Shown: in pieces, positions 1 to 64,000 of the stretch | Numbering within the stretch: position 1 is the stretch's first letter | Layout: each line of letters starts with the position of its first letter | Origin: a virus | IMG/VR virus record: IMGVR_UViG_3300045825_000261 | Coordinates: 21,175 to 85,174 of that record | Length of the DNA stretch: 64,000 nt | Reading direction: 5' to 3' (one strand) | Position numbers and translations under genes: made by a program | Notes under the pieces: model-generated | The model's database searches: none | What the model saw: only the letters and a program-made list of their open reading frames with translations | What the model was told of the DNA's origin: nothing

Positions 1-244
1 TGATAAGGTCACGGTAGCAGTCCTTTGTTGGATTCAGCACCGACGGGGGCAGACTGCCACGAACATGAAACAGATCACCGCCATGAATGATCGTGTCACC
101 TCCAGCCTTTCGTACTTCGGCAGCGCAACGCCTTGTCTCGTCCAGAAGAATCTGCAATCGTGAGTTCACGCCATTTGGCAGAGTTTCTGAAAAGGCAGAC
201 CAGCTATGGTGATGACTATCTGAGATAATTCCGTAAGGGCGCAT
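1..244 (-). CDS. SbcD/Mre11-like metallophosphoesterase, N-terminal part
   Basis: Reading the minus strand from an ATG at 244 gives an open frame that runs off the left edge (about 81 codons seen). It opens with MRPYGIISDSHHHSW, which supplies a D-x-H metal motif (D9, H11), followed by HGGDLFHVRG around residues 54-63, the second metal motif (GD). This pattern is typical of calcineurin-type nucleases such as SbcD/Mre11, which process DNA ends together with an SbcC/Rad50 ATPase. A GAGG sequence precedes the start, and the upstream gene stops 2 bases before the ATG, so translation is probably coupled. The C-terminal part and any SbcC partner lie outside the window, so the exact subfamily is inferred. 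Confidence 0.75.
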   Translation of the reverse strand, partial: MRPYGIISDSHHHSWSAFSETLPNGVNSRLQILLDETRRCAAEVRKAGGDTIIHGGDLFHVRGSLPPSVLNPTKDCYRDLI

Positions 245-245
245 A

Positions 246-536
246 TTAAACCTCACACTCGTCTGGAATTTCAAAATATTCACCTTCGGTATAAGGCACT
301 GACGCAACGTAATACCCGATGCTGTTTACATAACGGTATCCGGAAACAACACAGGTGCAGCCGTCATCACCATCAACCAAAGTCCACACGAGTCGTTCAT
401 CGAACTTACCCATCACAAACCTATACTCTTCGCCGTAAGTTTCAAACATGAAACCGTCACTTGAGGCGTTTTCATCAAAGTGATTCTTTACCGGCTTGAA
501 CTTCTCAAGAAAATGCTCCCAACTTATTATGCTCAT
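246..536 (-). CDS. Small acidic protein of unknown function
   Basis: A 96-residue protein beginning MSIISWEHF, rich in D/E and aromatic residues. I placed the start at 536 because a GGAGG ribosome site sits 4 bases upstream. The longer frame starting at 572 would run through the operator palindrome at 547-564 and has no such site. No domain recognised. It ends 2 bases before the SbcD-like gene and is probably co-transcribed with it. Confidence 0.6.
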   Translation of the reverse strand: MSIISWEHFLEKFKPVKNHFDENASSDGFMFETYGEEYRFVMGKFDERLVWTLVDGDDGCTCVVSGYRYVNSIGYYVASVPYTEGEYFEIPDECEV

Positions 537-546
537 ATAACCTCCA

Positions 547-564
547 TCAGTCATAAGTGACTTA
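547..564. promoter_or_regulatory. Operator palindrome, site 1
   Basis: Copy of the genome-wide palindrome: TCAGTCA-TAAG-TGACTTA. It lies immediately upstream of, and touching, the ribosome site of the 246-536 gene, so bound protein could block transcription or translation initiation there. Confidence 0.6.
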
Positions 565-774
565 TCAACCAAACTTATAAAAAATATGCTGCCCTATTAC
601 TGCAACCTTCTTCATTCCACGATCTTTAGTGACAACCGTACAGACTCGATCAGCATCGTGACCGGCACGATTCCAAGTAACCTGCGCAACGGCGTGCTGC
701 CCCGCAAGCGGTTGTTTGCGACTTTCGTGATAGATGTTGAGGCTCAGACAAACGAGCGCTGCTGCGAGAACCAT
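565..774 (-). pseudogene. Truncated SleB/CwlJ-type cell wall hydrolase
   Basis: The 69-residue product starts MVLAAALVCLSLNIYHESRK and continues GQHAVAQVTWNRAG, which matches the N-terminal signature of SleB/CwlJ cell wall hydrolases (an alpha-helical start, then N-x-Y-x-E-x-R and G-x-x-AVAxVxxNR). The frame ends after about 20 further unrelated residues, so most of the domain is missing. An AAAGGGA site precedes the ATG. It may be a decayed remnant or a short protein reusing the helical start. Intact family members hydrolyse peptidoglycan; this one probably cannot. Confidence 0.5.
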
Positions 775-820
775 AGCGTCCCTTTCAATTTGTTACTGCG
801 ATGTAAGTATGATAATCGAG

Positions 821-838
821 TAAGTCAGGAGTGACTAT
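821..838. promoter_or_regulatory. Operator palindrome, site 2
   Basis: TAAGTCA-GGAG-TGACTAT in the gap between the genes at 565-774 and 845-1207. On the minus strand a weak TATCAT box follows 8 bases after the palindrome. Confidence 0.65.
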
Positions 839-844
839 CTTATT

Positions 845-1207
845 TTAACGAATTTTTACCGTCTTTTCGATGTACTCAATGGTCGAGAATGGATTGACTC
901 TGAACTTTGCCAATGGCAAACCTCGCTGACGAGTCTGCTCATGACGAGCAAATGAGTACGGACTACTGAAGAAATCATCAATTAGGGCAATCCAAAATTT
1001 CTTTGAACTTCCCTTTCCTGTGACCACGCCGGCGGCAATTGCGCCGGCTGTCTTTGCCTTTTCGAGTACCGCAACGTCTAGCAGCCATGCGTTTGTCTTT
1101 CTACACACATCACGACTGCGCCTGTGAGCGAGATACACACCACTGCCGGCATCTAGGTAATACATGCCGGCGAATTCGCCATTAACCGTATGCGGTACTC
1201 GAATCAT
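845..1207 (-). CDS. Hypothetical protein, 120 aa
   Basis: Basic 120-residue protein (many R and K) with no recognised domain. Its ATG overlaps the stop of the preceding gene in a TAATG arrangement, so it is probably translationally coupled to the ASCH-like gene. Part of the recombination/early operon that starts further right. Confidence 0.6.
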   Translation of the reverse strand: MIRVPHTVNGEFAGMYYLDAGSGVYLAHRRSRDVCRKTNAWLLDVAVLEKAKTAGAIAAGVVTGKGSSKKFWIALIDDFFSSPYSFARHEQTRQRGLPLAKFRVNPFSTIEYIEKTVKIR

Positions 1208-1557
1208 TAAATTCTCCGTAGTGAAATTACCGTTGTTTTCTTTTCAACGTTTACAATGTGAGGCCCGTGAATTCGTAACAACACTTTAAAAAGTCTCTCG
1301 GCACTCTGCACACCTGAACCTTCCGCTATCTGGCTATGATTGCCTTCGGAGTGAAGCAGTAGCATTTCCCCAAGCTTACCGACATCAATAGCCTCAACGA
1401 CAGCTTTGCCAAATACCGACTTTTCCTTCTCATTCATAAGCAGGACTTCCTCACCGACCTTCAGCCTCGATGCGTAAAATCCGCCAATTCTAAATGTGTT
1501 GAATTGCTCTTCAACGCCCAATACAGGCGGTATAAACCCAATAACTCTTATTTCCAT
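1207..1557 (-). CDS. Possible ASCH/PUA-like domain protein
   Basis: About 116 residues from an ATG at 1557 preceded by GAGGG; an upstream GTG at 1584 is in frame but lacks a good ribosome site. The stretch FRIGGFYASRLKVGEEVLL followed by VFGKAVVEAI resembles the ASCH/PUA-like beta barrel, in which a G-x-x-a-x-x-lkxGdeV element is followed by a G-x-A-x-V strand. Such proteins bind RNA or modified nucleotides. The match is by eye only, and function remains open. It overlaps the next gene by one base. Confidence 0.4.
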   Translation of the reverse strand: MEIRVIGFIPPVLGVEEQFNTFRIGGFYASRLKVGEEVLLMNEKEKSVFGKAVVEAIDVGKLGEMLLLHSEGNHSQIAEGSGVQSAERLFKVLLRIHGPHIVNVEKKTTVISLRRI

Positions 1558-1606
1558 GACGCCCTCTATCAGTGAGTGAGACACCCAATGATAGAGGGGT
1601 GGTGGC

Positions 1607-2614
1607 TTATTTTGGCAACAATGCCGTCAATTCAGCTTGCAACCCTTCCTTTTCAACCTTTTCAGCAAGCGCTTTTTTGTAATAACTTTTACCGTCAGTC
1701 CAAGTTACACGCGCACCGCCTGATGGTATCAATTTCTTATCCACCAGATAGTCGATCAGGCTCGTGGTGGTATCGAAGCTTGCTGCGCCCAATTCGTCAA
1801 ACGACATACGCAGCGAAGTCTCACTAAATGGCTTCGTCAATTTAGACTTCACGCACTGAATCGAAACCATCTGCCCAACAAACTCTTTCTCACCGCCACG
1901 CTCTTCCATGATCTTCTTGCGTCCTAGAGCCAGACGAGCGGTAGCGTAGAACTCCATCGCCTTACCGCCTGGGGTTGTGCGAGGATCGCCATACACAACC
2001 CCAGGCTTCAGGCGCATCTGATTCAGGTACAAAAATGTCGCATTACTTTCTTCGCAGAAGTGAGCCATAGACTTCAGCGTAGTCGATGTAACGCGAGCCA
2101 AAGCTGTCGTGTCGTTCATTGAAAGTTCGTCCAATTCCTTATCGGCGACCGACTTTGGTAAAGCTGCGGCAATCGAGTCGAATACGAACAAGATTGGCGC
2201 GTCTTTTGAAATTGCGCCAGATGCACGAATCAGACGCGCTGCCTTACCTGCAATCATATTGCCCTCCTCCCAAGTCTTAGGCTTGTGATAAATCCAGTGA
2301 GGGCGTTTTGTATTCAGGCCAAACCCTTCCGCCAAATGAACGTCGAAAGATCGCTCCCAATCAATGAAGCCGGCGACGCCACCCATTCGTTGAGCCTCAA
2401 CCATCCACTTCGTTGCTAAAGCAGTCTTGCCCGTTGAGGACTCGCCGAACATTTCAACCATGCGACCGAATGGCAAACCGCCATCATAGCGACCAGACAT
2501 GATTTTGTTCAGCGGTGGAAAGCCCGTGTCAATAAACTGCGATACCGCTTGGTTGCCTGCGTTGTCGCCCAACTCTTTAAGCAGCGCTGCTGCCAAGTCA
2601 TCTGATGCGCTCAT
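1607..2614 (-). CDS. RecA/UvsX-like recombinase
   Basis: 335 residues with the RecA core in order: Walker A GESSTGKT at 57-64, the catalytic glutamate in FIDWERSF (E87), Walker B LFVFDS near 142-147, a loop with TTPGGKAMEFYA near 213-224, and LNQMR near 197-201. The protein should form ATP-dependent filaments on single-stranded DNA for strand exchange during phage replication and repair. Its ATG overlaps the TAA of the small membrane gene. It sits in one operon with the flap exonuclease and the SSB, as expected for a recombination-dependent replication module. Confidence 0.93.
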   Translation of the reverse strand: MSASDDLAAALLKELGDNAGNQAVSQFIDTGFPPLNKIMSGRYDGGLPFGRMVEMFGESSTGKTALATKWMVEAQRMGGVAGFIDWERSFDVHLAEGFGLNTKRPHWIYHKPKTWEEGNMIAGKAARLIRASGAISKDAPILFVFDSIAAALPKSVADKELDELSMNDTTALARVTSTTLKSMAHFCEESNATFLYLNQMRLKPGVVYGDPRTTPGGKAMEFYATARLALGRKKIMEERGGEKEFVGQMVSIQCVKSKLTKPFSETSLRMSFDELGAASFDTTTSLIDYLVDKKLIPSGGARVTWTDGKSYYKKALAEKVEKEGLQAELTALLPK

Positions 2615-2847
2615 TAGAAATGCTCCTCTTTAGTTTTTTCAGGTTCGACAACTTCATCTTCTTCCATCATCAGCTCAAGACTTTTCGCCACGTCTGCCGT
2701 CTTCCAGTAAATTGCAGCGAATGCAAAAACAAGCGCAGACCCATAGCGGCCAGCCATCGCGAAAGCCAAAGTCATAAAGAAGAAAAAATTCTCCATAATA
2801 TTCAACACAATGCCAATCAACGCTACTTTCATAAAATGAAAATTCAT
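2614..2847 (-). CDS. Small membrane protein with acidic tail
   Basis: 77 residues from ATG 2847, which follows AGGGA and begins 1 base after the exonuclease stop; an earlier in-frame start lies inside the exonuclease gene and is less likely. Two hydrophobic segments (about residues 6-26, including an FFFF run, and 33-47) are followed by a highly acidic C-terminus (EEDEVVEPEKTKEEHF). Probably an inner-membrane protein; role unknown. Coupled by TAATG to recA. Confidence 0.6.
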   Translation of the reverse strand: MNFHFMKVALIGIVLNIMENFFFFMTLAFAMAGRYGSALVFAFAAIYWKTADVAKSLELMMEEDEVVEPEKTKEEHF

Positions 2848-2848
2848 A

Positions 2849-3850
2849 CTATTTCCCTTCAAACGGACTGCAAAAATGATCCAAGTTTCTCGTGATGCTG
2901 GCAAAGTTCAACTCTTGGCACAGTCCTTCAAACTCGATTTTATTCAATGGTTCGGAAACGATCGTCACGTCCTTCGGGTCAGGCTTTACAACCTTCAACA
3001 ACTGCATCATCCTCAGATTGCGGTTGAAAATGATTCGCCCCTGTCCGGGCCACTCGCTCATGTACTTCTTGATCGCCTTGTCGTCAAAGTCATCGCCGGT
3101 ATAGTTGATAGCCCACTGCTCTTTCGTCTGATCGCACCGCCCCTTCCACAGATTAACGTGGGGCTTCTTGGTGGGGATGAATGAACCGTCGTCACACTGA
3201 GCCCAGAACGCACGAACAGAACCGAACTCAGCTATGAACTCTGGCGCACCTTTTTCACCGATACCACCAACGCCAGAAATGCAGTCTGACGAATCGCCTT
3301 GCAAACACTTAGCTTCAAGAAAGCCATAAGGCGTTTTGCATCCGGTGTAGTCTGTGAAATTCTTCATCGTCACAATCTTGGCGTCGTCGCGCAAATCTCG
3401 CCACGTAACGCCTGGACGAACAAGCTGAAGCCAATCGCCGTCACCGGTAATTAGCACAACCTCGTTACCTTCTTTTGCCATAAGCTGCGAAACAAGCAGT
3501 CCAGCAAGATCATCAGCCTCGTGCGTTGATGCCGTCATTTGACGAATTCCGAGATACTTCAATGCTTTTGTGATGTATGGACGCTGCTCGGCGTAAGCTT
3601 CGCGAACCTCCTTCTTTTTTGGATCATTGTCACGATTGCTCTTGTATTCAGGACACAGGTCAAACCGCCACTGAGCTTTACCGTCCCAAAGAACAATAAT
3701 TTGATAGCCTATGTAAGTCGTGCGCAGTTCGCGCATGGTCTTAATGAAGCCAAAAATCGCTTGCGTTTGAAGACTGCCTGACGTGAGCTTTGTCGCGTGG
3801 TGAGCGGCATACCCAACAGAGTTGCCGTCAATTATCAAAGTACGACTCAT
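2849..3850 (-). CDS. 5'-3' exonuclease / flap endonuclease
   Basis: 333 residues with the FEN/PIN order of acidic motifs: IIDGNS at 6-11, LWDGK at 54-58, EADD at 111-114, TGDGDW at 135-140, and GDSSDCISGVGGIGEKGA near 185-202, which combines two metal ligands with the helix-hairpin-helix. This is the architecture of T5 D15/T4 RNase H and the DNA polymerase I 5' nuclease, which remove RNA primers and flaps. A separate flap nuclease fits with a DnaE-type polymerase that has no such domain of its own. Confidence 0.9.
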   Translation of the reverse strand: MSRTLIIDGNSVGYAAHHATKLTSGSLQTQAIFGFIKTMRELRTTYIGYQIIVLWDGKAQWRFDLCPEYKSNRDNDPKKKEVREAYAEQRPYITKALKYLGIRQMTASTHEADDLAGLLVSQLMAKEGNEVVLITGDGDWLQLVRPGVTWRDLRDDAKIVTMKNFTDYTGCKTPYGFLEAKCLQGDSSDCISGVGGIGEKGAPEFIAEFGSVRAFWAQCDDGSFIPTKKPHVNLWKGRCDQTKEQWAINYTGDDFDDKAIKKYMSEWPGQGRIIFNRNLRMMQLLKVVKPDPKDVTIVSEPLNKIEFEGLCQELNFASITRNLDHFCSPFEGK

Positions 3851-3866
3851 ATTTTCTCCTTCAGAT

Positions 3867-3896
3867 GAAAACTGCCCAGATTAAGAGGCAGTTTTC
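3867..3896 (-). terminator. Intrinsic terminator after the SSB gene
   Basis: GAAAACTGCC (3867-3876) pairs with GGCAGTTTTC (3887-3896) around a 10-base loop. The T-rich 3' arm on the minus strand supports termination downstream of the SSB gene. Confidence 0.7.
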
Positions 3897-3914
3897 GTTC
3901 ACAGCTACAGACGA

Positions 3915-4766
3915 TTAGCCTTCAGTGCCGGTGCTGTCTTCAAACTCGCCAAGCAGATCATCAAGCTCGTCATCAAGAGCCGGTGATGCTTTTGCGGCCT
4001 TGATGTTGCGCTCAGATGCTCGCAAGCCTTCTTCCCGCTGATCATCAAGCGAACTCGCAGATGTTTTTGGACGATCTTCAGCAGATGCCGGTAACAAGCC
4101 TGCAACATTGTTGATGGCGTTCAGAGCACGTTTCTGGTTTTCCTCGTTCTCTTGCAGAACGTATTCGTCCAGATTGTTCAACTTGCCCATTACGTCATCA
4201 GGCATAGTCGAACGCTTGGCGCTGATCTGAACCGTGTACTTGGTGGTCAAACCTTTGCCATCGCGGTTGATTGTGATGATCTGAGGTTTTTCCTCGTCAA
4301 ACACGCCAGACGCCCACTCTTCAACGATTTCAACAATCTGACCGAAGACAGATTTGCCAACTTCGAGAATTTGAGGGGTTTTTGCTTCTGTCGTATCCAG
4401 AGCCAGTACGTTCAACAAATACTTCTGCTTACGCGCACCGCAAGCCGCTTCATCCAACTGCTTCAAAGTTTCCTCGTCACCAGCATCGGTCATACGAACG
4501 GCCTTGCCGATACCTTCGCAAACGGGACATGGGCGACCGTAAGTTGCGTCCATGCAAGGGTAGACCGCCTGAATGACACCAGCAGAGTCCTTGATGAAGT
4601 GTTGCCCAAACTCGTGAAAGTAGACGTGCTCTTCGCCTTTGCGCCAGCCTTGCAGCAGAACGTAGCGATTAGCGCCTGGATTTGGTTTGAGAGTTTTTGC
4701 CTTTTGTTTCAAGGCGGCCTTTTTCTGTTTCATAAGACCCATGAGTTTGCTTGTATCCATTGCCAT
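3915..4766 (-). CDS. gp32-like single-stranded DNA-binding protein
   Basis: 283 residues. A lysine-rich N-terminus is followed by an OB-type segment, a probable zinc site (H56, C71, C80, C83, the latter two in CPVC) like that of T4 gp32, and a very acidic C-terminal tail (DDELDDLLGEFEDSTGTEG) that in this family recruits replication partners. It should coat single-stranded DNA during replication and recombination. An AAGGAG site lies 8 bases before the ATG. Own promoter with operator at 4885-4902 and own terminator at 3867-3896. Confidence 0.82.
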   Translation of the reverse strand: MAMDTSKLMGLMKQKKAALKQKAKTLKPNPGANRYVLLQGWRKGEEHVYFHEFGQHFIKDSAGVIQAVYPCMDATYGRPCPVCEGIGKAVRMTDAGDEETLKQLDEAACGARKQKYLLNVLALDTTEAKTPQILEVGKSVFGQIVEIVEEWASGVFDEEKPQIITINRDGKGLTTKYTVQISAKRSTMPDDVMGKLNNLDEYVLQENEENQKRALNAINNVAGLLPASAEDRPKTSASSLDDQREEGLRASERNIKAAKASPALDDELDDLLGEFEDSTGTEG

Positions 4767-4884
4767 GATGTTTGCTCCTTGTTGAGATTGAATTTAAAAG
4801 TTAATGCCTTTAGATTTTCAGTACGCGACAACCAACCATTCGGAGGATCACCGCGTACCGTTTACCGTTTCAGCAACTATATTA

Positions 4885-4902
4885 TAGCTCACTACTGACT
4901 TA
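4885..4902. promoter_or_regulatory. Operator on the SSB promoter, site 3
   Basis: TAGCTCA-CTAC-TGACTTA. Read on the minus strand it is TAAGTCA-GTAG-TGAGC followed directly by TATAAT, a perfect -10 box for the SSB gene. Bound protein would cover the spacer and touch the -10. Confidence 0.75.
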
Positions 4903-4918
4903 CGTTACTTGGGAAATG

Positions 4919-5701
4919 TTACGCGGCTTCCCGTTTTGCCGACGACAGTGCGCGACTACGAAAATCGTCACGTTCACTTTGTTTTTCGAGAACGCGAGCG
5001 GCGCCCTTGTATTCATCACGCCGATCTGCACCCAACTGAATAATCATGTCGCGGCGATCCTTCAGGGCTTCGACGTTTTGCTTATTTATCGAGGCGATCG
5101 TGCCGGCTTCAATGACGGTATTCTTTGCCTTGAACCAGCGAGAGTCGAGCTTGACGGCGTTTTCAACCATCTTCTCAGTAACTTTCTCGCCTGAAGCCAC
5201 CAACTCCTTACGGTGGTGGTCGTACAGCGTTGCCTCTACAACCTCGAAGCGAGCCTTCAAGCGATCGTGCTGCGCCTCTGCACGGGCGGCTAATGTGCCG
5301 TAATAGGCACGCAGACCGCTTTGTTCGTACATACACGAATCCAGAGTTTCTTCAGTGACGCGAATGTCCTTGATGAACTTGGAAGAATCGACGTAATGTT
5401 GAAGACCGCTTGACGCTGTTTTTGGAACATCTTCATCAAGCTCGTCCGAAGCAGCAGTCTCTTCAACAACTTCCGCAACAGACTCTTTCACCTTAACCGG
5501 CGCTTCTTCGTCCACTAACTGCTCAGAAACACTCTCAACAGGCACTTCTTCGACCTTAACAGGCTCTTCGACCTCGACTACGGTCGCAGCAGGCGCTTTC
5601 GCAACAGCCTGGCTTTCGACAATCTTCGCGCTCTCCTCTTCGAGCTCCGCCATCAGCGATTCGATTTCGTCATCCGATACGTCAATTTCTTTTACTGCCA
5701 T
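4919..5701 (-). CDS. Recombination-mediator-like protein, unknown
   Basis: 260 residues: an acidic, valine/glutamate-rich and probably disordered N-terminal third (to about residue 95), then a helical, charged domain beginning around GLQHYVDSSKF with YEQSGLRAYYG and long amphipathic helices. Its place between the polymerase and SSB genes, and its helical character, recall UvsY-type mediators that load recombinase onto SSB-coated DNA. This is inference from context, as no diagnostic motif is visible. AAGGAG precedes the ATG. Confidence 0.5.
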   Translation of the reverse strand: MAVKEIDVSDDEIESLMAELEEESAKIVESQAVAKAPAATVVEVEEPVKVEEVPVESVSEQLVDEEAPVKVKESVAEVVEETAASDELDEDVPKTASSGLQHYVDSSKFIKDIRVTEETLDSCMYEQSGLRAYYGTLAARAEAQHDRLKARFEVVEATLYDHHRKELVASGEKVTEKMVENAVKLDSRWFKAKNTVIEAGTIASINKQNVEALKDRRDMIIQLGADRRDEYKGAARVLEKQSERDDFRSRALSSAKREAA

Positions 5702-5760
5702 TTCGCTCTCCTTACGTTATTGTTGCGACAAAATAATGATACATATTCAAGTCAGGAGCA

Positions 5761-5778
5761 TAAATCATTCCTGACTTA
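5761..5778. promoter_or_regulatory. Operator palindrome, site 4
   Basis: TAAATCA-TTCC-TGACTTA just downstream of the polymerase gene. An additional outer inverted repeat, AAGTCAGGA at 5750-5758 against TCCTGACTT at 5769-5777, overlaps it, so the region can also form a hairpin. Confidence 0.6.
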
Positions 5779-5782
5779 TCTC

Positions 5783-8700
5783 CTACTCTAGCATTTCTGC
5801 GACACGTTTGAATACGGAATCCAACACCTCTGACTTCGATGGATCAAAAACCAATTGTTGCGCATTCAGGCCACAAACTATCGAGGCATCGAGCTTCGGA
5901 TCATAGATCACCTTACCGGCGAGCTCCGCAGTGCCACCTTTCATTCCTGGCATAAAGAATTTGATCGCAGCAGAGCCCAGAGCCACAATGATCGCAGGCT
6001 TCACAATCTCAAGCTCATGCTCAAGGTAGTGTCTGCACCCATTTAGCTGCTCACTGGTCAAGAACTTGTCAGACTTTTTGGCCTTGACTAAGGTCGTGTA
6101 ATAACCGTCACCAGCAGATAAACCAGCATTCTTGATCGCTGCTTTAACAAACGCGGCAGAATCGCCTTCAAGCAGCTTATCAGCCCTCTCTTCTTGCCAC
6201 GAAGGACAATCCGAAACCACCATAAACTTCACCGTGGACTTCAAGCGAATGGTTGGGTGAGGCTGACTTGCAAGAGAGCATCCATCGCATTTTTTGTACT
6301 CCTGAACGAGAGAGATTATCTTGGCACGCAAAAACTTGTCCGATACATCGGTTGTTCTGTCTGACTTAACGGAGTCGATAATCAGTCCAGGCATAAGCTC
6401 GGTTTGATCCTTGCGGCGCTCAAAGTGTCGCGCAGACTTTGATCCAGCTTCAATCGCAGCATAAGCACCGACAAGACCAAGGTTCGCCACAACGGTAGCG
6501 TTTACTTTAGAGCCCTGCTCAAGCGCCGCCAACTCAAACTCTCTTGCAGTATCGAAGCGACCCTTGACCGGAGACTCCAAGTCCATACCCCATACCTCTT
6601 CAACCGTGCCGTCACGCTTTTTCTTCTGACGAATAACAACCCAATCACGATTGCGCTCACGAAGCTCCGCAATTCGCAGCGCGGTATTTTCAGAGATACC
6701 CTTCACCGCCGAGAATGGTGCGAGAATGTGCTTATCGTCAGGAATGGTGAACTTGTCGCGAGACAGGTTAATGTCTGGCGGAAGAACCTCAATGCCGCAA
6801 CTACGTGCGTCCGTAACCAATCCTGGCAACTTGTCCTCTTTCACGATACTCATACACGCAGCAAAGTATTCAGCTGGATAGCGACAGCGAACCCACATTG
6901 TCCATACCGAGATAATGGAGTATTCGACAGAGTGCGACTTATTGAAACCATAACCAGCAAACGCCTCAATCTTATCAAACAGATTACCCGCCTGCTCTTC
7001 TTCCATTCCGGACTTGATCAGACAGCCGTCAATCCACTTCTGACGCATTTCAGCCATCTTTTCACGGTCCTTCTTACCCATCGCTTTTCTCAAGTGATCA
7101 GCTTCAGCCCCAGTAAAGCCGGCAAGATCGACTGACAATTGCATGACCTGCTCCTGATACACAATAACGCTGTATGTGCTACCGAGCGCCGCTTCCATAT
7201 TGGGATGATCATAATATGGCGACTTGTAGCCTTGCTTAATCGCAACAAAGTCATCCATCAGACCTGAGTCCATTGGGCCAGGGCGGTACAGTGCGGTTGC
7301 GGCAGATATGTCTTCAAAGGTCAGGTCGCCACCTTCGGCAAGTGACTTCAGTAACTTACGCATGCCTGGGCTTTCAAATTGAAACACGCCTGTCGTGTCG
7401 CCACGCGCAAACGCATCCATTACATCTTTCTCTTCGAGTGGAATCTTGAGGTAGTCAACTATAATGCCGTGACGCTCCTTGATGTACTGCTTGGCTATCT
7501 CAAGAACATCGAGCGTTGAAAGCCCAAGAATATCCATCTTGATCAGCCCCCAATCTTCAACAACTCGCTTGTCCCAATTTACGACCGCCGATTCTGCGCG
7601 AGTCTCAACGACCGCACGTTCAACGAGAGGCTCACCAGCAACAACGATACCTGCGGCGTGCTGACCAAACGAACGCATAACACCCTCAAGGCGCAGCGCG
7701 TGACCCCAAATCTCAGGATTAGTGTCTCTGAACTTCTCAAGCTCCGGAACAGCGGCAGCGGCCTCGGTCAACGTAAAAGTCTGACCGTGATCTTTTGGAA
7801 CAAGCTTCGTTGCCATTAGGTCGATGCCGCTCATGCCATATACTCGACCAGTGTCGCGTAAAGCAGAGGCAGAAGCGAGCGTTGAGTAGTTCGACACACC
7901 GGCAACGTGATCAGCGCCGTACTTTTCAATCAGGTACTCAACGACCAAATGTCGCTTGCTGGACATGAAGTCAAGATCGGCATCAGGTAAGTCAAGACGC
8001 TCAGGATTAATGAAGCGCTCAAACAGCAGATCAAATCGAATTGGATCAACGTCAGTGATGCCAAGTAAGTACGCGACCAGCGAACCACCGACAGAACCGC
8101 GTCCTGGGCCAACGATGATCGAATTCTCTTTCGACCACATTACCAAGTCCTCAACCAGCAAAAAGTAGCCAGAGAAGCCCATCTTCTTCAAAACACTCAA
8201 TTCGTATTCGAGGCGAGCCTTGTACCTTGGCATCAGTTCTGCGGGCGGCAGATAACCGAGAACCGGATGCGTGAAGCGGCGCTTCCAGCCTGCCAGACAC
8301 TTTTTGCCAAGTGTCATGAACTCATTGTCTGACATTTTTGGAAGACAAGGCGCTTTCTTCTCAAATTTGTAATTGCACATATTGGCAAGAACTTCGATAT
8401 TGCGAACACCATCACCCCAAGCCTTCGATGCGTTTAGATCGTTCCATTCGACCTGACGCTTATGTGCAAGCTTAACCCGCTCAAGAATCTTTGTCGGCGC
8501 GTCGAGACAGAAGTCCTTCACGTACTGCTTTGGACGATACGTTACGGAAAGCTGAGTGTTGCTGGTAATGGCGTTCAATACCTGTAACGTGTCGGCATCG
8601 TCATTTTCGCGATACATTGCGGGGTATGTGACCAATGTCGGTGCGCCGACATACTCAGCCGCCTTGATCGCTTTCTCGTTAAGCGTATCGAACAGCGGGG

Positions 8701-9235
8701 TATTGATTGGGCAAAGCTCCGCAAAAACCTTATCGCTGCCAAACTTATGCAGCAACTTTGTCAGAATCAGAACGTGATCAGGGTGGTGAAACAGATTAAA
8801 CATGTCGCCGGTAGAGATTGCAACGCCCTTCATATCCAGCACATCATTCAATCCAACTCGCGAATGGTAATAGAAGTGATCGGCGCGACCGCCAATAGAC
8901 AACAACTTCATCAGAGAGTTGATGCCTGTCTCGTCAATCACGTAAGCCTTTAGAACATACGAATGATTGTCATTCGGCGCAATGCCAGATGCCTTTGAAG
9001 GCAAACGGTACAGTGGGTCATCATAGACGCGAATTCTGCAACCGATGATGGGCTTAATGCCGGCCTTCTTTGCCTTGTTGCTGAAATCAACCAGCGCGTG
9101 AATGGACATCATGTCCACCAGCGCAACGGATTCGTAGCCTAACTCTTTGGCGCGATCGACCAAGTGATCAATTTGAAGCAGCGACTCGCCAATAGAGAAA
9201 TCGCTTCTTACCGCTAGTGCATTGTTTAAATTCAT
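5783..9235 (-). CDS. DnaE-type DNA polymerase fused to a UDG-like domain
   Basis: 1150 residues. The N-terminal PHP region (about 1-250) lacks the usual metal histidines (SDFSIGES at 11-18, ALVDMMSIHA near 38-47), so its exonuclease is probably inactive. The polymerase III alpha core is clear: VGPGRGSVGGSLVAYLL near 375-391, LPDADLDF near 416-423 with two catalytic aspartates, and IKMDILGL with the third. A helix-hairpin-helix region follows. From about 976 to the end there is a uracil-DNA-glycosylase-superfamily domain: CDGCSLA at 983-989 (iron-sulfur-type cysteines of family 4/5 enzymes), FMVVSDCPSWQEE, then KPAIIVALGSAAIKFF. It replicates phage DNA; the fused domain may scan for uracil. 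GAGGAAGAT precedes the ATG. No DnaQ proofreader was seen. Confidence 0.88.
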   Translation of the reverse strand: MNLNNALAVRSDFSIGESLLQIDHLVDRAKELGYESVALVDMMSIHALVDFSNKAKKAGIKPIIGCRIRVYDDPLYRLPSKASGIAPNDNHSYVLKAYVIDETGINSLMKLLSIGGRADHFYYHSRVGLNDVLDMKGVAISTGDMFNLFHHPDHVLILTKLLHKFGSDKVFAELCPINTPLFDTLNEKAIKAAEYVGAPTLVTYPAMYRENDDADTLQVLNAITSNTQLSVTYRPKQYVKDFCLDAPTKILERVKLAHKRQVEWNDLNASKAWGDGVRNIEVLANMCNYKFEKKAPCLPKMSDNEFMTLGKKCLAGWKRRFTHPVLGYLPPAELMPRYKARLEYELSVLKKMGFSGYFLLVEDLVMWSKENSIIVGPGRGSVGGSLVAYLLGITDVDPIRFDLLFERFINPERLDLPDADLDFMSSKRHLVVEYLIEKYGADHVAGVSNYSTLASASALRDTGRVYGMSGIDLMATKLVPKDHGQTFTLTEAAAAVPELEKFRDTNPEIWGHALRLEGVMRSFGQHAAGIVVAGEPLVERAVVETRAESAVVNWDKRVVEDWGLIKMDILGLSTLDVLEIAKQYIKERHGIIVDYLKIPLEEKDVMDAFARGDTTGVFQFESPGMRKLLKSLAEGGDLTFEDISAATALYRPGPMDSGLMDDFVAIKQGYKSPYYDHPNMEAALGSTYSVIVYQEQVMQLSVDLAGFTGAEADHLRKAMGKKDREKMAEMRQKWIDGCLIKSGMEEEQAGNLFDKIEAFAGYGFNKSHSVEYSIISVWTMWVRCRYPAEYFAACMSIVKEDKLPGLVTDARSCGIEVLPPDINLSRDKFTIPDDKHILAPFSAVKGISENTALRIAELRERNRDWVVIRQKKKRDGTVEEVWGMDLESPVKGRFDTAREFELAALEQGSKVNATVVANLGLVGAYAAIEAGSKSARHFERRKDQTELMPGLIIDSVKSDRTTDVSDKFLRAKIISLVQEYKKCDGCSLASQPHPTIRLKSTVKFMVVSDCPSWQEERADKLLEGDSAAFVKAAIKNAGLSAGDGYYTTLVKAKKSDKFLTSEQLNGCRHYLEHELEIVKPAIIVALGSAAIKFFMPGMKGGTAELAGKVIYDPKLDASIVCGLNAQQLVFDPSKSEVLDSVFKRVAEMLE

Positions 9236-9268
9236 ATCTTCCTCTTATTCGCGATTGCAGAATTCATA

Positions 9269-9907
9269 TTACGACCTCAATTCAGGAGCAGCAACGATAC
9301 GACCAGCGATTTCCTGCGCTATGCAAAAATCAAGCAGAATCGGTAAAGTGATAGATACATGAGAAGCTGCGGCGCTGTCGCCCATTTCGGTTTTGGTTAA
9401 AAATAACTCTTTCAATTCGCGTTTATCAAAGCCTCCGTCAATCAGACCGTCAATCGCTACAGACATAAAACGTGGCCGTGAATTCGCTAGAGCGTTGCGC
9501 CCCTCCTGAATACCTTCTTTTATCTTTTCAATCAGACCTTGATTACACAGATTGCGAGCCTGCTCTCGCGGCTTAATCTTCATCTTCGCAAGAATCAATT
9601 CATGCTCGACCGGAATCGAAAACTTCACAACCTCAACGCCAGTCACGCGCTCTACCGGCTGAGTAATCTTCGCCTCAACTTTTGAGGCGAGCTCCTCAGC
9701 CGTCATACGACGAGCCATTTTTCGCTTTGCGTCGTCATGCCGCTTCAGCAAGTCAGTCACATTAACAAGCCCTCTTATTGACTCAAGCGTCTTCAGAGAC
9801 TCGTCAGAGCACGCCTCAAAATGAGAGCATGTCTTGCAAATGTCAGAATCGTGCGAAAACACACTTGCTGCGCCATAACATCCCGGAACACCTTTGGCTT
9901 CACTCAC
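9269..9907 (-). CDS. Cysteine-cluster protein of unknown function
   Basis: 212 residues starting at GTG 9907, which overlaps the stop of the sigma-like gene (GTGA) after an AAGGGG site. The N-terminus has C10 and then CKTCSHFEAC at 24-33, a metal- or iron-sulfur-binding style cluster. The rest is charged and helical. Coupling to the sigma-like gene suggests a role in transcription, but nothing in the sequence proves it. Confidence 0.55.
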   Translation of the reverse strand: MSEAKGVPGCYGAASVFSHDSDICKTCSHFEACSDESLKTLESIRGLVNVTDLLKRHDDAKRKMARRMTAEELASKVEAKITQPVERVTGVEVVKFSIPVEHELILAKMKIKPREQARNLCNQGLIEKIKEGIQEGRNALANSRPRFMSVAIDGLIDGGFDKRELKELFLTKTEMGDSAAASHVSITLPILLDFCIAQEIAGRIVAAPELRS

Positions 9908-10596
9908 TTGATTCCCCTTATCGCAGATTTTTTTAACTCAAACCTTGCCTTACTTACCGACGCTTCGCTGACTCCAAGCAAAACAAGAAAATTACAAATA
10001 AAACTCATATCAATTGTCTGTCTTGCTCTTTTTTGCTGTCCGGCTTGTCGAGTCAACCCAACATGAGCAACGCAAGCCTCAAATTCGCGCTCAAGCTCTT
10101 TGGGCGGGTCAATTAGCCAACGCGCAATCAATGAAGCGAGAGGCGATAGGTTAGAAAGCATCCTACTCAACGACTGAGAAGTGGAAAGCTCACTCTCTGG
10201 CGTTTGACGAGAGCATGTTAAAATATCAAAGTCATCAATATCTGTGCCTGTTGCGCTACTATACCGATGTGCCATTTCTTCAACAGACCTGACTCCATTA
10301 TCGACTCGTTCCTCCTTTACCTTCTCGGCGATTTTGTTGATCTGGTTGTAGGCTGCGCGAGTGTAGTAACTTGAAAACTTATACCCACACTCTTCAGAAA
10401 ACCCATCAAACGCCTTTACAAAAACAACGCTTAACTCCTGCACAAGATCGTCATAGTCTACCGGCGCACCCATCGCAACAAGTCGCCCATAACCTTTTCT
10501 CGCCGCGTAATGCACGAGCCCCACATGAGTGGTGTAGTATTTGTTTAACTCATTGCGGTCCATGAGATTAACCAAATATTCTCTGAGCGAGGCCAT
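9904..10596 (-). CDS. Sigma-70 family-like factor
   Basis: About 230 residues from ATG 10596, which overlaps the end of the CobS-like gene; another ATG at 10563 is possible. The stretch YDDLVQELSVVFVKAFDGF followed by CGYKFSSYYTRAAYNQINK corresponds to sigma region 2 (core binding and -10 recognition). The C-terminal part may supply a region-4-like helix pair (SEASVSKARFEL). It could redirect host RNA polymerase to phage promoters. It is divergent, so the assignment rests on region 2. Confidence 0.7.
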   Translation of the reverse strand: MASLREYLVNLMDRNELNKYYTTHVGLVHYAARKGYGRLVAMGAPVDYDDLVQELSVVFVKAFDGFSEECGYKFSSYYTRAAYNQINKIAEKVKEERVDNGVRSVEEMAHRYSSATGTDIDDFDILTCSRQTPESELSTSQSLSRMLSNLSPLASLIARWLIDPPKELEREFEACVAHVGLTRQAGQQKRARQTIDMSFICNFLVLLGVSEASVSKARFELKKSAIRGIK

Positions 10597-11755
10597 CAAT
10601 TACTTCGCGATCCACGCGAGATAGCTTATTGATAAACGATAGCGTCAGACCTTGACGGAACGAGCCACGCTTAACACCGATCTTGGCCGCGTAAATCAAG
10701 GTGCGTGGCGAAATAACGTCACTGACCTTTGCGCCGTCATACGCATCACGAACAAGCCCTGCGAACTCAACCATCTTGTCAGCGTCCTCTTTAACCAGAC
10801 CAACGTGATTTTGAAGAATTTGCGACTCAGCCTTCTTGTTCATGTACTGCTTGTTCACAACCATGCCGAAGCGGTCGTAGTTGGCGCTGTTACCGATAAC
10901 CGTACCTTGATACAGACCAGTTTCGTCACCGGAGCCATTTGTGTTACCTGTAGCAACGAAGCGAAAGTTCGGGTGAGGCTTGATAATGCGCATCGTTACA
11001 GGTGCTTCCTTGATGACCAGCGGCTTACCTTCGAGCACGGCTTGATAGACCGAACTTACAGAAGGCAGCATGAAGTCATATTCATCAGCGCAGTACGTCC
11101 AGCCGTTGATCATCGCAAGAGGCAATTGACCGTATTCAAATACAGTGTGACCATCTTTCACCGTCCACTGACCGACAATGTGGCTCTCTTCAGTGTTCAC
11201 GGTATGCTGAACGCGAACGTATGGGCGACCAGTGCGTGCCGCTACCTGCTCATGCAGTTCTGATTTACCAGCGCCCTTGTGACCCCAGACGTAGCAAGGA
11301 ATATTCAGTTCTTGCGCCAAGATCACGTTTTTCAATTCGTCAATATCGAAGACGTAATTGTCAGATATGTCCGGTACAAAATCCTGACACGAGCTATTGA
11401 CCAGAACGCCGATGGGTATCGCTTCGCCTTTTGCAGACATTGCAGACTTAACCTTGCCAAGACCAAAAACTTCGTGAAATGCCTTTTTAATGATCGAGTC
11501 TTTGGGCGCGACAGTTGCGGAGGTCGCCATTTCAAATTTCAAACCAGAGGCTTCAGCCGGTGCTGCCGCTGCGGCACGCTTTTCTGCACGCTTTTCTGCA
11601 AGCTTTGTCTGAGCAAATTCAGACATGAGCGGAGCTTCTGGGAATTTAGCCACGTACTGCTCGGTGGTCATTTCGGGGTGATCCTTCTTCAAGTGCAGTT
11701 GAACTGAGTGAATTTGAGCTCCGCAAATTGCGCAAGTGATTTTGTCTGTTGACAT
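10568..11755 (-). CDS. CobS/MoxR-like AAA+ ATPase
   Basis: 395 residues. A C2H2-type zinc finger (C8, C11, H21, H26) is followed by an Ala/Lys/Glu linker and an AAA+ domain with Walker A GHKGAGKS at 158-165, Walker B CADEYD at 222-227 and a sensor region VATGNTNGSGD. This matches the CobS/MoxR group, which works with VWA-domain partners to remodel or insert metals into protein complexes. The VWA partner is the gene directly upstream in transcription (11868-13814). AGGAG precedes the ATG. No cobalamin genes are present, so the substrate is probably a protein of phage or host. Confidence 0.85.
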   Translation of the reverse strand: MSTDKITCAICGAQIHSVQLHLKKDHPEMTTEQYVAKFPEAPLMSEFAQTKLAEKRAEKRAAAAAPAEASGLKFEMATSATVAPKDSIIKKAFHEVFGLGKVKSAMSAKGEAIPIGVLVNSSCQDFVPDISDNYVFDIDELKNVILAQELNIPCYVWGHKGAGKSELHEQVAARTGRPYVRVQHTVNTEESHIVGQWTVKDGHTVFEYGQLPLAMINGWTYCADEYDFMLPSVSSVYQAVLEGKPLVIKEAPVTMRIIKPHPNFRFVATGNTNGSGDETGLYQGTVIGNSANYDRFGMVVNKQYMNKKAESQILQNHVGLVKEDADKMVEFAGLVRDAYDGAKVSDVISPRTLIYAAKIGVKRGSFRQGLTLSFINKLSRVDREVIDGLAQRIFG

Positions 11756-11832
11756 ATAAGTCTCCTAAAATTTGATTCAGTGCAGCAACATTGCTGCGAC
11801 AGAAGAATAATAATCATTTCTGTCAGGATAGA

Positions 11833-11850
11833 CAAGTCACTTGTGACTTA
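11833..11850. promoter_or_regulatory. Operator palindrome with outer arms, site 5
   Basis: CAAGTCA-CTTG-TGACTTA between the VWA and CobS-like genes. It is nested in a second perfect inverted repeat, GTCAGGATA at 11822-11830 and TATCCTGAC at 11849-11857. Confidence 0.7.
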
Positions 11851-11867
11851 TCCTGACGGTTATCCAA

Positions 11868-13814
11868 TTAAGCTACCAGCAAGTGACGCAATTCCTTGAT
11901 AACCTGATTTGGCAACTCGGTCACGTCATTTATAACCAAGTTCTTTGGGTAGAACTTGCGAACTGACTCATCCATGATGCCAATACCGACAACCTTCACT
12001 CCTGACTTAGTTACCTCGGCAACAACCTTAGTCAAGTGCGTCCGCATTGCGCAACTATCGCCGTAAGCACTTGGTGAGCCGTCCGACAGTACGATCATCA
12101 CCTTGCCTGTTTCGCGCCTTACCTTGAGACGATGAGCGGCGACCTCGACACATTCGCCGTCCACGTTGTTTCGTAAAATGCTTGAGTTAGGCAACCAACC
12201 AAAGCGGTCACGAACTGGTGCGGTTAGGCGCTCATCGAAAGACTTCAGTATCGGCATATACAATGGCTCGCTTCGCGAAAAATTGCGCCCAAGCTTTTTA
12301 ACCTCCGCCTCAATAGCGTATCTGTCTTCAGAGCTACCGCCGGTCGTGAAGCAGATCACCTCATGCTTGATGCCAATACGTTCGAGAACCTGCGACAGCG
12401 CATAGGCCGCCTGTGTCGCCAGATGAATTTTCGCACCAGCCATCGAACCAGACGCATCAATAACCAAAGACACCGCCACGTCCTTGCTGTTCGCTTCGTG
12501 CTTTTTGCGAAACACACGATCGTCGCCACAAGCTAAACGAGAAAGGTTAGCGGCGTGCATACGGCCGGAACGACGACCGTTTTCCCACTGAGACAAAGAA
12601 CGGGCAGCTATGGCGCGTTCAAGGTCTTTTTGCAGTGGCCCAACCATGTGATCAACCTTATCTGCCAAGCTAACAAACATTTCAGGGCGGTAGTCTCTAC
12701 CAACCTTCAGAGGCTCAACAACATCGTCGTCCTTTGTAAAAACAAGGTAATCAGACTCTTTAGCCATACCAAGAGCGGAGTCAGAGATTACGACCGACAT
12801 TGCCTCGTCAAAGCCGTTTGCAGAATCTTTATCAACCGCAGCCATGATTGCCGACGTGTCGCCAAGCTCAACTTCTTTATCGGAAGAGTCGCTTTCAGTC
12901 TCGTCTTCGGCGTCACCTTCAGAACCGCCTTCTTCAGAATCATCTTCGCCTTCTTCAGAATCATCTTCGCCACTCTCTGACTTTTCTGATTTTTCACCTT
13001 CATCAGACTCGCCTTCGTCTTTACTTTCCTCGTCAGACTCGCCTTCCTTTTCTTCAGATTTGGCTTTAGACTCTGGTGCTTTACCTTTACTCTTGGTCGA
13101 TTTTTTAGACTTCGATTCGCCTTCACCTTCGTCACCAGCGCCATCTTCATTCTTGTCTTCCGACTTTTTATCACTCTTATCGCCACTGCGAAGGCGCTTT
13201 TCAATTTCTTGCGCAAGCGCAAAACACTCTTCGGTAGACGAGGCGCGTTCTATTTGCGATTCCAAATCTTTGATTTTTTCATAAATCGGCTTTACGCTTT
13301 CCATCTTGTCACGCATGAACTCTTTGAAGAGCCACTGACCAGACATTGCGCGAAGCAGCGGAACAAGCAGTACGCCGACTAGCTTATTCATATCGCCCTC
13401 TTCCATCGCCTCTTTCATTTTCGGTACGGTGAACTTGTCCAAAAAGAACTTACCAGTGACAGACAGGTTACTTGCGCATCCGGCGAACTTCTTACCCATG
13501 CACTTTTCAACACGAGGGTCTTCAAGAGCATTCAGCATTTTTCCACAACCTGCCTTGTTTGCCTTTTGCATGACTGAAAAATCGCTAAACATAATGTGAG
13601 CAACTTCGTGATCCAAGAAGCCTTGAATCGCATAACACAATTCGTCAGTTGCGTTATCTGGTAAATATGGAAGGTTGACCAGAATTGGTCGACCCATATG
13701 ATCACCTCTAACGTAAGCGGTAACTCCTCGCTGAGTTACCTTAATGCCCTTGCCGGACAGCATTTGTGTGATTTTCACTACCGCATCGCGGAGGACTAAT
13801 ACTCTATCGCTCAT
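11868..13814 (-). CDS. CobT-like VWA protein with HExxH-type motif
   Basis: 648 residues. The N-terminal region carries LDHEVAHIMFSD, an HExxH zincin-type motif at 69-73. A long acidic, Ser/Lys/Glu-rich low-complexity stretch lies around 210-320. The C-terminal VWA domain has the MIDAS signature DASGS at 453-457 and LSDGS at 576-580. The pairing with a CobS-like ATPase mirrors CobS-CobT and MoxR-VWA chaperone systems. Whether the HEVAH site is an active peptidase or only a fold relic is unknown. AAAGGGGAAGAG precedes the ATG, immediately after operator site 6. Confidence 0.83.
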   Translation of the reverse strand: MSDRVLVLRDAVVKITQMLSGKGIKVTQRGVTAYVRGDHMGRPILVNLPYLPDNATDELCYAIQGFLDHEVAHIMFSDFSVMQKANKAGCGKMLNALEDPRVEKCMGKKFAGCASNLSVTGKFFLDKFTVPKMKEAMEEGDMNKLVGVLLVPLLRAMSGQWLFKEFMRDKMESVKPIYEKIKDLESQIERASSTEECFALAQEIEKRLRSGDKSDKKSEDKNEDGAGDEGEGESKSKKSTKSKGKAPESKAKSEEKEGESDEESKDEGESDEGEKSEKSESGEDDSEEGEDDSEEGGSEGDAEDETESDSSDKEVELGDTSAIMAAVDKDSANGFDEAMSVVISDSALGMAKESDYLVFTKDDDVVEPLKVGRDYRPEMFVSLADKVDHMVGPLQKDLERAIAARSLSQWENGRRSGRMHAANLSRLACGDDRVFRKKHEANSKDVAVSLVIDASGSMAGAKIHLATQAAYALSQVLERIGIKHEVICFTTGGSSEDRYAIEAEVKKLGRNFSRSEPLYMPILKSFDERLTAPVRDRFGWLPNSSILRNNVDGECVEVAAHRLKVRRETGKVMIVLSDGSPSAYGDSCAMRTHLTKVVAEVTKSGVKVVGIGIMDESVRKFYPKNLVINDVTELPNQVIKELRHLLVA

Positions 13815-13826
13815 TCTCTTCCCCTT

Positions 13827-13844
13827 TAAGTCACTATTGACTGA
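13827..13844. promoter_or_regulatory. Operator palindrome, site 6
   Basis: TAAGTCA-CTAT-TGACTGA, abutting the ribosome site of the VWA gene. Occupancy could interfere with RNA polymerase or with early elongation. Confidence 0.65.
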
Positions 13845-13904
13845 ACAATTACATGATACTCAGACAGGTCAGGAAGAGCAAACAACTTTTTAATTGCCCA
13901 AGGT

Positions 13905-13942
13905 GAGAGTATCGAGACTTTGCAACATTCTCACCCTGGAAA
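13905..13942 (-). terminator. Hairpin after the 61-residue gene
   Basis: CCAAGGTGAGA and TCTCACCCTGG pair (10 of 11) around a 20-base loop downstream of the small gene at 13948-14133. On the minus strand an AT-rich stretch, but no clean T run, follows, so this is a possible rather than a sure terminator. Confidence 0.35.
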
Positions 13943-13947
13943 CGAGG

Positions 13948-14133
13948 TTACTGGATTACCGCCGCCCTGCCACATGCGGTATTAACAATGGAAAAAACTT
14001 CGCCATTTTCATCTTTAACTATATGAATCAAGGCTGAACCAATATCTATACTTGAAATTGTTTCGGTTGTCTCAACTATACGGCAATAATTTTCCAAACT
14101 AATCTCATCAACTGCGAGCTTTTCGTAACTCAT
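13948..14133 (-). CDS. Small protein, 61 aa, unknown
   Basis: MSYEKLAVDEISLENYCRIV and so on; no domain recognised. It is well supported as a gene by AAGGAG 6 bases before the ATG and by an operator-bearing promoter at 14209-14229 on the minus strand. It is the first minus-strand gene leftward from the divergent immunity region, a position often taken by an early regulator, but its sequence shows no helix-turn-helix. Confidence 0.6.
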   Translation of the reverse strand: MSYEKLAVDEISLENYCRIVETTETISSIDIGSALIHIVKDENGEVFSIVNTACGRAAVIQ

Positions 14134-14211
14134 AACATCTCCTTATATAAATATACACAAACATCAAAACGAATCAATCTTACACTAAACTTACATATAA
14201 TCACAGTAATT

Positions 14212-14229
14212 ATAGTCATTTTTTACTTA
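14212..14229. promoter_or_regulatory. Operator on leftward promoter, site 7
   Basis: ATAGTCA-TTTT-TTACTTA. On the minus strand it reads TAAGTAA-AAAA-TGAC then TATAAT (14209-14214); TTGAAA lies 19 bases further upstream as a possible -35. It drives the gene at 13948-14133. Confidence 0.65.
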
Positions 14230-14255
14230 CTTTTTTCAATATTTTTAAACAAACC

Positions 14256-14316
14256 ATACACAAACAAGAAAAGGCTCACAACTCATAAGAAACTACCTAT
14301 ACATAAATAAGAAAAG
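14256..14316 (+). repeat. A-rich direct repeats in the divergent region
   Basis: ATACACAAACAAGAAAAG (14256-14273) and ATACATAAATAAGAAAAG (14299-14316) agree at 16 of 18 positions; a weaker third copy starts at 14153. They lie in the 14134-14449 gap, which is otherwise AT-rich and gene-free, between the leftward promoter and the repressor promoter. Confidence 0.5.
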
Positions 14317-14357
14317 TACGATTGGGAAAATTAATATATTATTTTTTAAAAAACTAC

Positions 14358-14385
14358 TTCACCACTAGGTTATTTTTTCTATAAT
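14358..14385 (+). promoter_or_regulatory. Repressor promoter
   Basis: TTCACC (14358-14363), a 16-base spacer and TATAAT (14380-14385) point at the repressor gene. No complete palindrome overlaps it, only a half-site TAAGTCA at 14433-14439 in the leader. That fits a promoter that stays on in the lysogen. Confidence 0.55.
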
Positions 14386-14449
14386 ACGCTTAAGTAAGCA
14401 ATATGTTGCTAACCCACAAAATTACGACTAATTAAGTCAATAGGAGAAA

Positions 14450-14896
14450 ATGATGGTTGAAAAAACTGTTAATACGAAGCACTCTAATAACATTACAAAG
14501 AAAACAAGATCGGTAGCAGAGTATATCTCTTGGCAAATTGCGCTTTGCGGAAAGCCGCAGTTGGACATAGCGGTAGAAGCCGGTTTCGAGAAACCGAACA
14601 TCGTAACGATGATCAAGCAGGGCAAGACAAAACTACCACTGGGCAAAATAGGCAAGTTCGCAAAGGCCATCGAGGTTGATCCAATGCACTTGCTCAAACT
14701 TTGCATGTCGGAATACTGGCCCGACACATGGAATGAAATAGAAAGCATCTCAAAACAACCCGTACTTACCAACAACGAAATTAGCATTATTATGGAGATT
14801 CGCGAGTGTGGGGCGGGCAATCCCAAGATCAGCACAGATGAAGACAGAGAGCGTTTGGCTGTATTCGTAAGTACACTCAAAACAGACAATCAATAA
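14450..14896 (+). CDS. Cro/C1-type HTH repressor candidate
   Basis: 148 residues. After a basic N-terminus, the segment KPQLDIAVEAGFEKPNIVTM then GKTKLPLGKIGKFAKAIEV fits the XRE helix-turn-helix family (Q-x-x-A-x-x-xG, N-x-V/I-S/T, nGK-x-x-P, L-x-x-FAkalev). There is no LexA-type peptidase domain, so induction would need another route. AGGAG precedes the ATG. It is one of two plus-strand genes in the window, opposite to all lytic operons. I infer that it is the lysogeny regulator and the best candidate to bind the dispersed palindromes. Confidence 0.7.
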   Translation: MMVEKTVNTKHSNNITKKTRSVAEYISWQIALCGKPQLDIAVEAGFEKPNIVTMIKQGKTKLPLGKIGKFAKAIEVDPMHLLKLCMSEYWPDTWNEIESISKQPVLTNNEISIIMEIRECGAGNPKISTDEDRERLAVFVSTLKTDNQ

Positions 14897-14914
14897 TTCA
14901 ATGGCGGAAAAATG

Positions 14915-14943
14915 ATAGGGCGCTCACTGTAGCGCTCTATTTT
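14915..14943 (+). terminator. Intrinsic terminator after the repressor
   Basis: ATAGGGCGCT pairs with AGCGCTCTAT (one G-T pair) around a 6-base loop, followed by TTTT on the plus strand. It separates repressor transcription from the excisionase promoter. Confidence 0.75.
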
Positions 14944-14946
14944 GGC

Positions 14947-14976
14947 TTGCAAAAGTAAGTCATAACTGACTATAAT
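14947..14976 (+). promoter_or_regulatory. Excisionase promoter with operator in spacer, site 8
   Basis: TTGCAA (14947-14952), 18-base spacer, TATAAT (14971-14976). The spacer contains TAAGTCA-TAAC-TGACTAT (14956-14973). This is the cleanest view of how the palindrome sits inside a promoter, and it would let the repressor keep excisionase off in the lysogen. Confidence 0.8.
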
Positions 14977-15006
14977 TTCGCCTGTTGAAACTTTGCAAGC
15001 GTTGCT

Positions 15007-15297
15007 ATGAAAACATTTGACGTTGCCGCATGTGCGGACTTCCTTAAAATTCACCGAACCACAGTCCTAAAGCTTGTGGCGTCTGGCGACCTTCCAGGCG
15101 CAAAGATAGGCCGCGCCTGGGTCTTTCTTGAAACAGACTTAATCGACTATATACGCAACGCCATTCGCTCACAGAGTCACGTCACAACTAAGCCACAAGT
15201 GACTGAAGCTATGCGAGCAGAGCCAATAGGTCGTAAGCGAAAGGTTGCGCCAGACCTCTCTGCATACACGTCACCACATCTTTCGCGCCAAATCTGA
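15007..15297 (+). CDS. Excisionase-like HTH protein
   Basis: 96 residues. VAACADFLKIHRTTVLKLVA then GDLPGAKIGRAWVF is the winged helix-turn-helix of the excisionase/MerR-like HTH_17 family, followed by a basic tail. It likely directs the integrase to excise the prophage. It converges on, and overlaps by 27 bases, the 3' end of the integrase gene. It has its own repressible promoter. Confidence 0.78.
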   Translation: MKTFDVAACADFLKIHRTTVLKLVASGDLPGAKIGRAWVFLETDLIDYIRNAIRSQSHVTTKPQVTEAMRAEPIGRKRKVAPDLSAYTSPHLSRQI

Positions 15298-16446
15298 CGC
15301 CCTAAGATTTGCATAGCGACCCAACATTTGAGTGCTGCTGTGTCCGGTGATCTTCATAATCTCAAAGTCCGACATTTCCGTTCTCTCGAAAAGTCTACTG
15401 GTCGCCTCGTGGCGCATGTCGTGAAAGTTTAAATCAACACAGCCGGCCGCCTCAAAGATTCTGGTGAACTGGTGCGACAGTGCCGATGTAACTTTCTCAT
15501 ATCGCTCCTTTGGCAAAAGCATAGCGATCTTCTTCTCAGCGAGCCATGGGAATAGATACCCACCGTCAAACGTAAACAACTCCATTCCTCTTCGCTTTGC
15601 AAGAACGTGCTCCGTATAGGTAATCAGGCTCGCGATGGCAACAGACGACAGCGGCACCTGTCTGCTTTTGCCATTTTTGGTTTTTTTAAGAAAGATTGTC
15701 GCATTCTCAATGTCCACCATGTCCATTTCAATTGAATAGATTTCACTGAGCCGCATTGCTGATTCAACAGCAAGATCAAACACGCACTCGATAGCCGCTT
15801 GGTAATCAAGCTTAAACGCCCTTTCTCGGCCCTCTGGCTTAACCTTGTTCATCACCGCCCTAATTCGCTCTTCCTCACCAGACTCAAGGCGTCTGATGCG
15901 CCCTGCGCTGTGCTTAACCTCCAACGTGTCATCTTTAGCAATGACGGCCGCATCTGCTGGCGTATAGGCGGAATACCCCTTCGGCAACAGTCTGAGAGGG
16001 TTTGGAGCAAGCTCCGCAACACCCTGCGTTATTGCCCAGTCAAAACACCGAGCAAGCGCACCGACATTATGTCTGATTGTGGATGGGGACAAATTAGCCA
16101 CGCGCTTCATCGAGCTTATCCATGACTCGATCCACTTGTAGTTGACGAGTCTTATACTTACACCGCCAACCTTATTAAGCAAACCACTCAGGTAATCAGT
16201 ATCGCAGGACGTGACGTGACGCTCGCGCATATATTCACGAATAAGATCGCCAATTGAAGAATACTTCTTCACATCGTCAAGAAGCTCTGGTGGCACGATA
16301 CCGGCATCGAGCAACGACTCGACATGTTTGCCGTAAGCGATCGCAGCCTCTTCCGTATCGAATGTCCAATACCACGGCTTTTCTCTTACTGCTTTTCTTT
16401 TCACGGTCAACTCAAAGCGACCGCCTCTTGGCTTAATTGACGCCAT
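15271..16446 (-). CDS. int: Tyrosine integrase
   Basis: 391 residues. N-terminal arm-binding region, core-binding helices around 65-150, then the catalytic domain with R232 (ESAMRLSEI), a lysine hairpin (KKTKNGKSRQVPLS near 254-267), H342-x-x-R345 (FHDMRHEATS), H369 (TGHSS) and the nucleophile Y378 (GRYANL). All active-site residues are present, so it should be functional. GGGAG precedes the ATG. The candidate attP lies directly upstream, as is usual. Confidence 0.93.
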   Translation of the reverse strand: MASIKPRGGRFELTVKRKAVREKPWYWTFDTEEAAIAYGKHVESLLDAGIVPPELLDDVKKYSSIGDLIREYMRERHVTSCDTDYLSGLLNKVGGVSIRLVNYKWIESWISSMKRVANLSPSTIRHNVGALARCFDWAITQGVAELAPNPLRLLPKGYSAYTPADAAVIAKDDTLEVKHSAGRIRRLESGEEERIRAVMNKVKPEGRERAFKLDYQAAIECVFDLAVESAMRLSEIYSIEMDMVDIENATIFLKKTKNGKSRQVPLSSVAIASLITYTEHVLAKRRGMELFTFDGGYLFPWLAEKKIAMLLPKERYEKVTSALSHQFTRIFEAAGCVDLNFHDMRHEATSRLFERTEMSDFEIMKITGHSSTQMLGRYANLRASDLARKMW

Positions 16447-16512
16447 AACGACTCCCGTTCGCCCACATGGGCTGATTATTGTAACTCACGTCCTTGCACA
16501 AAAGTATGGTTA

Positions 16513-16727
16513 GTCGGTAGGTTCTGCCTACCGAGCAGCCGACTTGATGCGACTTTTGGCGACTTTAGACGATAATGGGCAAATAAAAAGCCGCCCGAAG
16601 GTGGCTTAACTTGTTGATTTTGTGGTGCATTTTGTTTTTTACTTCAGATGGTGAGTGGATTTGCAATCCGTCCGGTTATCTTTAGAATCAGTAACTTACA
16701 AGCTTCGCCTACTAACTTGCCTACCGA
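16513..16727. other. Candidate attP region
   Basis: Next to the integrase. Possible arm sites: TCGGTAGG (16514-16521) and TGCCTACCGA (16525-16534), the latter repeated at 16718-16727, plus three GACTT blocks at exactly 10-base spacing (16541, 16551, 16561). Possible core: GGATTTGCAATCCG (16657-16670), identical to the reverse complement of the anticodon stem-loop of enterobacterial tRNA-Cys. This indicates integration into a host tRNA-Cys gene. Inferred, not proven. Confidence 0.5.
16581..16607 (-). terminator. Intrinsic terminator downstream of tRNA-Cys
   Basis: On the minus strand AAGCCACC and GGCGGCTT pair around a TTCG tetraloop (one mismatch), followed by a run of T. It ends leftward transcription through the tRNA before the integrase. 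Confidence 0.8.
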
Positions 16728-16731
16728 TATT

Positions 16732-16805
16732 TGGAGGTGCGTCCCAGAGTCGAACTGGGCTAACGTGATTTGCAATCACGGGCATAACCGATTTGCTAAC
16801 GCACC
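16732..16805 (-). tRNA. tRNA-Cys(GCA), 74 nt with encoded CCA
   Basis: Minus strand: acceptor GGTGCGT/ACGCACC, D arm with GGTTA, anticodon stem CGTGA/TCACG with loop TTGCAAA (anticodon GCA), T arm CCCAG-TTCGACT-CTGGG, discriminator T and CCA. All stems pair. It resembles E. coli tRNA-Cys in length and loops but differs in the stems. It sits between the attP region and the gene at 16831. Confidence 0.93.
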
Positions 16806-16830
16806 ACAAACCAACGGACAGCATAGTACC

Positions 16831-17244
16831 TTATACAGTGATCTTCGTCCACTGCTCTTCCCAAGAGCTCGCCTCAACATCTTCGTCTATCCAGATCAAG
16901 CGATCACAGGCAACATCAAGCTCGCACCACAATAATCCAAAAACCTGACTAATCATCCACTCAAGATCAAACAACTGCTGTGGCTTACCGCCAATCTCGA
17001 TCCAGAACACGTACTTGCAGGCTATATGTACAGGTTGAGATTTTAAAATATGCACCGCATACTCCGATAGCTCACCATTAACAACCATAGACCTCGCATC
17101 ACTCCACGTCAGAGAGATAACGCTATCGGGGTACATAGATGTGTCCAATCCAAATAAAACTGCGGCAGGACAAGGGCGAGGCAACTTCTCAAAGCCGCGA
17201 CGCAACTGTCCTGCCGTCATTCTTGCGTAATTGTGTCCAGTCAT
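16831..17244 (-). CDS. Unknown protein, weakly recombinase-like
   Basis: 137 residues from ATG 17244, preceded by AGGAGG. The segment LDTSMYPDSVISLTWSDA is reminiscent of the first catalytic box of tyrosine recombinases (TGMRPGEVLALRWSDI), but the arginine is replaced by tyrosine and no HxxR or terminal tyrosine box follows. It could be a remnant captured near the attachment site or an unrelated small protein. The frame is intact and well started, so I treat it as a gene. Confidence 0.45.
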   Translation of the reverse strand: MTGHNYARMTAGQLRRGFEKLPRPCPAAVLFGLDTSMYPDSVISLTWSDARSMVVNGELSEYAVHILKSQPVHIACKYVFWIEIGGKPQQLFDLEWMISQVFGLLWCELDVACDRLIWIDEDVEASSWEEQWTKITV

Positions 17245-17269
17245 ACTTCCTCCTGGACACAAGTATAGC

Positions 17270-17923
17270 CTAGTCGCGTCTTACGGGAACATGAATGGCG
17301 CTTGCCATGACTAGAGTCAAGACCTGATCCATAACAATATAAGCATTCATTTCATCAAAGCTTGGAATGTAAAGATCATACTTGTCTTGAGTGCTTTTGG
17401 CGTTAATTGACCAGCCGGCCTCAACTGACAGCATTACATTAAAGCGTGCCGAATAAGTCAATAGTGCTTTATCGTTTACCGATGGGTCGGTTAAGCTAAT
17501 CTCGGACAAGAAGCGACGCAGAAATCTGTCACCAATGACTTCTGGTGGGCAGTCAATAAATAGAGAGATGAACTTAATTCCATTTTGTTTTGCGAACTCC
17601 TTAATCTGCTTTTTACCTTCAGGCTCAACGACAACGACAACGCTTTTACCAAGCGCAAAAATTCTCTCAGTTTCGGCAACAGAGACGCCGTAGTGGTTTC
17701 CGCTAAACTGCACACTCTCCACAAACTCACCTCTTGCAGCGCTTGCGGCAAATGTAACAGCGTCAACGAAATAGTAATCGACGCCATCAACTTCATCTGG
17801 GCGAGGCGTGCGCGTGGTTGTGGAAATTACACTCTCGAAGCCAAGCAGCCCAATCATCATTTCCTCAAGCGTTGATTTGCCGGCACAGGATGGGCCAGTA
17901 AGCGTAACAATCATTCTACTCAT
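17270..17923 (-). CDS. Guanylate kinase
   Basis: 217 residues. P-loop GPSCAGKS at 10-17 and the GMP-binding region STTTRTPRPDEVDGVDYYFV near 34-53 are diagnostic. It phosphorylates GMP/dGMP to the diphosphate, supplying nucleotides for phage DNA synthesis. Length is close to bacterial Gmk, with some extra C-terminal residues. AGGAG precedes the ATG. The preceding gene ends in a terminator at 17947-17972, so this gene may depend on read-through or a local promoter. Confidence 0.88.
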   Translation of the reverse strand: MSRMIVTLTGPSCAGKSTLEEMMIGLLGFESVISTTTRTPRPDEVDGVDYYFVDAVTFAASAARGEFVESVQFSGNHYGVSVAETERIFALGKSVVVVVEPEGKKQIKEFAKQNGIKFISLFIDCPPEVIGDRFLRRFLSEISLTDPSVNDKALLTYSARFNVMLSVEAGWSINAKSTQDKYDLYIPSFDEMNAYIVMDQVLTLVMASAIHVPVRRD

Positions 17924-17946
17924 TTCATTTCTCCTATCGTTAAAAT

Positions 17947-17972
17947 AATAAGGGAGCCGAAGCTCCCTTATT
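17947..17972 (-). terminator. Intrinsic terminator, perfect 11-bp stem
   Basis: AATAAGGGAGC and GCTCCCTTATT pair around CGAA, with A/T-rich flanks. It ends the transcript of the gene at 17994-18704 on the minus strand. Confidence 0.8.
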
Positions 17973-17993
17973 TGTCGCGTTAATTAAAAACCA

Positions 17994-18704
17994 TTAAGCG
18001 GCTACAGCACCATCATTCATCACCAAGCGCCACTTAGCACCCAAGAACTGCAACACAACTGCGTCATTGCCGTTGAAGGTGATTGTGGTCAAAACGCCAG
18101 GCATATGAAGACCGCGCATTGTTACAGTGCCAGCGCCAAACATCGCCAGAGACTTCTTCTGAGACTCGTCACCATCAGGCAAGTACACATCAAACGCGCC
18201 AGCAGCATTGAACTGAGTGTGCTCGGTATCCATAGAGATGTAGGACAGGGCAGAGCCCAAGTTCGTGGACTGAGTAATAGTGTTTGTACCGCCGGAAGTC
18301 TTAGCGCTTGCAACGGTGAAGCCAGTTGTCGCGCCGTAAGAAGGCGTGCAGGTCAAAGTCGTTGTGCCGTTCGTAGAGAACAGACCAGCGGCAACGCCTG
18401 GATATGCAGCTTGAGAAGCCAACAGACCGTTAAACTGAGCAACCAAGGAGGTCAGAGACGCAGCCAAAGAAGCGCCAGGAACAAACTGAACGGCAGTTGG
18501 GTTAGCGGCTACAGCCGTCAGGGCTACAGCGCCAAAGGTGATCGAATCGCCAGCGGCCCAGTTGGTGCTCAACAACACACTTGATGCAGACGAAATCACA
18601 CCGCCTGCTGTAATTACTTCCGGTACGCCGGATTTTCCAGCTTGAATTGCTGGCATTGGTGCTTGAAAGTGTTCAACGGGCACGTACTTGGGTGAATGAG
18701 ACAT
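17994..18704 (-). CDS. Virion-like protein outside the structural block
   Basis: 236 residues, rich in A, G, S and T. The middle (about 50-150) contains WAAGDSITFGAVALTAVA and later SLAASLTSLVAQFNGLL, a beta-rich module resembling the insert of the major tail protein in this window (NDTLIIGGVVFTWK, then LAASLANLATEVSNYAG). It is a single-gene unit: operator at 18731-18748 in front, terminator at 17947-17972 behind, AAGGAG before the ATG. It is probably a decoration or other highly expressed virion protein; inferred from composition. Confidence 0.55.
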   Translation of the reverse strand: MSHSPKYVPVEHFQAPMPAIQAGKSGVPEVITAGGVISSASSVLLSTNWAAGDSITFGAVALTAVAANPTAVQFVPGASLAASLTSLVAQFNGLLASQAAYPGVAAGLFSTNGTTTLTCTPSYGATTGFTVASAKTSGGTNTITQSTNLGSALSYISMDTEHTQFNAAGAFDVYLPDGDESQKKSLAMFGAGTVTMRGLHMPGVLTTITFNGNDAVVLQFLGAKWRLVMNDGAVAA

Positions 18705-18730
18705 CGTATTACTCCTTAAATTAAGTTTGG

Positions 18731-18748
18731 TAAGTCACGAGTGACTTT
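18731..18748. promoter_or_regulatory. Operator palindrome, site 9
   Basis: TAAGTCA-CGAG-TGACTTT, 27 bases upstream of the ATG of the virion-like gene. Confidence 0.7.
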
Positions 18749-18780
18749 ATCACAGAAAGAAAAAATGTTCAAGACTTCAC

Positions 18781-18972
18781 CTATATTGAGCCACCTGTCG
18801 GCTGATTGACCAATTTACGTGTAATCATTTCCAAAAACCGCGTCATAACAAAGATCGAAACCTCCTGACCTCGATTGTCCAAAACTCGAACAACCCCACC
18901 CACTCCAGTGGCGATAATTTGCTCCGTCCAGGGGAATGTTGCCTTAATCGCTTCAAACTCTTTTTGATCCAC
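18781..18972 (-). CDS. Small protein, 63 aa, unknown
   Basis: Begins at GTG 18972, two bases after the ligase stop, with AAGGGAGAG as ribosome site. Contains ATGVGGVVRVLDNRGQEVSIF, a small beta-rich stretch. No domain recognised. Likely the last gene of the ligase operon. Confidence 0.5.
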   Translation of the reverse strand: MDQKEFEAIKATFPWTEQIIATGVGGVVRVLDNRGQEVSIFVMTRFLEMITRKLVNQPTGGSI

Positions 18973-18974
18973 AA

Positions 18975-20351
18975 CTACTCTCCCTTAATTGCGTTTTCAA
19001 ATTGCTTGCGAACCTGAGCAAGATCATCGGCAACCGATTTGTCAGTGCGATAACTTTGCTCTGCCATGCGAGGCAAAAACAACGAGTGAAAGTCATTGCT
19101 TTCAGACGGGTCAACCAACTCATTCGCACGAACGACGATAATCTTGCCGATGAACTCTTCCGGATTCGCATCAACGCGGTCACGCAAAGCCTCATTCTTT
19201 ACCGTAGTGCTTACCAGCAAAAGCCCATCACTTGAGCGACAAGCAAATGCACCGGCACGACCTTCGTTCTTTGAGCCAACCTTGCCGGATTCGATGCCAA
19301 TAATTTCCAGATCGACATCTACTTCAAGCTTGAACTTGATTTGCTCCTTGCTCGTTGTGTCCTTCCAGATCGCGTCAGGATGCTTTAAAATCACGCCCTC
19401 TTTACCTTGAGCAAGCAACTTGCGATAATGCGCTGTGGCTGCGCTAATAGACTTCACAACGATCGTTGGAATCAGCATTACCGATCGCTCAACAGCACTA
19501 GACCCCTTAAGCTTCAAGATCACACCAGCGAGGCGAGAACGGTACGGAGTGGCGTACTTGCCCTTCGGCATCACTGATGAAAGCGGTATTGCATCCCAGA
19601 TCAAATATACCGGACGCTCATTTGGGGCAAAATCGCCGCCGCTTTGAATGCTATTCATGACGCCATTGCCGTCAGCGCGATCGCAAAGAACGCCATCACG
19701 AAACACGACAATTTCACCGTGATGCTGAAATCCTTCATTCGTGCATAAGCGAATGTCGGCAACCAGCGAATCAAACTTCTCGACCGGCAATTCATTACCC
19801 TGACGTGTGGTAATTCGCACAAGACCACCAACTTCGTGATCAATGTTGGAAAACATACCGTCAGCCTTTTCTTGAACGAACACACCTTTATCCCAGGGCC
19901 ACAGCGACAGGTTGGTGTCTTTCGGCAACGCACAGCGCATATATGGAAACTCTGGAATCAACCCCTTCACCGCCTTGTTACAGGTTGACTCTGAAAAGTC
20001 GGCACGCAGATTTTTACGAATGATGCGGCGAAACAGCTCAGCGGAGTCCTCTGTCAGCATGTCAAGCTCGGCGGCCACAACGTCACGCGCATCGTTGCCG
20101 GTGAGCTTACGCGAAATCAGATCGTCGAGAATCTGCCAAGTTACATCATCGAACCGCTTAAAGCCTTCGTGCGCTTTTCCGATCGGGAGCTTATTGATAC
20201 CGAATGTCTTAAATGGATTGTACGTGTACTCAAGCACACGAACGAACTCGGGACTCGCTGCGGCATTCGCTGTCACAAGGGCAACCTTGTCGTTCTTCCC
20301 TGGCGTGGCGGCGATATTTTCAATCGCGGCAAAAATAGCATCAGATAACAT
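18975..20351 (-). CDS. ATP-dependent DNA ligase
   Basis: 458 residues. Nucleotidyltransferase motifs in order: I, VQEKADGMFS with the adenylated lysine K162; III, HHGEIVVFRDG; IV, GKEGVILKHPDAIWK; V, KEQIKFKLEVDVDLEIIGI. An N-terminal helical DNA-binding region precedes them and a C-terminal OB fold follows, as in T4-type ligases. It seals nicks during replication, after the flap exonuclease has acted. The ATG follows 2 bases after the stop of the small upstream gene. Confidence 0.9.
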   Translation of the reverse strand: MLSDAIFAAIENIAATPGKNDKVALVTANAAASPEFVRVLEYTYNPFKTFGINKLPIGKAHEGFKRFDDVTWQILDDLISRKLTGNDARDVVAAELDMLTEDSAELFRRIIRKNLRADFSESTCNKAVKGLIPEFPYMRCALPKDTNLSLWPWDKGVFVQEKADGMFSNIDHEVGGLVRITTRQGNELPVEKFDSLVADIRLCTNEGFQHHGEIVVFRDGVLCDRADGNGVMNSIQSGGDFAPNERPVYLIWDAIPLSSVMPKGKYATPYRSRLAGVILKLKGSSAVERSVMLIPTIVVKSISAATAHYRKLLAQGKEGVILKHPDAIWKDTTSKEQIKFKLEVDVDLEIIGIESGKVGSKNEGRAGAFACRSSDGLLLVSTTVKNEALRDRVDANPEEFIGKIIVVRANELVDPSESNDFHSLFLPRMAEQSYRTDKSVADDLAQVRKQFENAIKGE

Positions 20352-20353
20352 AA

Positions 20354-20671
20354 TTAAGCCTCTTCACTTTTAAAAGTGCCATCAATAATCGTTTCAGCCT
20401 GATCAAGAAACGATTCAACAAAGACGTTAAGAAGTTTTTGAGCAACCTTTGCCGTCTGCTCATCACTGAGGTCATGAGCAATCTTGGAGCGATTGAGAAG
20501 ATGAGCGTTCAAGTGAACGGCAAGGTCGGTGATAACGGCGCTCGATACCGCAAGGTCAGCATCATCAATTGACGAAAGCGCGTGTACTACGGCATTCCTA
20601 CAGTCATCAAAGTGCTTGTCAAATTCGGCACGTTTTTCGGCAAGTTGCTCTTCGGTAATTTTTGCATTCAT
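20354..20671 (-). CDS. Helical protein, 105 aa, unknown
   Basis: Charged, almost wholly helical sequence (MNAKITEEQLAEKRAEFD and onwards). No motif recognised. Part of the ligase operon, 2 bases before the ligase ATG. Confidence 0.55.
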   Translation of the reverse strand: MNAKITEEQLAEKRAEFDKHFDDCRNAVVHALSSIDDADLAVSSAVITDLAVHLNAHLLNRSKIAHDLSDEQTAKVAQKLLNVFVESFLDQAETIIDGTFKSEEA

Positions 20672-20691
20672 GTTTTTTTCTCCTAAGTAAA

Positions 20692-21330
20692 TTAAGCTGC
20701 TGCGGTTGCGGCAAGTCTTGCTCTTGCCATTTCAATCAAACTCATACCGCTCTTTTGAGGTGATAAGACTGTCATTTTCTCAATCGACATTGTTGACTTT
20801 GGTTTTGGTTCTTCGGGTTTGATGAGAACCTTTTTAAGCTCCGCTGGCGCAGTCTCTTTCATTGCAATATTTATTGCGTCTGCGTAGTCGCCACCAATAT
20901 TAAGTGCGGAATCTTGCGTTTCGACTTCAACTTTTGGCACAGTTCTCGCAACCGGCATGTTGAATGAAGACTTTTTATTACTAAGCGAAGCAATCTTTTC
21001 ATGCAATTCCAATTGTCTCGTCTCGTACTTGGCGTTAATTCTTGCTCTGCTGACGTAATAGAGTGCGTGGCCGGCCGCGACTTCCTCCCGACGCATTCTC
21101 GCCGCCTTGCAGGTGTTGTGATTGATTGCATCGCCGCAAGATGAATTCATTTCAGAAATCTCGCCACGCTTACTTTCACTGAGCCGCTTCATACAAACGC
21201 AATACGCGGCGGTGCGACCAACAATCGTACAGTCGTCAAAGTAAAACGCATTCGTTCCAGACTCACTCTTGTCGAGTGAGTACGGATTGCCGCTTTCATC
21301 TGTTCTGTAAATCTCTTCCATTTCAGCCAT
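20692..21330 (-). CDS. Cysteine-rich protein, 212 aa, unknown
   Basis: The N-terminal half has cysteines in DDCTIVGRTAAYCVCMKR and SSCGDAINHNTCKAARMR, plausible metal ligands. The C-terminal half is basic and low in complexity (KKVLIKPEEPKPKSTMSIEK). Located between the WGR-like gene and the ligase operon. No family recognised. Confidence 0.5.
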   Translation of the reverse strand: MAEMEEIYRTDESGNPYSLDKSESGTNAFYFDDCTIVGRTAAYCVCMKRLSESKRGEISEMNSSCGDAINHNTCKAARMRREEVAAGHALYYVSRARINAKYETRQLELHEKIASLSNKKSSFNMPVARTVPKVEVETQDSALNIGGDYADAINIAMKETAPAELKKVLIKPEEPKPKSTMSIEKMTVLSPQKSGMSLIEMARARLAATAAA

Positions 21331-21343
21331 TTATTCCTCCTAT

Positions 21344-21802
21344 TTACCAGCTTGCCCAATCACCGCCCCGCTCCAGTTCTGGAGCGGGCTCTTCACAAAC
21401 AATGCCATCATCAACGCTGTCGCTATCAACAATAAGCTCAACCCCCAAAGCAATACAAATTCGATTGGCGACAAGCCGCCCATAATGTTCAAAACAAACA
21501 GATTCAAGCGTAACAGACGGAACCTCGTGACCCTCGTTAAATAATCCGTAGCTAGAAAAAGTCTCGTTGTATCCTCGACCCTCTTTTTCATTCAGTATAT
21601 TTAACCGAGCTAGTCCGAGATTTCGCTCGTCTGTAAACATTTCCAACTTCACCTGACAACTGTGACTGTGACACTTGTCTAATTTCCCCCACCTCTTAAT
21701 CAGAACACCTCGCCCCGCACTCTGATTCCAAAGCTGAATCGCCTCATAGAACTTAGTGCCCCACTCGTGAATCTGAATGTGACCACCCTTATGGATGTTC
21801 AT
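21344..21802 (-). CDS. WGR-domain-like protein
   Basis: 152 residues. KFYEAIQLWNQSAGRGVLIK, then RWGKLDKCHSHSCQVKLEMF and a later GRGYNE fit the WGR pattern (W-G-R/K, an interrupted Q-x-K strand, a helix, then KGY). WGR domains bind nucleic acid ends in PARPs and occur alone in phages. The C-terminus is acidic (DSDSVDDGIVCEEPAPELE). The role in this phage is unknown. Confidence 0.55.
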   Translation of the reverse strand: MNIHKGGHIQIHEWGTKFYEAIQLWNQSAGRGVLIKRWGKLDKCHSHSCQVKLEMFTDERNLGLARLNILNEKEGRGYNETFSSYGLFNEGHEVPSVTLESVCFEHYGRLVANRICIALGVELIVDSDSVDDGIVCEEPAPELERGGDWASW

Positions 21803-21864
21803 GTCTCACCTCTCTATCTTGCACTGCTCACAAGAAACATTATATAAACCGCAAGCTGGATATT

Positions 21865-21882
21865 ATAGTCATTTGTGACTTA
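21865..21882. promoter_or_regulatory. Operator on promoter, site 10
   Basis: ATAGTCA-TTTG-TGACTTA; on the minus strand TAAGTCA-CAAA-TGAC then TATAAT (21862-21867), facing the WGR-like gene. Outer arms AGCTGGA (21853-21859) and TCCAGCT (21884-21890) flank it. Confidence 0.75.
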
Positions 21883-21896
21883 CTCCAGCTAATAAG

Positions 21897-22982
21897 TTAC
21901 GACATTTTTGACGCCATCATCTTCAACTTAGTCATTGTCATGGCATTGACGCTCATTGCCTTCCAGTACGCATCGCGAACAGCGGGCGCGGCTACCTCAT
22001 TCGGATCTTTGCCGACCGGCAGTACGGCAACGCGAGTGTTAAAGCCGTAACCTTTCAACTTTAGCGCCGCTTCTGCCGCCGCCTCAAGTGCTTTCGGTTC
22101 AGCATCCCACATAAACGTAACCGTCTTCAGACCTCGCTCTTTCAATTGCATTAGCTTGGCTACCTGACTGCTATCGTCGCCAAACGACAGGCTCTTACCA
22201 AACGAACCAACAGGCACAATGTCCCTAAGCTCCATCTGTCCATCGAGCGCGATCTTGGTGGCCATAACGTCGAACACGCCCTCGCCAATTACGACATGTT
22301 CAGCGCCCAAAGCGTTCTGACCGTTGTAAATGACGCTGCCGGTTGAGGCAAAGCCTGGTGGAAATAGATACTTCTTTTCAGCGTCACCCGTAATGTCGCG
22401 TCCTTGAAACGACACAAGTTCACCTTCCAGATCAAATATGGGAATAATGATTCTGTTGGCGTACGATTGATGACGATCTTTCCCATCTTCGTCCCTGTAG
22501 TTAAACCAGCCCTTCTTTGAAAACCTCAACCCAAAGTATCGAGCCACACTGGAGTCGATGTTTCGATTTATCAGGTACTTCAAGTTTCGCCCATCGCGAG
22601 GCAGCGCAAACGAGTCAGGCAAAACTAACTCAGTATTGAGATTGGTAGCTACCGCAATTCGCTTAGGCGGACGCCATCCCTGCTCTTTCGCCGCCTGCTT
22701 AATATGTTCGATAACCTCTCTGGTGCTCATGTGTCCAAAGAATGACTTGATGAATGTGAACTTGTTAAATTTCTTTTCACAATCGCCAGAGAAACAGTTC
22801 CCAAAGCCAGTCTCAAGACCAATATAGACCTTCCAGTTTGAATTGCCGCAGCATGGGCATTCCTTTACGTTTGCTTGTGGCCCTCTTGAGCCACGCTCGC
22901 GCTTGTAAGTAATTCCCTCTCGATCAAGCCATGACTCTATGTCCAGCATGTCGAGAATTTCGCCAAGCTCGTCACTCAGCAT
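21897..22982 (-). CDS. DNA primase (zinc ribbon plus Toprim)
   Basis: About 361 residues from ATG 22982; a GTG at 22991 is also in frame. The N-terminal zinc ribbon has CPCCGN and C-x4-C (NCFSGDC). The Toprim core shows VVIGEGVFDVMATK and a later FMWDAEPKALEAA, the metal-binding acidic motifs. It synthesises RNA primers for the DnaE-type polymerase. No helicase domain is fused; the DnaB-type helicase is the next operon upstream. Confidence 0.87.
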   Translation of the reverse strand: MLSDELGEILDMLDIESWLDREGITYKRERGSRGPQANVKECPCCGNSNWKVYIGLETGFGNCFSGDCEKKFNKFTFIKSFFGHMSTREVIEHIKQAAKEQGWRPPKRIAVATNLNTELVLPDSFALPRDGRNLKYLINRNIDSSVARYFGLRFSKKGWFNYRDEDGKDRHQSYANRIIIPIFDLEGELVSFQGRDITGDAEKKYLFPPGFASTGSVIYNGQNALGAEHVVIGEGVFDVMATKIALDGQMELRDIVPVGSFGKSLSFGDDSSQVAKLMQLKERGLKTVTFMWDAEPKALEAAAEAALKLKGYGFNTRVAVLPVGKDPNEVAAPAVRDAYWKAMSVNAMTMTKLKMMASKMS

Positions 22983-23163
22983 ATTCTGCACTCACTAACG
23001 TCCAAAAGTCCGTGATAACACATACGATAGCGCTGGCGGAAAGACCGTGACGAACGAGCATGGCAACTATGTTGCGAAGACGCTTCTCTGTCGTCGCACA
23101 CCAGAAGCCAACACCCTTCACTTTTACGATTGCGTCCTCAATCTCTTTTTCAAACTTGCTCAC
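22972..23163 (-). CDS. Small protein, about 64 aa, unknown
   Basis: From GTG 23163 (GAGG 6 bases upstream) or TTG 23178. Helical, with TEKRLRNIVAMLVRHGLSA. Its end overlaps the start of the primase gene, which suggests coupled translation. No family recognised. Confidence 0.5.
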   Translation of the reverse strand: MSKFEKEIEDAIVKVKGVGFWCATTEKRLRNIVAMLVRHGLSASAIVCVITDFWTLVSAEYAE

Positions 23164-23170
23164 TTCAACC

Positions 23171-23188
23171 TCACTCAATTTTGACTTA
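23171..23188. promoter_or_regulatory. Operator palindrome, site 11
   Basis: TCACTCA-ATTT-TGACTTA (weaker left half), touching the ribosome site region of the small gene before primase. Confidence 0.5.
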
Positions 23189-23204
23189 CATTATTTTCTC
23201 ACAA

Positions 23205-23222
23205 TTGATCAGGAGTGACTTA
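23205..23222. promoter_or_regulatory. Operator palindrome with hairpin, site 12
   Basis: TTGATCA-GGAG-TGACTTA, weak left half, 34 bases from site 11. A short inverted repeat, TCAGGAG (23209-23215) and CTCCTGA (23224-23230), encloses its right half. Confidence 0.5.
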
Positions 23223-23238
23223 CCTCCTGACCGGACAT

Positions 23239-24651
23239 TTACTCAACCCCAATGACGCTCTCTACGAACTTCATTCGAGCCAAATCCTGCTTGATAATAA
23301 TGACGAACCCGCTCTCTTGATTTCGAGACGCGGCAAAGTACAGACGAGCCTCGCCCTTCTTCGCCTCTTCTTCCGTCTTGTTGATCGAGATAACCAAATC
23401 GGCAGTTCTGATCTTGTTAAAGTCTTCAGCAACGTGTTCGGCTTTCGCTACCGTAGCCTTAAAGCCTTCTCGATTCGTCTGAGTTGCGGTAAGAACGGCG
23501 CAGTCAAACTCAAACGCTATCGCACGAAGTCCAAGACCGATCGACTTGGAGTTCTCAATAACGCTGTCAGTGCGATTGTCGGGACACATAATATCGGCGT
23601 AATCGACAACAACCATGTCATAGCGAGTACCCTTTGACTTGTGTGCCTCAAGCAGCTTTCGCAACATTGCCGGACTCAACATGCCAGACGGGTACTCTGC
23701 AAGGTCAAGTTTGCCGGCGCGAGCCTCTAGCGCCGACAGCTTCGACTCAATGGTCTTCATGCTGATGGTCAAGTCCTTCATCAGCGTGTTTGTAATACAC
23801 GCATCTAGCCGCTCTTCAATAATCCGAGCAGCAACCTCACACGTCACATACAGTACATTTTTTCCAGCGAGTGATGCTGCTTGAGCGAAGTTAATCAAGG
23901 CAGTGGTCTTACCCGCTTTCGCACCGCCCATAATGATCGTAAGTTCCTTGCGCCCCCAGCCCTTGTGATAAAGCAACTCGTCCATGCGGTGAATGCCGGT
24001 CGTGATGCCCATAGGCGGCATCTTTCCGGCTATTCTGTCTGCACGTTCTTCTGTTCTTGCCTCGGTATCCCAATAACTGCGAATGCCGCCGTCCTCATTC
24101 AACCCAATCTCAAGAGCGGCCTTGAACGAACTCTCGATTTTGGAGAAGTTTTTCTTCTCCAGAAGCGATACCGATGCAAGAATCGCCTGCGCAGTGGCCT
24201 GATGTCTTGCGAATTCAGCAAGCTTATCCGCAACATAGTTGCCGTCTGTCAGATCATCCTGCTTCATTTGCTTCCAGGCGGCGGACACGACAGACAGAAT
24301 GTCCTTACGAATCACGCCGCTACGAATAGCCTCAGTGATCAACTCCTTCATCGAGGCTGTCGCGGGAACGGCGTTATACTTTTTGAAGTGCTTTATCGCC
24401 ATACTGACGAGAGCGGCTTCGCCCACATTCTCGAAGTGATCAGGGTTAAGCAGATGTATCGTTTTTCGAACAAAGCCATCGTCTCTCAACGTAAGAGCGG
24501 CTATTCTCGACTGAAACGCATCGCTAAACTCAAACTTCTCGGCCTTTACCTCTTCTTGCTCCGACTCATCTTCGGTCGGTGAGCCGCCCATATACGAGGC
24601 GGCAATCATATCTGCGACAGAACCCTCTGTCGCACTGGTGGTTTCGACCAT
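23239..24651 (-). CDS. DnaB-like replicative helicase
   Basis: 470 residues. A helical N-terminal region (to about 200), then GITTGIHRMDELLYHKGWGR, Walker A GGAKAGKTT at 242-250, Walker B MVVVDYADIM, and the TATQTNREG segment typical of RecA-fold DnaB/DnaB-like helicases. It unwinds the phage fork for the DnaE-type polymerase. It shares its transcript with the Hfq-like gene, whose stop lies immediately before the ATG. Confidence 0.88.
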   Translation of the reverse strand: MVETTSATEGSVADMIAASYMGGSPTEDESEQEEVKAEKFEFSDAFQSRIAALTLRDDGFVRKTIHLLNPDHFENVGEAALVSMAIKHFKKYNAVPATASMKELITEAIRSGVIRKDILSVVSAAWKQMKQDDLTDGNYVADKLAEFARHQATAQAILASVSLLEKKNFSKIESSFKAALEIGLNEDGGIRSYWDTEARTEERADRIAGKMPPMGITTGIHRMDELLYHKGWGRKELTIIMGGAKAGKTTALINFAQAASLAGKNVLYVTCEVAARIIEERLDACITNTLMKDLTISMKTIESKLSALEARAGKLDLAEYPSGMLSPAMLRKLLEAHKSKGTRYDMVVVDYADIMCPDNRTDSVIENSKSIGLGLRAIAFEFDCAVLTATQTNREGFKATVAKAEHVAEDFNKIRTADLVISINKTEEEAKKGEARLYFAASRNQESGFVIIIKQDLARMKFVESVIGVE

Positions 24652-24652
24652 A

Positions 24653-25039
24653 CTAACCCCCTACAGACTGTGTGCGTTCTGCAAATTGAGGCTCAAATTC
24701 AGAAATATCATGCTTGAAAATTACACGAGTTCTGCCGTCGCTCAAGACGGATACGGTGTATTTATCAGAATGCTTAATTGTCCCAGTGAACCTTTCACCG
24801 GAGCTAACCTTCTCAAACGCTACAGTAGCGTTAGACGCCTCTAAAGCCTTCAGAAACGCCTCGTGACCCTTTGGCACTATCTTCGTCTTAGACGAAGACT
24901 TTGGTGCGCGAATAGTGCCTGAAATTCTAGACTGCATGACGCCATCAACCATCTTAGACGGAACAGAATCAGCCTCTCTCATATTTAGTGCAAACGCTCG
25001 CTGTTCCTCGCGAACCTGTTGATCGAACGGTTTATTCAT
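24653..25039 (-). CDS. Hfq-like (Sm-fold) protein
   Basis: 128 residues. A charged N-terminal extension (about 1-57) precedes an Sm-like domain: HEAFLKALEASNATVAFEKV, GERFTGTIKHSDKYTVSVL, then RVIFKHDISEFEP. This follows Hfq: helix FLNAL, Sm1 with G-x-x-l-x-G-x-I-x-x-x-D-x-f, and Sm2 Y/F-K-H-x-I-S (here FKHDIS at 108-113). A phage Hfq-like protein could bind RNA and modulate host or phage messages. Fold assignment is by motif; RNA binding is inferred. Confidence 0.68.
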   Translation of the reverse strand: MNKPFDQQVREEQRAFALNMREADSVPSKMVDGVMQSRISGTIRAPKSSSKTKIVPKGHEAFLKALEASNATVAFEKVSSGERFTGTIKHSDKYTVSVLSDGRTRVIFKHDISEFEPQFAERTQSVGG

Positions 25040-25082
25040 AACTCCCCCTTATAAAAATGCAGAATCGCGCTGCACCGCTATT

Positions 25083-25100
25083 ATAGTCACTACTGACTTA
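25083..25100. promoter_or_regulatory. Operator on promoter, site 13
   Basis: ATAGTCA-CTAC-TGACTTA; on the minus strand TAAGTCA-GTAG-TGAC then TATAAT (25080-25085), driving the Hfq-like and helicase genes. Confidence 0.78.
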
Positions 25101-25829
25101 TTATTCTGGGAATCTCAATTCTTTCATCGCTTCATCTACCAGATCGTCCCCAAACTGTATTCTTGCCGTTTCGATTCTCAGGGCGTTATGCTCATACATC
25201 GAAGCGCATAAAGTGAAACGCTTATGTTGCCGATTGCGAATCTGTGCAACGATAAAGTTCTCATAAGCTTTTTGGTGCGCATCTCCGTGCCACCTATAAC
25301 ACTTGTACCAAGTGTCCTTTGAAAGTTGTAAGCGAGTTGCACACTCCTCTTCCCACCGCATCATTACCGCAACGATCATCTCCTCGTTATCCCCCATCTG
25401 ACCTGGGCGTGGCGGATACAGCGATTGCCTTCTAAAACATTCCTCTGTGTACCAGAGCATACACTCCGTCAAAAAGAAGTCATACCGAATGCCGAGACTA
25501 TCAACCAACTGACGCAACCGCCAAATCGAAAGCTTTTCCCGCGCATTGAGGAAATCATCTCCCTTGATTGGCTTAACAAAATCCGCTCTGTCTGAATCAA
25601 CCGCTATTCTGGTGAATTCCCGATACGCCATCTTGTAGCATTCCATAAAATAATTTGTCGCATACAGTGGGTGCATCCGACGATAGTCAAACCACTTTTT
25701 GTTCATCAGTTCGACCTCAAGCTTTAAAAGTTTTGCCGGTATGTGCTGAATCGTTAGAATCTCACAATCCCGAAAAGAAAAATCAGAACCAAAGAAGGAA
25801 CCGCACCACTTGGGAATAACTTGGGGCAT
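25101..25829 (-). CDS. Hypothetical protein, 242 aa
   Basis: Start chosen at ATG 25829, 8 bases after AGGAG; a GTG at 25835 is closer to the site. The protein is rich in W, Y, R and C, with LNAREKLSIWRLRQLVDSLG and repeated W-Y-x-E/K patterns. It has no visible catalytic motif. Its position between PhoH and the helicase operon suggests a replication role such as loading, but this is only context. Confidence 0.5.
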   Translation of the reverse strand: MPQVIPKWCGSFFGSDFSFRDCEILTIQHIPAKLLKLEVELMNKKWFDYRRMHPLYATNYFMECYKMAYREFTRIAVDSDRADFVKPIKGDDFLNAREKLSIWRLRQLVDSLGIRYDFFLTECMLWYTEECFRRQSLYPPRPGQMGDNEEMIVAVMMRWEEECATRLQLSKDTWYKCYRWHGDAHQKAYENFIVAQIRNRQHKRFTLCASMYEHNALRIETARIQFGDDLVDEAMKELRFPE

Positions 25830-25978
25830 CCACACCGCTCCTATAAGTATTTACAATATATTTAAAACCAATTATTACCATTTATTCTTTACCGCTCGTC
25901 AGAGGACGACCCAAGTTGGGAAAGCGTATCGGTTCAGCTTTTCAACTCAAGTCGCATTGTTACATCTGAACTCTGGAA

Positions 25979-26725
25979 CTACAGTAGCGGCTGCTCGTAA
26001 GCCTGAACTATCTCCTGAACCAAACCGCTGCGAACAATATCGTCTCTTGTGAACTGAATACATTTTACTGATGGTATGTAGGACAGTTTCGCAATCGCGT
26101 CGGCAAGACCAGATTCCCCGCGAATGTCTTTTTGAGTAATGTCGCCATTCACCACAACCTTTGTATCTTGACCAATGCGGGTAAGAAACATTTTCATTTG
26201 AGTTGGGGTTGTATTTTGGGCTTCATCAAGAATTACAAAGGCGTTCTTAAATGTTCTGCCACGCATATATGCAAGTGGGGCCGCCTCAATACGGCCGGCT
26301 TTAATTAGATACTCTACAAATGTCTTCCCAAGCCGCTCATTGAGAACGTCCTTGAACGGTTGAAGGTACGGATCAAATTTATCTTCAATCTCCCCAGGCA
26401 GGAATCCCAAGTTTTCACCAGCCTCAACAGCGGGTCTGGTGATAATGATCTTTTCAATCTCGCCACTCTCAAGCATCTGTGCCGCTGTCGCTGCGCATAA
26501 CCACGTTTTACCGCTTCCAGCAGGTCCAGTTGCAAAGGTTAGCGTAGAAGACTTCATGGCGTTGATATAGCGCCGTTGCGCATCGCTCTTAGCGGTTATT
26601 GGAGAGGTGTCTCGTTGTCGTGCTGGTGCTGGTGCTGCGTGTTCTCGCAGTTCAATTTCAACGACTTGCGCGTCATGTGGGCGTTGGTTTTTAGAGCGAT
26701 GGTGCGATTGGCGCTTACTAGACAT
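25979..26725 (-). CDS. phoH: PhoH-like ATPase
   Basis: About 248 residues from ATG 26725, preceded by GAGGAACGC; an ATG at 26740 lacks a ribosome site. A basic N-terminal tail is followed by the PhoH core: ATGPAGSGKTW (Walker A), IIITRPAVEAGENLGFLPG, FVILDEAQNTT (Walker B) and VVNGDITQKD. PhoH proteins are RecA-fold ATPases linked to RNA metabolism and common in phages; the role in infection is unclear. The gap at 25836-25978 downstream shows nothing notable. Confidence 0.88.
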   Translation of the reverse strand: MSSKRQSHHRSKNQRPHDAQVVEIELREHAAPAPARQRDTSPITAKSDAQRRYINAMKSSTLTFATGPAGSGKTWLCAATAAQMLESGEIEKIIITRPAVEAGENLGFLPGEIEDKFDPYLQPFKDVLNERLGKTFVEYLIKAGRIEAAPLAYMRGRTFKNAFVILDEAQNTTPTQMKMFLTRIGQDTKVVVNGDITQKDIRGESGLADAIAKLSYIPSVKCIQFTRDDIVRSGLVQEIVQAYEQPLL

Positions 26726-26764
26726 ACTTGCGTTCCTCATAAGTGATTAAGTGACGACTAAGAA

Positions 26765-26782
26765 TAGCTCAGTCGTGACTTA
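26765..26782. promoter_or_regulatory. Operator on phoH promoter, site 14
   Basis: TAGCTCA-GTCG-TGACTTA; minus strand TTGTGA, 17 bases, TATTCT with the palindrome as spacer. It forms one arm of a larger hairpin (26743-26787; 17-bp arms, one mismatch). Confidence 0.7.
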
Positions 26783-26803
26783 ATCACAATATAAGAAAGG
26801 TGA

Positions 26804-27133
26804 TTATCCCCAGAATTCAGCGGAAACCACACATGTTGCAGTTGCAATTACACTAATTGAAGCAATGTCCTCAACGCAGAAAAATGGCTGAACGGTGGCG
26901 GGAACAGACACCGACCCAATACCTGTAGTTACATCAATTGTTCCAGTTGTGGCTACTCCATTTGGGTTGTAGTAAAACAGTGCACCAGCAGACAGCCTCA
27001 CAAAGCGAGCTCCGACAGGTTTAGCAAATGACTTTGCGACGTTTGCAACAAGCGCCACGGAGTTAATATAATCTGGAACGTTCTCTGTGTAGCAAAGAGA
27101 GTTGGCGTCCGCTGTGTAAATAAGTTTTTTCAT
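26804..27133 (-). CDS. Small virion-like protein
   Basis: 109 residues, beta-rich and small-residue-rich: GARFVRLSAGALFYYNPNG, then TGTIDVTTGIGSVSVPATVQ. Sequences of this kind are typical of small phage head or tail decoration proteins, but no family is assigned. It is a stand-alone gene with its own operator (27163-27180), far from the structural block. Confidence 0.45.
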   Translation of the reverse strand: MKKLIYTADANSLCYTENVPDYINSVALVANVAKSFAKPVGARFVRLSAGALFYYNPNGVATTGTIDVTTGIGSVSVPATVQPFFCVEDIASISVIATATCVVSAEFWG

Positions 27134-27162
27134 AATATTTCCTATAAAAGTTAATAGCCAAG

Positions 27163-27180
27163 TATATCAGTTATGACTTA
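27163..27180. promoter_or_regulatory. Operator on promoter, site 15
   Basis: TATATCA-GTTA-TGACTTA. On the minus strand TGGACA, 16 bases, TATACT, with the palindrome filling the spacer. Confidence 0.7.
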
Positions 27181-27189
27181 TCTGTCCAG

Positions 27190-28491
27190 TTAAGACTCGT
27201 CTTTGTTTCGGTGATACCACTTCCCGCCTGAGATTGCAAAATCAGTAACGGTTACATAGTCAAAGTTGGTGGATCGCTTTTTCGTATCGACGTTAATTAG
27301 CGCGAACCCATTGTTCCAACGTTCGCCTTCACAATACGAAGCCGATCTTCTGTGCCCAGAGCCCAACTGATGCCACTCATATGGGCCGTAGATTGGGTTA
27401 AAGGCACTCCAAACCTGATGCTTGTGATGATGCCCATTTACGCCAGCGAGCCCCATGTTTCGAGCATGTGGAAAGTGGTGACAAACAACTGTTTCCCAAT
27501 AAATCTTGTAATTGTTTGCCAACTCTTTCTCTTGCTCGCGTTTTGTCCACGCTGCAAGGTCTGCTTTTGCAATATAGTTTATATCGAAGTCGTTAAGCCC
27601 AAGCAGCTTGCTCGCCGTAAACCCATGCAGATCGGCAAGAACCGACCTGAGTGCCGGCGTTGCATCGGCAAGCTGACGAATCATTCTAGCCTCATGATTA
27701 CCCTCAATGAGGTCAAATTGCGAGTCGGGGCAAGCCTCTCGAAGCGGTGCAAAGATTTTTTCATGCACAAACTTAATGCGACCCACTACATCCCATTCGC
27801 GAGGATCGACTAGATATTTGCCAAACTCAGCAAGGTCAAACACATCGCCAACGAAACATATGACATCAGGCTGTACTCGCCTTGCGGTATCTATTAGAAC
27901 GCGAAGATAGAATGGGTCAATTTCAATGTCGTGAAGGTCGGAGCAGGTAAGAATTGTCTTGAAGCGATTGCTGTTCTCACGAATATATTTATCGGCGTAG
28001 TCCTGACGCTCGATACTCACCTGACGATAATGATCGACGCTGGCGTGTTTCGCGATATTTCTTTCATGCGCGTGCTGTTGACGAGAAAGTTTTACACCGG
28101 CTTGTCGCTTGAACTCTTCAAAAGTTCCAAAATATCTATTCCACGTAGCTTCTGAAATTTTTGAATGGTTACGGAAATAGTTGCGAGTAACAATTTGCTC
28201 AACGTCAATTTCAGAAATCCTGCGAAGCTCGTCAAGGCAATCATCAGCAGTCCACTCGTCGTGAAATCTTGAAGAGTCTTCCGACATTGGAGCTTCGGAA
28301 TGACATGCTCTCAATATGATTTTTGGCATTCGAGGATCGCTCTTAGACAGCCCTCGAATAACAGCCGCCTTATTTCTTACTGTCTTGATTGAAATGCCCA
28401 AGAATGCAGCAACGTCGGCGAGTGTGTGATACTTTTCCAAATCGTTGTAGATGGATAAGAAGTCGTCGCCTGATTTGATTTTATCAGCCAT
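27190..28491 (-). CDS. HTH-fused calcineurin-like phosphoesterase
   Basis: 433 residues. The N-terminus has a helix-turn-helix (HTLADVAAFLGISIKTVRNK, 22-41). The phosphoesterase domain has CSDLHDIEID (D185, H187), FVGDVFDL (GD 215-216), EGNHEAR (GNHE 264-267), CHHFPH and NGHHHKH, the full metal-ligand set. Substrate is unknown; it could be a nuclease or a nucleotide phosphatase. The combination with a DNA-binding-like N-terminus suggests action on DNA. A second such enzyme (SbcD-like) lies at the left edge. Confidence 0.8.
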   Translation of the reverse strand: MADKIKSGDDFLSIYNDLEKYHTLADVAAFLGISIKTVRNKAAVIRGLSKSDPRMPKIILRACHSEAPMSEDSSRFHDEWTADDCLDELRRISEIDVEQIVTRNYFRNHSKISEATWNRYFGTFEEFKRQAGVKLSRQQHAHERNIAKHASVDHYRQVSIERQDYADKYIRENSNRFKTILTCSDLHDIEIDPFYLRVLIDTARRVQPDVICFVGDVFDLAEFGKYLVDPREWDVVGRIKFVHEKIFAPLREACPDSQFDLIEGNHEARMIRQLADATPALRSVLADLHGFTASKLLGLNDFDINYIAKADLAAWTKREQEKELANNYKIYWETVVCHHFPHARNMGLAGVNGHHHKHQVWSAFNPIYGPYEWHQLGSGHRRSASYCEGERWNNGFALINVDTKKRSTNFDYVTVTDFAISGGKWYHRNKDES

Positions 28492-28511
28492 AAGTGTCTC
28501 GTGTGAAAGTG

Positions 28512-28534
28512 AAACGGCAGACCTAAGTCTGCCG
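28512..28534 (-). terminator. Intrinsic terminator after the lysis genes
   Basis: CGGCAGAC and GTCTGCCG pair perfectly around CTAA, with TTTCACTTT following on the minus strand. It separates the lysis operon from the phosphoesterase gene. Confidence 0.72.
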
Positions 28535-28551
28535 CCTGTTAATCAGCAGGA

Positions 28552-29163
28552 TTACTGCCGTTTACTTAACGCCGCCCCTAATTGACCAATAGACGCAGAA
28601 AGCGCCTCACGATTGTCGCCAGAGCCCTTGCTTGAACCATAGTAATAACCCACCACCTGTTGAGCGTTTGCCGCCATGTAGCCAACCATAGTTCCGAGAA
28701 ATGAGAACACCGCAGCCACCATACCAACATCCTTTACTGTGATTCCTCCCGACAGTAGTAAATACGCTCCCCACATCGCCATTCCGATAGATATGGCAAA
28801 TGTCGCCAAAATCACCGCGCCGAGCCTAAAAACGCTTTGGTTAGTTGCAAACTTATCACGAGCCTGTTGGGTGTCTGCGGCATAGGTCTGCGTCTCAGCG
28901 AGAGCTAGACGACTCATCTCCTCAATGTGATTAAAGCCCAACGTTTGCATCTTTAACTTAAACTCACTATCCTTAACCTGCATATCCACAAGCTGCTCTG
29001 GGGTAGCAGCAGACACGGCAGATGAAATTGCCTCACGTGTCGGCTTAACCTCAACGCCAATCGCCTCACTTACCGTATTTGCAGCCATGCTTATTAGCGC
29101 CGGTACGTTGCCTGATGCGGCTGCACCGATCCAGGGCAATACTTTTGTCAAAAAATCTTCCAT
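28552..29163 (-). CDS. Membrane protein, 3TM-holin-like
   Basis: 203 residues. An N-terminal amphipathic/hydrophobic segment (FLTKVLPWIGAAASGNVPAL), a charged helical middle, then two clear membrane helices (VFRLGAVILATFAISIGMAM and VGMVAAVFSFLGTMVGYMAA). This resembles holins of the GTA/3TM type. Being last in the lysis operon, after the endolysin, it could act as holin or spanin-like helper. Operator site 16 overlaps its ribosome site. Confidence 0.6.
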   Translation of the reverse strand: MEDFLTKVLPWIGAAASGNVPALISMAANTVSEAIGVEVKPTREAISSAVSAATPEQLVDMQVKDSEFKLKMQTLGFNHIEEMSRLALAETQTYAADTQQARDKFATNQSVFRLGAVILATFAISIGMAMWGAYLLLSGGITVKDVGMVAAVFSFLGTMVGYMAANAQQVVGYYYGSSKGSGDNREALSASIGQLGAALSKRQ

Positions 29164-29166
29164 AGT

Positions 29167-29184
29167 TTCCTCACTCGTGACTTA
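29167..29184. promoter_or_regulatory. Operator palindrome, site 16
   Basis: TTCCTCA-CTCG-TGACTTA between endolysin stop and the 3TM protein start. Its left half contains the AGGA ribosome site (minus strand). Confidence 0.6.
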
Positions 29185-29604
29185 TCATGCTGTTGGGATT
29201 TTGCCGGCCTGTAAATCTACCAACTTCAACCCGCCAGTATATTGGCAGTGAGCCAATTCTTTGAACGCCTTCCAGTTGCCGGCCCATTCCAGACCGAGCG
29301 ACGTGGCGATACGGCCGCACTTTTGAAATATCACCGTGTCATTCCACTGAGCCTTGCCATTTACGATGGGGCAAAAGTCGAAAGCAACTCGAAAATTGTG
29401 AAACGATTGCCCCGCCTTTGCGTTCGTAACGACCTTCCCAGGAACACTTCTCCCCTGAGCGTACAAAGCGCTCTGTGATGCCGCATCGCGATAGGTGCTC
29501 GTGATCAAGATATCTATACCGGCATCAGCGCAAAGCTTCACAAACTGCTCTGCAAGCGCTTTTACATGCGGGGTCAGATCATTTAAATCTCTACTGTTGA
29601 TCAC
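29185..29604 (-). CDS. M15 peptidase endolysin
   Basis: 139 residues, the size of T5-type endolysins. TSTYRDAASQSALYAQGR is followed by the zinc motif S-x-H-x6-D (SFHNFRVAFD; H69, D76) and E116/H119 in ELAHCQ. M15C enzymes cut the L-Ala-D-Glu (or related) bond of peptidoglycan stem peptides. No signal peptide, so release needs a holin; candidates flank it on both sides. Confidence 0.9.
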   Translation of the reverse strand: MINSRDLNDLTPHVKALAEQFVKLCADAGIDILITSTYRDAASQSALYAQGRSVPGKVVTNAKAGQSFHNFRVAFDFCPIVNGKAQWNDTVIFQKCGRIATSLGLEWAGNWKAFKELAHCQYTGGLKLVDLQAGKIPTA

Positions 29605-29618
29605 TTTTAAACCTCACG

Positions 29619-29981
29619 CTAAACATTATCGCCAGCGCGATAGTTTCGGTCAGCCCCAGAAGTGCGGACAGCTAAGCCAGACGACAGTTTGTCTTCAAAT
29701 CTCGTTTCAATAATCTTGATAAACTCAACCCCCATGTGTCCAGCTAGACCAGTGCAGATTGCGGTAAGTGGAGCCGGCACATTAAACTGAAGACAGCCAA
29801 GCCAGCACATAAGCCCCGCAAAGCCAGACATGCCAAGGTGCATTATGACACTCCCAAACGAATGCTCATGTCCACGCTGAACTCTATGAAAATAACTCAC
29901 AAGACCCCCCCAAAGCGCTGTTATCGCAGCAAGCCAAACATGAGTCCATTCCAAATTTCCAATAAGTGTCTTTTCAGGCAT
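29619..29981 (-). CDS. Holin (LydA-like)
   Basis: 120 residues with about three hydrophobic segments (WTHVWLAAITALWGGLVSYF; IMHLGMSGFAGLMCWLGCL; LTAICTGLAGHMGVEFI) and a polar C-terminus, similar to the LydA-type holin family. It lies directly in front of the endolysin, the classic holin position. It should form the membrane lesions that release the endolysin. Confidence 0.72.
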   Translation of the reverse strand: MPEKTLIGNLEWTHVWLAAITALWGGLVSYFHRVQRGHEHSFGSVIMHLGMSGFAGLMCWLGCLQFNVPAPLTAICTGLAGHMGVEFIKIIETRFEDKLSSGLAVRTSGADRNYRAGDNV

Positions 29982-30038
29982 ATTGTTTCCCTAACTTTGT
30001 TAATTGCGGGTTAGCCAACTAGCCAACCCGTTTAAAAT

Positions 30039-30692
30039 TTAACCCTCGAAATAATCAACATCCATTGTCAACTGCCACGTACCGCCAGCATCCATAGCGA
30101 CAGGACAACGAACGCCAATGCACTCGCCTGGACCGAGCTCATATGGCTGATCGTTCGGCGCAGTGTACTCGATTACCTTTTCGTAAAACGCGCCAGCCGC
30201 CCCGCAATGAGATAGAGTCATGCAGTCAAACGGGTACGCTTCCCAAATAATGCCGGTGGTGGTCAATGCTGTGGTTGTAGCCACGTTAATTGCTCCGCCG
30301 CTTGCCGCATCAAGCTGACTTGAGATAGACGACATAACTTTCTTGGGGGCTGTGGCAATCGCCGTGCCGCCAGACGCGGCAGCGCCAGTGCCGCGATAAA
30401 GTTCAAGGCGACGACCCGCTGTGACGGGAACTGTAAATGCGGCTATCGTCGTCCACAGCAAGCGAATGCGCTGAAAGTGAAGCATTGATGTGACGTTTGC
30501 TGCGGGATTATTTCGCAAAACAACAAACGCCGAGCCCGCTGCCTGAGCGGCGGCAAGCGTTCCTGTAGTTAGCGCAAGTTCGTACTGGCGATCATAACCA
30601 AGTGCGCGACCTGTCACAATCAAGCCGCCGGAACCAGAGTCGATAGTGATTGCTGCGCCTGATGCGGGGTCTCGAATAGCTGCGTCTAACAT
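30039..30692 (-). CDS. Probable virion protein near tail fibres
   Basis: 217 residues, beta-rich: DPASGAAITIDSGSGGLIVT, later TTTGIIWEAYPFDCMTLSHC and PNDQPYELGPGECIGVRCP. Proteins of this composition beside tail fibre genes are usually minor structural or baseplate-associated. No family assigned. The short inverted repeat CGGGTT/AACCCG at 30008-30031 downstream is a weak terminator candidate. Confidence 0.5.
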   Translation of the reverse strand: MLDAAIRDPASGAAITIDSGSGGLIVTGRALGYDRQYELALTTGTLAAAQAAGSAFVVLRNNPAANVTSMLHFQRIRLLWTTIAAFTVPVTAGRRLELYRGTGAAASGGTAIATAPKKVMSSISSQLDAASGGAINVATTTALTTTGIIWEAYPFDCMTLSHCGAAGAFYEKVIEYTAPNDQPYELGPGECIGVRCPVAMDAGGTWQLTMDVDYFEG

Positions 30693-30704
30693 AATGCTCT
30701 CCTA

Positions 30705-32099
30705 TTAGTAGTGGTAGGACACATTAAATGTGCCCGTAAGTTGTTCGATACTTGTTGCGTAAATGGTGAAGCCAACTCCGGCGGTTACGGGAGAACAGGT
30801 TAAGCTCGCAAAAACACTCGCATATCGGTGATCGCTTGCTGTTCTGTCTACTGTCGGGCTTATTAAAAACCGCGCATCAACATTGCTCGTTGCGGTGATT
30901 GCGACCAATCCTGTTATGGATACCTGAGCTTCGTTAGAGCCTGGAAACGAGCCGAAGTTAATAACCGCCGTTCCGACGTTTCCAGACGATGCCGCTTGCG
31001 CGGCGGCAATTGCAGTAGTCGCACTCGCGGCGGCAGATGTGGCCGATCCTGTAGCCGATGCAGCGCTCGCTGCTGAGCTTGTTTCGCTCGCTGCGGAGGC
31101 CGCTGCTGACCCCGCTGAGGCGGTCGCGCTTGACGATGAAGCTGTCGCCTGCGCCGTCGCTATTCCAGCCTGAGTTATCGCCGCTGCTGCTGCTGCTGCT
31201 GACGCTGTTGCGGATGACTCCGACGCCGTTGCTTGCGTTGTTGCTTCAGTCGCTTTGGATGTTGCTATTGTTGCGAAATTAGAAGAGGCTGCCGCTGATG
31301 CTGCTGAAGCGGTTGCGGATGCCGCAGAAGCAACAGCTTGCGCTGTTGCTTCGGTAGCCTGCGCCGTTGCGGTTGTTGCTGAAGTTGCTGCCTCTGTCGC
31401 TTTGGACGTTGCTATTCCAGCTTGAGACGTTGCTGTCGTTGCGCTCGCTGCTGCTCCTGTGGCTGACGCTGTAGCCGCTGTCGCTTGATTTGTCGCTGCT
31501 GTAGCCTGGGTCGCCGCAGAGAGCAGACTTGCCGCTGCACCTGCCGCAGACGATGCAGCGTTGGTCTCCGAGGTTGCCGCGCCGTTCTTAGAACCTGTTG
31601 CGCTTGCGGCGCTTGCCGCTGAAGCTGTCGCGGAGACCGCTGCGTCCGTAGCCGAGCCACTAGCCGCCCCCGCACTACCGGCTGCCGCAACCTTACTTGT
31701 ATTCGTCGCAACAACATCAGCCGCAGTAGAAGTTGCTGAAAGCGCGGCACTGGCTGCTGATGTGTTTGCCGCCACTGACGAAGCAAGTGCGGCTGTGGCT
31801 GATGCTGCCGCTTCTGCCGCTGTAGTTGCCGAGCCTGCTGCCGCTGCTACAGCGGCAGAAGCGGCGCTAGTTGCCGCTGCCGTGGCTGACGCTGCTGCGG
31901 ATGTGGCTGACGCTGCTGCGGATGTGGCACTACCTTGTGCGGTTGCGATTAGTGAATCATATGCGGTTGGATCGAATAATCCGATTGGCCCTTGAATACC
32001 TTGAATACCCTGCGGCCCTTGTGACGACTCTGCAATAACCTCGACAACGGCACTCTCGACGAGAATGTTTCCGTCAACCGATACAGTTATGATGTCCAT
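30705..32099 (-). CDS. Ala/Ser-rich tail fibre stalk
   Basis: 464 residues. A short head domain leads into GPQGIQGIQGPIG, a collagen-like piece, then about 300 residues of A/S/T repeats (ATSAAASAT, ATEATTQATAS), typical of trimeric triple-helical phage fibre stalks, and a small beta-rich tip (INFGSFPGSNEAQVSITG). The ATG overlaps the stop of the gene at 32099-32452. The repeat makes it a likely site of length variation. Confidence 0.75.
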   Translation of the reverse strand: MDIITVSVDGNILVESAVVEVIAESSQGPQGIQGIQGPIGLFDPTAYDSLIATAQGSATSAAASATSAAASATAAATSAASAAVAAAAGSATTAAEAAASATAALASSVAANTSAASAALSATSTAADVVATNTSKVAAAGSAGAASGSATDAAVSATASAASAASATGSKNGAATSETNAASSAAGAAASLLSAATQATAATNQATAATASATGAAASATTATSQAGIATSKATEAATSATTATAQATEATAQAVASAASATASAASAAASSNFATIATSKATEATTQATASESSATASAAAAAAAITQAGIATAQATASSSSATASAGSAAASAASETSSAASAASATGSATSAAASATTAIAAAQAASSGNVGTAVINFGSFPGSNEAQVSITGLVAITATSNVDARFLISPTVDRTASDHRYASVFASLTCSPVTAGVGFTIYATSIEQLTGTFNVSYHY

Positions 32100-32452
32100 T
32101 ATTGAGTAACGCCCTGAGACAAAGTAATCTTCCCTTGAAGCAGCCGTTGCCCAGTGCCATCTGGAGCAATCATCAGAAAGTCGTAAAACGCAGAGGTGAA
32201 GCTCATTGCAGCGGTTGCCGTTGACGAGATAATGATGTCGATCGTGCCATTTATGCCGCCAAGAACAATTCCGCCATTCGCTGTAGTTAAGTCAGCAATG
32301 ACTGATGCGCCAGCGCCAATAGCAGAGCGAATCTGCATTCTTGCCGTATATCCGGTTAGGTTGATTGGTTTTTTCATGCGATCGCGCCACACCAAGCGCT
32401 GCTTGAATGTGGCATTTTGCTCAACAATAAAGTTAGAAACGGCTGCGACCAT
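32099..32452 (-). CDS. Small fibre-adaptor-like protein
   Basis: 117 residues: an N-terminal FIVEQNATFKQRLVWRD, then TGYTARMQIRSA, later DIIISSTATAAMSF and FYDFLMIAPDGT. This pattern is common in small beta-sandwich proteins encoded next to phage fibres, perhaps adaptors. An intragenic palindrome like the operator lies at 32288-32305. Confidence 0.5.
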   Translation of the reverse strand: MVAAVSNFIVEQNATFKQRLVWRDRMKKPINLTGYTARMQIRSAIGAGASVIADLTTANGGIVLGGINGTIDIIISSTATAAMSFTSAFYDFLMIAPDGTGQRLLQGKITLSQGVTQ

Positions 32453-32502
32453 GATTGCCCTCGTAAATAATGACCGATTGTATGGCGAGAATCTTAAAAA
32501 AG

Positions 32503-32520
32503 CAAGTCAGTCGTGACTTA
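32503..32520. promoter_or_regulatory. Operator palindrome, site 17
   Basis: CAAGTCA-GTCG-TGACTTA between the toroid-like gene and the fibre-adaptor gene. TAAGAT lies further downstream on the minus strand as a possible -10. Confidence 0.65.
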
Positions 32521-32521
32521 T

Positions 32522-33802
32522 TTATGAGCCAGTGGTTTCTTTGATAAGTTTATACAGTCTGTTCATCCAAGCGTAGTCGCCGGAGTACCTTCCCCACTCT
32601 ATTGCCATATAGAATGTAGGCGCAATCGTTTCCGTCCAAGAAACGCCCTTTGTGTGAGAGCTTCTGTTGGCGGGGTTTTCTATTCCGGAGTTTGCGTGAT
32701 AGTCAGAAACGCAAAATTCATGTAATGGCAATAACGACTCGGTAAGCATACTTGGCCTGCCGGCTCTCGCGTTATTCATGTAGAACGTATGAAGCCCAAC
32801 CATTGCTGCGGTATCGTTCGCTGCGGCTGTGGTTGGGAATGTGGCAACCGCTCCGGCCGGTGGGCCGTTGACAAGCATTGCGTAGGTGTTGAATATCTCC
32901 GCCATTTCCCAACCGACGGGGTTCGTAGAGAATGCACCAACAAGCAGGTTTGACATAAACGCTGTTCCGATCGCACCAGCGCCATCGCCATTCACTGTGG
33001 CGACACAGGATGTCATGTTGTACCCCCAGGACACTATGGCGTATCGAATAATTTTACCACCGGCGATAATCGGCGTAGCTACTGGCGCAACTGCCCCTGC
33101 GCCAGTAATTTGAAAACTTACGCTTGCGGTTGTGTATCCGGAACCCTCCGCAGTCTGGTATATTCCAGCAAGCGTGCCCGTTATAGTTTGGCGCTGTCTC
33201 GCGTAGATGTCATCAAGAAGTCTGCGATACCACTTTAAAGCAATCGCATCCCCATCAACCCAATATTTGAAGATGCACGCTGCCGCAATTGTAGCGTAAG
33301 CGTACACCGCTCTATACGAATACCCCACAGTACCATCAACATTAAAGTCTGACGGAGGATACCAATACGCGCCATCTGCAAGAATATTCACGTCAAGCCA
33401 CGCCATCCAGTTGTCGAGAATTGTTTTGGCTTGTGCCGATCTGGTATAAAAGTAATGTTTGGCAACAGAGAGAAGTGCTCGATACATGTATCCAAACCAG
33501 TTATCTTGCGCCGGAAAGTACCACTTGTTGTCGGTTCTTGAAACATAAACGCCAGCAACATAGCCTGGAGTCTCAAGTGCCTCAAGCGAAACTCTTCCGT
33601 ACATTGGCATAAATGGCCCAATAAGCTTCGCTGGAAACTGTGCCTTATACGCAAGCTGTGAGTCGGTCATCATGTTCAGCATTGAGGCGGAAATAGCTCT
33701 ACCGTTTGGTGCCGTTAAGCCACTGGCATGCCACCCACTTATCCACGAATACCCCGGAGCCATCGGGCCACGCCATGTTCCGTATGCAATTGACCCACCC
33801 AT
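32522..33802 (-). CDS. Tail fibre with alpha-toroid (glycosidase-like) fold
   Basis: 426 residues. Helical, aromatic-rich repeats (WFGYMYRALLSVAKHYFYTR, ILDNWMAWLDVNIL, YRAVYAYATIAAACIFKYWV, LKWYRRLLDDIYAR) look like an alpha/alpha toroid, the fold of many glycoside hydrolases and lyases. A beta insert (ITGTLAGIYQTAEGSGYTTA) interrupts it. Probably a depolymerase or receptor-processing fibre; the catalytic residues cannot be named from sequence alone. The preceding 1363-residue fibre also carries a similar helical segment. Confidence 0.55.
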   Translation of the reverse strand: MGGSIAYGTWRGPMAPGYSWISGWHASGLTAPNGRAISASMLNMMTDSQLAYKAQFPAKLIGPFMPMYGRVSLEALETPGYVAGVYVSRTDNKWYFPAQDNWFGYMYRALLSVAKHYFYTRSAQAKTILDNWMAWLDVNILADGAYWYPPSDFNVDGTVGYSYRAVYAYATIAAACIFKYWVDGDAIALKWYRRLLDDIYARQRQTITGTLAGIYQTAEGSGYTTASVSFQITGAGAVAPVATPIIAGGKIIRYAIVSWGYNMTSCVATVNGDGAGAIGTAFMSNLLVGAFSTNPVGWEMAEIFNTYAMLVNGPPAGAVATFPTTAAANDTAAMVGLHTFYMNNARAGRPSMLTESLLPLHEFCVSDYHANSGIENPANRSSHTKGVSWTETIAPTFYMAIEWGRYSGDYAWMNRLYKLIKETTGS

Positions 33803-33832
33803 AATTAACCTCTAAAGTTGATGATGCTGCAA

Positions 33833-36800
33833 CTACAATGTTCTTGCGATCATTTCAGCTAATGAAGCCTGAGTTGGTTGCAAGTTTATATTTGATATTT
33901 TTTTACTATCAACACTTGAGTGTCCAAACTCAACAGTCTGCGATATTGCTGCGAAGGATGTATCTGGGTTACTTGTGCCGCTGGACCCATTACAGACGAT
34001 TTCGACCCCGGCAGCACCACACGATCCGCAAACCTTGTACTTAGTTCCGGTAGCGATTTGCATCGCTACGGTTGCGGAAAACAATACTCCAGCAATGCTT
34101 TTGTGCATGTTAATCGTGTTATTTTCTCGCGTTATGCCGAGCCAGTTAGCCGTATCGACTTTTGACAGCGCAAGGCACTCAATCGCTCCGGTTGTCGTTT
34201 TTGGAGTCCACTCAAGAGAAATTGTGCACGCGATTGTCCCAATTGTGCCGACAGACGTAACGCTAACCATGTCGCCATCTCTAAACTTCGGAACTGCTCC
34301 TGTCGCAATGTAACTTGTTACATTTGGACCGTCCTCCGCTTGAACAAAGTTGACAAGCCCAGAAACCGTGTAAATAACGGTTCCGGCGGACGTAACGTCA
34401 AATGTGAAGCTTGACGAGTACGTTGCAGCGCCGGTCGCAGATAGCGTCGCGGTTCCAGCGGCAACGGCAACAGTCCCAAATCCACTTAACCAAACGGTGT
34501 ATGTTCCAACGGCGAGCGTCAAGCTCTCTTGCGTCATTGGGGCAGATGAATATAGGAAGTGATTTGTTCTGGGTGGCTCAACCAAAAGCTCTGGCAACGT
34601 TTGCACGGGGACGTAAGCCCCATTCGTCCACCCAAGAACGGCCGCTCCAGCCGCGAACACCGTGTTTGCAACAACCTCATACCCCGCTGAGTTAAGATGC
34701 AGCCAGTCATACCTTAACGAGCTAGGTGGAACGCCGTTTGCGAAGTCTATAACGTCTTGAGGGACAGATGAGTTATATGCGTTAATCAGTGGGGTCGTTA
34801 CGTCAACAAATCTTGCTCCGTAAGTTGCGGATAGTTGTAGGTTGGTGCTTTGAATCTGTGAATAACCAACGCCGCCAATATACTCCGAAGTTGATGGGGT
34901 TATATACAGCATCGTATCGCCATTTATTATTGACAGCACCAAGTAATTCGTATGCCCAACTGCGGCGACCATCGCTGCAATGTCTGCCAATATAGTCGTC
35001 TGGTCGTAGTAGTTGTTTCTACCCGCCCAAATAATTACGTGCTTATTGAACAGCGTTATGTCAGAAATTAGTCTATTAAGAATTTGAGTAGAGGTTTCAC
35101 CGTCCACTCCTCGAATGTCGGGAGACGGCCAATTGTGCGCTCTGGCAATTTGCTCTCCATACGGAATAAGAGGCGATACGCCATTACCATGCGTTAAGCT
35201 GTCACCATAACATGCGAGTTTTGTTCCGGATAAATGATTCACATCCCATCTATAATCCCCAACAAATATAGATGGGTTTGTGTCTGCCAAATTTGTTACA
35301 TCCTCGTACATGCACTCGCTAATGAGAATATCAACGGCTTGAGAGTTTCTATTGTATGAATTTTTGCTTATAGATATTTCAAAATTCATTAAATTTGAAG
35401 AGTATTTTTGAGTAACGAAATATTCTTTCTCAACTGCGCCAATCACTACCTCCGCACCATACAAATACGGTGCACATGAAATCATTACTGATTGTGGGAG
35501 TCCTGTATTTGACTTTGCTAAAAACGATATTGTTCCAGAACTGCCGAACGAAAATGTTGTAGGGTATATAACCTGACAAAAGTCCGACGCGAGCGTTCCC
35601 GCACCCGCGTTCATTTGCACTCGATAGGCCGGCCTTCCATTACTCATCGTTCCTGATTGTGTGACGATTGGTGGAGTGCCTGTTCCAGACTGCCACTTCT
35701 GCCATGCTGGCAGTGTCATATCTTGGGTTGAGATATGGTTCTCCGTCAACCTTCCGCCCTCAAATCTAGGCCAATTTTGCTTAACGCTTTTCAGCGCTCC
35801 ACTGTAGTCAACCACGGTCGCGTCAGACGCCCTAATCAGAGATACAGGAGCGTTTCCCGCGCTAGGTAGTAGCGATGATGATAGTGGAAGCGTAGTCATC
35901 GCCGCGCCCTGAGATACGGTTACTAACTTAGAAATGGTTGGTGCAGGAAAATAGTCCGCATTACCTGGCTGACTTGCTACAATCTCACACACGCCAGCAG
36001 ACAGCCCAACGACAAAGTTTCCAGAAATGTAGCAGACGGATGGCGTTGTTGTGTTGTATTGAACCGCAAGCCCAGATGACGCAGACGCTCCAACTATGGA
36101 TGCAGAGCCAACACCAATAACGGATGGTGTAACAAGCATTGAATTTATTTCTTGTCTACTTGCACCAGCTTGAGTTTTGGTCCACTGATACGTCCATCTT
36201 GGAATGCCAAGATACCTATTTGGATCGGCGATTGTTCCATCGTTGACCGTCTGATCAACTCTAACGCTCCCAAACCACACCTCATATGGCGTGCCAAGAG
36301 CATTGGTCTGAAACTCAAACTGAAACCCGTTCAGTGTCGTTAAAACGTTAGAGGCCATTGTTTTTATAGAGTCGTATCTAACGCGGTTGATTATGAATTT
36401 TCCAGTCGTCATTGTGTTTGATGGCTCTACCTTAAACTCAACGGCGGGGTGAGCAAATGTAGTCTGCGAGAAACTAGGGGCCACACCAACCCATTTAATT
36501 GACAACGACTGCCACCCTATAACAACGCTCTTCGTGCACGCGAATGTTGTTCCTGCGCTATCTTTTGCGGAAAATACAACTGATCCAGCAACGGATGAAT
36601 AAAAGTCAAAATTGTAATTCGTGCTTCCGAGACTGGTTCCTGACGCGGCATTAAATACAAACCCGGCATACCCGGTTCCAGACCCATTAAAATTAAACGA
36701 AAACTCGTTTACCATTCTTGAGTTCGCCACGTCCTCTATCTCAAGAAACGATACGACGCCTCCAGGATTAACGTATGAAGAAACGTACCTGTGATCTATA

Positions 36801-37924
36801 TGGTCAGCGTCATATACAACGTTCGACACGTCCCAAAACAAGGATGGTGGATACACTCTGGTAACGAACGCGATTCTTGCAGATGGAAGCAGCGGCACTA
36901 AGACTTGAACGTTGCCGGATGGGTCATTTACGGGACTAACATTTGTCTTAAGAACCATTTTTCTACCACTACCGTCGCCATAAAACGATGTTGAGAAAAA
37001 GTTAAATGGCGTTGTCGGAGTAACATCTACTCTTGCCCAAAGCCCCCATCCCGCGTACTTGTAAGGTGGGCCACCCGCGCTCACGGTAGCGGTTACTCTT
37101 AAAGCGTTTCCGTAAGAGCCGTCTGGTCTAGGTAAAATATCAAAGCCCATGAGCGTACTTGCGTCGCTAAAGTTAAATAGGCCAAGCGGCCCCTTTTCAG
37201 CGTTAGGGGGAACGCTGAATGTCAATTCCATCGCGGATGACGCTTCTGCGGCGAGCATTGCGTTTCCAATTCTATTCGCAAGCGAACTGTATTTTGCGTC
37301 AGAGGTTGTTCTCCAAGCGTGGTACAGAGCAAGCATCAGATAATTGTCACCGTCATTCGCTGTTGATTGTGTCGTGGGTTGGTGAACCATCGGCCACCCA
37401 TCCACAGCGCCCCACCGCTTTGATAGCGTTCCGTTTCTGTATGAGTAAAATAACTGCAACACCGTGCCTATCGCTACTGTCGAAAGTATAGGAACAAGCG
37501 TTGACATTGCGCCTGCTGAAAAGCTATTCTCAATCGGTTTTGTTGTATCGACATAATTTGTGCTATCGCCTGACGATATTACTGCCATAAAATCTGGGCT
37601 TTTCATAACAGCGGCATTTACGCCGGTTGCAAAAGCCCCACGCACCCATGTCACATCACCACCAAACCAGCTTTGTGGAATAATTACTCGCTTACCTGTA
37701 GCGCCACCTGAAACAACAACAAACTCGGCGGGTAGGGAATTGAAGTTTAGAGCAGAAATTGACCCGCTCATGTTTGACTGCATCGGCTCACCGCCAACAA
37801 AGTCAGACTGCGCGTGAGACAACCCGTTTGACATTCGCGGATATGGCGCAACGTAGTGAGTGTGCAGGTCAGAGTTGAAACCTCTTGCGATTGCTGCTCC
37901 AGACAATGTGCTTAATGATGGCAT
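33833..37924 (-). CDS. Large tail fibre with SGNH esterase domain
   Basis: About 1363 residues from ATG 37924, 2 bases after the stop of the upstream fibre gene; a longer frame runs into that gene and is less likely. In order: N-terminal region with a helical piece (DNYLMLALYHAWRTTSDAKY), beta-rich domains, an Ig-like repeat (TTPSVCYISGNFVVGLSAG), then a GDSL/SGNH hydrolase at about 905-1085: CYGDSLTHGNG (Ser, near 909), VDGETSTQ, IIWAGRNNYYD (Asn) and YDWLHLNSAG (Asp and His near 1073-1076). A concanavalin-like C-terminus follows. Likely an esterase/deacetylase acting on host surface polysaccharide during adsorption. Confidence 0.78.
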   Translation of the reverse strand: MPSLSTLSGAAIARGFNSDLHTHYVAPYPRMSNGLSHAQSDFVGGEPMQSNMSGSISALNFNSLPAEFVVVSGGATGKRVIIPQSWFGGDVTWVRGAFATGVNAAVMKSPDFMAVISSGDSTNYVDTTKPIENSFSAGAMSTLVPILSTVAIGTVLQLFYSYRNGTLSKRWGAVDGWPMVHQPTTQSTANDGDNYLMLALYHAWRTTSDAKYSSLANRIGNAMLAAEASSAMELTFSVPPNAEKGPLGLFNFSDASTLMGFDILPRPDGSYGNALRVTATVSAGGPPYKYAGWGLWARVDVTPTTPFNFFSTSFYGDGSGRKMVLKTNVSPVNDPSGNVQVLVPLLPSARIAFVTRVYPPSLFWDVSNVVYDADHIDHRYVSSYVNPGGVVSFLEIEDVANSRMVNEFSFNFNGSGTGYAGFVFNAASGTSLGSTNYNFDFYSSVAGSVVFSAKDSAGTTFACTKSVVIGWQSLSIKWVGVAPSFSQTTFAHPAVEFKVEPSNTMTTGKFIINRVRYDSIKTMASNVLTTLNGFQFEFQTNALGTPYEVWFGSVRVDQTVNDGTIADPNRYLGIPRWTYQWTKTQAGASRQEINSMLVTPSVIGVGSASIVGASASSGLAVQYNTTTPSVCYISGNFVVGLSAGVCEIVASQPGNADYFPAPTISKLVTVSQGAAMTTLPLSSSLLPSAGNAPVSLIRASDATVVDYSGALKSVKQNWPRFEGGRLTENHISTQDMTLPAWQKWQSGTGTPPIVTQSGTMSNGRPAYRVQMNAGAGTLASDFCQVIYPTTFSFGSSGTISFLAKSNTGLPQSVMISCAPYLYGAEVVIGAVEKEYFVTQKYSSNLMNFEISISKNSYNRNSQAVDILISECMYEDVTNLADTNPSIFVGDYRWDVNHLSGTKLACYGDSLTHGNGVSPLIPYGEQIARAHNWPSPDIRGVDGETSTQILNRLISDITLFNKHVIIWAGRNNYYDQTTILADIAAMVAAVGHTNYLVLSIINGDTMLYITPSTSEYIGGVGYSQIQSTNLQLSATYGARFVDVTTPLINAYNSSVPQDVIDFANGVPPSSLRYDWLHLNSAGYEVVANTVFAAGAAVLGWTNGAYVPVQTLPELLVEPPRTNHFLYSSAPMTQESLTLAVGTYTVWLSGFGTVAVAAGTATLSATGAATYSSSFTFDVTSAGTVIYTVSGLVNFVQAEDGPNVTSYIATGAVPKFRDGDMVSVTSVGTIGTIACTISLEWTPKTTTGAIECLALSKVDTANWLGITRENNTINMHKSIAGVLFSATVAMQIATGTKYKVCGSCGAAGVEIVCNGSSGTSNPDTSFAAISQTVEFGHSSVDSKKISNINLQPTQASLAEMIARTL

Positions 37925-37926
37925 GG

Positions 37927-39222
37927 CTATGCGTAAATTGATTGGTTTGCGAAAAACTCGAACTGAGCGTTTCCGGTCTTTATTACGGTGTACGAATAAA
38001 CATCTGTTGCGTTGGAGCTTCCGGATACGGGAGCGATTCCGCCTGACCATTTTGGAGTAACTACCACCCCATCAACTTTATAGATGGTCGGGTAGAATGT
38101 CCCAGTTGTGTTTTTCACAATAAGAGTCACGGTTACTGACTGCCCTACTGCTAATTCCGCATCCAGCGCCTTTGTAGCACTTGCTCTAATGTTTAAGATG
38201 CAGTTTGCGGTTGCGGCGGTTCCGTAAAACAATATTCCTTGAGTGTCTATATCAAAGTCTATTGTCGCCGGCACAACTGTCGCTATCGTTGCTGCCTCAA
38301 CCATTGTGTGAATTGATGCCACGCCAGTAAATGACGGATTTGCAGACGAAGCTTTTTTTAACGCAAGGTCACTTAGGTGATCTTGAACTGTTGCACCCAC
38401 GAGTCCAGTTATTGCTGCGCTTTGTATCGTCGTCGCCGTTAGTGTTGCTGCCGCCGCTGCGCTTGCTGCTGCTGCATTTTTTGAAGCGAGTGCGGCTGCG
38501 GCTGATGAGGCGGCGTTTGTCTCGGACGTCAATACGCTTGAGGCTGATGATGCTGCCGCCGCTGCGCTTGCTGCTGCTGCCGTGGCTGAGTTTGCGGATG
38601 TTGTGATCGCTACCGTCATCGCGGCAGATGTCGCGCTTGCTGCCGCTGCTGTGGCTGAGTTTGCGGCGCTTGTAGCGGAGCTTGCCGCATTTGCTACCGA
38701 AGTGGACATGGACGTTGCTGAGTTTGCCGCCGTGGTTGCTGAGTTTGCTGCTGCCGTGGCTGAGTTTGCCGCTTCTGTTGCTTTGGCTGTTGCGGAAGTG
38801 ACTATTGCAGCCCCCGCTCTTTGTGTTCCAGCTATCGTACCTACGGTAAACTGATTCCCCATGTAGTCCGACAAAGTTGTCGTGTCTGCCGTGGACGACA
38901 GATACGATTGCAGTTCTGTCAGCGTTATTCCGTATCTGTATATTAAGTTCGCAAGGCTCGCCGCAATATCGGCCTGTAGCGTGCCGGTGAAGTTTCTAAC
39001 TATCGCATATGGAACGCCAGTCTCGGCCGATTCAAGATACGGAGTTCTCAGCGTGATGCTTAAATCATTAGTGACAGACAAAACTTCGTAAAACTTCGAG
39101 CCGTCACGAGTCAATAAATCACCCATCAACACTTGTGTTGACCACAGCGTACCGACGCCAGTTACCGCCGTACTTCCTGTCGTAAGTGTTGCCGTACCAA
39201 CTCTATACCATTGATTAGCCAT
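37927..39222 (-). CDS. Tail fibre with Ala-rich stalk
   Basis: 431 residues. N-terminal domain (MANQWYRVGTATLTTGSTAV) of the type found in fibres attached to siphophage tail tips, a central A/S/N/T-rich stalk (ANSATAAANSATTAANSAT), and a beta-rich tip (PKWSGGIAPVSGSSNATDVY). It is one of three consecutive fibre genes. Antisense open frames here are shadows of the Ala-rich repeat. Confidence 0.72.
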   Translation of the reverse strand: MANQWYRVGTATLTTGSTAVTGVGTLWSTQVLMGDLLTRDGSKFYEVLSVTNDLSITLRTPYLESAETGVPYAIVRNFTGTLQADIAASLANLIYRYGITLTELQSYLSSTADTTTLSDYMGNQFTVGTIAGTQRAGAAIVTSATAKATEAANSATAAANSATTAANSATSMSTSVANAASSATSAANSATAAAASATSAAMTVAITTSANSATAAAASAAAAASSASSVLTSETNAASSAAAALASKNAAAASAAAAATLTATTIQSAAITGLVGATVQDHLSDLALKKASSANPSFTGVASIHTMVEAATIATVVPATIDFDIDTQGILFYGTAATANCILNIRASATKALDAELAVGQSVTVTLIVKNTTGTFYPTIYKVDGVVVTPKWSGGIAPVSGSSNATDVYSYTVIKTGNAQFEFFANQSIYA

Positions 39223-39265
39223 TGCTTGCCCTCATAATTCTTACATAGTAACACTCAGAGTTAAA

Positions 39266-39283
39266 TATGTCATTTATGACTTA
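39266..39283. promoter_or_regulatory. Operator palindrome, site 18
   Basis: TATGTCA-TTTA-TGACTTA in front of the fibre genes; minus strand TAAGTCA-TAAA-TGACATATTT gives a weak -10. Confidence 0.62.
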
Positions 39284-39287
39284 TTTC

Positions 39288-39560
39288 TTACGCTAAAACA
39301 TTCGCGCTCAACCACTCAGCTTCCGAACAAACAAAATTAAGCAGGTTATCGGCATAAACGTATGACCAGTTCGGTAACGGAACATCGACCACCGATTTTG
39401 CTGAAGCCATGCTGCGACTGCGTGCCGCCGATTCAGTTTCATAGGATTCAACGATGATTTGCATGTGGCACGTCGCCATATCCAAATAAAACTCAGCCGG
39501 TACATGGAAGGCAACTGAACGACCGTCTGGCAATGTCTTTGCTAAGTGTAGGATACTCAT
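39288..39560 (-). CDS. Small tail-region protein, unknown
   Basis: 90 residues (MSILHLAKTLPDGRSVAFHV and onwards); no motif. Its ATG overlaps the end of the J-like gene by 4 bases (ATGA type), so it is translated with it and ends the tail operon before operator site 18. Confidence 0.5.
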   Translation of the reverse strand: MSILHLAKTLPDGRSVAFHVPAEFYLDMATCHMQIIVESYETESAARSRSMASAKSVVDVPLPNWSYVYADNLLNFVCSEAEWLSANVLA

Positions 39561-42500
39561 ATCTGGTTTCCCCCTATACCCGCTTGAGCTGTATTGAATG
39601 TCGTTATCTGTGCCAATAAAGCGTTCAACGAGGCAGTCGCGGTGGTTAGAGCTGGAATATTGATAGCTGGCGTTCCTGTGGTTGCAATGCCTTGAGAGGT
39701 TAGAGCCGCCAGCAATGCTGTGTATTCTGAGCGGATTACCACGCCATTCGGGTTAAAAAATTCAATCCCCGCCATACCCGGCGCACCTGCTCCACCGGGC
39801 AGTCCACCTGCAATGTTGTGATAGCCACCGCCGCCTCCGCCGGAACCATACCCAATCCCGCCGACCCCGTAATACCCATAACCCACCCCGAAATTATCAG
39901 AGCCTATGCCTCCGCTCCCTGCGCTCGGCCCTCCAAAACTACCTGATGCGCCATTGCCTGCTAATTGATTACCGTTACTGGTTGTGCGTGCCACCCCACC
40001 AGTAACACCTGCCGCAGCAGAAACAAGTCCAGCCACTCCGGTAGCGACTGCGGATGCCCCGACCGTTAGTGTATAAGTAGCGCCGGGTGTCAAACCATTA
40101 AAAGTAGCTATAACAACCGCGCCTGCCGTTCCTCCGGCGCCATAGTAATATCCCGCCCCTATCGCCCATGATGGATTTGGATTGCCCGCCGTGCCATTTC
40201 CCCCGCCGCCAACTAGTGTCACTCGCATCGAGGTTTTATCTGCTGGTACGGTAAGTGTGTACGTGCCAGGGGTCAGGTAATTTGTTGTTATTCCGACCAA
40301 CTTAGTTATATCAACCGTACCAGCAGATAACGATCCTCCGAAAGTGCCTGTCGCACCGGTAATGTCACCAGAAAATGTTCCCCTTGCTGCGTTTAAATTT
40401 CCCGAAAATGATCCGTTGCCTGTAATTGCTAGACCGTTTCCATTTATCTGTGCAGCGGTGACGCTGCCATCAATGATCAGATTGCCGTTGATACCTACCG
40501 CACTGATGCCGCCAAGCGTACCCACCTGAAACGCTGGAATCGCACCTGTGCCGTTGGGCTGTGATATTGCAAACTTGTCACACGCAAAGATCACAGCAGA
40601 GCCCACGCCAGTTGAGCCCAGTTGCATCGCTGCATATGTTCCATTCGCTTGAGCCTTGATCGTATATGTCGCACTCAAGCCTGTTAGCGCACTGGCGTTT
40701 GCGCTAGAGGTGGTCGCAACGCCAGAAATCTGACCGGCGAGATTTGCCTGAACTGTATTTATGCTCGTTACCGCCGAGCTAATCGCGTCCGTTCTCGCCG
40801 TTGCTTCGGCGGCTATTGCTGCTGCGTTGGCTCCAGTCGATGTCGTCAATGTGCTAACTTGTGTTGCTAGAGAGTTTGTTGTTGTGGTTAGCGCGTTTTG
40901 AGCTGCCACCACGCCAGCTATGTTCGCGTCAGTCTGTGTCGCCAGCGCTTGACGAGCAAGAGACTCCGCACCGAGAGCGGTTATTGTGTTTGTTACCGAG
41001 TTTTCTGTTGCTATAAGTCGATTAGTCAGCGTGCCATTTACAGTCTGCCTTAGCGCCTCAGCGCTCAACAGCCCCGTAATCACTGCGGTTGCGGAGCTTG
41101 CTTGACTCGCAATGTAGACCGGATCAGTAATCATTGCCAATGGCGTAGCTAGACTTGAAACCATCTGACCTAAGCCAATTGACGCATTTAGTTGAGTCAG
41201 TAGTGACGTAGAGTCTAAGGTGTAAACAAGGCTCGTAGACAACCACCCAGAAAACAACCCAGATGCGTTTTTGGTGCGAATGTAGTAGTTAAATGTTCCG
41301 GCTGTCATTTGTCCAGTATGCACATACGATGTCATTGGCCAGGGCAGTGTTGTGACAATCGTTGCATCAATCTGGTTTCCGGTTGCGCTTCTCCAGACCT
41401 CAACATTGTCAGAGCTTACAACGGCAGCGCCATACATCCACGACAAGTTGATCTGAAACGACCCCTGTGCCGCCGCAAACGTAGCTATAGCTGCCGGTGG
41501 GGGCAATTGCCCCGCAGACGAGAAAGTGGCGTAGGTTGGCTGCGATGCGATTCCAAACATGTTCACGGCAACTATCGTAAACGAGTACACGCCCGCCATA
41601 GAGTTTAGCAGGTCAAATGTCGGCGTGCTTACCGATGTCGTCACTGGGTTTGTTTGGTTTGCGCCAGTTCTGCTCCATGTGACGTTGTAGTAGCTTGCCT
41701 GCCCAGTCCATGAGACAAGCAACTGAAGACCAACTGTGCCTGGAGCAACCTGATATTGCGCCTCGGCTATTGTGACATTGGTGGGCGCAACAACAAGACT
41801 GGAGTTTATTGACGAGGTTAAGGGCGCTGTCAGTATTGTGCCGCCATCTATGCTCGCGTACTTTGCGGGATTGTGTTCAACTGCGGTAATCAAATACTCC
41901 GACGCAGACTCGCTCTGACTTACTCCAATCACTCTAGCGAGAAGCGGAACCAAGTTTGCTTCGGCTATAACCCACATTGCTCCCGGCAACGGGACCTGAG
42001 TAAGTGCGGCATTCCAAGTGATACTTGCGGTAGTTACACCCTGCTGATTTATAATAACGTCTGCAAATGTCCCGTCAGGTAGTCTTATCGACATCGTAGG
42101 CACTGGACCGGCAGTCAGAGTAACTGGTGCATCTAGCGTCGCCGTTGTTGCGGTACAGGCTATCAGGCGACCGCCTAGGCGCCTCCCCGCACGGCTGGGG
42201 TCTTGAATCTTCACAACGTCGCCAGGAATACACAGCGACGAGTCTATGCCGACTCTGAATGTGATAAATGATGACTCAAACTCCTCAGTGTGAAGAATCC
42301 ACAAACCCGCTCTATGTGCCTGACCTCGTGATGTACATCCGAACGCCGTAACGTCTAACTTGCGAACACCAAGTTGCGCAATTAAGGCGGGGTTATCAAC
42401 GTACTCAATTACCTGCTTGTAATACTGGGTTGGGTCATTCCACGTCACCTGAACAACACTATGACGATCTTTGCGAGATGCGCCGGAGTAATTGAATATC

Positions 42501-43804
42501 CCGTCAACCACGTTGGCCGGAGTAAATATCATGCTTGGAGCGGTTGGCGCGTCTTGTGTAAAGTTCACCATTCCGCGCCAATACGCCATTCCTCTAAATG
42601 CTGACGAAATGTCGGAGATTATCTTGTACGCATCCGCCTGTGTTTGAATTGCAGTATTGATGGTGAAGCGCGGCTCAAGACTTCCAAATCCGTCACTTAC
42701 CATCCCGTCGCAATACATTCCTATCTGATACAGTGCAGAAACATTCACGTTGGCTGGAGTAATGTACTGACCGAGACCGTATCTGGTCTCGGTCAGTAGG
42801 TCGTACATGATCCAAGCGGGGTTACTTGTGATCGCCATCTTAAATGTGCCGTTCCATATTCCGGTATAAACTGCCGGCGTCCATACGCCAGCGGCCGACA
42901 TATTTGGCGGCGTATAGTTGCTTGGAACTTTGATGTATAGCCCATTCACCATATAGCTGCGAACGGGGATTGAGCTAAATTCCTGAGAGTTCAGCGTCAT
43001 GCCGATCAGCGCAGAGTTCGGATACGAAAGCTGCGAATTTACAATTTCAACATAGTCGGAGAAGTGAATGTCGTTTGATAGGTTCGATAGAAGACTGTTA
43101 GGCGTAATTCTGGTCATCGCTATGTTCCAGAATGTTGCCGCAGCACCGCCTGCGCCAGTCTTCGGCAAGGCGTACTGGTATGCCGCTTGGTATGTCGAAC
43201 TAACTTTTCCTGAAATCGTTAATACGTCAGACAGCGGGGCGTATGCCCCTCCATTCACCGACACCTCAAACTTAAACTGAACAGTTGTGCCGCTCACGTT
43301 TCCGTTTGTCGTGTCCTGAAACATCAACGATGGCGTTGAAACTATAAGCCTTACCGCATCTACGTTTGGATTGGTTATCGACACAACGACCGGAGCTTGG
43401 CCCTGAGTCACCTTCGTTCCAAGAACGTGCGGCGTCTCTACGTCAGAAAATCCGGTAACTGGTAACTGTGCCTGTTGACCATCACGGAAGTCATAAGCAA
43501 AACCAGTCGGCGTCGATAGAGCTACTCCAGTGGTCGGGTCGATTGTTTGTATTGAAAAGTTCCAGCTTCCGTCTGAGTTTTGAACTGGCGTGTTGTTGAA
43601 GAAAATTGACTGAGCGCCAGCAACCAGACCCCCAATCTGCCCTTCGCCTATCAAATCCAGAACAGAAATCATCGCATGTGAACGAAGGTTGTCTGCCGCA
43701 ACTACCGCGCCACCTCCGCTACCGCCCGCCTTACCAGCGCCGCCAGAGCCGGCGATAGTCAACAGCTCTTCATCCGTAACTCCAAGATCAATATCGCTGC
43801 TCAT
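39557..43804 (-). CDS. Tail tip host-specificity protein (J-like)
   Basis: 1415 residues in the position and architecture of lambda gpJ: N-terminal hub domains (SHAMISVLDLIGEGQIGGLV; TEEFESSFITFRVGIDSSL), fibronectin type III repeats (about 660-850), a helical region, and a C-terminal glycine-rich segment (VTLVGGGGNGTAGNPNP and further G/Y-rich loops, about 1200-1340). The glycine-rich end is of the kind that forms receptor-binding loops in other phage adhesins. It is the main receptor-binding candidate along with the fibres. Confidence 0.88.
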   Translation of the reverse strand: MSSDIDLGVTDEELLTIAGSGGAGKAGGSGGGAVVAADNLRSHAMISVLDLIGEGQIGGLVAGAQSIFFNNTPVQNSDGSWNFSIQTIDPTTGVALSTPTGFAYDFRDGQQAQLPVTGFSDVETPHVLGTKVTQGQAPVVVSITNPNVDAVRLIVSTPSLMFQDTTNGNVSGTTVQFKFEVSVNGGAYAPLSDVLTISGKVSSTYQAAYQYALPKTGAGGAAATFWNIAMTRITPNSLLSNLSNDIHFSDYVEIVNSQLSYPNSALIGMTLNSQEFSSIPVRSYMVNGLYIKVPSNYTPPNMSAAGVWTPAVYTGIWNGTFKMAITSNPAWIMYDLLTETRYGLGQYITPANVNVSALYQIGMYCDGMVSDGFGSLEPRFTINTAIQTQADAYKIISDISSAFRGMAYWRGMVNFTQDAPTAPSMIFTPANVVDGIFNYSGASRKDRHSVVQVTWNDPTQYYKQVIEYVDNPALIAQLGVRKLDVTAFGCTSRGQAHRAGLWILHTEEFESSFITFRVGIDSSLCIPGDVVKIQDPSRAGRRLGGRLIACTATTATLDAPVTLTAGPVPTMSIRLPDGTFADVIINQQGVTTASITWNAALTQVPLPGAMWVIAEANLVPLLARVIGVSQSESASEYLITAVEHNPAKYASIDGGTILTAPLTSSINSSLVVAPTNVTIAEAQYQVAPGTVGLQLLVSWTGQASYYNVTWSRTGANQTNPVTTSVSTPTFDLLNSMAGVYSFTIVAVNMFGIASQPTYATFSSAGQLPPPAAIATFAAAQGSFQINLSWMYGAAVVSSDNVEVWRSATGNQIDATIVTTLPWPMTSYVHTGQMTAGTFNYYIRTKNASGLFSGWLSTSLVYTLDSTSLLTQLNASIGLGQMVSSLATPLAMITDPVYIASQASSATAVITGLLSAEALRQTVNGTLTNRLIATENSVTNTITALGAESLARQALATQTDANIAGVVAAQNALTTTTNSLATQVSTLTTSTGANAAAIAAEATARTDAISSAVTSINTVQANLAGQISGVATTSSANASALTGLSATYTIKAQANGTYAAMQLGSTGVGSAVIFACDKFAISQPNGTGAIPAFQVGTLGGISAVGINGNLIIDGSVTAAQINGNGLAITGNGSFSGNLNAARGTFSGDITGATGTFGGSLSAGTVDITKLVGITTNYLTPGTYTLTVPADKTSMRVTLVGGGGNGTAGNPNPSWAIGAGYYYGAGGTAGAVVIATFNGLTPGATYTLTVGASAVATGVAGLVSAAAGVTGGVARTTSNGNQLAGNGASGSFGGPSAGSGGIGSDNFGVGYGYYGVGGIGYGSGGGGGGYHNIAGGLPGGAGAPGMAGIEFFNPNGVVIRSEYTALLAALTSQGIATTGTPAINIPALTTATASLNALLAQITTFNTAQAGIGGNQI

Positions 43805-43805
43805 A

Positions 43806-44477
43806 CTATGCCCCTGGACGAATTAGTGACGCTGCTACAATTCCAATCGCCAGCGCTGTTGATCCGCTACCGCTTGATGTCTGTTGAATTACTTGAGCGA
43901 CCGTCAACGCGGCAGATATACAATTTGAACCAACGAGCGTTCTGCCGTAGATCAGTTGAACTGGAGCGCCCTGACCTACCGTGTTCACAGGCCCATTAAA
44001 GTAGTGTGATGTCGCGGTAGGATTACTTGCTACGGGAGACAGAGAGTTCGCAACGCCCGCCATCAGCAGAGATGCCCCCATCATGCCGACCGACAGCGCC
44101 GTACTCGCACTCATAGACATTCCTGCGATTCCTGGCCCTAGTGGGCCAAGCAAGCACGCCGAAGCTATCAAAGCGATTCCCAAAATCGACTTACTAGCAC
44201 CTCCAGAGCCCGCGATAATCGGCACGAAGCGAATCTGCTTAACTCGCATATTCATCTTAAAGTCTGCCTCTGTAATTTCCTCATCGGAGTCGTCGGCTCT
44301 GGTGCAGATTACGGTATAGTTTGGATACTCTCCCAAATTATCTCTAATCCAATGAAACAAATGCGGCTTGTTTGCGTTGATCAGATTAAGGGCGTCACTT
44401 GGCGTCTGAACACTAAGCTCCCATTCGCGCCCAAACTCCTTACCCATTGGCCCTTCCAAAATAACTTTCGTAAGCAT
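43806..44477 (-). CDS. Tail assembly protein (gpI-like)
   Basis: 223 residues: N-terminal ubiquitin-like region (MLTKVILEGPMGKEFGREWE), then a small-residue-rich hydrophobic middle (IAGMSMSASTALSVGMMGAS) and VQLIYGRTLVGS, as in lambda gpI. It is needed for tail tip assembly, between the K- and J-like genes. Overlaps the end of the K-like gene by one base. Confidence 0.82.
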   Translation of the reverse strand: MLTKVILEGPMGKEFGREWELSVQTPSDALNLINANKPHLFHWIRDNLGEYPNYTVICTRADDSDEEITEADFKMNMRVKQIRFVPIIAGSGGASKSILGIALIASACLLGPLGPGIAGMSMSASTALSVGMMGASLLMAGVANSLSPVASNPTATSHYFNGPVNTVGQGAPVQLIYGRTLVGSNCISAALTVAQVIQQTSSGSGSTALAIGIVAASLIRPGA

Positions 44478-45208
44478 TACTTGCCCTTAAGCCGTAAATG
44501 ATGCGTTGTGTGCTTCAGGTACATTCCGCCGTATATCTCTTCGCGAGATAGTCTTTGTGCCGAGTGGTGAAGCATCATTCCGTTGCCGAGATATATTGCC
44601 AAATGATTCGATTCGTGACTGCCGATTTGCATTATAAATAAGTCACCTTTGACTGGCTCACTTCCGCAAACTGATTCAAATCCCTCTTTCTCATATCTGC
44701 TCGCGAAAAATGTGTACCCCGGCGTGCCATCAGCTTCGGTTCTTGGGTAGTCGCTTATTTCTACGCCGTATTCGCGCTTGTAAAAATCGCGCACAAGAGA
44801 AAAGCAATCGAATACCCCAGATACATAAGGTCGCTCCAAATATGGCATTTCAAAGTCATTTGGAGTGAGTTTTTCAAGATCGCTGAATACAAACGCGCCA
44901 TCGCGTTTGTACACACTTACGATGTACCAAGGCATTCCGCTATTGCTGCATCCGACAATATCTGCCTGCGATGGTGTTGAGGGCTCTTCAACATGGGTAT
45001 GCCAAACACCAATAACCTCACCAACATCACATGCAACCACATAGTCGTTAATGTCGATAATGAAATTGTTTCTCTTGTCTTCAGCGGTGTTTTTGCACGC
45101 TATTGCGACACTTTTTTTCTTGCCAAACTTAACAACCAGACCACAAGCTTCGTTGGGGTACTGGACCTCACCTTCGGTGCGAATTGACTCAAGCAAATTA
45201 TTGCCCAT
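44477..45208 (-). CDS. Tail protein with JAMM and NlpC/P60 domains (gpK-like)
   Basis: About 243 residues from ATG 45208 (AGGAG 9 bases upstream). The N-terminal Mov34/JAB domain has a complete metal motif H-x-H-x7-S-x2-D (HTHVEEPSTPSQAD). The C-terminal NlpC/P60 domain has the cysteine in GVFDCFSLVRDFY and a histidine in SNHLAIYLGNG. Lambda gpK has the same pair; the peptidase parts may help DNA entry through peptidoglycan. Overlaps the L-like gene by 11 bases. Confidence 0.87.
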   Translation of the reverse strand: MGNNLLESIRTEGEVQYPNEACGLVVKFGKKKSVAIACKNTAEDKRNNFIIDINDYVVACDVGEVIGVWHTHVEEPSTPSQADIVGCSNSGMPWYIVSVYKRDGAFVFSDLEKLTPNDFEMPYLERPYVSGVFDCFSLVRDFYKREYGVEISDYPRTEADGTPGYTFFASRYEKEGFESVCGSEPVKGDLFIMQIGSHESNHLAIYLGNGMMLHHSAQRLSREEIYGGMYLKHTTHHLRLKGK

Positions 45209-45893
45209 ATCTAAGCGCTCCTGGAAAACCGCCATACGGCAATGGGCCTGTCGGGTGTCTGATTTTGCACGAACTCAGCCGCTTCGAGCAGAAGTCGTTC
45301 ACCTGAGTTGTCGGCGTATCGTTGGTGGTAAAGTACGATACCCCCGCATACCCACACTCCGCGCTCCTGTACGTCCAAGTACAGCAGTTTTGCACAACCT
45401 GACGAAATGGAAGTCTTACGCCCTGCACGTCTAACGAAGAGGACAATTCCCACTCGATTATGTATTTGTTTTCCGACATCTTCATGTCGATAATCCAAGT
45501 ATCATCAGAAAAGAACTGAGTTGGGTCTGCCGCTGGATTTACTCCACCTGGGAAATTTGCAGCGTCAAGGTATCTTGCAAATGTGCGTTTTCTTGTCACC
45601 TTGCACCCGATAAGATCGGCGTTTGCAGCAACTAATGACGAGAACATGCCGTTCACATTCGCCACACGCACTCGCGGTCTTGGCAAAGTTCCCTTTGTAG
45701 ACATGTCGAAACCGCTCGCCTCGATAGGCAGAGCGGAATACGTCGCGCCCTGCCATATTACTGGCTGAGTAAGCCCATTGGTTCCCGCGTGAAAATACGA
45801 TATTACTCCGCCAGGAATGTTCGTCATGTCAAGAACGAAAAGCTCCATGATCGCAGATGGAGACATTGATTGAATTTCAGAAATGATAACCAT
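45198..45893 (-). CDS. Minor tail protein (gpL-like)
   Basis: 231 residues. Beta-rich N-terminus (MELFVLDMTNIPGGVISYFH), ending with the cysteine set NCCTWTYRSAECGY and FCSKRLSSCK, which in lambda gpL binds an iron-sulfur cluster. Located between M- and K-like genes exactly as in lambda. Confidence 0.88.
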   Translation of the reverse strand: MVIISEIQSMSPSAIMELFVLDMTNIPGGVISYFHAGTNGLTQPVIWQGATYSALPIEASGFDMSTKGTLPRPRVRVANVNGMFSSLVAANADLIGCKVTRKRTFARYLDAANFPGGVNPAADPTQFFSDDTWIIDMKMSENKYIIEWELSSSLDVQGVRLPFRQVVQNCCTWTYRSAECGYAGVSYFTTNDTPTTQVNDFCSKRLSSCKIRHPTGPLPYGGFPGALRYGQ

Positions 45894-46231
45894 TAGAACT
45901 CAAACACCTGATCGAAAACGCAATTCAACTCAAACACCCCAAACATCGTCTGCGCCATGTCCCACTCTCTGCAAACGTAAACGGCTGTAACGTTGTATGT
46001 GTCCGTCCAAGTAAATGCGGTGGTTGCCGCCTGCGTCTCAAGAAACGCAAATATCAATGACGCCTCTGCATAGTTTCTCGTAAAGCGCAGCATCCACTTT
46101 GCCGGCGATGTGTTTATACCAATCGGAACACGAACCTCATACCCGTCGCCAAACTTGGTCGGCTTTACGCTTGGTTTTGAGATTCGTCTCGCGCCCAAGT
46201 CTGGGTTCCATGTAAATATAGGTTTAGCCAT
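45893..46231 (-). CDS. Minor tail protein (gpM-like)
   Basis: 112 residues: FTWNPDLGARRISKPSVKPT, KFGDGYEVRVP and the C-terminal FGVFELNCVFDQVFEF follow the gpM family of distal tail proteins. Start overlaps nothing; the stop shares a base with the L-like ATG. Confidence 0.85.
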   Translation of the reverse strand: MAKPIFTWNPDLGARRISKPSVKPTKFGDGYEVRVPIGINTSPAKWMLRFTRNYAEASLIFAFLETQAATTAFTWTDTYNVTAVYVCREWDMAQTMFGVFELNCVFDQVFEF

Positions 46232-46241
46232 GTCTAATAAT

Positions 46242-46259
46242 ACCTCACCTGTGACTTAC
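46242..46259. promoter_or_regulatory. Operator on promoter, site 19
   Basis: TACCTCA-CCTG-TGACTTA; on the minus strand TTTACA, 18 bases, TATTAT with the palindrome as spacer. It lies between tape measure and tail tip genes and can start a tip-only transcript. Confidence 0.72.
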
Positions 46260-49200
46260 TTGTAAAGAAGTCCGCCTGGCCTTAATTGGCTTACCATCTC
46301 TTGACGAACAAGCGCCGATATGTTCGCTGCAAGATTGTTCATCTTTGTCGCCGTGTTTCCGGCTGGTTGCGACGATGTTGCTGTCGCGTCGCCGCCCGCC
46401 GCTTGGTTTACAATGATAGATATGTTTATCGCCTGTCCGCCCTGCTTTGACGAGCTTGTTGCTGACGCCGCCCCCTTCATCGTTACGGGTATGCTGCGCC
46501 CGTCGGGAAGGGGAACATAAGCTTCTGGGCCAGCTTCGCCGAACATAGCCAGTTGTGGAGAGTTAGCTATGCCTCCGGTAGCGTACTTCTTCAACTCGAC
46601 TTGCCCAAAGTTAGTCATGATGCCGCCATTTGCGAATGGTATTGTTGAAATTAACCCATCAATACCCATCGGCCCCATAATGCTGCCGCCTGCCGACGCC
46701 GCGCCTGCCGACGCCGCGCCCGTTCCGCCACCCATAAGACCGCCAAGTAGACCGCCACCTCCACCGCCACCTCCACCGCCAGATGCGGCTATAGATGCCG
46801 CTGCGCTTGTCGCTGCTGCCGCAAGATTTGTCAGAGAAAGAGTCGCTGCCTGCTCCGCAGACATTCTTGTAGTCATACCTGCGACTTCAGAAGCGCCCTT
46901 TACCGCAACATCAACCGCAGACTTCGCCATGCCGTCCGTTGCCGTCTTCGCTCCGAAGATTGAAGACAAGAATCCGCCAACTGTTGTCTTTGCCTTGTCC
47001 AGTGCTTGAGCAAGCATACCTGCGGGGGCTGTCGCCGCATTTGCAATCGTCGCTGCCGGACTAACACCCTGAACCGTCACAAGTGGATTTTGCGCTGTGC
47101 CGTCTGGCTTCGATGGCCCCTTGTTTCCAGAAAGCAAAGCTCCAAGACCAGATGTTTGATCAAGGCCAAATATCTTGGAAACGCCTCCACCAATCATATT
47201 TGCCGCTCCGCCAACTAGGTCACCAGTTGCGCGGTGCAACAGCATGTTGCTGGTGTCCGTAGCCATGCCTGCGAGCGTACCGCGAGCCATAGTGCCCATC
47301 TGCCTTCCGGTCATTCTTGTTCCGTTTGCGTTTCTGCCCTGAACCATGCGCTCAAGGTCGGTCATCATCGCGCTTCCCCACTTAGCCTTTAGACCGTTAA
47401 TTTCATCCATCGAGTTTTTCCAAGTTACAACCTGATGGTCGAGCGCGGTCTTTTGCATTTGCGCTTTTTGCTTCTCTGCATTCTCTTCGTATTTTTTAAG
47501 ATTATCCTTAAGCATGGTTGTGTCTGCGCCAAGACGCTTTAGCTCTTCGATATGCTTTTTTGTAAGATCGACTGCCTCTTTTGTGTCTTCTTCAAACTTC
47601 TTTACCGCTTTAGATTCTTTGCTCAAAACGGAACTGCCATCCCACTCTTCTGGCTTTTTCTGATCTGTGAGCATTTTGCCAAGTCGAAGCTGCGCGGACG
47701 CAAGCGTTTGATTGCTTAGCGCCTCACCTTTTTCGCGCAAATAATCTGCATTCTTATCGAGGCCAGGAGCGTCCTTTTCCCTGCGGGCTAGGTCGCGCTC
47801 TAGCGCAACAAGCGCGGCGTCTCTGTGGTCTTTTCCGCCAGACGCAAGAAATGTCGATGATTCTGCTGCGGATACTTTTGACGCTGCCGAAAGCTCACCT
47901 GCCGATTTGAGACCTTTGGCAATGTCGACTGCTTGCTGTTGTTGCGCATAGGCGGCCATCGCCTTTTGAGCAACAGCACCTTCTGTTGTCCACTTCCCAC
48001 CAATCTTGATTCGCTTTTGGCTGTTTAGATCAACGTCTTCTTCGCCCAAAGGATTGTTTTTGTCATACTCGCGATCGTTCTTCCAGACCTCTTTGCCGCC
48101 CTTTTTCTCGTAGTGACCTTTGCGAAGACGACGATTTCTCGGGTCGCCACCGTCGTCCATATTGCCCGCGAGCAACTGTGCCTTGAAGTTTGCTTCGGCC
48201 CTTTTCTCGTAGGTGTCTGCACCTGTCGCAAGTGATTGAAGCTTTAATTGTGAAACCTCATTTTTGCCTGTCGCAATTGAAGCAAACTTAATCAGCCCGT
48301 CCTCAAACTCGCGTGGCTTTTTCTTAAGGTCGTCGGCAATCTTAAACCCGCCAGATGTATCGACCTCTGAGTGCTTTATCTTTTCTTTTGCAGCGTCTAT
48401 TTTATCTTTTGTGGTTTTGAACTCCGTCAATCTCTTTTCTTCCTTCTTGCCCTCAGAAGATTCCTTGTAGCCCTTTTTGTTCTTAAGCTTTTCCTGATGC
48501 GCTGTCTGATCAATTTTGAACTGAACTGACTCTTTTTTGCTTACCTCGTCAATTCGCTTATTTTCTTTGGCAAGCTCCTCGTTATTCTTTTGCATCAAAG
48601 CGTTTTTCCGCTCCTGCATCTCTAGAGAGCGCTCCTGCAATGCAAGCGTTGCCGTCTCTGTCTTCAGAATTCTGTCAGCTTCGTCAATCTTCTTTTGACC
48701 CTCAACTTTAAAGTTAAGCAAGCCACCTTCCAAAACGCCCTTACCCGCCCTCTCTACTTCCTTAGAGCCTTTCTCTCTTAACTCCTTCGCTTCTGCAATT
48801 CTCTTCTCGGTTTCGGTCTTGTCTTTAACCGTACTCATTCCTGCCGCTGCGCGTTCTGCGCGACCAACCGCATCCTCCGCCTTTTGAGCAGCTTCTTCCG
48901 CAGCATTGCCCCAGTTAGACCACGCGAGCAAACCAATGCCGAGAGCGGTGGTTATAAGCCCGATTGGGCCGCCTAACAGCATCATTGCTCGACTAAGCAC
49001 GCCTGTCGCTACCGTCATTCCCCCTTGGGCCACCGCCGCTGCTGTTGTTGTTGCCGCAACCGTAGCGGTTCCTCCAGCAGCGATCGTTGCGGCAGAAGCC
49101 TGAGCCCTCAGCCCCATCGCTGCGGAAAGACTTGTGCGAGTCATCGCGGTTTCACCTACGGCCGCCGTGGTTGCCGATGTGGCAACTGCGGTATTTGCGA

Positions 49201-51937
49201 CCGCAAGGCTGCGCAATATCTGAGGAAGAGTTACCGCAATGCCAAAGAATCCACGCAGCGTAAGAGTAACTGCCGTAATCGCCCCCGCCATCATTGTCGC
49301 TTGGGCGGCTACCGGATGTCCTTCAAACATCGACCCAAGCGCGTCGCCAACCTTAGACACCACCTCAAAGAACTTTGTCAGAAGCGGAAGAATGCTTGCG
49401 CCAAGACTTGTTTTCAAGTTTGTCATTGATGCGTTGAACGAGTCTACGCTACCTGAGTAGCTCTTCATTACATCCTTGTCCATTCCATCGGCGGTCTTAC
49501 TGCTCAGAATCTTGCTTGCTTGAGCGTCTGCGCGAGCCATCTTGTCCGAGTCGCCCGCTGTCGTAAGCATACTTTGCGCGGTAACAGACCATCCGGTAAT
49601 CGTAGAGAATTTACGCATCGCGTTACGGCGAAGCTCTTCGTCACTCGTGTCGGCGGACTTACTTCCAAAGTATTTCTCGATGTTCTCAGGGCGAGACATG
49701 TACTTGTACGCCGCGTTCGCAACCTGCTTCATCGCCTCAACTGGGTCAGCATTTGACAATTGGGCAACCTTTAGACCGCCCATAGCGAGTGCCTTACGGC
49801 CCTCCTTGCCCGTCTTGCCGCCGGCGTTAGTTGGGTCAATCAAACCCGCGCCAGCGAATTCATCTTGCGCCTCAGCGGTCATACGACCGCCGTTCATCAT
49901 CTTCTGAAACATCTTCACCGCAGTGCCTACGGTAGAAACCCCAGACGCAGCACCTCCGCCGCCATGTCCTGAAACTTTCGCTTCGTCCATGAACGCAACC
50001 ATTTTGGCGATGCCCTTATCACTCATGGTATTCGCGCCAAGGTTGTCACGACGCAAGAAGGTTTCCAAGTCAGCAATGTCAATCTTGCGACCAGTGCCCA
50101 TTACAATCTTTTGAACCAAGTCGATTGTGTTTTTTGCCGCCGATGAGTCTTTTGTCTGACCGCGAGCTTCGATAACGCCCGAAATGTTTCGGATCATGTT
50201 CTCAAAGCCCTCTGGAGACTTATCGCCTGTCACGGTCTGAATGTTATGAGCCGCCTTTGCTGCTTGAGGCAGCAATTCATTGATCGTAGCTTGACTGACG
50301 TTAGGCATACCGCCCATCATCGCCAGACGACCCTTAACCATATCCAGTGCGCTTACGAACTTCAGAACCTTAGAATCGTCCCAGGCTTTCTGCGTGACGT
50401 AATCAATCTGATCTTTTGGCAGATTGAGCCCCTTCAGAACCAATTCCTCACGCTGGAACTTGTCGGCCGAATCAACAGACGCGCCCATTCCGTGAGTGAT
50501 CTTTGACGCAGCCCACAACTGAGCCATGCCCTTGAGCATATCTGAGGTTTGCTTGATCTGAGCGCGTTCCGATTCCGCTGCCGCACGAGCGATTGCTGCT
50601 TGTTCTTTTGCCTGCTCTGCTTTTGCGCGAGTCTCCTGACGGTACAGCATCACCTTTTCATTATGAAGCTGCTGTGCTTTTAGCTTATCTTCGCGATATG
50701 CCGCCGTAGCCGCTGTCGCGGTCGCCCTCTCGTCTGCACGCCTCTGCTTCTCTGCCGCCGCGTTTGCTACTGCCGTTTGTTTTGCTATCTCACGCTTTGC
50801 CAATGACTCAGCGCGGGCCTCATCTATGCGGGCCTTCGCCTCTTCTCTTTCCTGTGCCGACGTTTCTCGATTCATTTGAGCGAAATACTCTTTCGCCTCT
50901 TTTAGAATTATCTCTTGCTCTTTTGCGGCCTTTCGCGCCGATCTGACCTTTTCCGCATCAGCTTCGCGACTCGCCCTTAACTCTTCACGCTTTTGGCGAA
51001 CAGCCTCTTCTGAGCGCTTCTTTTCCTGCTCCGCGAGCGCTTTGTCTAGCGCGGCGTCTTCTGCTTCAGCCCGACGCTCTCTCATCATCGCTTCGTTTGC
51101 GACATTGCTTCTCTCTGCGGTTATGCGCATTTCCTCCTTCGCTAGTTCGATGCTCTTTGAAATTTCTGAATTCTTCCACTTTATTTCACGAACTAGCGAC
51201 TCTATATGCGTCGCCTGCGCTTTTACCGCCTCTGCCTCTGCTGCGTATGCTGCTGCCTCTGCACGCGCCGGTGCTCCCTTTGCCGCGTTTTTCCCAAAGA
51301 ACCTGTTAGCGTCCTGTGATGCGAAGTTGCTTGATGTTGCCAGCTTCGACTCAACGGCGACAAGTTCTTTAACTAAAGCCCTTCGCTCCGCTATAATTTT
51401 TGAGTTTGTTTTTCGCTCCGCCTCTAGCGTGACTAGGCGATCTTTGACAGAAGACTCCGAACCTCTCTTCGCAGAATTCGACGCGGCGTCTGTAGAGTGA
51501 GCCAATTCCAGGTATCCTCTGGACGCCTTTTTTATCTCAGAGTCGAGCGCCGACATTGCGTTGCGATACGTGTCGGACTCTTTCGCCGCGCCTGACAGGC
51601 TTTGCTTTAGCGGGCTAAGACTTGAATTAAGTTCGTCAGAGGCTTTTTTTACACCTCTAGTGCCGGCAGACACCTCGTCAAACTTTTCTGCGGCAGACGT
51701 AAGCTTCTCCGCGAAACTATTGATGGTTTGTTCAAGCGACTTGAACTGCTGCGCTGCTCCGGTAACGCTTTTACCGAAGCCTTCAATGTTCTTCTCAAAG
51801 TTATTCGCTACCTTTGAGGCGTTCTGCAAATCTTTGCCAAGATCAGAAAGCCCGACGACCGCCTTCTCCAGCGCCGGTGAAAATTTACTCACATCTAGCG
51901 TGAGCGTGGTGCTGATATTTCCTGAGGTGGTCGTCAT
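46256..51937 (-). CDS. Tape measure protein
   Basis: 1893 residues. Long coiled-coil and charged helical stretches (EEAKARIDEARAESLAKRE and similar), a hydrophobic middle segment (AQATMMAGAITAVTLTLRGF; GGPIGLITTALGIGLLAW), a glycine run (ASGGGGGGGGGLLGG) and a conserved C-terminal IPFANGGIMTN/GEAGPEAYVPLPDGR motif found in many tape measures. The length sets the tail length. It is the largest gene of the window. Operator site 19 touches its 3' end. Confidence 0.95.
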   Translation of the reverse strand: MTTTSGNISTTLTLDVSKFSPALEKAVVGLSDLGKDLQNASKVANNFEKNIEGFGKSVTGAAQQFKSLEQTINSFAEKLTSAAEKFDEVSAGTRGVKKASDELNSSLSPLKQSLSGAAKESDTYRNAMSALDSEIKKASRGYLELAHSTDAASNSAKRGSESSVKDRLVTLEAERKTNSKIIAERRALVKELVAVESKLATSSNFASQDANRFFGKNAAKGAPARAEAAAYAAEAEAVKAQATHIESLVREIKWKNSEISKSIELAKEEMRITAERSNVANEAMMRERRAEAEDAALDKALAEQEKKRSEEAVRQKREELRASREADAEKVRSARKAAKEQEIILKEAKEYFAQMNRETSAQEREEAKARIDEARAESLAKREIAKQTAVANAAAEKQRRADERATATAATAAYREDKLKAQQLHNEKVMLYRQETRAKAEQAKEQAAIARAAAESERAQIKQTSDMLKGMAQLWAASKITHGMGASVDSADKFQREELVLKGLNLPKDQIDYVTQKAWDDSKVLKFVSALDMVKGRLAMMGGMPNVSQATINELLPQAAKAAHNIQTVTGDKSPEGFENMIRNISGVIEARGQTKDSSAAKNTIDLVQKIVMGTGRKIDIADLETFLRRDNLGANTMSDKGIAKMVAFMDEAKVSGHGGGGAASGVSTVGTAVKMFQKMMNGGRMTAEAQDEFAGAGLIDPTNAGGKTGKEGRKALAMGGLKVAQLSNADPVEAMKQVANAAYKYMSRPENIEKYFGSKSADTSDEELRRNAMRKFSTITGWSVTAQSMLTTAGDSDKMARADAQASKILSSKTADGMDKDVMKSYSGSVDSFNASMTNLKTSLGASILPLLTKFFEVVSKVGDALGSMFEGHPVAAQATMMAGAITAVTLTLRGFFGIAVTLPQILRSLAVANTAVATSATTAAVGETAMTRTSLSAAMGLRAQASAATIAAGGTATVAATTTAAAVAQGGMTVATGVLSRAMMLLGGPIGLITTALGIGLLAWSNWGNAAEEAAQKAEDAVGRAERAAAGMSTVKDKTETEKRIAEAKELREKGSKEVERAGKGVLEGGLLNFKVEGQKKIDEADRILKTETATLALQERSLEMQERKNALMQKNNEELAKENKRIDEVSKKESVQFKIDQTAHQEKLKNKKGYKESSEGKKEEKRLTEFKTTKDKIDAAKEKIKHSEVDTSGGFKIADDLKKKPREFEDGLIKFASIATGKNEVSQLKLQSLATGADTYEKRAEANFKAQLLAGNMDDGGDPRNRRLRKGHYEKKGGKEVWKNDREYDKNNPLGEEDVDLNSQKRIKIGGKWTTEGAVAQKAMAAYAQQQQAVDIAKGLKSAGELSAASKVSAAESSTFLASGGKDHRDAALVALERDLARREKDAPGLDKNADYLREKGEALSNQTLASAQLRLGKMLTDQKKPEEWDGSSVLSKESKAVKKFEEDTKEAVDLTKKHIEELKRLGADTTMLKDNLKKYEENAEKQKAQMQKTALDHQVVTWKNSMDEINGLKAKWGSAMMTDLERMVQGRNANGTRMTGRQMGTMARGTLAGMATDTSNMLLHRATGDLVGGAANMIGGGVSKIFGLDQTSGLGALLSGNKGPSKPDGTAQNPLVTVQGVSPAATIANAATAPAGMLAQALDKAKTTVGGFLSSIFGAKTATDGMAKSAVDVAVKGASEVAGMTTRMSAEQAATLSLTNLAAAATSAAASIAASGGGGGGGGGGLLGGLMGGGTGAASAGAASAGGSIMGPMGIDGLISTIPFANGGIMTNFGQVELKKYATGGIANSPQLAMFGEAGPEAYVPLPDGRSIPVTMKGAASATSSSKQGGQAINISIIVNQAAGGDATATSSQPAGNTATKMNNLAANISALVRQEMVSQLRPGGLLYK

Positions 51938-51956
51938 GCTCTTTCCTTAGTTGTTG

Positions 51957-52603
51957 CTACACTGTCATTGCCTTTAGCTCTGCGATACCAGCACTATCCT
52001 TTTCCGCCATCGCCTCACGCAGAGGGTCGTCCATCAATGTCACCACCGTTCCGACCTCAAGAACCAATTTCTCATGGTGACCCACCGCCATTTCCCCACT
52101 CTGGCTACACATCGTCACTTCCAAAGCTCTCATGTCATGCTGTGCGTTTATTCTGTCAATTTGAGCATTCATGAACCAGAACATCTTAATTGGCAACGCA
52201 AGCATCTCTTCGTAACTGAGTCCGTAAAAACGCATATTTCGACAAAACAGAAACCCAAAATCGAGCTCCTGTATGTCAGGGGTCTTTAGTTTCCCGCTTC
52301 GTCCTTTGTGGTCTCAATACCATCAACATCGTCGCCGCGCACGAACGCTACAATTGCTTGCAGTGTTTCCAGCGACAGTCCGCCAAGGCCAGCGCGAGTC
52401 GCGGTAGGAATGCTGCGTAAAATCATTTCTGTCGTAGCTTCAACCTGAACGGCAAGCGAGGTCTCGTTAGCGATGCGCTCCGCTGCGCGTGTTGTTTCGA
52501 TAAAGTTATCTACCGTCATTTCCTGAACAACATGCTCAACGCCAGCCAATATCAGCTTGCGCACTTCTTTTTTGCCAACCTTGTCTAAGTTTAATACTTT
52601 CAT
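51957..52603 (-). CDS. Tail assembly chaperone, frameshifted long form (GT-like)
   Basis: Made by -1 slippage at GGGAAAC (52289-52295) near the end of the short form. Past the slip the frame reads KLKTPDIQELDFGFLFCRN and enters MRFYGLSYEEMLALPIKMFW, the usual T-part pattern. Read alone, the second part is an open frame from 51957 to 52235 without a good ribosome site, which supports expression by frameshift only. The T part is thought to bind the tape measure protein, encoded next. Confidence 0.82.
52286..52603 (-). CDS. Tail assembly chaperone, short form (G-like)
   Basis: 105 residues, mostly helical (MKVLNLDKVGKKEVRKLILA and onwards), ending KDEAGN. It lies between major tail protein and tape measure, as gpG does. 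It coats the tape measure during tail assembly and is not kept in the virion in relatives. Confidence 0.82.
   Translation of the reverse strand: MKVLNLDKVGKKEVRKLILAGVEHVVQEMTVDNFIETTRAAERIANETSLAVQVEATTEMILRSIPTATRAGLGGLSLETLQAIVAFVRGDDVDGIETTKDEAGN
52289..52295 (-). other. Programmed -1 frameshift site GGGAAAC
   Basis: In frame G-GGA-AAC followed at once by TAA. It has the same X-XXY-YYZ form as the lambda G-T site. A short stem (CCTG/CAGG) starts several bases downstream. Confidence 0.82.
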
Positions 52604-52620
52604 TTGAAACTCCTGTAGTT

Positions 52621-52648
52621 AAAATATAAACCCCGCCGAGGCGGGGTC
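52621..52648 (-). terminator. Intrinsic terminator after major tail protein
   Basis: ACCCCGCC and GGCGGGGT pair around GA; TTTATATTTT follows on the minus strand. It would limit transcription into the chaperone and tape measure relative to the major tail protein. Confidence 0.85.
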
Positions 52649-52663
52649 TAATGTTGCAAAACA

Positions 52664-52681
52664 TAAATCACCGCTGACTTA
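52664..52681. promoter_or_regulatory. Operator palindrome, site 20
   Basis: TAAATCA-CCGC-TGACTTA, between the major tail protein stop and its terminator; minus strand has TTATGT after the palindrome as a weak -10. Confidence 0.6.
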
Positions 52682-52686
52682 GTATA

Positions 52687-53532
52687 TTACAAAGCGCCGA
52701 TATTGCCAATAGCAAACAGACGACTTGTCGTTGGGTCTGGGAAACCTGCAAACTCAACGTTGAATACGCGCTCATCTTCCAGTTTGTATGCGTATGTAAG
52801 TGCGCCAGATGTTGCTGCCAAGAACACTATAAAGTCTTCGCTGAAGTCGGTGGCTGCGTTTGCGATCGGATGCAGAACCAGACGTTGAGCGATGTTCAGC
52901 AAACTTACACCAATGGCGGTAGGAACAATCACATTACTCACAACCGCATCAGTACCGCCTGCCAGTGTTGCGCCCAAAGTGAACGTTGCACCTACGCCTG
53001 TCTTGGTTACGGCAATCAAATTGCCGGCAACGCCAGTGTTGTCGGATGTCAATGTGAAGGTTGTAGCGGTTGCCGTTGCTGTTATCGCCAGCCCTGCGTA
53101 GTTTGAAACCTCTGTCGCCAAGTTTGCCAACGACGCTGCAAGCGTCAAGCCAATAGCGATGTCGAGCGGTGTTACTGCCACGACTTTCCATGTAAACACC
53201 ACCCCACCAATTATCAGCGTGTCATTTGCCGCAAACTGACCAGTGATCGCGCCGGACGTGATGGATGCCTTCACGGCGTCGGTTGTTAAAACTGCACCTG
53301 GCATAACTTGAACCAAGTTTTCCAAAGTTGTTTCAGCCATAGGCACTTTTACATGCACTTCGCGACCCATGATGTATTCGTTGATTGGGGTCTTGCCGAA
53401 CTGATCGACATTTACCTTATGTGTGTCTGTTTTTACGGAAACCTCAACGCCGCCCTTGGTGTAGCCAAGATCGTAACCGCCGAAGGATACCTTACAAACG
53501 CCAAGCTTGACGTTCTTAGTATTTGAAGCCAT
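52687..53532 (-). CDS. Major tail tube protein
   Basis: 281 residues from ATG 53532 (AGGAG 7 bases upstream). The tube domain includes GGYDLGYTKGGVEVSVKTDT and INEYIMGREVHVKVPMAETT. A beta-rich insert (NDTLIIGGVVFTWK to about TLTSDNTGVAGNLIAV) sits in the middle and resembles a module in the virion-like protein at 17994-18704. Position before the chaperone and flanking by operator and terminator fit a highly expressed tail tube gene. Confidence 0.85.
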   Translation of the reverse strand: MASNTKNVKLGVCKVSFGGYDLGYTKGGVEVSVKTDTHKVNVDQFGKTPINEYIMGREVHVKVPMAETTLENLVQVMPGAVLTTDAVKASITSGAITGQFAANDTLIIGGVVFTWKVVAVTPLDIAIGLTLAASLANLATEVSNYAGLAITATATATTFTLTSDNTGVAGNLIAVTKTGVGATFTLGATLAGGTDAVVSNVIVPTAIGVSLLNIAQRLVLHPIANAATDFSEDFIVFLAATSGALTYAYKLEDERVFNVEFAGFPDPTTSRLFAIGNIGAL

Positions 53533-53559
53533 TGTAATACTCCTTTGCAAAGGGTTATA

Positions 53560-53577
53560 TAAGTCATTACTTACTTA
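53560..53577. promoter_or_regulatory. Operator on major tail promoter, site 21
   Basis: TAAGTCA-TTAC-TTACTTA; minus strand TAAGTAA-GTAA-TGAC then TTATAT as -10. Confidence 0.68.
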
Positions 53578-53598
53578 TCAAGCGTACCACAAAATAGG

Positions 53599-54129
53599 CT
53601 ATCTGTCCAGAGCGCGTAGCGCTGCGGCAATAATCTTGCCAAGTCTTGCCGGCATTGTTTCTTCAACCTTTTGTCTTGCTCGATCTATGAATCTGCCACC
53701 TGCCTCTACGCCGTAATCGTTGCCTCTACTGACCGACTCTTTAGATGGCATAAAACTCTTTCCTCCAGACATCGGCGCACCTTGCGTACTTCCCCAACCC
53801 ATATACTCATGAACCTGTCTCGAATAGTCGCCGACGGTTGTGTCTGATGTTTTCTTGTCCTTTGACACCGGATGACTGTCGTTTACATAAATTTCGTAAC
53901 TGAGGCGCATCGCTACGGGTCCTATTCTTGCAAACTGACCCTTTTCATTTCTCGCCTTTAGTAAAATCGCATCCTGAAGATCACCATACTCATACGGAGC
54001 CATGTGTTTTGCGGTCTCCTGAGTCTCAAGCGCTATCTCAAGAAACTCTTGATTGCAACGGTCAGGAAGTTGCGCCGCCCTCACAAGTCTCGCAACCGCC
54101 CCTTCTAGCCCCTCGTGCTCGAATGTCAT
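53599..54129 (-). CDS. Head-tail joining protein (HK97 gp10-like)
   Basis: 176 residues with LEIALETQETAKHMAPYEYG and a C-terminal helix (FIDRARQKVEETMPARLGKI), the layout of HK97-gp10-type neck/tail completion proteins. It lies between the tail terminator-like and major tail genes. Confidence 0.72.
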   Translation of the reverse strand: MTFEHEGLEGAVARLVRAAQLPDRCNQEFLEIALETQETAKHMAPYEYGDLQDAILLKARNEKGQFARIGPVAMRLSYEIYVNDSHPVSKDKKTSDTTVGDYSRQVHEYMGWGSTQGAPMSGGKSFMPSKESVSRGNDYGVEAGGRFIDRARQKVEETMPARLGKIIAAALRALDR

Positions 54130-54506
54130 TAGATTACGAACGCCACGTCGAAATCAACAGCAAATTCGAGTAGGTTGCCTTTCGATATGGGGAACACAAC
54201 TGGCAGCGTTCTTGGGCGAATGTACTTAAAGAGCATTTCACCTATTTGTGTTTCGTGCAGCGTTAATACGTCAACCGCCGTCTTCGCTCTACTCTCGCCG
54301 TCTTGGTAACTGTTGGCGCGAACGACAAGTTGAAAGCTGGTTTTGTAGAATCCGGGCAACTCGTGATCAATTTTCGTTCCGGCCAGTGGGCTGCGAAGCA
54401 TAATGCCACTCACACAGTCGATTGGTATTTGGTTGACGAAAATCGTTTTCGCTCGCGTCCCTAGCCCCGCCGTTTCAATGTAGTCCGCAACTGGTAGAAG
54501 GTTCAT
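54129..54506 (-). CDS. Tail terminator-like protein
   Basis: 125 residues from ATG 54506, which overlaps the previous stop as TAATG. SPLAGTKIDHELPGFYKTSF and a C-terminal FAVDFDVAFVI strand are like small alpha/beta tail completion proteins. Assigned mainly by gene order. Confidence 0.6.
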   Translation of the reverse strand: MNLLPVADYIETAGLGTRAKTIFVNQIPIDCVSGIMLRSPLAGTKIDHELPGFYKTSFQLVVRANSYQDGESRAKTAVDVLTLHETQIGEMLFKYIRPRTLPVVFPISKGNLLEFAVDFDVAFVI

Positions 54507-54862
54507 TATGCGCCCGTCCAGTATGTGCATTTAACTTCGTAATGATCTATGTCGCCAAGCAAATCAACTCGCGGGTGCATCGACATGATGCGGAACTGAT
54601 GCCCCATCAGCTCAACGTTGTCGTCAATGTTAGCCACGGTATTCTTCGCCAAGAGCAGAACTGCATCAGCCTCCATTTCACGAGCATTGCCTCGCGTTGC
54701 CGAAGTATCTGCGCGAACGGCAGACTTCTCATTTGACATCACCATCTTCACGACCGCGCAGCGCTCTGTGTGCTTTAGTCCAGGCGTAGGCATACCGTAA
54801 ATGTCTGTAGTTCCCGACGCTGCGTGTATAACGCAGTTTTTATTAGCTCTGAACATACCCAT
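54506..54862 (-). CDS. Head completion/stopper-like protein
   Basis: About 118 residues. Beta-rich with CAVVKMVMSNEKSAVRADTS and LMGHQFRIMSMHPRVDLLGD, a barrel-like pattern of head-closure proteins. Starts inside the end of the previous gene with AAGGA just upstream. Assigned by order between connector and tail terminator. Confidence 0.55.
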   Translation of the reverse strand: MGMFRANKNCVIHAASGTTDIYGMPTPGLKHTERCAVVKMVMSNEKSAVRADTSATRGNAREMEADAVLLLAKNTVANIDDNVELMGHQFRIMSMHPRVDLLGDIDHYEVKCTYWTGA

Positions 54863-55511
54863 CAATCCTTGCTGTTGAATTTACATGAAACGCACTTGCT
54901 CTCACCTCATCAAATGTCGGGTATCCATCAATTCGACCTCTCGTGGAAAATACAACGTCGTCTTCATTATCTCTTTTCGTCTCTCTCCAGCGATGCGCAA
55001 GCGTGTATCCTGAATCTGCAAGATTGACAACGCGCTGATCAAGCCATGCCTGATACGCAAAATCTCGCACCGTCGTTAGCACCAGACTTTCAGCATCCCA
55101 TCTTCTGTTTGACGTGTCGTACAGCTTAAACTCGATCTTCCCAAGCTTTTTCTGAAGCAGTAGCCCAACTGCCCCATGAGCGCCAATCATCGCTCTCTTA
55201 TGGTCCGCTATGCCAACTCTCGCCATTTTCTCCATCTGACTTACGTTTTCTGTCGTCGCCCTCTCCAATTGCGCAATCATCCCGTCCGCCGAAGTTGTGA
55301 GTCCGTTTACCGCGACGTACTCCCACAAATTTGATCTAGCAGACTCAAGGAATGTGTTCGCCATTTCTCTAGACCTGATTAATATGCTTTTTACAGATGC
55401 CGGCGACACCGCAACCCCAGTTACGGTGCTTTCGTGATAAATGCCCGCAAGCGCAGCCAGAAACATTTTGTAACTCGCAAACACTCGTAAAGCAAGTTCG
55501 TCGTATGGCAT
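54843..55511 (-). CDS. Probable neck or minor head protein
   Basis: 222 residues, helical N-terminus (LALRVFASYKMFLAALAGIY) and a polar C-terminus (STRGRIDGYPTFDEVRASAF). No family recognised. Its place between the connector and stopper-like genes suggests a head-neck role. Confidence 0.5.
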   Translation of the reverse strand: MPYDELALRVFASYKMFLAALAGIYHESTVTGVAVSPASVKSILIRSREMANTFLESARSNLWEYVAVNGLTTSADGMIAQLERATTENVSQMEKMARVGIADHKRAMIGAHGAVGLLLQKKLGKIEFKLYDTSNRRWDAESLVLTTVRDFAYQAWLDQRVVNLADSGYTLAHRWRETKRDNEDDVVFSTRGRIDGYPTFDEVRASAFHVNSTARIDGYVQS

Positions 55512-55514
55512 TAT

Positions 55515-56408
55515 TTAACCTCTACCAATGCGCTTAGAAAACGTCACAAAAGCACTCAGGTAACGCAGCGCTCTCTTCGAGACTGGAAGATCAAGAGGCT
55601 TACCCGTCCTGAACATTTGCTTAACTTCGCCGATGGATTCGAGTAATAGCCCTTCACGGCGACGAAGCTCTACCGGATCACCGCCTAATATTGAGTCTGC
55701 TTCCGCAACCTGCGCCAAACGCAGCGCCGTCTTGAAGCGCTCAGGCAGACGGCCGTATTGTAGTGGTGTCAAAAGCCCCAAGTTTCCGTTGAACACGAAC
55801 ATATTGTTGGCGCCGGCCGATGCGTACTGAGTCTGGTACGCCCCTTCCGGAACATAGTTCATGTTGTCCTGGCCCCAATTGGTATTTGAGTTCAGAAGCC
55901 AGAAATTAAGCTGACAAATATGATTACGTGCCGTGATCATTGCTGCAATTTTGTCCTGATCACTTGCTGCATTCCAGCCTGTCAGGTTTGAAATGTCCAT
56001 CGCCGTCAGTTCTGCTTTCGTTAAAGGCTGAAACGAATTAATGCCTACTCGCAGTGGGTCTTGGTGCTCAAGGCCGTATGTGACATTTATAACAATCGTA
56101 TTTCCGGATGCGAGCGTACAACTAAGCTCCGCCACACGCGCCTCACGTGTGTTAAATGTGTCGATCTGTTTTGAGGTTATCGCGGAGTCTGCTGGCACTT
56201 CGGCGATTATGTTTTTTACCGCCGGAACAAGTATTGCCGCATAGGCGTCTCCAGGCGCATAAGTGTCGAGCGCTATAGATGCGACTTTCTCTACCCCGTC
56301 CTGATCAACCACCCGATAGGAGATTAAGTCAACGGTGAGCGCATTCCCGTTTCTGTCAACAAGAGGCACTGACAGGTTTACGTCTGTTCCCGCTAGGTAG
56401 AGTTCCAT
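55515..56408 (-). CDS. Head-tail connector-like protein
   Basis: 297 residues. N-terminal beta-sandwich (MELYLAGTDVNLSVPLVDRN) fused to a helical part (AASDQDKIAAMITARNHICQ; RLPERFKTALRLAQVAEADS) that is connector-like in character. The two-part form may combine an adaptor with a decoration domain. Assigned from order and helices. Confidence 0.5.
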   Translation of the reverse strand: MELYLAGTDVNLSVPLVDRNGNALTVDLISYRVVDQDGVEKVASIALDTYAPGDAYAAILVPAVKNIIAEVPADSAITSKQIDTFNTREARVAELSCTLASGNTIVINVTYGLEHQDPLRVGINSFQPLTKAELTAMDISNLTGWNAASDQDKIAAMITARNHICQLNFWLLNSNTNWGQDNMNYVPEGAYQTQYASAGANNMFVFNGNLGLLTPLQYGRLPERFKTALRLAQVAEADSILGGDPVELRRREGLLLESIGEVKQMFRTGKPLDLPVSKRALRYLSAFVTFSKRIGRG

Positions 56409-56410
56409 AA

Positions 56411-56839
56411 TTATTCAGCTCTTGCGGAGATTCCTGCCTTAACAATCAACTCGATCAGCCCGCCAATCGAGTTGCTTTTTAGCCCGAATGGTTCCGCAAT
56501 CGTGCGCAGACCAGCAATACCCTCCTCGTCTGCAATTGTGCCAAGTTGCTCTTCGGTGTATGTGGGAAGTTTTGTGGCATAGGCCTTTGCAACCTCTTCC
56601 TCTTCCTGCGCTTTCGCTTTTTGCTCGCTCTCAACCGGAGCTTGCATGTGTAAATTGTCCATATATACCTGCCCCACGTTAGCGGCGGTTCCATCTTCCC
56701 ACTCGCAATTCATTACCGCAGCCATGCGAGCCCCCACATTTGGCAGAACATCGGCAGTTGACAAGCCATCAACAAAGTCAGTAATACCCATTTGTCCTGT
56801 ATATTTTTCGTAATGCAGTGCTGTAAGTCGTAATTTCAT
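56411..56839 (-). CDS. Head protein with HeH/SAP-like C-terminus
   Basis: 142 residues. LHYEKYTGQMGITDFVDGLS leads, an E/K/A-rich linker follows, and TEEQLGTIADEEGIAGLRTI ends in a helix-extended-helix-like fold (GLKSNSIGGLIELIVK). Such small folds occur in phage head proteins downstream of the capsid gene. Function unknown. Confidence 0.5.
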   Translation of the reverse strand: MKLRLTALHYEKYTGQMGITDFVDGLSTADVLPNVGARMAAVMNCEWEDGTAANVGQVYMDNLHMQAPVESEQKAKAQEEEEVAKAYATKLPTYTEEQLGTIADEEGIAGLRTIAEPFGLKSNSIGGLIELIVKAGISARAE

Positions 56840-56856
56840 TTCATGCTCCCGAATGT

Positions 56857-56886
56857 GAAAGGGCGAGCCGTTAAACTCGCCCTTTC
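56857..56886 (-). terminator. Intrinsic terminator after the capsid gene
   Basis: GAAAGGGCGAG and CTCGCCCTTTC pair perfectly (11 bp) around an 8-base loop. Placed to cut most capsid transcripts before the neck genes. Confidence 0.8.
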
Positions 56887-56890
56887 ATTC

Positions 56891-56908
56891 TAAGTCAGTT
56901 GTGACTTA
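56891..56908. promoter_or_regulatory. Operator palindrome, site 22
   Basis: TAAGTCA-GTTG-TGACTTA, a perfect symmetrical copy directly next to the capsid gene terminator. Confidence 0.75.
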
Positions 56909-56919
56909 ATCACAAGGAC

Positions 56920-57849
56920 TTAGATGTTAGTGAGACCTTTAATTTGAGCGATCGAACGAGTCGATTTAAGAGCCATGCCGGTGTACCACTTCAGGCGGAT
57001 ACGTGTTGCATCTTTGTTTTGAACAGTGCCGATGTTTTCAACTACGATACCAGCGTTGTCACCGCCATATAAACCATGCAAGCCATCCAACTCGTTCAGA
57101 CGCAGAGCGTATATGGAGCAAGTGGCGGCGTTTGTTCCGGCAACTTCATTACCTGCCAAGAACTCATTCATGATGACTGGGATACCGTTATGGGTCAGCA
57201 TTGGGCGACCGAAGTTTTCCAATTGCTGCATAACTGCATCAGTGCCGTATGTTGCACGCAACAGTGAGCGGAATGCACGCATTGTACCCCGGCGCATAAC
57301 GATAGCATCCGCACCGTTTGGAACCATGTCGCACAGTTGATCCATCATGCTCAGCGTCAGAGCTCCGCCGTTTGCGCCTGCGGTGTCAACTTGTTGACCG
57401 CCAGCAGTTGCAGCGTAAGTCTGTGCGTTTGCAGCCAGCGTTGGCAGACCGTCAAAACCGTTACCGCCAGCAGCTACACCAGTTGCCAGTTGTTGATGGA
57501 ATTTCAAAGCCAAACCCTTTGCCTTTTTAGCAATTTGGATTGCCATTTGGTCATTGGTGTCGCTTTGAGTTGCTTGCAAGAACTTGTCCACATCAACGTC
57601 GCCAGCGAGAATTTTCAAAGTAGTGACAACTTCGTTAAATGTGGAAGCGCTTTCGTTAATTGGGTCATTCGGATTCAAAAAGTCCGCGCTCGCCAGTGTG
57701 TTTTCTTGGTTGTAGACGTAAGCCTTGCCGTTCACGCCAACGAAAGGCAGAACAGAAAACAAATCGTCACGATAGATGATTTCCTCGATAACGCCGGAAA
57801 CCAGTTGGTTGTTACTCAAGTGTGCAGCTTGTGCAGACAATAATGGCAT
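56920..57849 (-). CDS. Major capsid protein (HK97 fold)
   Basis: 309 residues. IIYRDDLFSVLPFVGVNGKA, TFNEVVTTLKILAGDVDVDK, MRRGTMRAFRSLLRATYGT and IPVIMNEFLAGNEV follow the HK97-type major capsid pattern (N-arm, E-loop, P-domain helix, A-domain). The scaffold gene precedes it. Two operators lie in front and a terminator behind, giving the capsid its own transcription unit. Confidence 0.88.
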   Translation of the reverse strand: MPLLSAQAAHLSNNQLVSGVIEEIIYRDDLFSVLPFVGVNGKAYVYNQENTLASADFLNPNDPINESASTFNEVVTTLKILAGDVDVDKFLQATQSDTNDQMAIQIAKKAKGLALKFHQQLATGVAAGGNGFDGLPTLAANAQTYAATAGGQQVDTAGANGGALTLSMMDQLCDMVPNGADAIVMRRGTMRAFRSLLRATYGTDAVMQQLENFGRPMLTHNGIPVIMNEFLAGNEVAGTNAATCSIYALRLNELDGLHGLYGGDNAGIVVENIGTVQNKDATRIRLKWYTGMALKSTRSIAQIKGLTNI

Positions 57850-57901
57850 TTCAGTTCCTTTAAGAGAAGTTAAACCGCTTTGTTCGGCTGTCTAAGTCTC
57901 T

Positions 57902-57919
57902 CTAGTCACCGATGACTTG
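57902..57919. promoter_or_regulatory. Operator palindrome, site 23
   Basis: CTAGTCA-CCGA-TGACTTG, 47 bases from site 24; the two together form a tandem pair upstream of the capsid gene. Confidence 0.65.
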
Positions 57920-57948
57920 CGCATCCTACCACAAGTGGCAGAAATTAT

Positions 57949-57966
57949 CAAGTCACGGGTGACTTA
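57949..57966. promoter_or_regulatory. Operator on capsid promoter, site 24
   Basis: CAAGTCA-CGGG-TGACTTA; minus strand TAAGTCA-CCCG-TGACTTGATAAT gives a -10 box for the capsid gene. Confidence 0.75.
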
Positions 57967-57977
57967 CTTAATTGAGA

Positions 57978-58856
57978 CTACTTACTGCCGTTTGTTGCAA
58001 CCTTCAAACTCGCAAGCCCTTGAGCGATTTTGCCGATACTTGTGGTATCTGCCATTTGCTTAGAGGCGTTCGCGGAACTACCTGAAGGCTTCTTGGTGTC
58101 TGAGCCTGCCCCTGGTTTAATCTTACTTTTCAGCATGTGATCTTTTTCAGGGTCAGCCTCAACAATTTTGCGCATTGCGTCTTCAAACGCAACTGAGTTG
58201 CCGTACTGGTCAACGATTGCTGTGCGGTTAGCTGCGCCACGCGGCTTGTCGTAACCAACTACTTCGCCATCAACCAAATCAAAGTGATCGCCGTAAATTA
58301 CGCGAGCCTTGCCTGGGGTTAGCGTCAGCTCTTCTGAAATGAACTGTGACTGCCCAAACTTGCTACCGATAGACAGTTCGTTAATTGTGTTGTTGGCTTG
58401 ACCGAGCGTAGATTGCAGCGCTTCGAGTTGCTGTTTAACGCTTCCCATTTCGCGAGTGTGTTCTTCAGACATGCGCGTCTTCAAGCGGTCCCAGTCACCT
58501 TTGGCCTCTAATGCTTTGCTTTCGGCAGACTTTTGGTCTTCCAGCAGCTTGCGAATTGCGTCTGGGTCAATGCCCTCAAACTGTTTCAGCTTTGCTTCGA
58601 GAGACGCTTTCTCTTCGCCGGCCTTGCGCAGTTCCTCTTTGCGCTTCATGTTTTCCTTCAACAGACGTGCCTCTTCGTCAGTTGGGCCTTTCTTACCGCC
58701 TTTGTCGCCGTCACCAGCGTCACCCGCTGCGCCCTGACCGGCATCACCTGTGCCTTGGCCGCCGTCACCAGCACCACCCGCTGCACCGCCAGTACCGTCG
58801 CCGGCCTGATCCATGTATCCACTTTGAGCCAACAATTTTCTTAACAGGTAGTTCAT
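57978..58856 (-). CDS. Scaffolding protein
   Basis: 292 residues. A Gly/Asp/Ala-rich low-complexity start (AGGAGDGGQGTGDAG), long charged coiled coil (about 60-155: KENMKRKEELRKAGEEKASL and onwards), and a C-terminal FGQSQFISEELTLTPGKARV segment common to phage scaffold (GP20-like) proteins. Directs capsid assembly and is removed later. Confidence 0.82.
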   Translation of the reverse strand: MNYLLRKLLAQSGYMDQAGDGTGGAAGGAGDGGQGTGDAGQGAAGDAGDGDKGGKKGPTDEEARLLKENMKRKEELRKAGEEKASLEAKLKQFEGIDPDAIRKLLEDQKSAESKALEAKGDWDRLKTRMSEEHTREMGSVKQQLEALQSTLGQANNTINELSIGSKFGQSQFISEELTLTPGKARVIYGDHFDLVDGEVVGYDKPRGAANRTAIVDQYGNSVAFEDAMRKIVEADPEKDHMLKSKIKPGAGSDTKKPSGSSANASKQMADTTSIGKIAQGLASLKVATNGSK

Positions 58857-58925
58857 TTTATTGCCTTTCCGACCATTCTCTTGGTCATGGTTAAATATGC
58901 CAATCAGTCACTTGATTGACGGTTA

Positions 58926-60581
58926 TTACTTCGTTTTGTCCGTCACCTGCCCCTGCCTGCTTTCGCTTGCTGGCTTTGCCTGTGCCGTCTTCTTTGCTGC
59001 ACCGCCCTTGATAGAGATTGAGTCAGACTCCTTCCCGTTCGTTGCGGCCATTTGAGTTGCCAACTCGATTGGGTCAGCAGGCCAATCCTTAATGCCGTCC
59101 TCGATATTCTTACGGAGCTCTTTGGTCAGTTGAGGGAATAGCTTGTCAACCAGCATTTTCATTTGCTCTTGACGAATCTCATCAGGTGCGTCCACCAACA
59201 TCAGTTTCGATGCAATGTCGAACTCGTCATACAGTCCACGTGTGTCGAAGTTGTCGGGGTATGTAACGAGCCGATCGCTCTCGTCCAACGACTGACCATT
59301 CCACAACGCTACAAGCTCAATGATTCGGTTTTCAATTACCTCAAGACTGTCTGCCTTGGCCGCCAACAGAGCATTCACTCGCTCAAAGTCATAAGCCTTA
59401 GCAACGCCGCTTGAGTTGTCTATTCCAACCGCATTATCTTGCTTTGTGCGCTCACCAGCCAAACCAACCGTGTGGTAAATCTCCGCAATAATCTTGTTGA
59501 CCACTTCGAGAATCAAAGTCGCCTGACGAGGGTCTGGGGATAGAAAGAATGGCTGTGAGCCACCTTCGCCGTCGTATAGGAACACTCGCTTAGTTCCCAT
59601 TTCTACAAGCTTGGTGTAATTGTCCTCCCCTGGTAGCACGTTTTGCGCCGGCATAGCCAATTGAGAATATGTTTGATCCTGAATTATTGCATCTAGGTTC
59701 GAGAGGTAGTTGGCAATGGCGCGATCAAGATACGCAATATCGTCAATCATCGCCTGAGCTTCATATTCCTCGTCGGAAATAATATGGTCCGCTATAATCA
59801 CAGGAACCGCGCCGAGCTCATGTTCAGCCTCACCCTCAAGAATAACGGTAACTTTGCGCCCTTGTTTCTCTTCGCGGTAAAGCTTCCAGTCAGTCTTTGT
59901 CCACAACCGATAGCGGTAATCCTCATCGCCTGATGAAGTGAATGGGTCAGCGTCGTCTCGAACGCATTCTCTAATTAGAACCCATTGCAGTTCTCCGTTA
60001 TCGTCATAACTGTAGTCTAGCAAGTGCTCAGGCGTAACAATGTAAGCGTAAGCTCTTGCGCCGATACGCTTCTCGTCCGCCTTTGAAATAACTTTATCTG
60101 TCAATGCGGTCATATCCACCACTACCGCCACACGACCGTAGATTGATGTCTTCTTACTAATTTGTCGAGCCAAGTCATTCACTGACAAGCCGTTCTTGGT
60201 AGACTTTTTCCAGAAAGCCTTGACGTGATCTGGTGCGTCATCGCTGCGCGTGATGTTTTGCTTGAACAGATACTTGTTGATTAAGTCCACAACCTCTCGT
60301 GTGTGGTTGAATCGGTAGCAGCGCTCAATTCGATCGCCATGCTCCTGATTGCCTTCCTTGATGTAGCGAAAGATGTTGCTCTTAAACCACTCGCGCCCAC
60401 CTTCATAAGTGTCCTCAAGAAATTCCCAATGATTCTCGTTTTCTTCGTACTCAGGGTGACGACGAGCAATCAGGGTCTTTAGCCTCTTCTGCTCATCTGT
60501 AATGACCCCAGTTGACGTGGAGTCGATTCCCTTTGGGTCGATGTTGGCAGAAGTGCCTTGTTTTGGAGTTTTCGTTTTCAT
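58926..60581 (-). CDS. Portal protein
   Basis: 551 residues. ARRHPEYEENENHWEFLEDT, YRFNHTREVVDLINKYLFKQ, QDQTYSQLAMPAQNVLPGED and SGVAKAYDFERVNALLAAKA follow the SPP1-type portal (stem, wing, clip). It forms the dodecameric DNA gate at a capsid vertex. Follows terminase as usual. Confidence 0.88.
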   Translation of the reverse strand: MKTKTPKQGTSANIDPKGIDSTSTGVITDEQKRLKTLIARRHPEYEENENHWEFLEDTYEGGREWFKSNIFRYIKEGNQEHGDRIERCYRFNHTREVVDLINKYLFKQNITRSDDAPDHVKAFWKKSTKNGLSVNDLARQISKKTSIYGRVAVVVDMTALTDKVISKADEKRIGARAYAYIVTPEHLLDYSYDDNGELQWVLIRECVRDDADPFTSSGDEDYRYRLWTKTDWKLYREEKQGRKVTVILEGEAEHELGAVPVIIADHIISDEEYEAQAMIDDIAYLDRAIANYLSNLDAIIQDQTYSQLAMPAQNVLPGEDNYTKLVEMGTKRVFLYDGEGGSQPFFLSPDPRQATLILEVVNKIIAEIYHTVGLAGERTKQDNAVGIDNSSGVAKAYDFERVNALLAAKADSLEVIENRIIELVALWNGQSLDESDRLVTYPDNFDTRGLYDEFDIASKLMLVDAPDEIRQEQMKMLVDKLFPQLTKELRKNIEDGIKDWPADPIELATQMAATNGKESDSISIKGGAAKKTAQAKPASESRQGQVTDKTK

Positions 60582-60593
60582 AATTGGCGAGTA

Positions 60594-60611
60594 TAAGTCA
60601 GTCGTGACTTA
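60594..60611. promoter_or_regulatory. Operator on portal promoter, site 25
   Basis: TAAGTCA-GTCG-TGACTTA, perfectly symmetrical; minus strand TTGCAT, 17 bases, TATACT with the palindrome in the spacer. It is among the clearest promoter-operator overlaps. Confidence 0.82.
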
Positions 60612-60619
60612 TATGCAAG

Positions 60620-61864
60620 CTACAAGGAAATACCACCCACGTCGATCTTTCTGACTGGGTATTCAAGTTCTATACAGTAGCCTCCGGCATCTGCCGAATG
60701 CTCGACGCCCGCCGCTTTGTCAACATCGCGAGTTCCCGGCTTGTAAATCGTCTGCTCAAATGCGTTGATTAGGTGCTTGCATTTCGCGTCTATGCGCAAT
60801 CTAACAGAGCCATTCGCTGCGCGTAGCATTCGGTTCACGCTGTTAACGCGATCAGCGATAAAGGGGTGCTTTTTGCGATACTTAATGCGCTTCAATCCAC
60901 TCTCGCGAAGAATGTCCAAGTCAGTCTCGCCACGGGCGTGTTGACGCTGACCGCCTGCGGGGTCGGGGTACATGACGATCTGTTTCTGGTGACGCCAGTA
61001 CCGTTTGTCAATCTCGGCACATACCTCTTCGGTATTTGAGCCAAACAAAACTATCTCATCCACCGCCCACAGTTCGCCATTTGCCTGCGGCTGAAAGATA
61101 ACCGTGCTCATCGGGTCGATGTTGAAGTCCATGCCGATCCAGATTGGTAGAGCGGGATTGAACGCATATTTACCCACATGCTCTTTGCGGTCGAACGGGT
61201 AATACACTCGCCCGCTCATTGTCTCGAAGGATGCTTCAAACTCTTGCTTGAAGCTCTTCTCGTCCATATCTTGACGAGCCGCTTCAATTTCTGATGCCGG
61301 AATATAGGGAGACGTAATGGTTGGGAACTGCCAACTTTCCCACTGAAGCGCTTTGATCTTCTTTTTATTCTGCCCCTGCTTGTATAGCGTATAGAGGTAG
61401 TTGTACGCCTTTGGCGTACCAATGAAGATTGCGTGTCCGCCGGTGTCCGCAAGCGTTGGGCGCAATACTTGCGTCCAAGTCTCCTCGCTCATATCCTGAA
61501 ACTCGTCGAGAACCAGAAAGTGAATACCCACACCGCGCAGAGAGTCGGCCTTATCAGCGCCCTTTAACTCGATCCGCGTATTGTTGATCAGAGTGACTGA
61601 CAGCGTTGTCTCGTTTATCTTTTTGATCCACGCTTTCGGAATCGCGTCCATGAGGTCAAGCCACATAATCTGCTTCGCCATGCGGTAGGTTGGCGCAACA
61701 TACCAAATCTTTCTCTTTGGAATTTGCGCCATCTTAATAATCAGAACTCGCGAAAGTGCGGTCTTGCCCCACCGTCGGCCGGCAACAACAACGCGAAAAC
61801 GAGCCTTCGACTGAAAGACTCGCATTTGCGCGGGGTGAAGATTTAAGTGCGCCGACTGTGCCAT
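60620..61864 (-). CDS. terL: Terminase large subunit
   Basis: 414 residues. ATPase: VVVAGRRWGKTALSR (Walker A near 29-35) and FLVLDEFQDM (Walker B). Nuclease: IWIGMDFNIDPMSTV with the first aspartate, and AGVEHSADAGGYCIELE near the end. It powers DNA packaging and cuts the concatemer. ATG overlaps the small-subunit stop. Confidence 0.95.
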   Translation of the reverse strand: MAQSAHLNLHPAQMRVFQSKARFRVVVAGRRWGKTALSRVLIIKMAQIPKRKIWYVAPTYRMAKQIMWLDLMDAIPKAWIKKINETTLSVTLINNTRIELKGADKADSLRGVGIHFLVLDEFQDMSEETWTQVLRPTLADTGGHAIFIGTPKAYNYLYTLYKQGQNKKKIKALQWESWQFPTITSPYIPASEIEAARQDMDEKSFKQEFEASFETMSGRVYYPFDRKEHVGKYAFNPALPIWIGMDFNIDPMSTVIFQPQANGELWAVDEIVLFGSNTEEVCAEIDKRYWRHQKQIVMYPDPAGGQRQHARGETDLDILRESGLKRIKYRKKHPFIADRVNSVNRMLRAANGSVRLRIDAKCKHLINAFEQTIYKPGTRDVDKAAGVEHSADAGGYCIELEYPVRKIDVGGISL

Positions 61865-62526
61865 TACTCGTCCACAACGCCGTCATCTTCCACTTCATCT
61901 TCCGCATCATCTTCGCCAACATCATTGTCTCCGTCAGAGGATGGCAGTTCGTCAAATGCGGTATGGTCACGAGAGCGAAGCTGCTCCACTTGATCCGCAG
62001 TCAGTTCTGACACGATCAAGTCTGGCAAGCCTTCGTCTTCCGAAACGTCTTCTTTATCAAGACCGAGCAGCGACCACTTCTCCTCGCGAACCTTCTTGAT
62101 GTTGTTAATTGCTGTCTCAAGCGCTTTGAGGTTTGGAAGCGATGCTGCAAATGGCACACCGCTTGTTTTAGCGTTGACAATCTCTTGCCAAGTGAGCTTG
62201 CCCAGACCGGACACCATTTTGTAGTGCTCTTCTTTTGTTTCGCGTATTCGCGCTACGAGAATGGCTGTATCTTCGACGTGCGCTTTCGCAATCTCTTCTG
62301 CAACCTTCTTACGGGTTTCGCTCGCCTTGCTGCCGCGCTTTACTTCATACTCAAACATGTGGCGCTGAATTGTTCGCGTTGATATGCCGTACTTTTCAGC
62401 AAGCGTTTCCAAAGTCATATCTCCGGACGCCCAAATAGCCTCGCACTCAGCCCAACGCTTCTTGTTCATGACGCGCTTGATCTTTGCCTTTACCGCCGCT
62501 TTTGCAATTTCTTTTTCTTCAGTCAT
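61864..62526 (-). CDS. terS: Terminase small subunit
   Basis: 220 residues. An N-terminal helix-turn-helix (TLETLAEKYGISTRTIQRHM) for pac/cos recognition, central helices for oligomer formation, and a very acidic C-terminus (DGDNDVGEDDAEDEVEDDG). Preceded within 12 bases by the T run of a strong terminator, so expression must depend on read-through. Confidence 0.82.
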   Translation of the reverse strand: MTEEKEIAKAAVKAKIKRVMNKKRWAECEAIWASGDMTLETLAEKYGISTRTIQRHMFEYEVKRGSKASETRKKVAEEIAKAHVEDTAILVARIRETKEEHYKMVSGLGKLTWQEIVNAKTSGVPFAASLPNLKALETAINNIKKVREEKWSLLGLDKEDVSEDEGLPDLIVSELTADQVEQLRSRDHTAFDELPSSDGDNDVGEDDAEDEVEDDGVVDE

Positions 62527-62537
62527 TCAAGTCTCAC

Positions 62538-62566
62538 AAAAAAAAAGGGCGCAGGAGGTTGCGCCC
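62538..62566 (-). terminator. Strong intrinsic terminator before terS
   Basis: TGGGCGCA region: GGGCGCA and TGCGCCC pair around a 6-base loop, followed on the minus strand by nine T. It is the best terminator in the window and lies between operator/promoter site 26 and the terS ATG. Confidence 0.9.
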
Positions 62567-62620
62567 AGTTGGTAGTAGAAACCCTACGCCGCGCACCATA
62601 CCACTTGTTCCGTAAAATAT

Positions 62621-62638
62621 CAAGTCAGTCGTGACTTA
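62621..62638. promoter_or_regulatory. Operator on promoter, site 26
   Basis: CAAGTCA-GTCG-TGACTTA; minus strand TAAGTCA-CGAC-TGACTTGATATT gives a -10-like box pointing at the terminase genes, ahead of the terminator. Confidence 0.72.
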
Positions 62639-62702
62639 ATTGTATTCCGTTTACTTTGGAAGCCTACTTATCTTTCCCAAGTAGCCTCTGCCGGCTATAA
62701 AG

Positions 62703-62730
62703 TTATTTGTTATTTGTTATTTGTTATTTG
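62703..62730 (+). repeat. Four tandem TTATTTG heptamers
   Basis: Perfect 7-base unit repeated four times, followed by TTGTTG. It lies 177-204 bases upstream of the terS start in a gene-free leader. Confidence 0.9.
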
Positions 62731-62775
62731 TTGTTAAAAATATGTATGTAATACTTATAGCCCGAGCATGGCGGC

Positions 62776-62797
62776 CCCAAGTCATTCCCAAGTCATT
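62776..62797 (+). repeat. Two tandem copies of CCCAAGTCATT
   Basis: 11-base direct repeat, end to end, at the 3' end of the winged-helix gene. Each copy contains the operator half-site AAGTCA. Confidence 0.85.
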
Positions 62798-63119
62798 TCA
62801 AACTATCTAAAAAATCTTCTTCCTCAACAGTAGAAACAACCCCGCGCATTGTCCCCTTTCTGGGAGACAGCGGCCCCGCGTAGTGCTTTCCCATGTGTGT
62901 TGGAATAATTGTTACGCGCATTCTTCCGCGTCGCCTCTCTTTTGATCCACGCTCCACAAGCCCCTTCTCAACCAACGCACGGATTGAAAACTGAATGGAT
63001 TGCTTTGACGGGTTGTACCCGCACCTTTCGATTACTTGATCCAGGTCGGCGTGAGTTCCGTCTGAGTTTCCCATGGCAATTACTTGAATTAGGGCAATTT
63101 GTTTTTGTGTCAGTAGCAT
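62793..63119 (-). CDS. Winged-helix (MarR-like) protein
   Basis: 108 residues: LLTQKQIALIQVIAMGNSDG, then PSKQSIQFSIRALVEKGLVE and a wing GSKERRRGRMRVTIIPT. This is a winged helix suited to DNA binding. It sits just upstream of the terminase leader and could regulate it, or regulate early genes. Follows the GNAT-like gene closely. Confidence 0.62.
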   Translation of the reverse strand: MLLTQKQIALIQVIAMGNSDGTHADLDQVIERCGYNPSKQSIQFSIRALVEKGLVERGSKERRRGRMRVTIIPTHMGKHYAGPLSPRKGTMRGVVSTVEEEDFLDSLK

Positions 63120-63128
63120 TTCTATCTC

Positions 63129-63983
63129 TCAGTTCAGTTTTGAAAGGTCTAACGGCGTGTCCGTTGCTTGATTGTCGAAAGCCAAAAGAGGTATTCGAGC
63201 AGGTAGCTTCACTGGACTGTCCGCGATCATGTCGTAGTCGGGATTCTCGTATACGCCATACAGGGGGCTTGCGAATACCAATTGCTGCAAACTCTTCAAC
63301 AGCTTTTCTGTTGTCAGCCCGTCCACGCGATCAGTCCCATTTGCTCGATTGTTTCCCGTCTTCTCCATCGCGGAGAATGAAAAGTACGTTTTGCGCATTT
63401 CGTCCACGCACTTCACTCTCATCGCTGCCGGCATCGCGTTGATTTCGTTCATTACCCCAACAAAGTCTGTCGGCAACGACTCAAACCAGCGACGAAACCA
63501 AGCGAGACCTCGTTCATAGTTCGATGCACGACGCGGCTTAGTGAATCGTATGCCTGCCTTTGCTGCGAATGGGTTGTACTTTGACATCGAGGACTGAAAC
63601 TCTATAAAGCGCTTTCCTGTCATTCTCATCATCAAGTTTTGCATTCGATACGCAATGCCTGATCCTCGATACATCGTGTCAAGAACCAAGCGGCTATTAA
63701 GTGTCATTCGGCTATTGATCCACAGCGCTCGCTTTCGGTTTGTCATTTTTGTATCTTTGCCGTTCACGTTTGGGCGTAGATATTTTTCAAAAAGCTCATT
63801 GCGCCCACTCAGCAATAGACGAGTCACAGTCATTACCCCAACCCCAATCAGTTGGTCTCCCAACATACAGCGGTAAATGTTGGGGCCAATACCTAAGCTG
63901 TCGGCCTTATAGTGAAGCTCATGCAGTGTGTTCCAGTCCTCGATCGTGCCGCGCTCGATATAAATATCCTTAAGCAGAGACAT
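63129..63983 (-). CDS. GNAT-like acetyltransferase domain protein
   Basis: 284 residues from ATG 63983, but no good ribosome site is visible and the frame stays open to the window edge, so the start may lie further right. LHELHYKADSLGIGPNIYRC, GDQLIGVGVMTVTRLL, NSRLVLDTMYRGSGIAYRMQ (acetyl-CoA loop-like RGSGIA) and KYNPFAAKAGIRF match the acetyltransferase half found with ABC-type ATPase proteins in phages (COG2401-like). Substrate unknown. Confidence 0.6.
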   Translation of the reverse strand: MSLLKDIYIERGTIEDWNTLHELHYKADSLGIGPNIYRCMLGDQLIGVGVMTVTRLLLSGRNELFEKYLRPNVNGKDTKMTNRKRALWINSRMTLNSRLVLDTMYRGSGIAYRMQNLMMRMTGKRFIEFQSSMSKYNPFAAKAGIRFTKPRRASNYERGLAWFRRWFESLPTDFVGVMNEINAMPAAMRVKCVDEMRKTYFSFSAMEKTGNNRANGTDRVDGLTTEKLLKSLQQLVFASPLYGVYENPDYDMIADSPVKLPARIPLLAFDNQATDTPLDLSKLN

Positions 63984-64000
63984 GCGGTGGTTCTTTGGAG

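Follow-up and report, generated by a model that had tools for sequence, protein, structure and literature searches.

In the temperate phage P1, one master repressor, C1, represses the lytic genes through 22 operators dispersed over the genome (PMC8546580). Cluster A mycobacteriophages such as L5 have tens of sites per genome, which stand mostly in one orientation to transcription and are located in promoters and short intergenic gaps, and the site motif diverges along with the repressor (PMC6550527, PMC9283540). In SPbeta, the master repressor MrpR binds repeats called SPBRE in many intergenic promoters; sequence analysis had revealed these repeats years before the protein was identified (PMC10516654).

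Here, we describe a palindrome, TAAGTCA-N4-TGACTTA, that is repeated throughout a 64-kb stretch of viral DNA (hereafter, the window; bases 21175-85174 of a virus record 85,174 bases long). As with P1 C1, dispersed operators would be under one master repressor of lytic genes, which is here a proposed one; the P1 operator is, however, 17 bp long and asymmetric (ATTGCTCTAATAAATTT), whereas we find an 18-bp dyad in about 43 copies. The L5 stoperators are similar in site number, orientation bias, location in promoters and gaps, and divergence of the motif with the repressor, but there a monomeric repressor contacts an asymmetric 13-mer through two DNA-binding domains; in place of such a pair, we found a near-symmetric 18-bp dyad and a protein modeled with a single HTH. 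SPbeta likewise has its repeats in many intergenic promoters, and binding to the repeats is predicted in our case; MrpR has a tyrosine-recombinase fold and about 10 sites in ChAP-seq, in contrast to an XRE-type HTH and about 43 predicted sites here. This system thus stands apart from those of P1, L5, and SPbeta in how many sites it has, in the symmetry of the 18-bp site, in its XRE-type protein, and in a spread across the family with shifting specificity. In searchable papers, we found no earlier report of the site sequence or of operators in SSU5-like phages, most subscription papers being beyond reach.

Results

The window encodes structural proteins (TerL, portal, scaffold, major head, and tape-measure), proteins for replication and other functions (PolIII-like polymerase, CobS/CobT, DnaB, ligase, and RecA- and gp32-like proteins), and, for lysogeny, a tyrosine integrase and an Xis-like HTH protein. 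Judged from this set of terminase, virion, replication, integrase, and Xis-like genes, the window belongs to a temperate siphophage of the SSU5/RHEph10-like type. The polymerase and the portal protein have relatives in Rhizobium phage RHEph10, Pseudomonas phage nickie, Stenotrophomonas phage ANB28, and the SSU5 phage-plasmid group. A megablast search of the first 25 kb of the window against phages gave no match. IMG/VR records are possibly incomplete. Nearly all the genes are on the minus strand; an exception on the plus strand is the gene for an XRE protein, which adjoins the integrase gene.

All of the 26 palindromic sites listed in the initial annotation were present, with the left end at 46242 moving to 46241 when the full 18-mer was aligned (Table 1). 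Two of them (56891 and 60594) have no mismatch, and 11, 9, and 4 have one, two, and three mismatches, respectively. When up to three mismatches were allowed, the window had 34 matches, far more than the 2.1 expected from dinucleotide shuffles (sd 1.3, never above 6). The eight matches beyond the list (13721, 15189, 17454, 17525, 32288, 39061, 41193, and 44639) are mostly within genes, whereas among the listed sites, which had been described as intergenic, only that at 46241 contacts a called gene. An iterated symmetric matrix, furthermore, found 43 sites in the 85-kb record, 38 of which are not wholly within called genes; the remaining five compare with 37.2 expected inside genes (P = 3e-28), where genes were called with a simple script and individual boundaries are approximate. 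The dyads are therefore non-random and intergenic, and recur in many promoter regions of one phage with an integrase.

The arms had been described as conserved around a variable 4-base center, and the site as symmetrical. The upstream TAAGTCA and the downstream TGA are near-invariant, but the downstream arm varies in its outer bases and the center is biased, with C at its first and A at its third position. The 18-bp dyad itself was confirmed but is mildly asymmetric once oriented by transcription (sign test over 15 genomes: 315 vs 178, P = 7e-10).

Table 1. Dyads and neighboring lysogeny genes, in window coordinates
Position	Strand	Feature
547..564	-	dyad upstream of gene with end at 536
821..838	.	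dyad; better arm on + strand
4885..4902	-	putative operator; TATAAT at downstream end
5761..5778	-	putative operator upstream of gene 4919-5701 (after DNA polymerase gene); third half-site TGACTTG downstream
11833..11850	-	putative operator upstream of CobS gene 10568-11755
13827..13844	-	putative operator upstream of CobT gene 11868-13814
14212..14229	-	putative operator TAAGTAAAAAATGACTAT-aat upstream of proposed repressor gene; forms -10 TATAAT of leftward promoter in divergent gap
14450..14896	+	XRE/lambda-repressor-like protein, 148 aa; proposed master repressor, transcribed against lytic genes
14956..14973	+	putative operator TAAGTCATAACTGACTAT-aat before Xis-like HTH_17 gene 15007-15297
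15189..15206	+	dyad, two mismatches, close to xis/int
15271..16446	-	tyrosine integrase adjoining repressor (lysogeny module)
18731..18748	-	putative operator upstream of 17994-18704
21865..21882	-	putative operator TGACTAT-aat (TATAAT)
23171..23188	-	start-proximal dyad, 7 bp before called GTG start; without -10
23205..23222	-	dyad, partner of 23171 dyad
25083..25100	-	putative operator TGACTAT-aat (TATAAT)
26765..26782	-	putative operator
27163..27180	-	putative operator upstream of 26804-27133
29167..29184	-	start-proximal dyad upstream of 28552-29163
32288..32305	.	dyad within gene, one mismatch
32503..32520	-	putative operator upstream of 32099-32452
39266..39283	-	putative operator upstream of 37927-39222
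46241..46258	-	start-proximal dyad, overlapping tape-measure gene end, before 45893-46231
52664..52681	-	putative operator upstream of 52286-52603
53560..53577	-	putative operator upstream of Ig-domain protein gene 52687-53550
56891..56908	-	perfect dyad upstream of 56411-56839
57902..57919	-	weak dyad upstream of major head gene 56920-57849
57949..57966	-	dyad upstream of major head gene 56920-57849
60594..60611	-	perfect dyad upstream of portal gene 58926-60581
62621..62638	-	dyad upstream of HTH protein 61864-62526 (probable TerS) and TerL

With respect to promoters, the dyad is positioned at about -27 to -9. A -10 hexamer was found at the downstream arm in 36-42% of the sites located 25-80 bp before start codons, compared with 17-24% in a mirror-image control, and no such enrichment over this control was seen for the sites less than 25 bp from a start. 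The sites would hence fall into two classes: namely, promoter operators and start-proximal sites, the latter being possible roadblocks. At best, about 40% of the sites have the -10 signal; start-proximal and in-gene dyads call for some other role. A canonical -35 element is weak or missing at most sites; the search for it returned a T-rich block spanning -19 to -12 and faint TTG signals centered on two positions, -7 and -13, of which the -13 class has a spacing unsuited to sigma70.

The XRE protein was not matched by any model of Pfam, PHROG, or NCBIfam. Its AlphaFold2 model consists of a single HTH domain followed by C-terminal helices; the helical HTH domain is confident (pLDDT >90 for about residues 21-100), while the pTM of the model is 0.55 and confidence is low outside the HTH, with an uncertain helical tail, so that the dimer interface is a guess. 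Foldseek on this model gave P22 c2 (TMt 0.83) and 434 Cro (TMt 0.78) and also DdrO and Stl, and sequence/profile searches matched the immunity repressor 8bny (E = 3e-6) and again 434 Cro. A lambda-repressor-type HTH fold is thus predicted at the N terminus. In this protein of 148 residues with an all-helical C terminus and no Pfam match, a C-terminal S24/LexA-like self-cleavage (peptidase) domain, as used by CI/LexA repressors in SOS induction, was not seen.

We then compared 80 loci collected by their portal protein, most of which have the dyad in matching gaps. Most whole dyad-bearing records contain 20-38 copies at two or fewer mismatches, and a reversed control gave few copies except in G010 and G011, where the control itself was high. 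Relatives poor in TAAGTCA copies share the 7-4-7 architecture but with different, lineage-specific arms: ACAGTCA/ATAGTCA (G007, G016, and G004), TTAGTAA (G021), TAAGTAA (G012, SSU5, Cyrano, and X66), and TCAATCA (G027, RHEph10, and N1_10). The relatives with this architecture span 41-68% GC; a relative genome has about 35-75 dyads, almost all of them outside genes, at a median distance of mostly 40-70 bp before the start codon. No such dyad was detected in the whole genome of nickie or in the scanned parts of ANB28 and hairong.

The XRE gene co-occurs with the sites. In the first comparison, the 13 further complete genomes with dyads (RHEph10 and 12 G records) all had an orthologue, and nickie and ANB28 had none. 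A second profile search added G008, G010, G014, G023, N1_10, X66, and Cyrano as positive and found no orthologue in the whole records of nickie, ANB28, hairong, and SSU5; several partial records also had no match but carry no weight in this count. SSU5 is the sole exception among the complete dyad-bearing records tested: it keeps the dyads, and neither the XRE gene nor any integrase was found. The FljA-like repressor of SSU5 (PF03614) was considered as a replacement binder but is unsupported, as profile comparison gave no relation. Because the repressor is absent from nickie, hairong, and ANB28, and the integrase also from nickie and ANB28, we infer that these three are virulent. An integrase was found in 12 of 13 XRE-positive viral records. 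In 11 of 14 genomes, furthermore, the XRE gene is transcribed against the majority of genes; in all 14, one dyad or more lies no further than about 240 bp upstream of it.

Among these orthologues, CYRAN_45 of Cyrano, an SSU5-like phage-plasmid of E. coli LF82, is annotated as a putative repressor, and its expression is 10-fold over the prophage background in the LF82 lysogen (PMC9928086). CYRAN_45 is homologous to the XRE protein of the window (68 bits), and Cyrano carries the dyads, albeit with TAAGTAA arms instead of TAAGTCA. The order CobT-repressor-integrase is that of the window, with the XRE-type gene likewise on the opposite strand. A term search of the Cyrano paper (PMC9928086) returned no mention of an operator or a palindrome.

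Protein and site also diverge together. In a set of 21 phages, operator-matrix distance increases with XRE distance (r = 0.64), and the correlation persists when portal, TerL, or major capsid (MCP) distance is controlled (partial r 0.49-0.52, p = 0.0003; here and below, p values come from permutation tests that remove shared ancestry only partly); portal distance adds no signal once XRE is given (partial r -0.02). The recognition helix contributes a signal of its own when the remainder of the protein is controlled (partial r 0.32, p = 0.001), as does this remainder given the helix (partial r 0.41), and the co-divergence is therefore not confined to the recognition helix. An early hint that the C of AGTCA is recognized solely by the P of a KPN motif did not hold, since X66 combines NPN with AGTAA arms and this P is replaced by A at several AGTCA loci; a simple residue-base code was thus not apparent.

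Discussion

We consider it highly probable that the dyads are operators of a genome-wide master (immunity) repressor, and that this repressor is the XRE protein at 14450-14896, whose binding and repression are predicted. The initial annotation had proposed one regulator for the whole genome with this protein as the best candidate, and the proposal is supported by the co-occurrence of gene and sites, the co-divergence of protein and site, the predicted HTH, and the Cyrano orthologue expressed in the lysogen.

In the mechanism that we propose, a dimer of the XRE protein would bind TAAGTCA-N4-TGACTTA with one HTH per half-site. Many downstream arms run into the -10 hexamer (TGACTATAAT), and a repressor bound there would block RNA polymerase; such a block at nearly every lytic operon could result in a silent prophage. 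Dyads that lack a -10 element and lie no more than about 25 bp from a start codon might serve in blocking elongation or in local regulation and are compatible with an elongation stop of the L5 type. The analogy to L5 stoperators drawn in the initial annotation may accordingly be retained for these start-proximal dyads as roadblocks, but many sites overlap the -10 element and would be plain operators. Given that the repressor gene opposes the lytic genes, lies beside the integrase gene, and has dyads upstream of itself, autoregulation through these dyads is likely. As operator arms and repressor diverge together across phages, separate immunity groups might arise.

The location of the dyad at about -27 to -9, with little of a -35 element at most sites, would also suit an activator box, at which the XRE protein or a host factor beside the -10 element switches lytic promoters on. 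This is improbable, however, given that SSU5 has the dyads and is a propagated phage despite loss of the XRE gene; the persistence of its dyads without repressor or integrase suggests that the sites are not required as activator sites. Also, nickie, ANB28, and hairong have related gene content with neither dyads nor XRE, the XRE gene belongs to a lysogeny module opposed to the lytic genes, and its orthologue in Cyrano is expressed in the lysogen, where the majority of prophage genes hardly exceed background. We regard as more improbable still that the dyad is a promoter element for the phage sigma factor (window 9904-10599, Sigma70_r2), even though the same set of relatives conserves this protein and the downstream arm carries a -10-like hexamer. 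Sigma-type elements are not true dyads, SSU5 has dyads but no sigma match, and ANB28 keeps a weak sigma homologue (E = 5e-5) with no dyads found; in 14 genomes, furthermore, sigma divergence does not track the site given XRE (partial r 0.18, p = 0.14), whereas XRE divergence does so given sigma (partial r 0.62, p = 0.001).

An inverted repeat close to start codons could also form an RNA or DNA hairpin with a 7-bp stem and a 4-nt loop, for example as a signal for mRNA processing or translation. Pairing is nonetheless not kept (60 pair cells broken against one compensatory double change in this genome), and each genome uses one shared sequence, with all sites shifting together between lineages; these features indicate that the dyad is read as a sequence by a protein and leave a hairpin as the least credible explanation of all.

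Returning to the master repressor, we tentatively extend the proposal, at somewhat below even chances, to a supergroup of SSU5/RHEph10 temperate phages and phage-plasmids, in which one homologous XRE repressor would block initiation at the -10 dyads and roadblock elongation at the start-proximal dyads, and in which the repressor-operator code would have changed more than once or twice and would define the immunity groups. The repressor and its operators would make the lysogeny switch concrete for a widespread and poorly understood group of phages and phage-plasmids, and immunity sharing, temperate relatives, and repressor-less derivatives (e.g., SSU5) might be predicted from sequence alone. 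More than 20 naturally diverged repressor/operator pairs are also available as material on how specificity changes while about 40 sites per genome are kept in step. In one such pair, that of X66, an in-frame stop in the repressor had drawn attention, but its location, where the match ends on the C-terminal side, suggests the normal end of the gene.

Sequence context of the dyads and additional loci

Across 379 sites in ten mostly GC-rich genomes, the dyads were preceded by a T-rich block at positions -19 to -12, and TTG peaked at -7 and -13 counted from the dyad start. This arrangement resembles UP and -35 elements, although a spacing of 22 bp in the -13 TTG class is at odds with such a reading. 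Downstream of several dyads, furthermore, an extra TGAC half-site was found (see table), and the presence of this third half-site suggests cooperative or extended operators.

With regard to the XRE repressor, the relative G003 has a second homologue, whose recognition helix is changed (IP-PNLLSM); this protein could be a Cro-like partner or a decoy. AGTCA dyads were absent near the XRE homologues in the genome contigs L229-L241 (Roseovarius, Photobacterium, and others), and these homologues possibly represent further specificity classes; at the viral loci L212, L214, and L216, ACTAA dyads were present in place of AGTCA. Profile comparison revealed no relationship between the XRE repressor and SSU5_121.

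Features of the window and of related loci
Feature	Location	Strand	Remark
FljA-like repressor of phase-1 flagellin (PF03614)	L164:46897-47343		SSU5_121, in SSU5
Second, divergent XRE homologue	L096:17402-17815 = G003:57402-57815	-	
Dyad with extra TGAC half-site	window 5761 and 11833; L005:10725; L006:2087 (record 13587)		half-site ~13-14 bp downstream of dyad
Phage-encoded sigma-70 region-2 protein	window 9904-10599	-	between CobS and DNA polymerase
tRNA-Cys	window 16732-16805	-	adjoins integrase

The tRNA-Cys is a candidate attachment site. The sigma-70 region-2 protein is kept across the supergroup, with gp045 as the counterpart in RHEph10 and a weak counterpart in ANB28.
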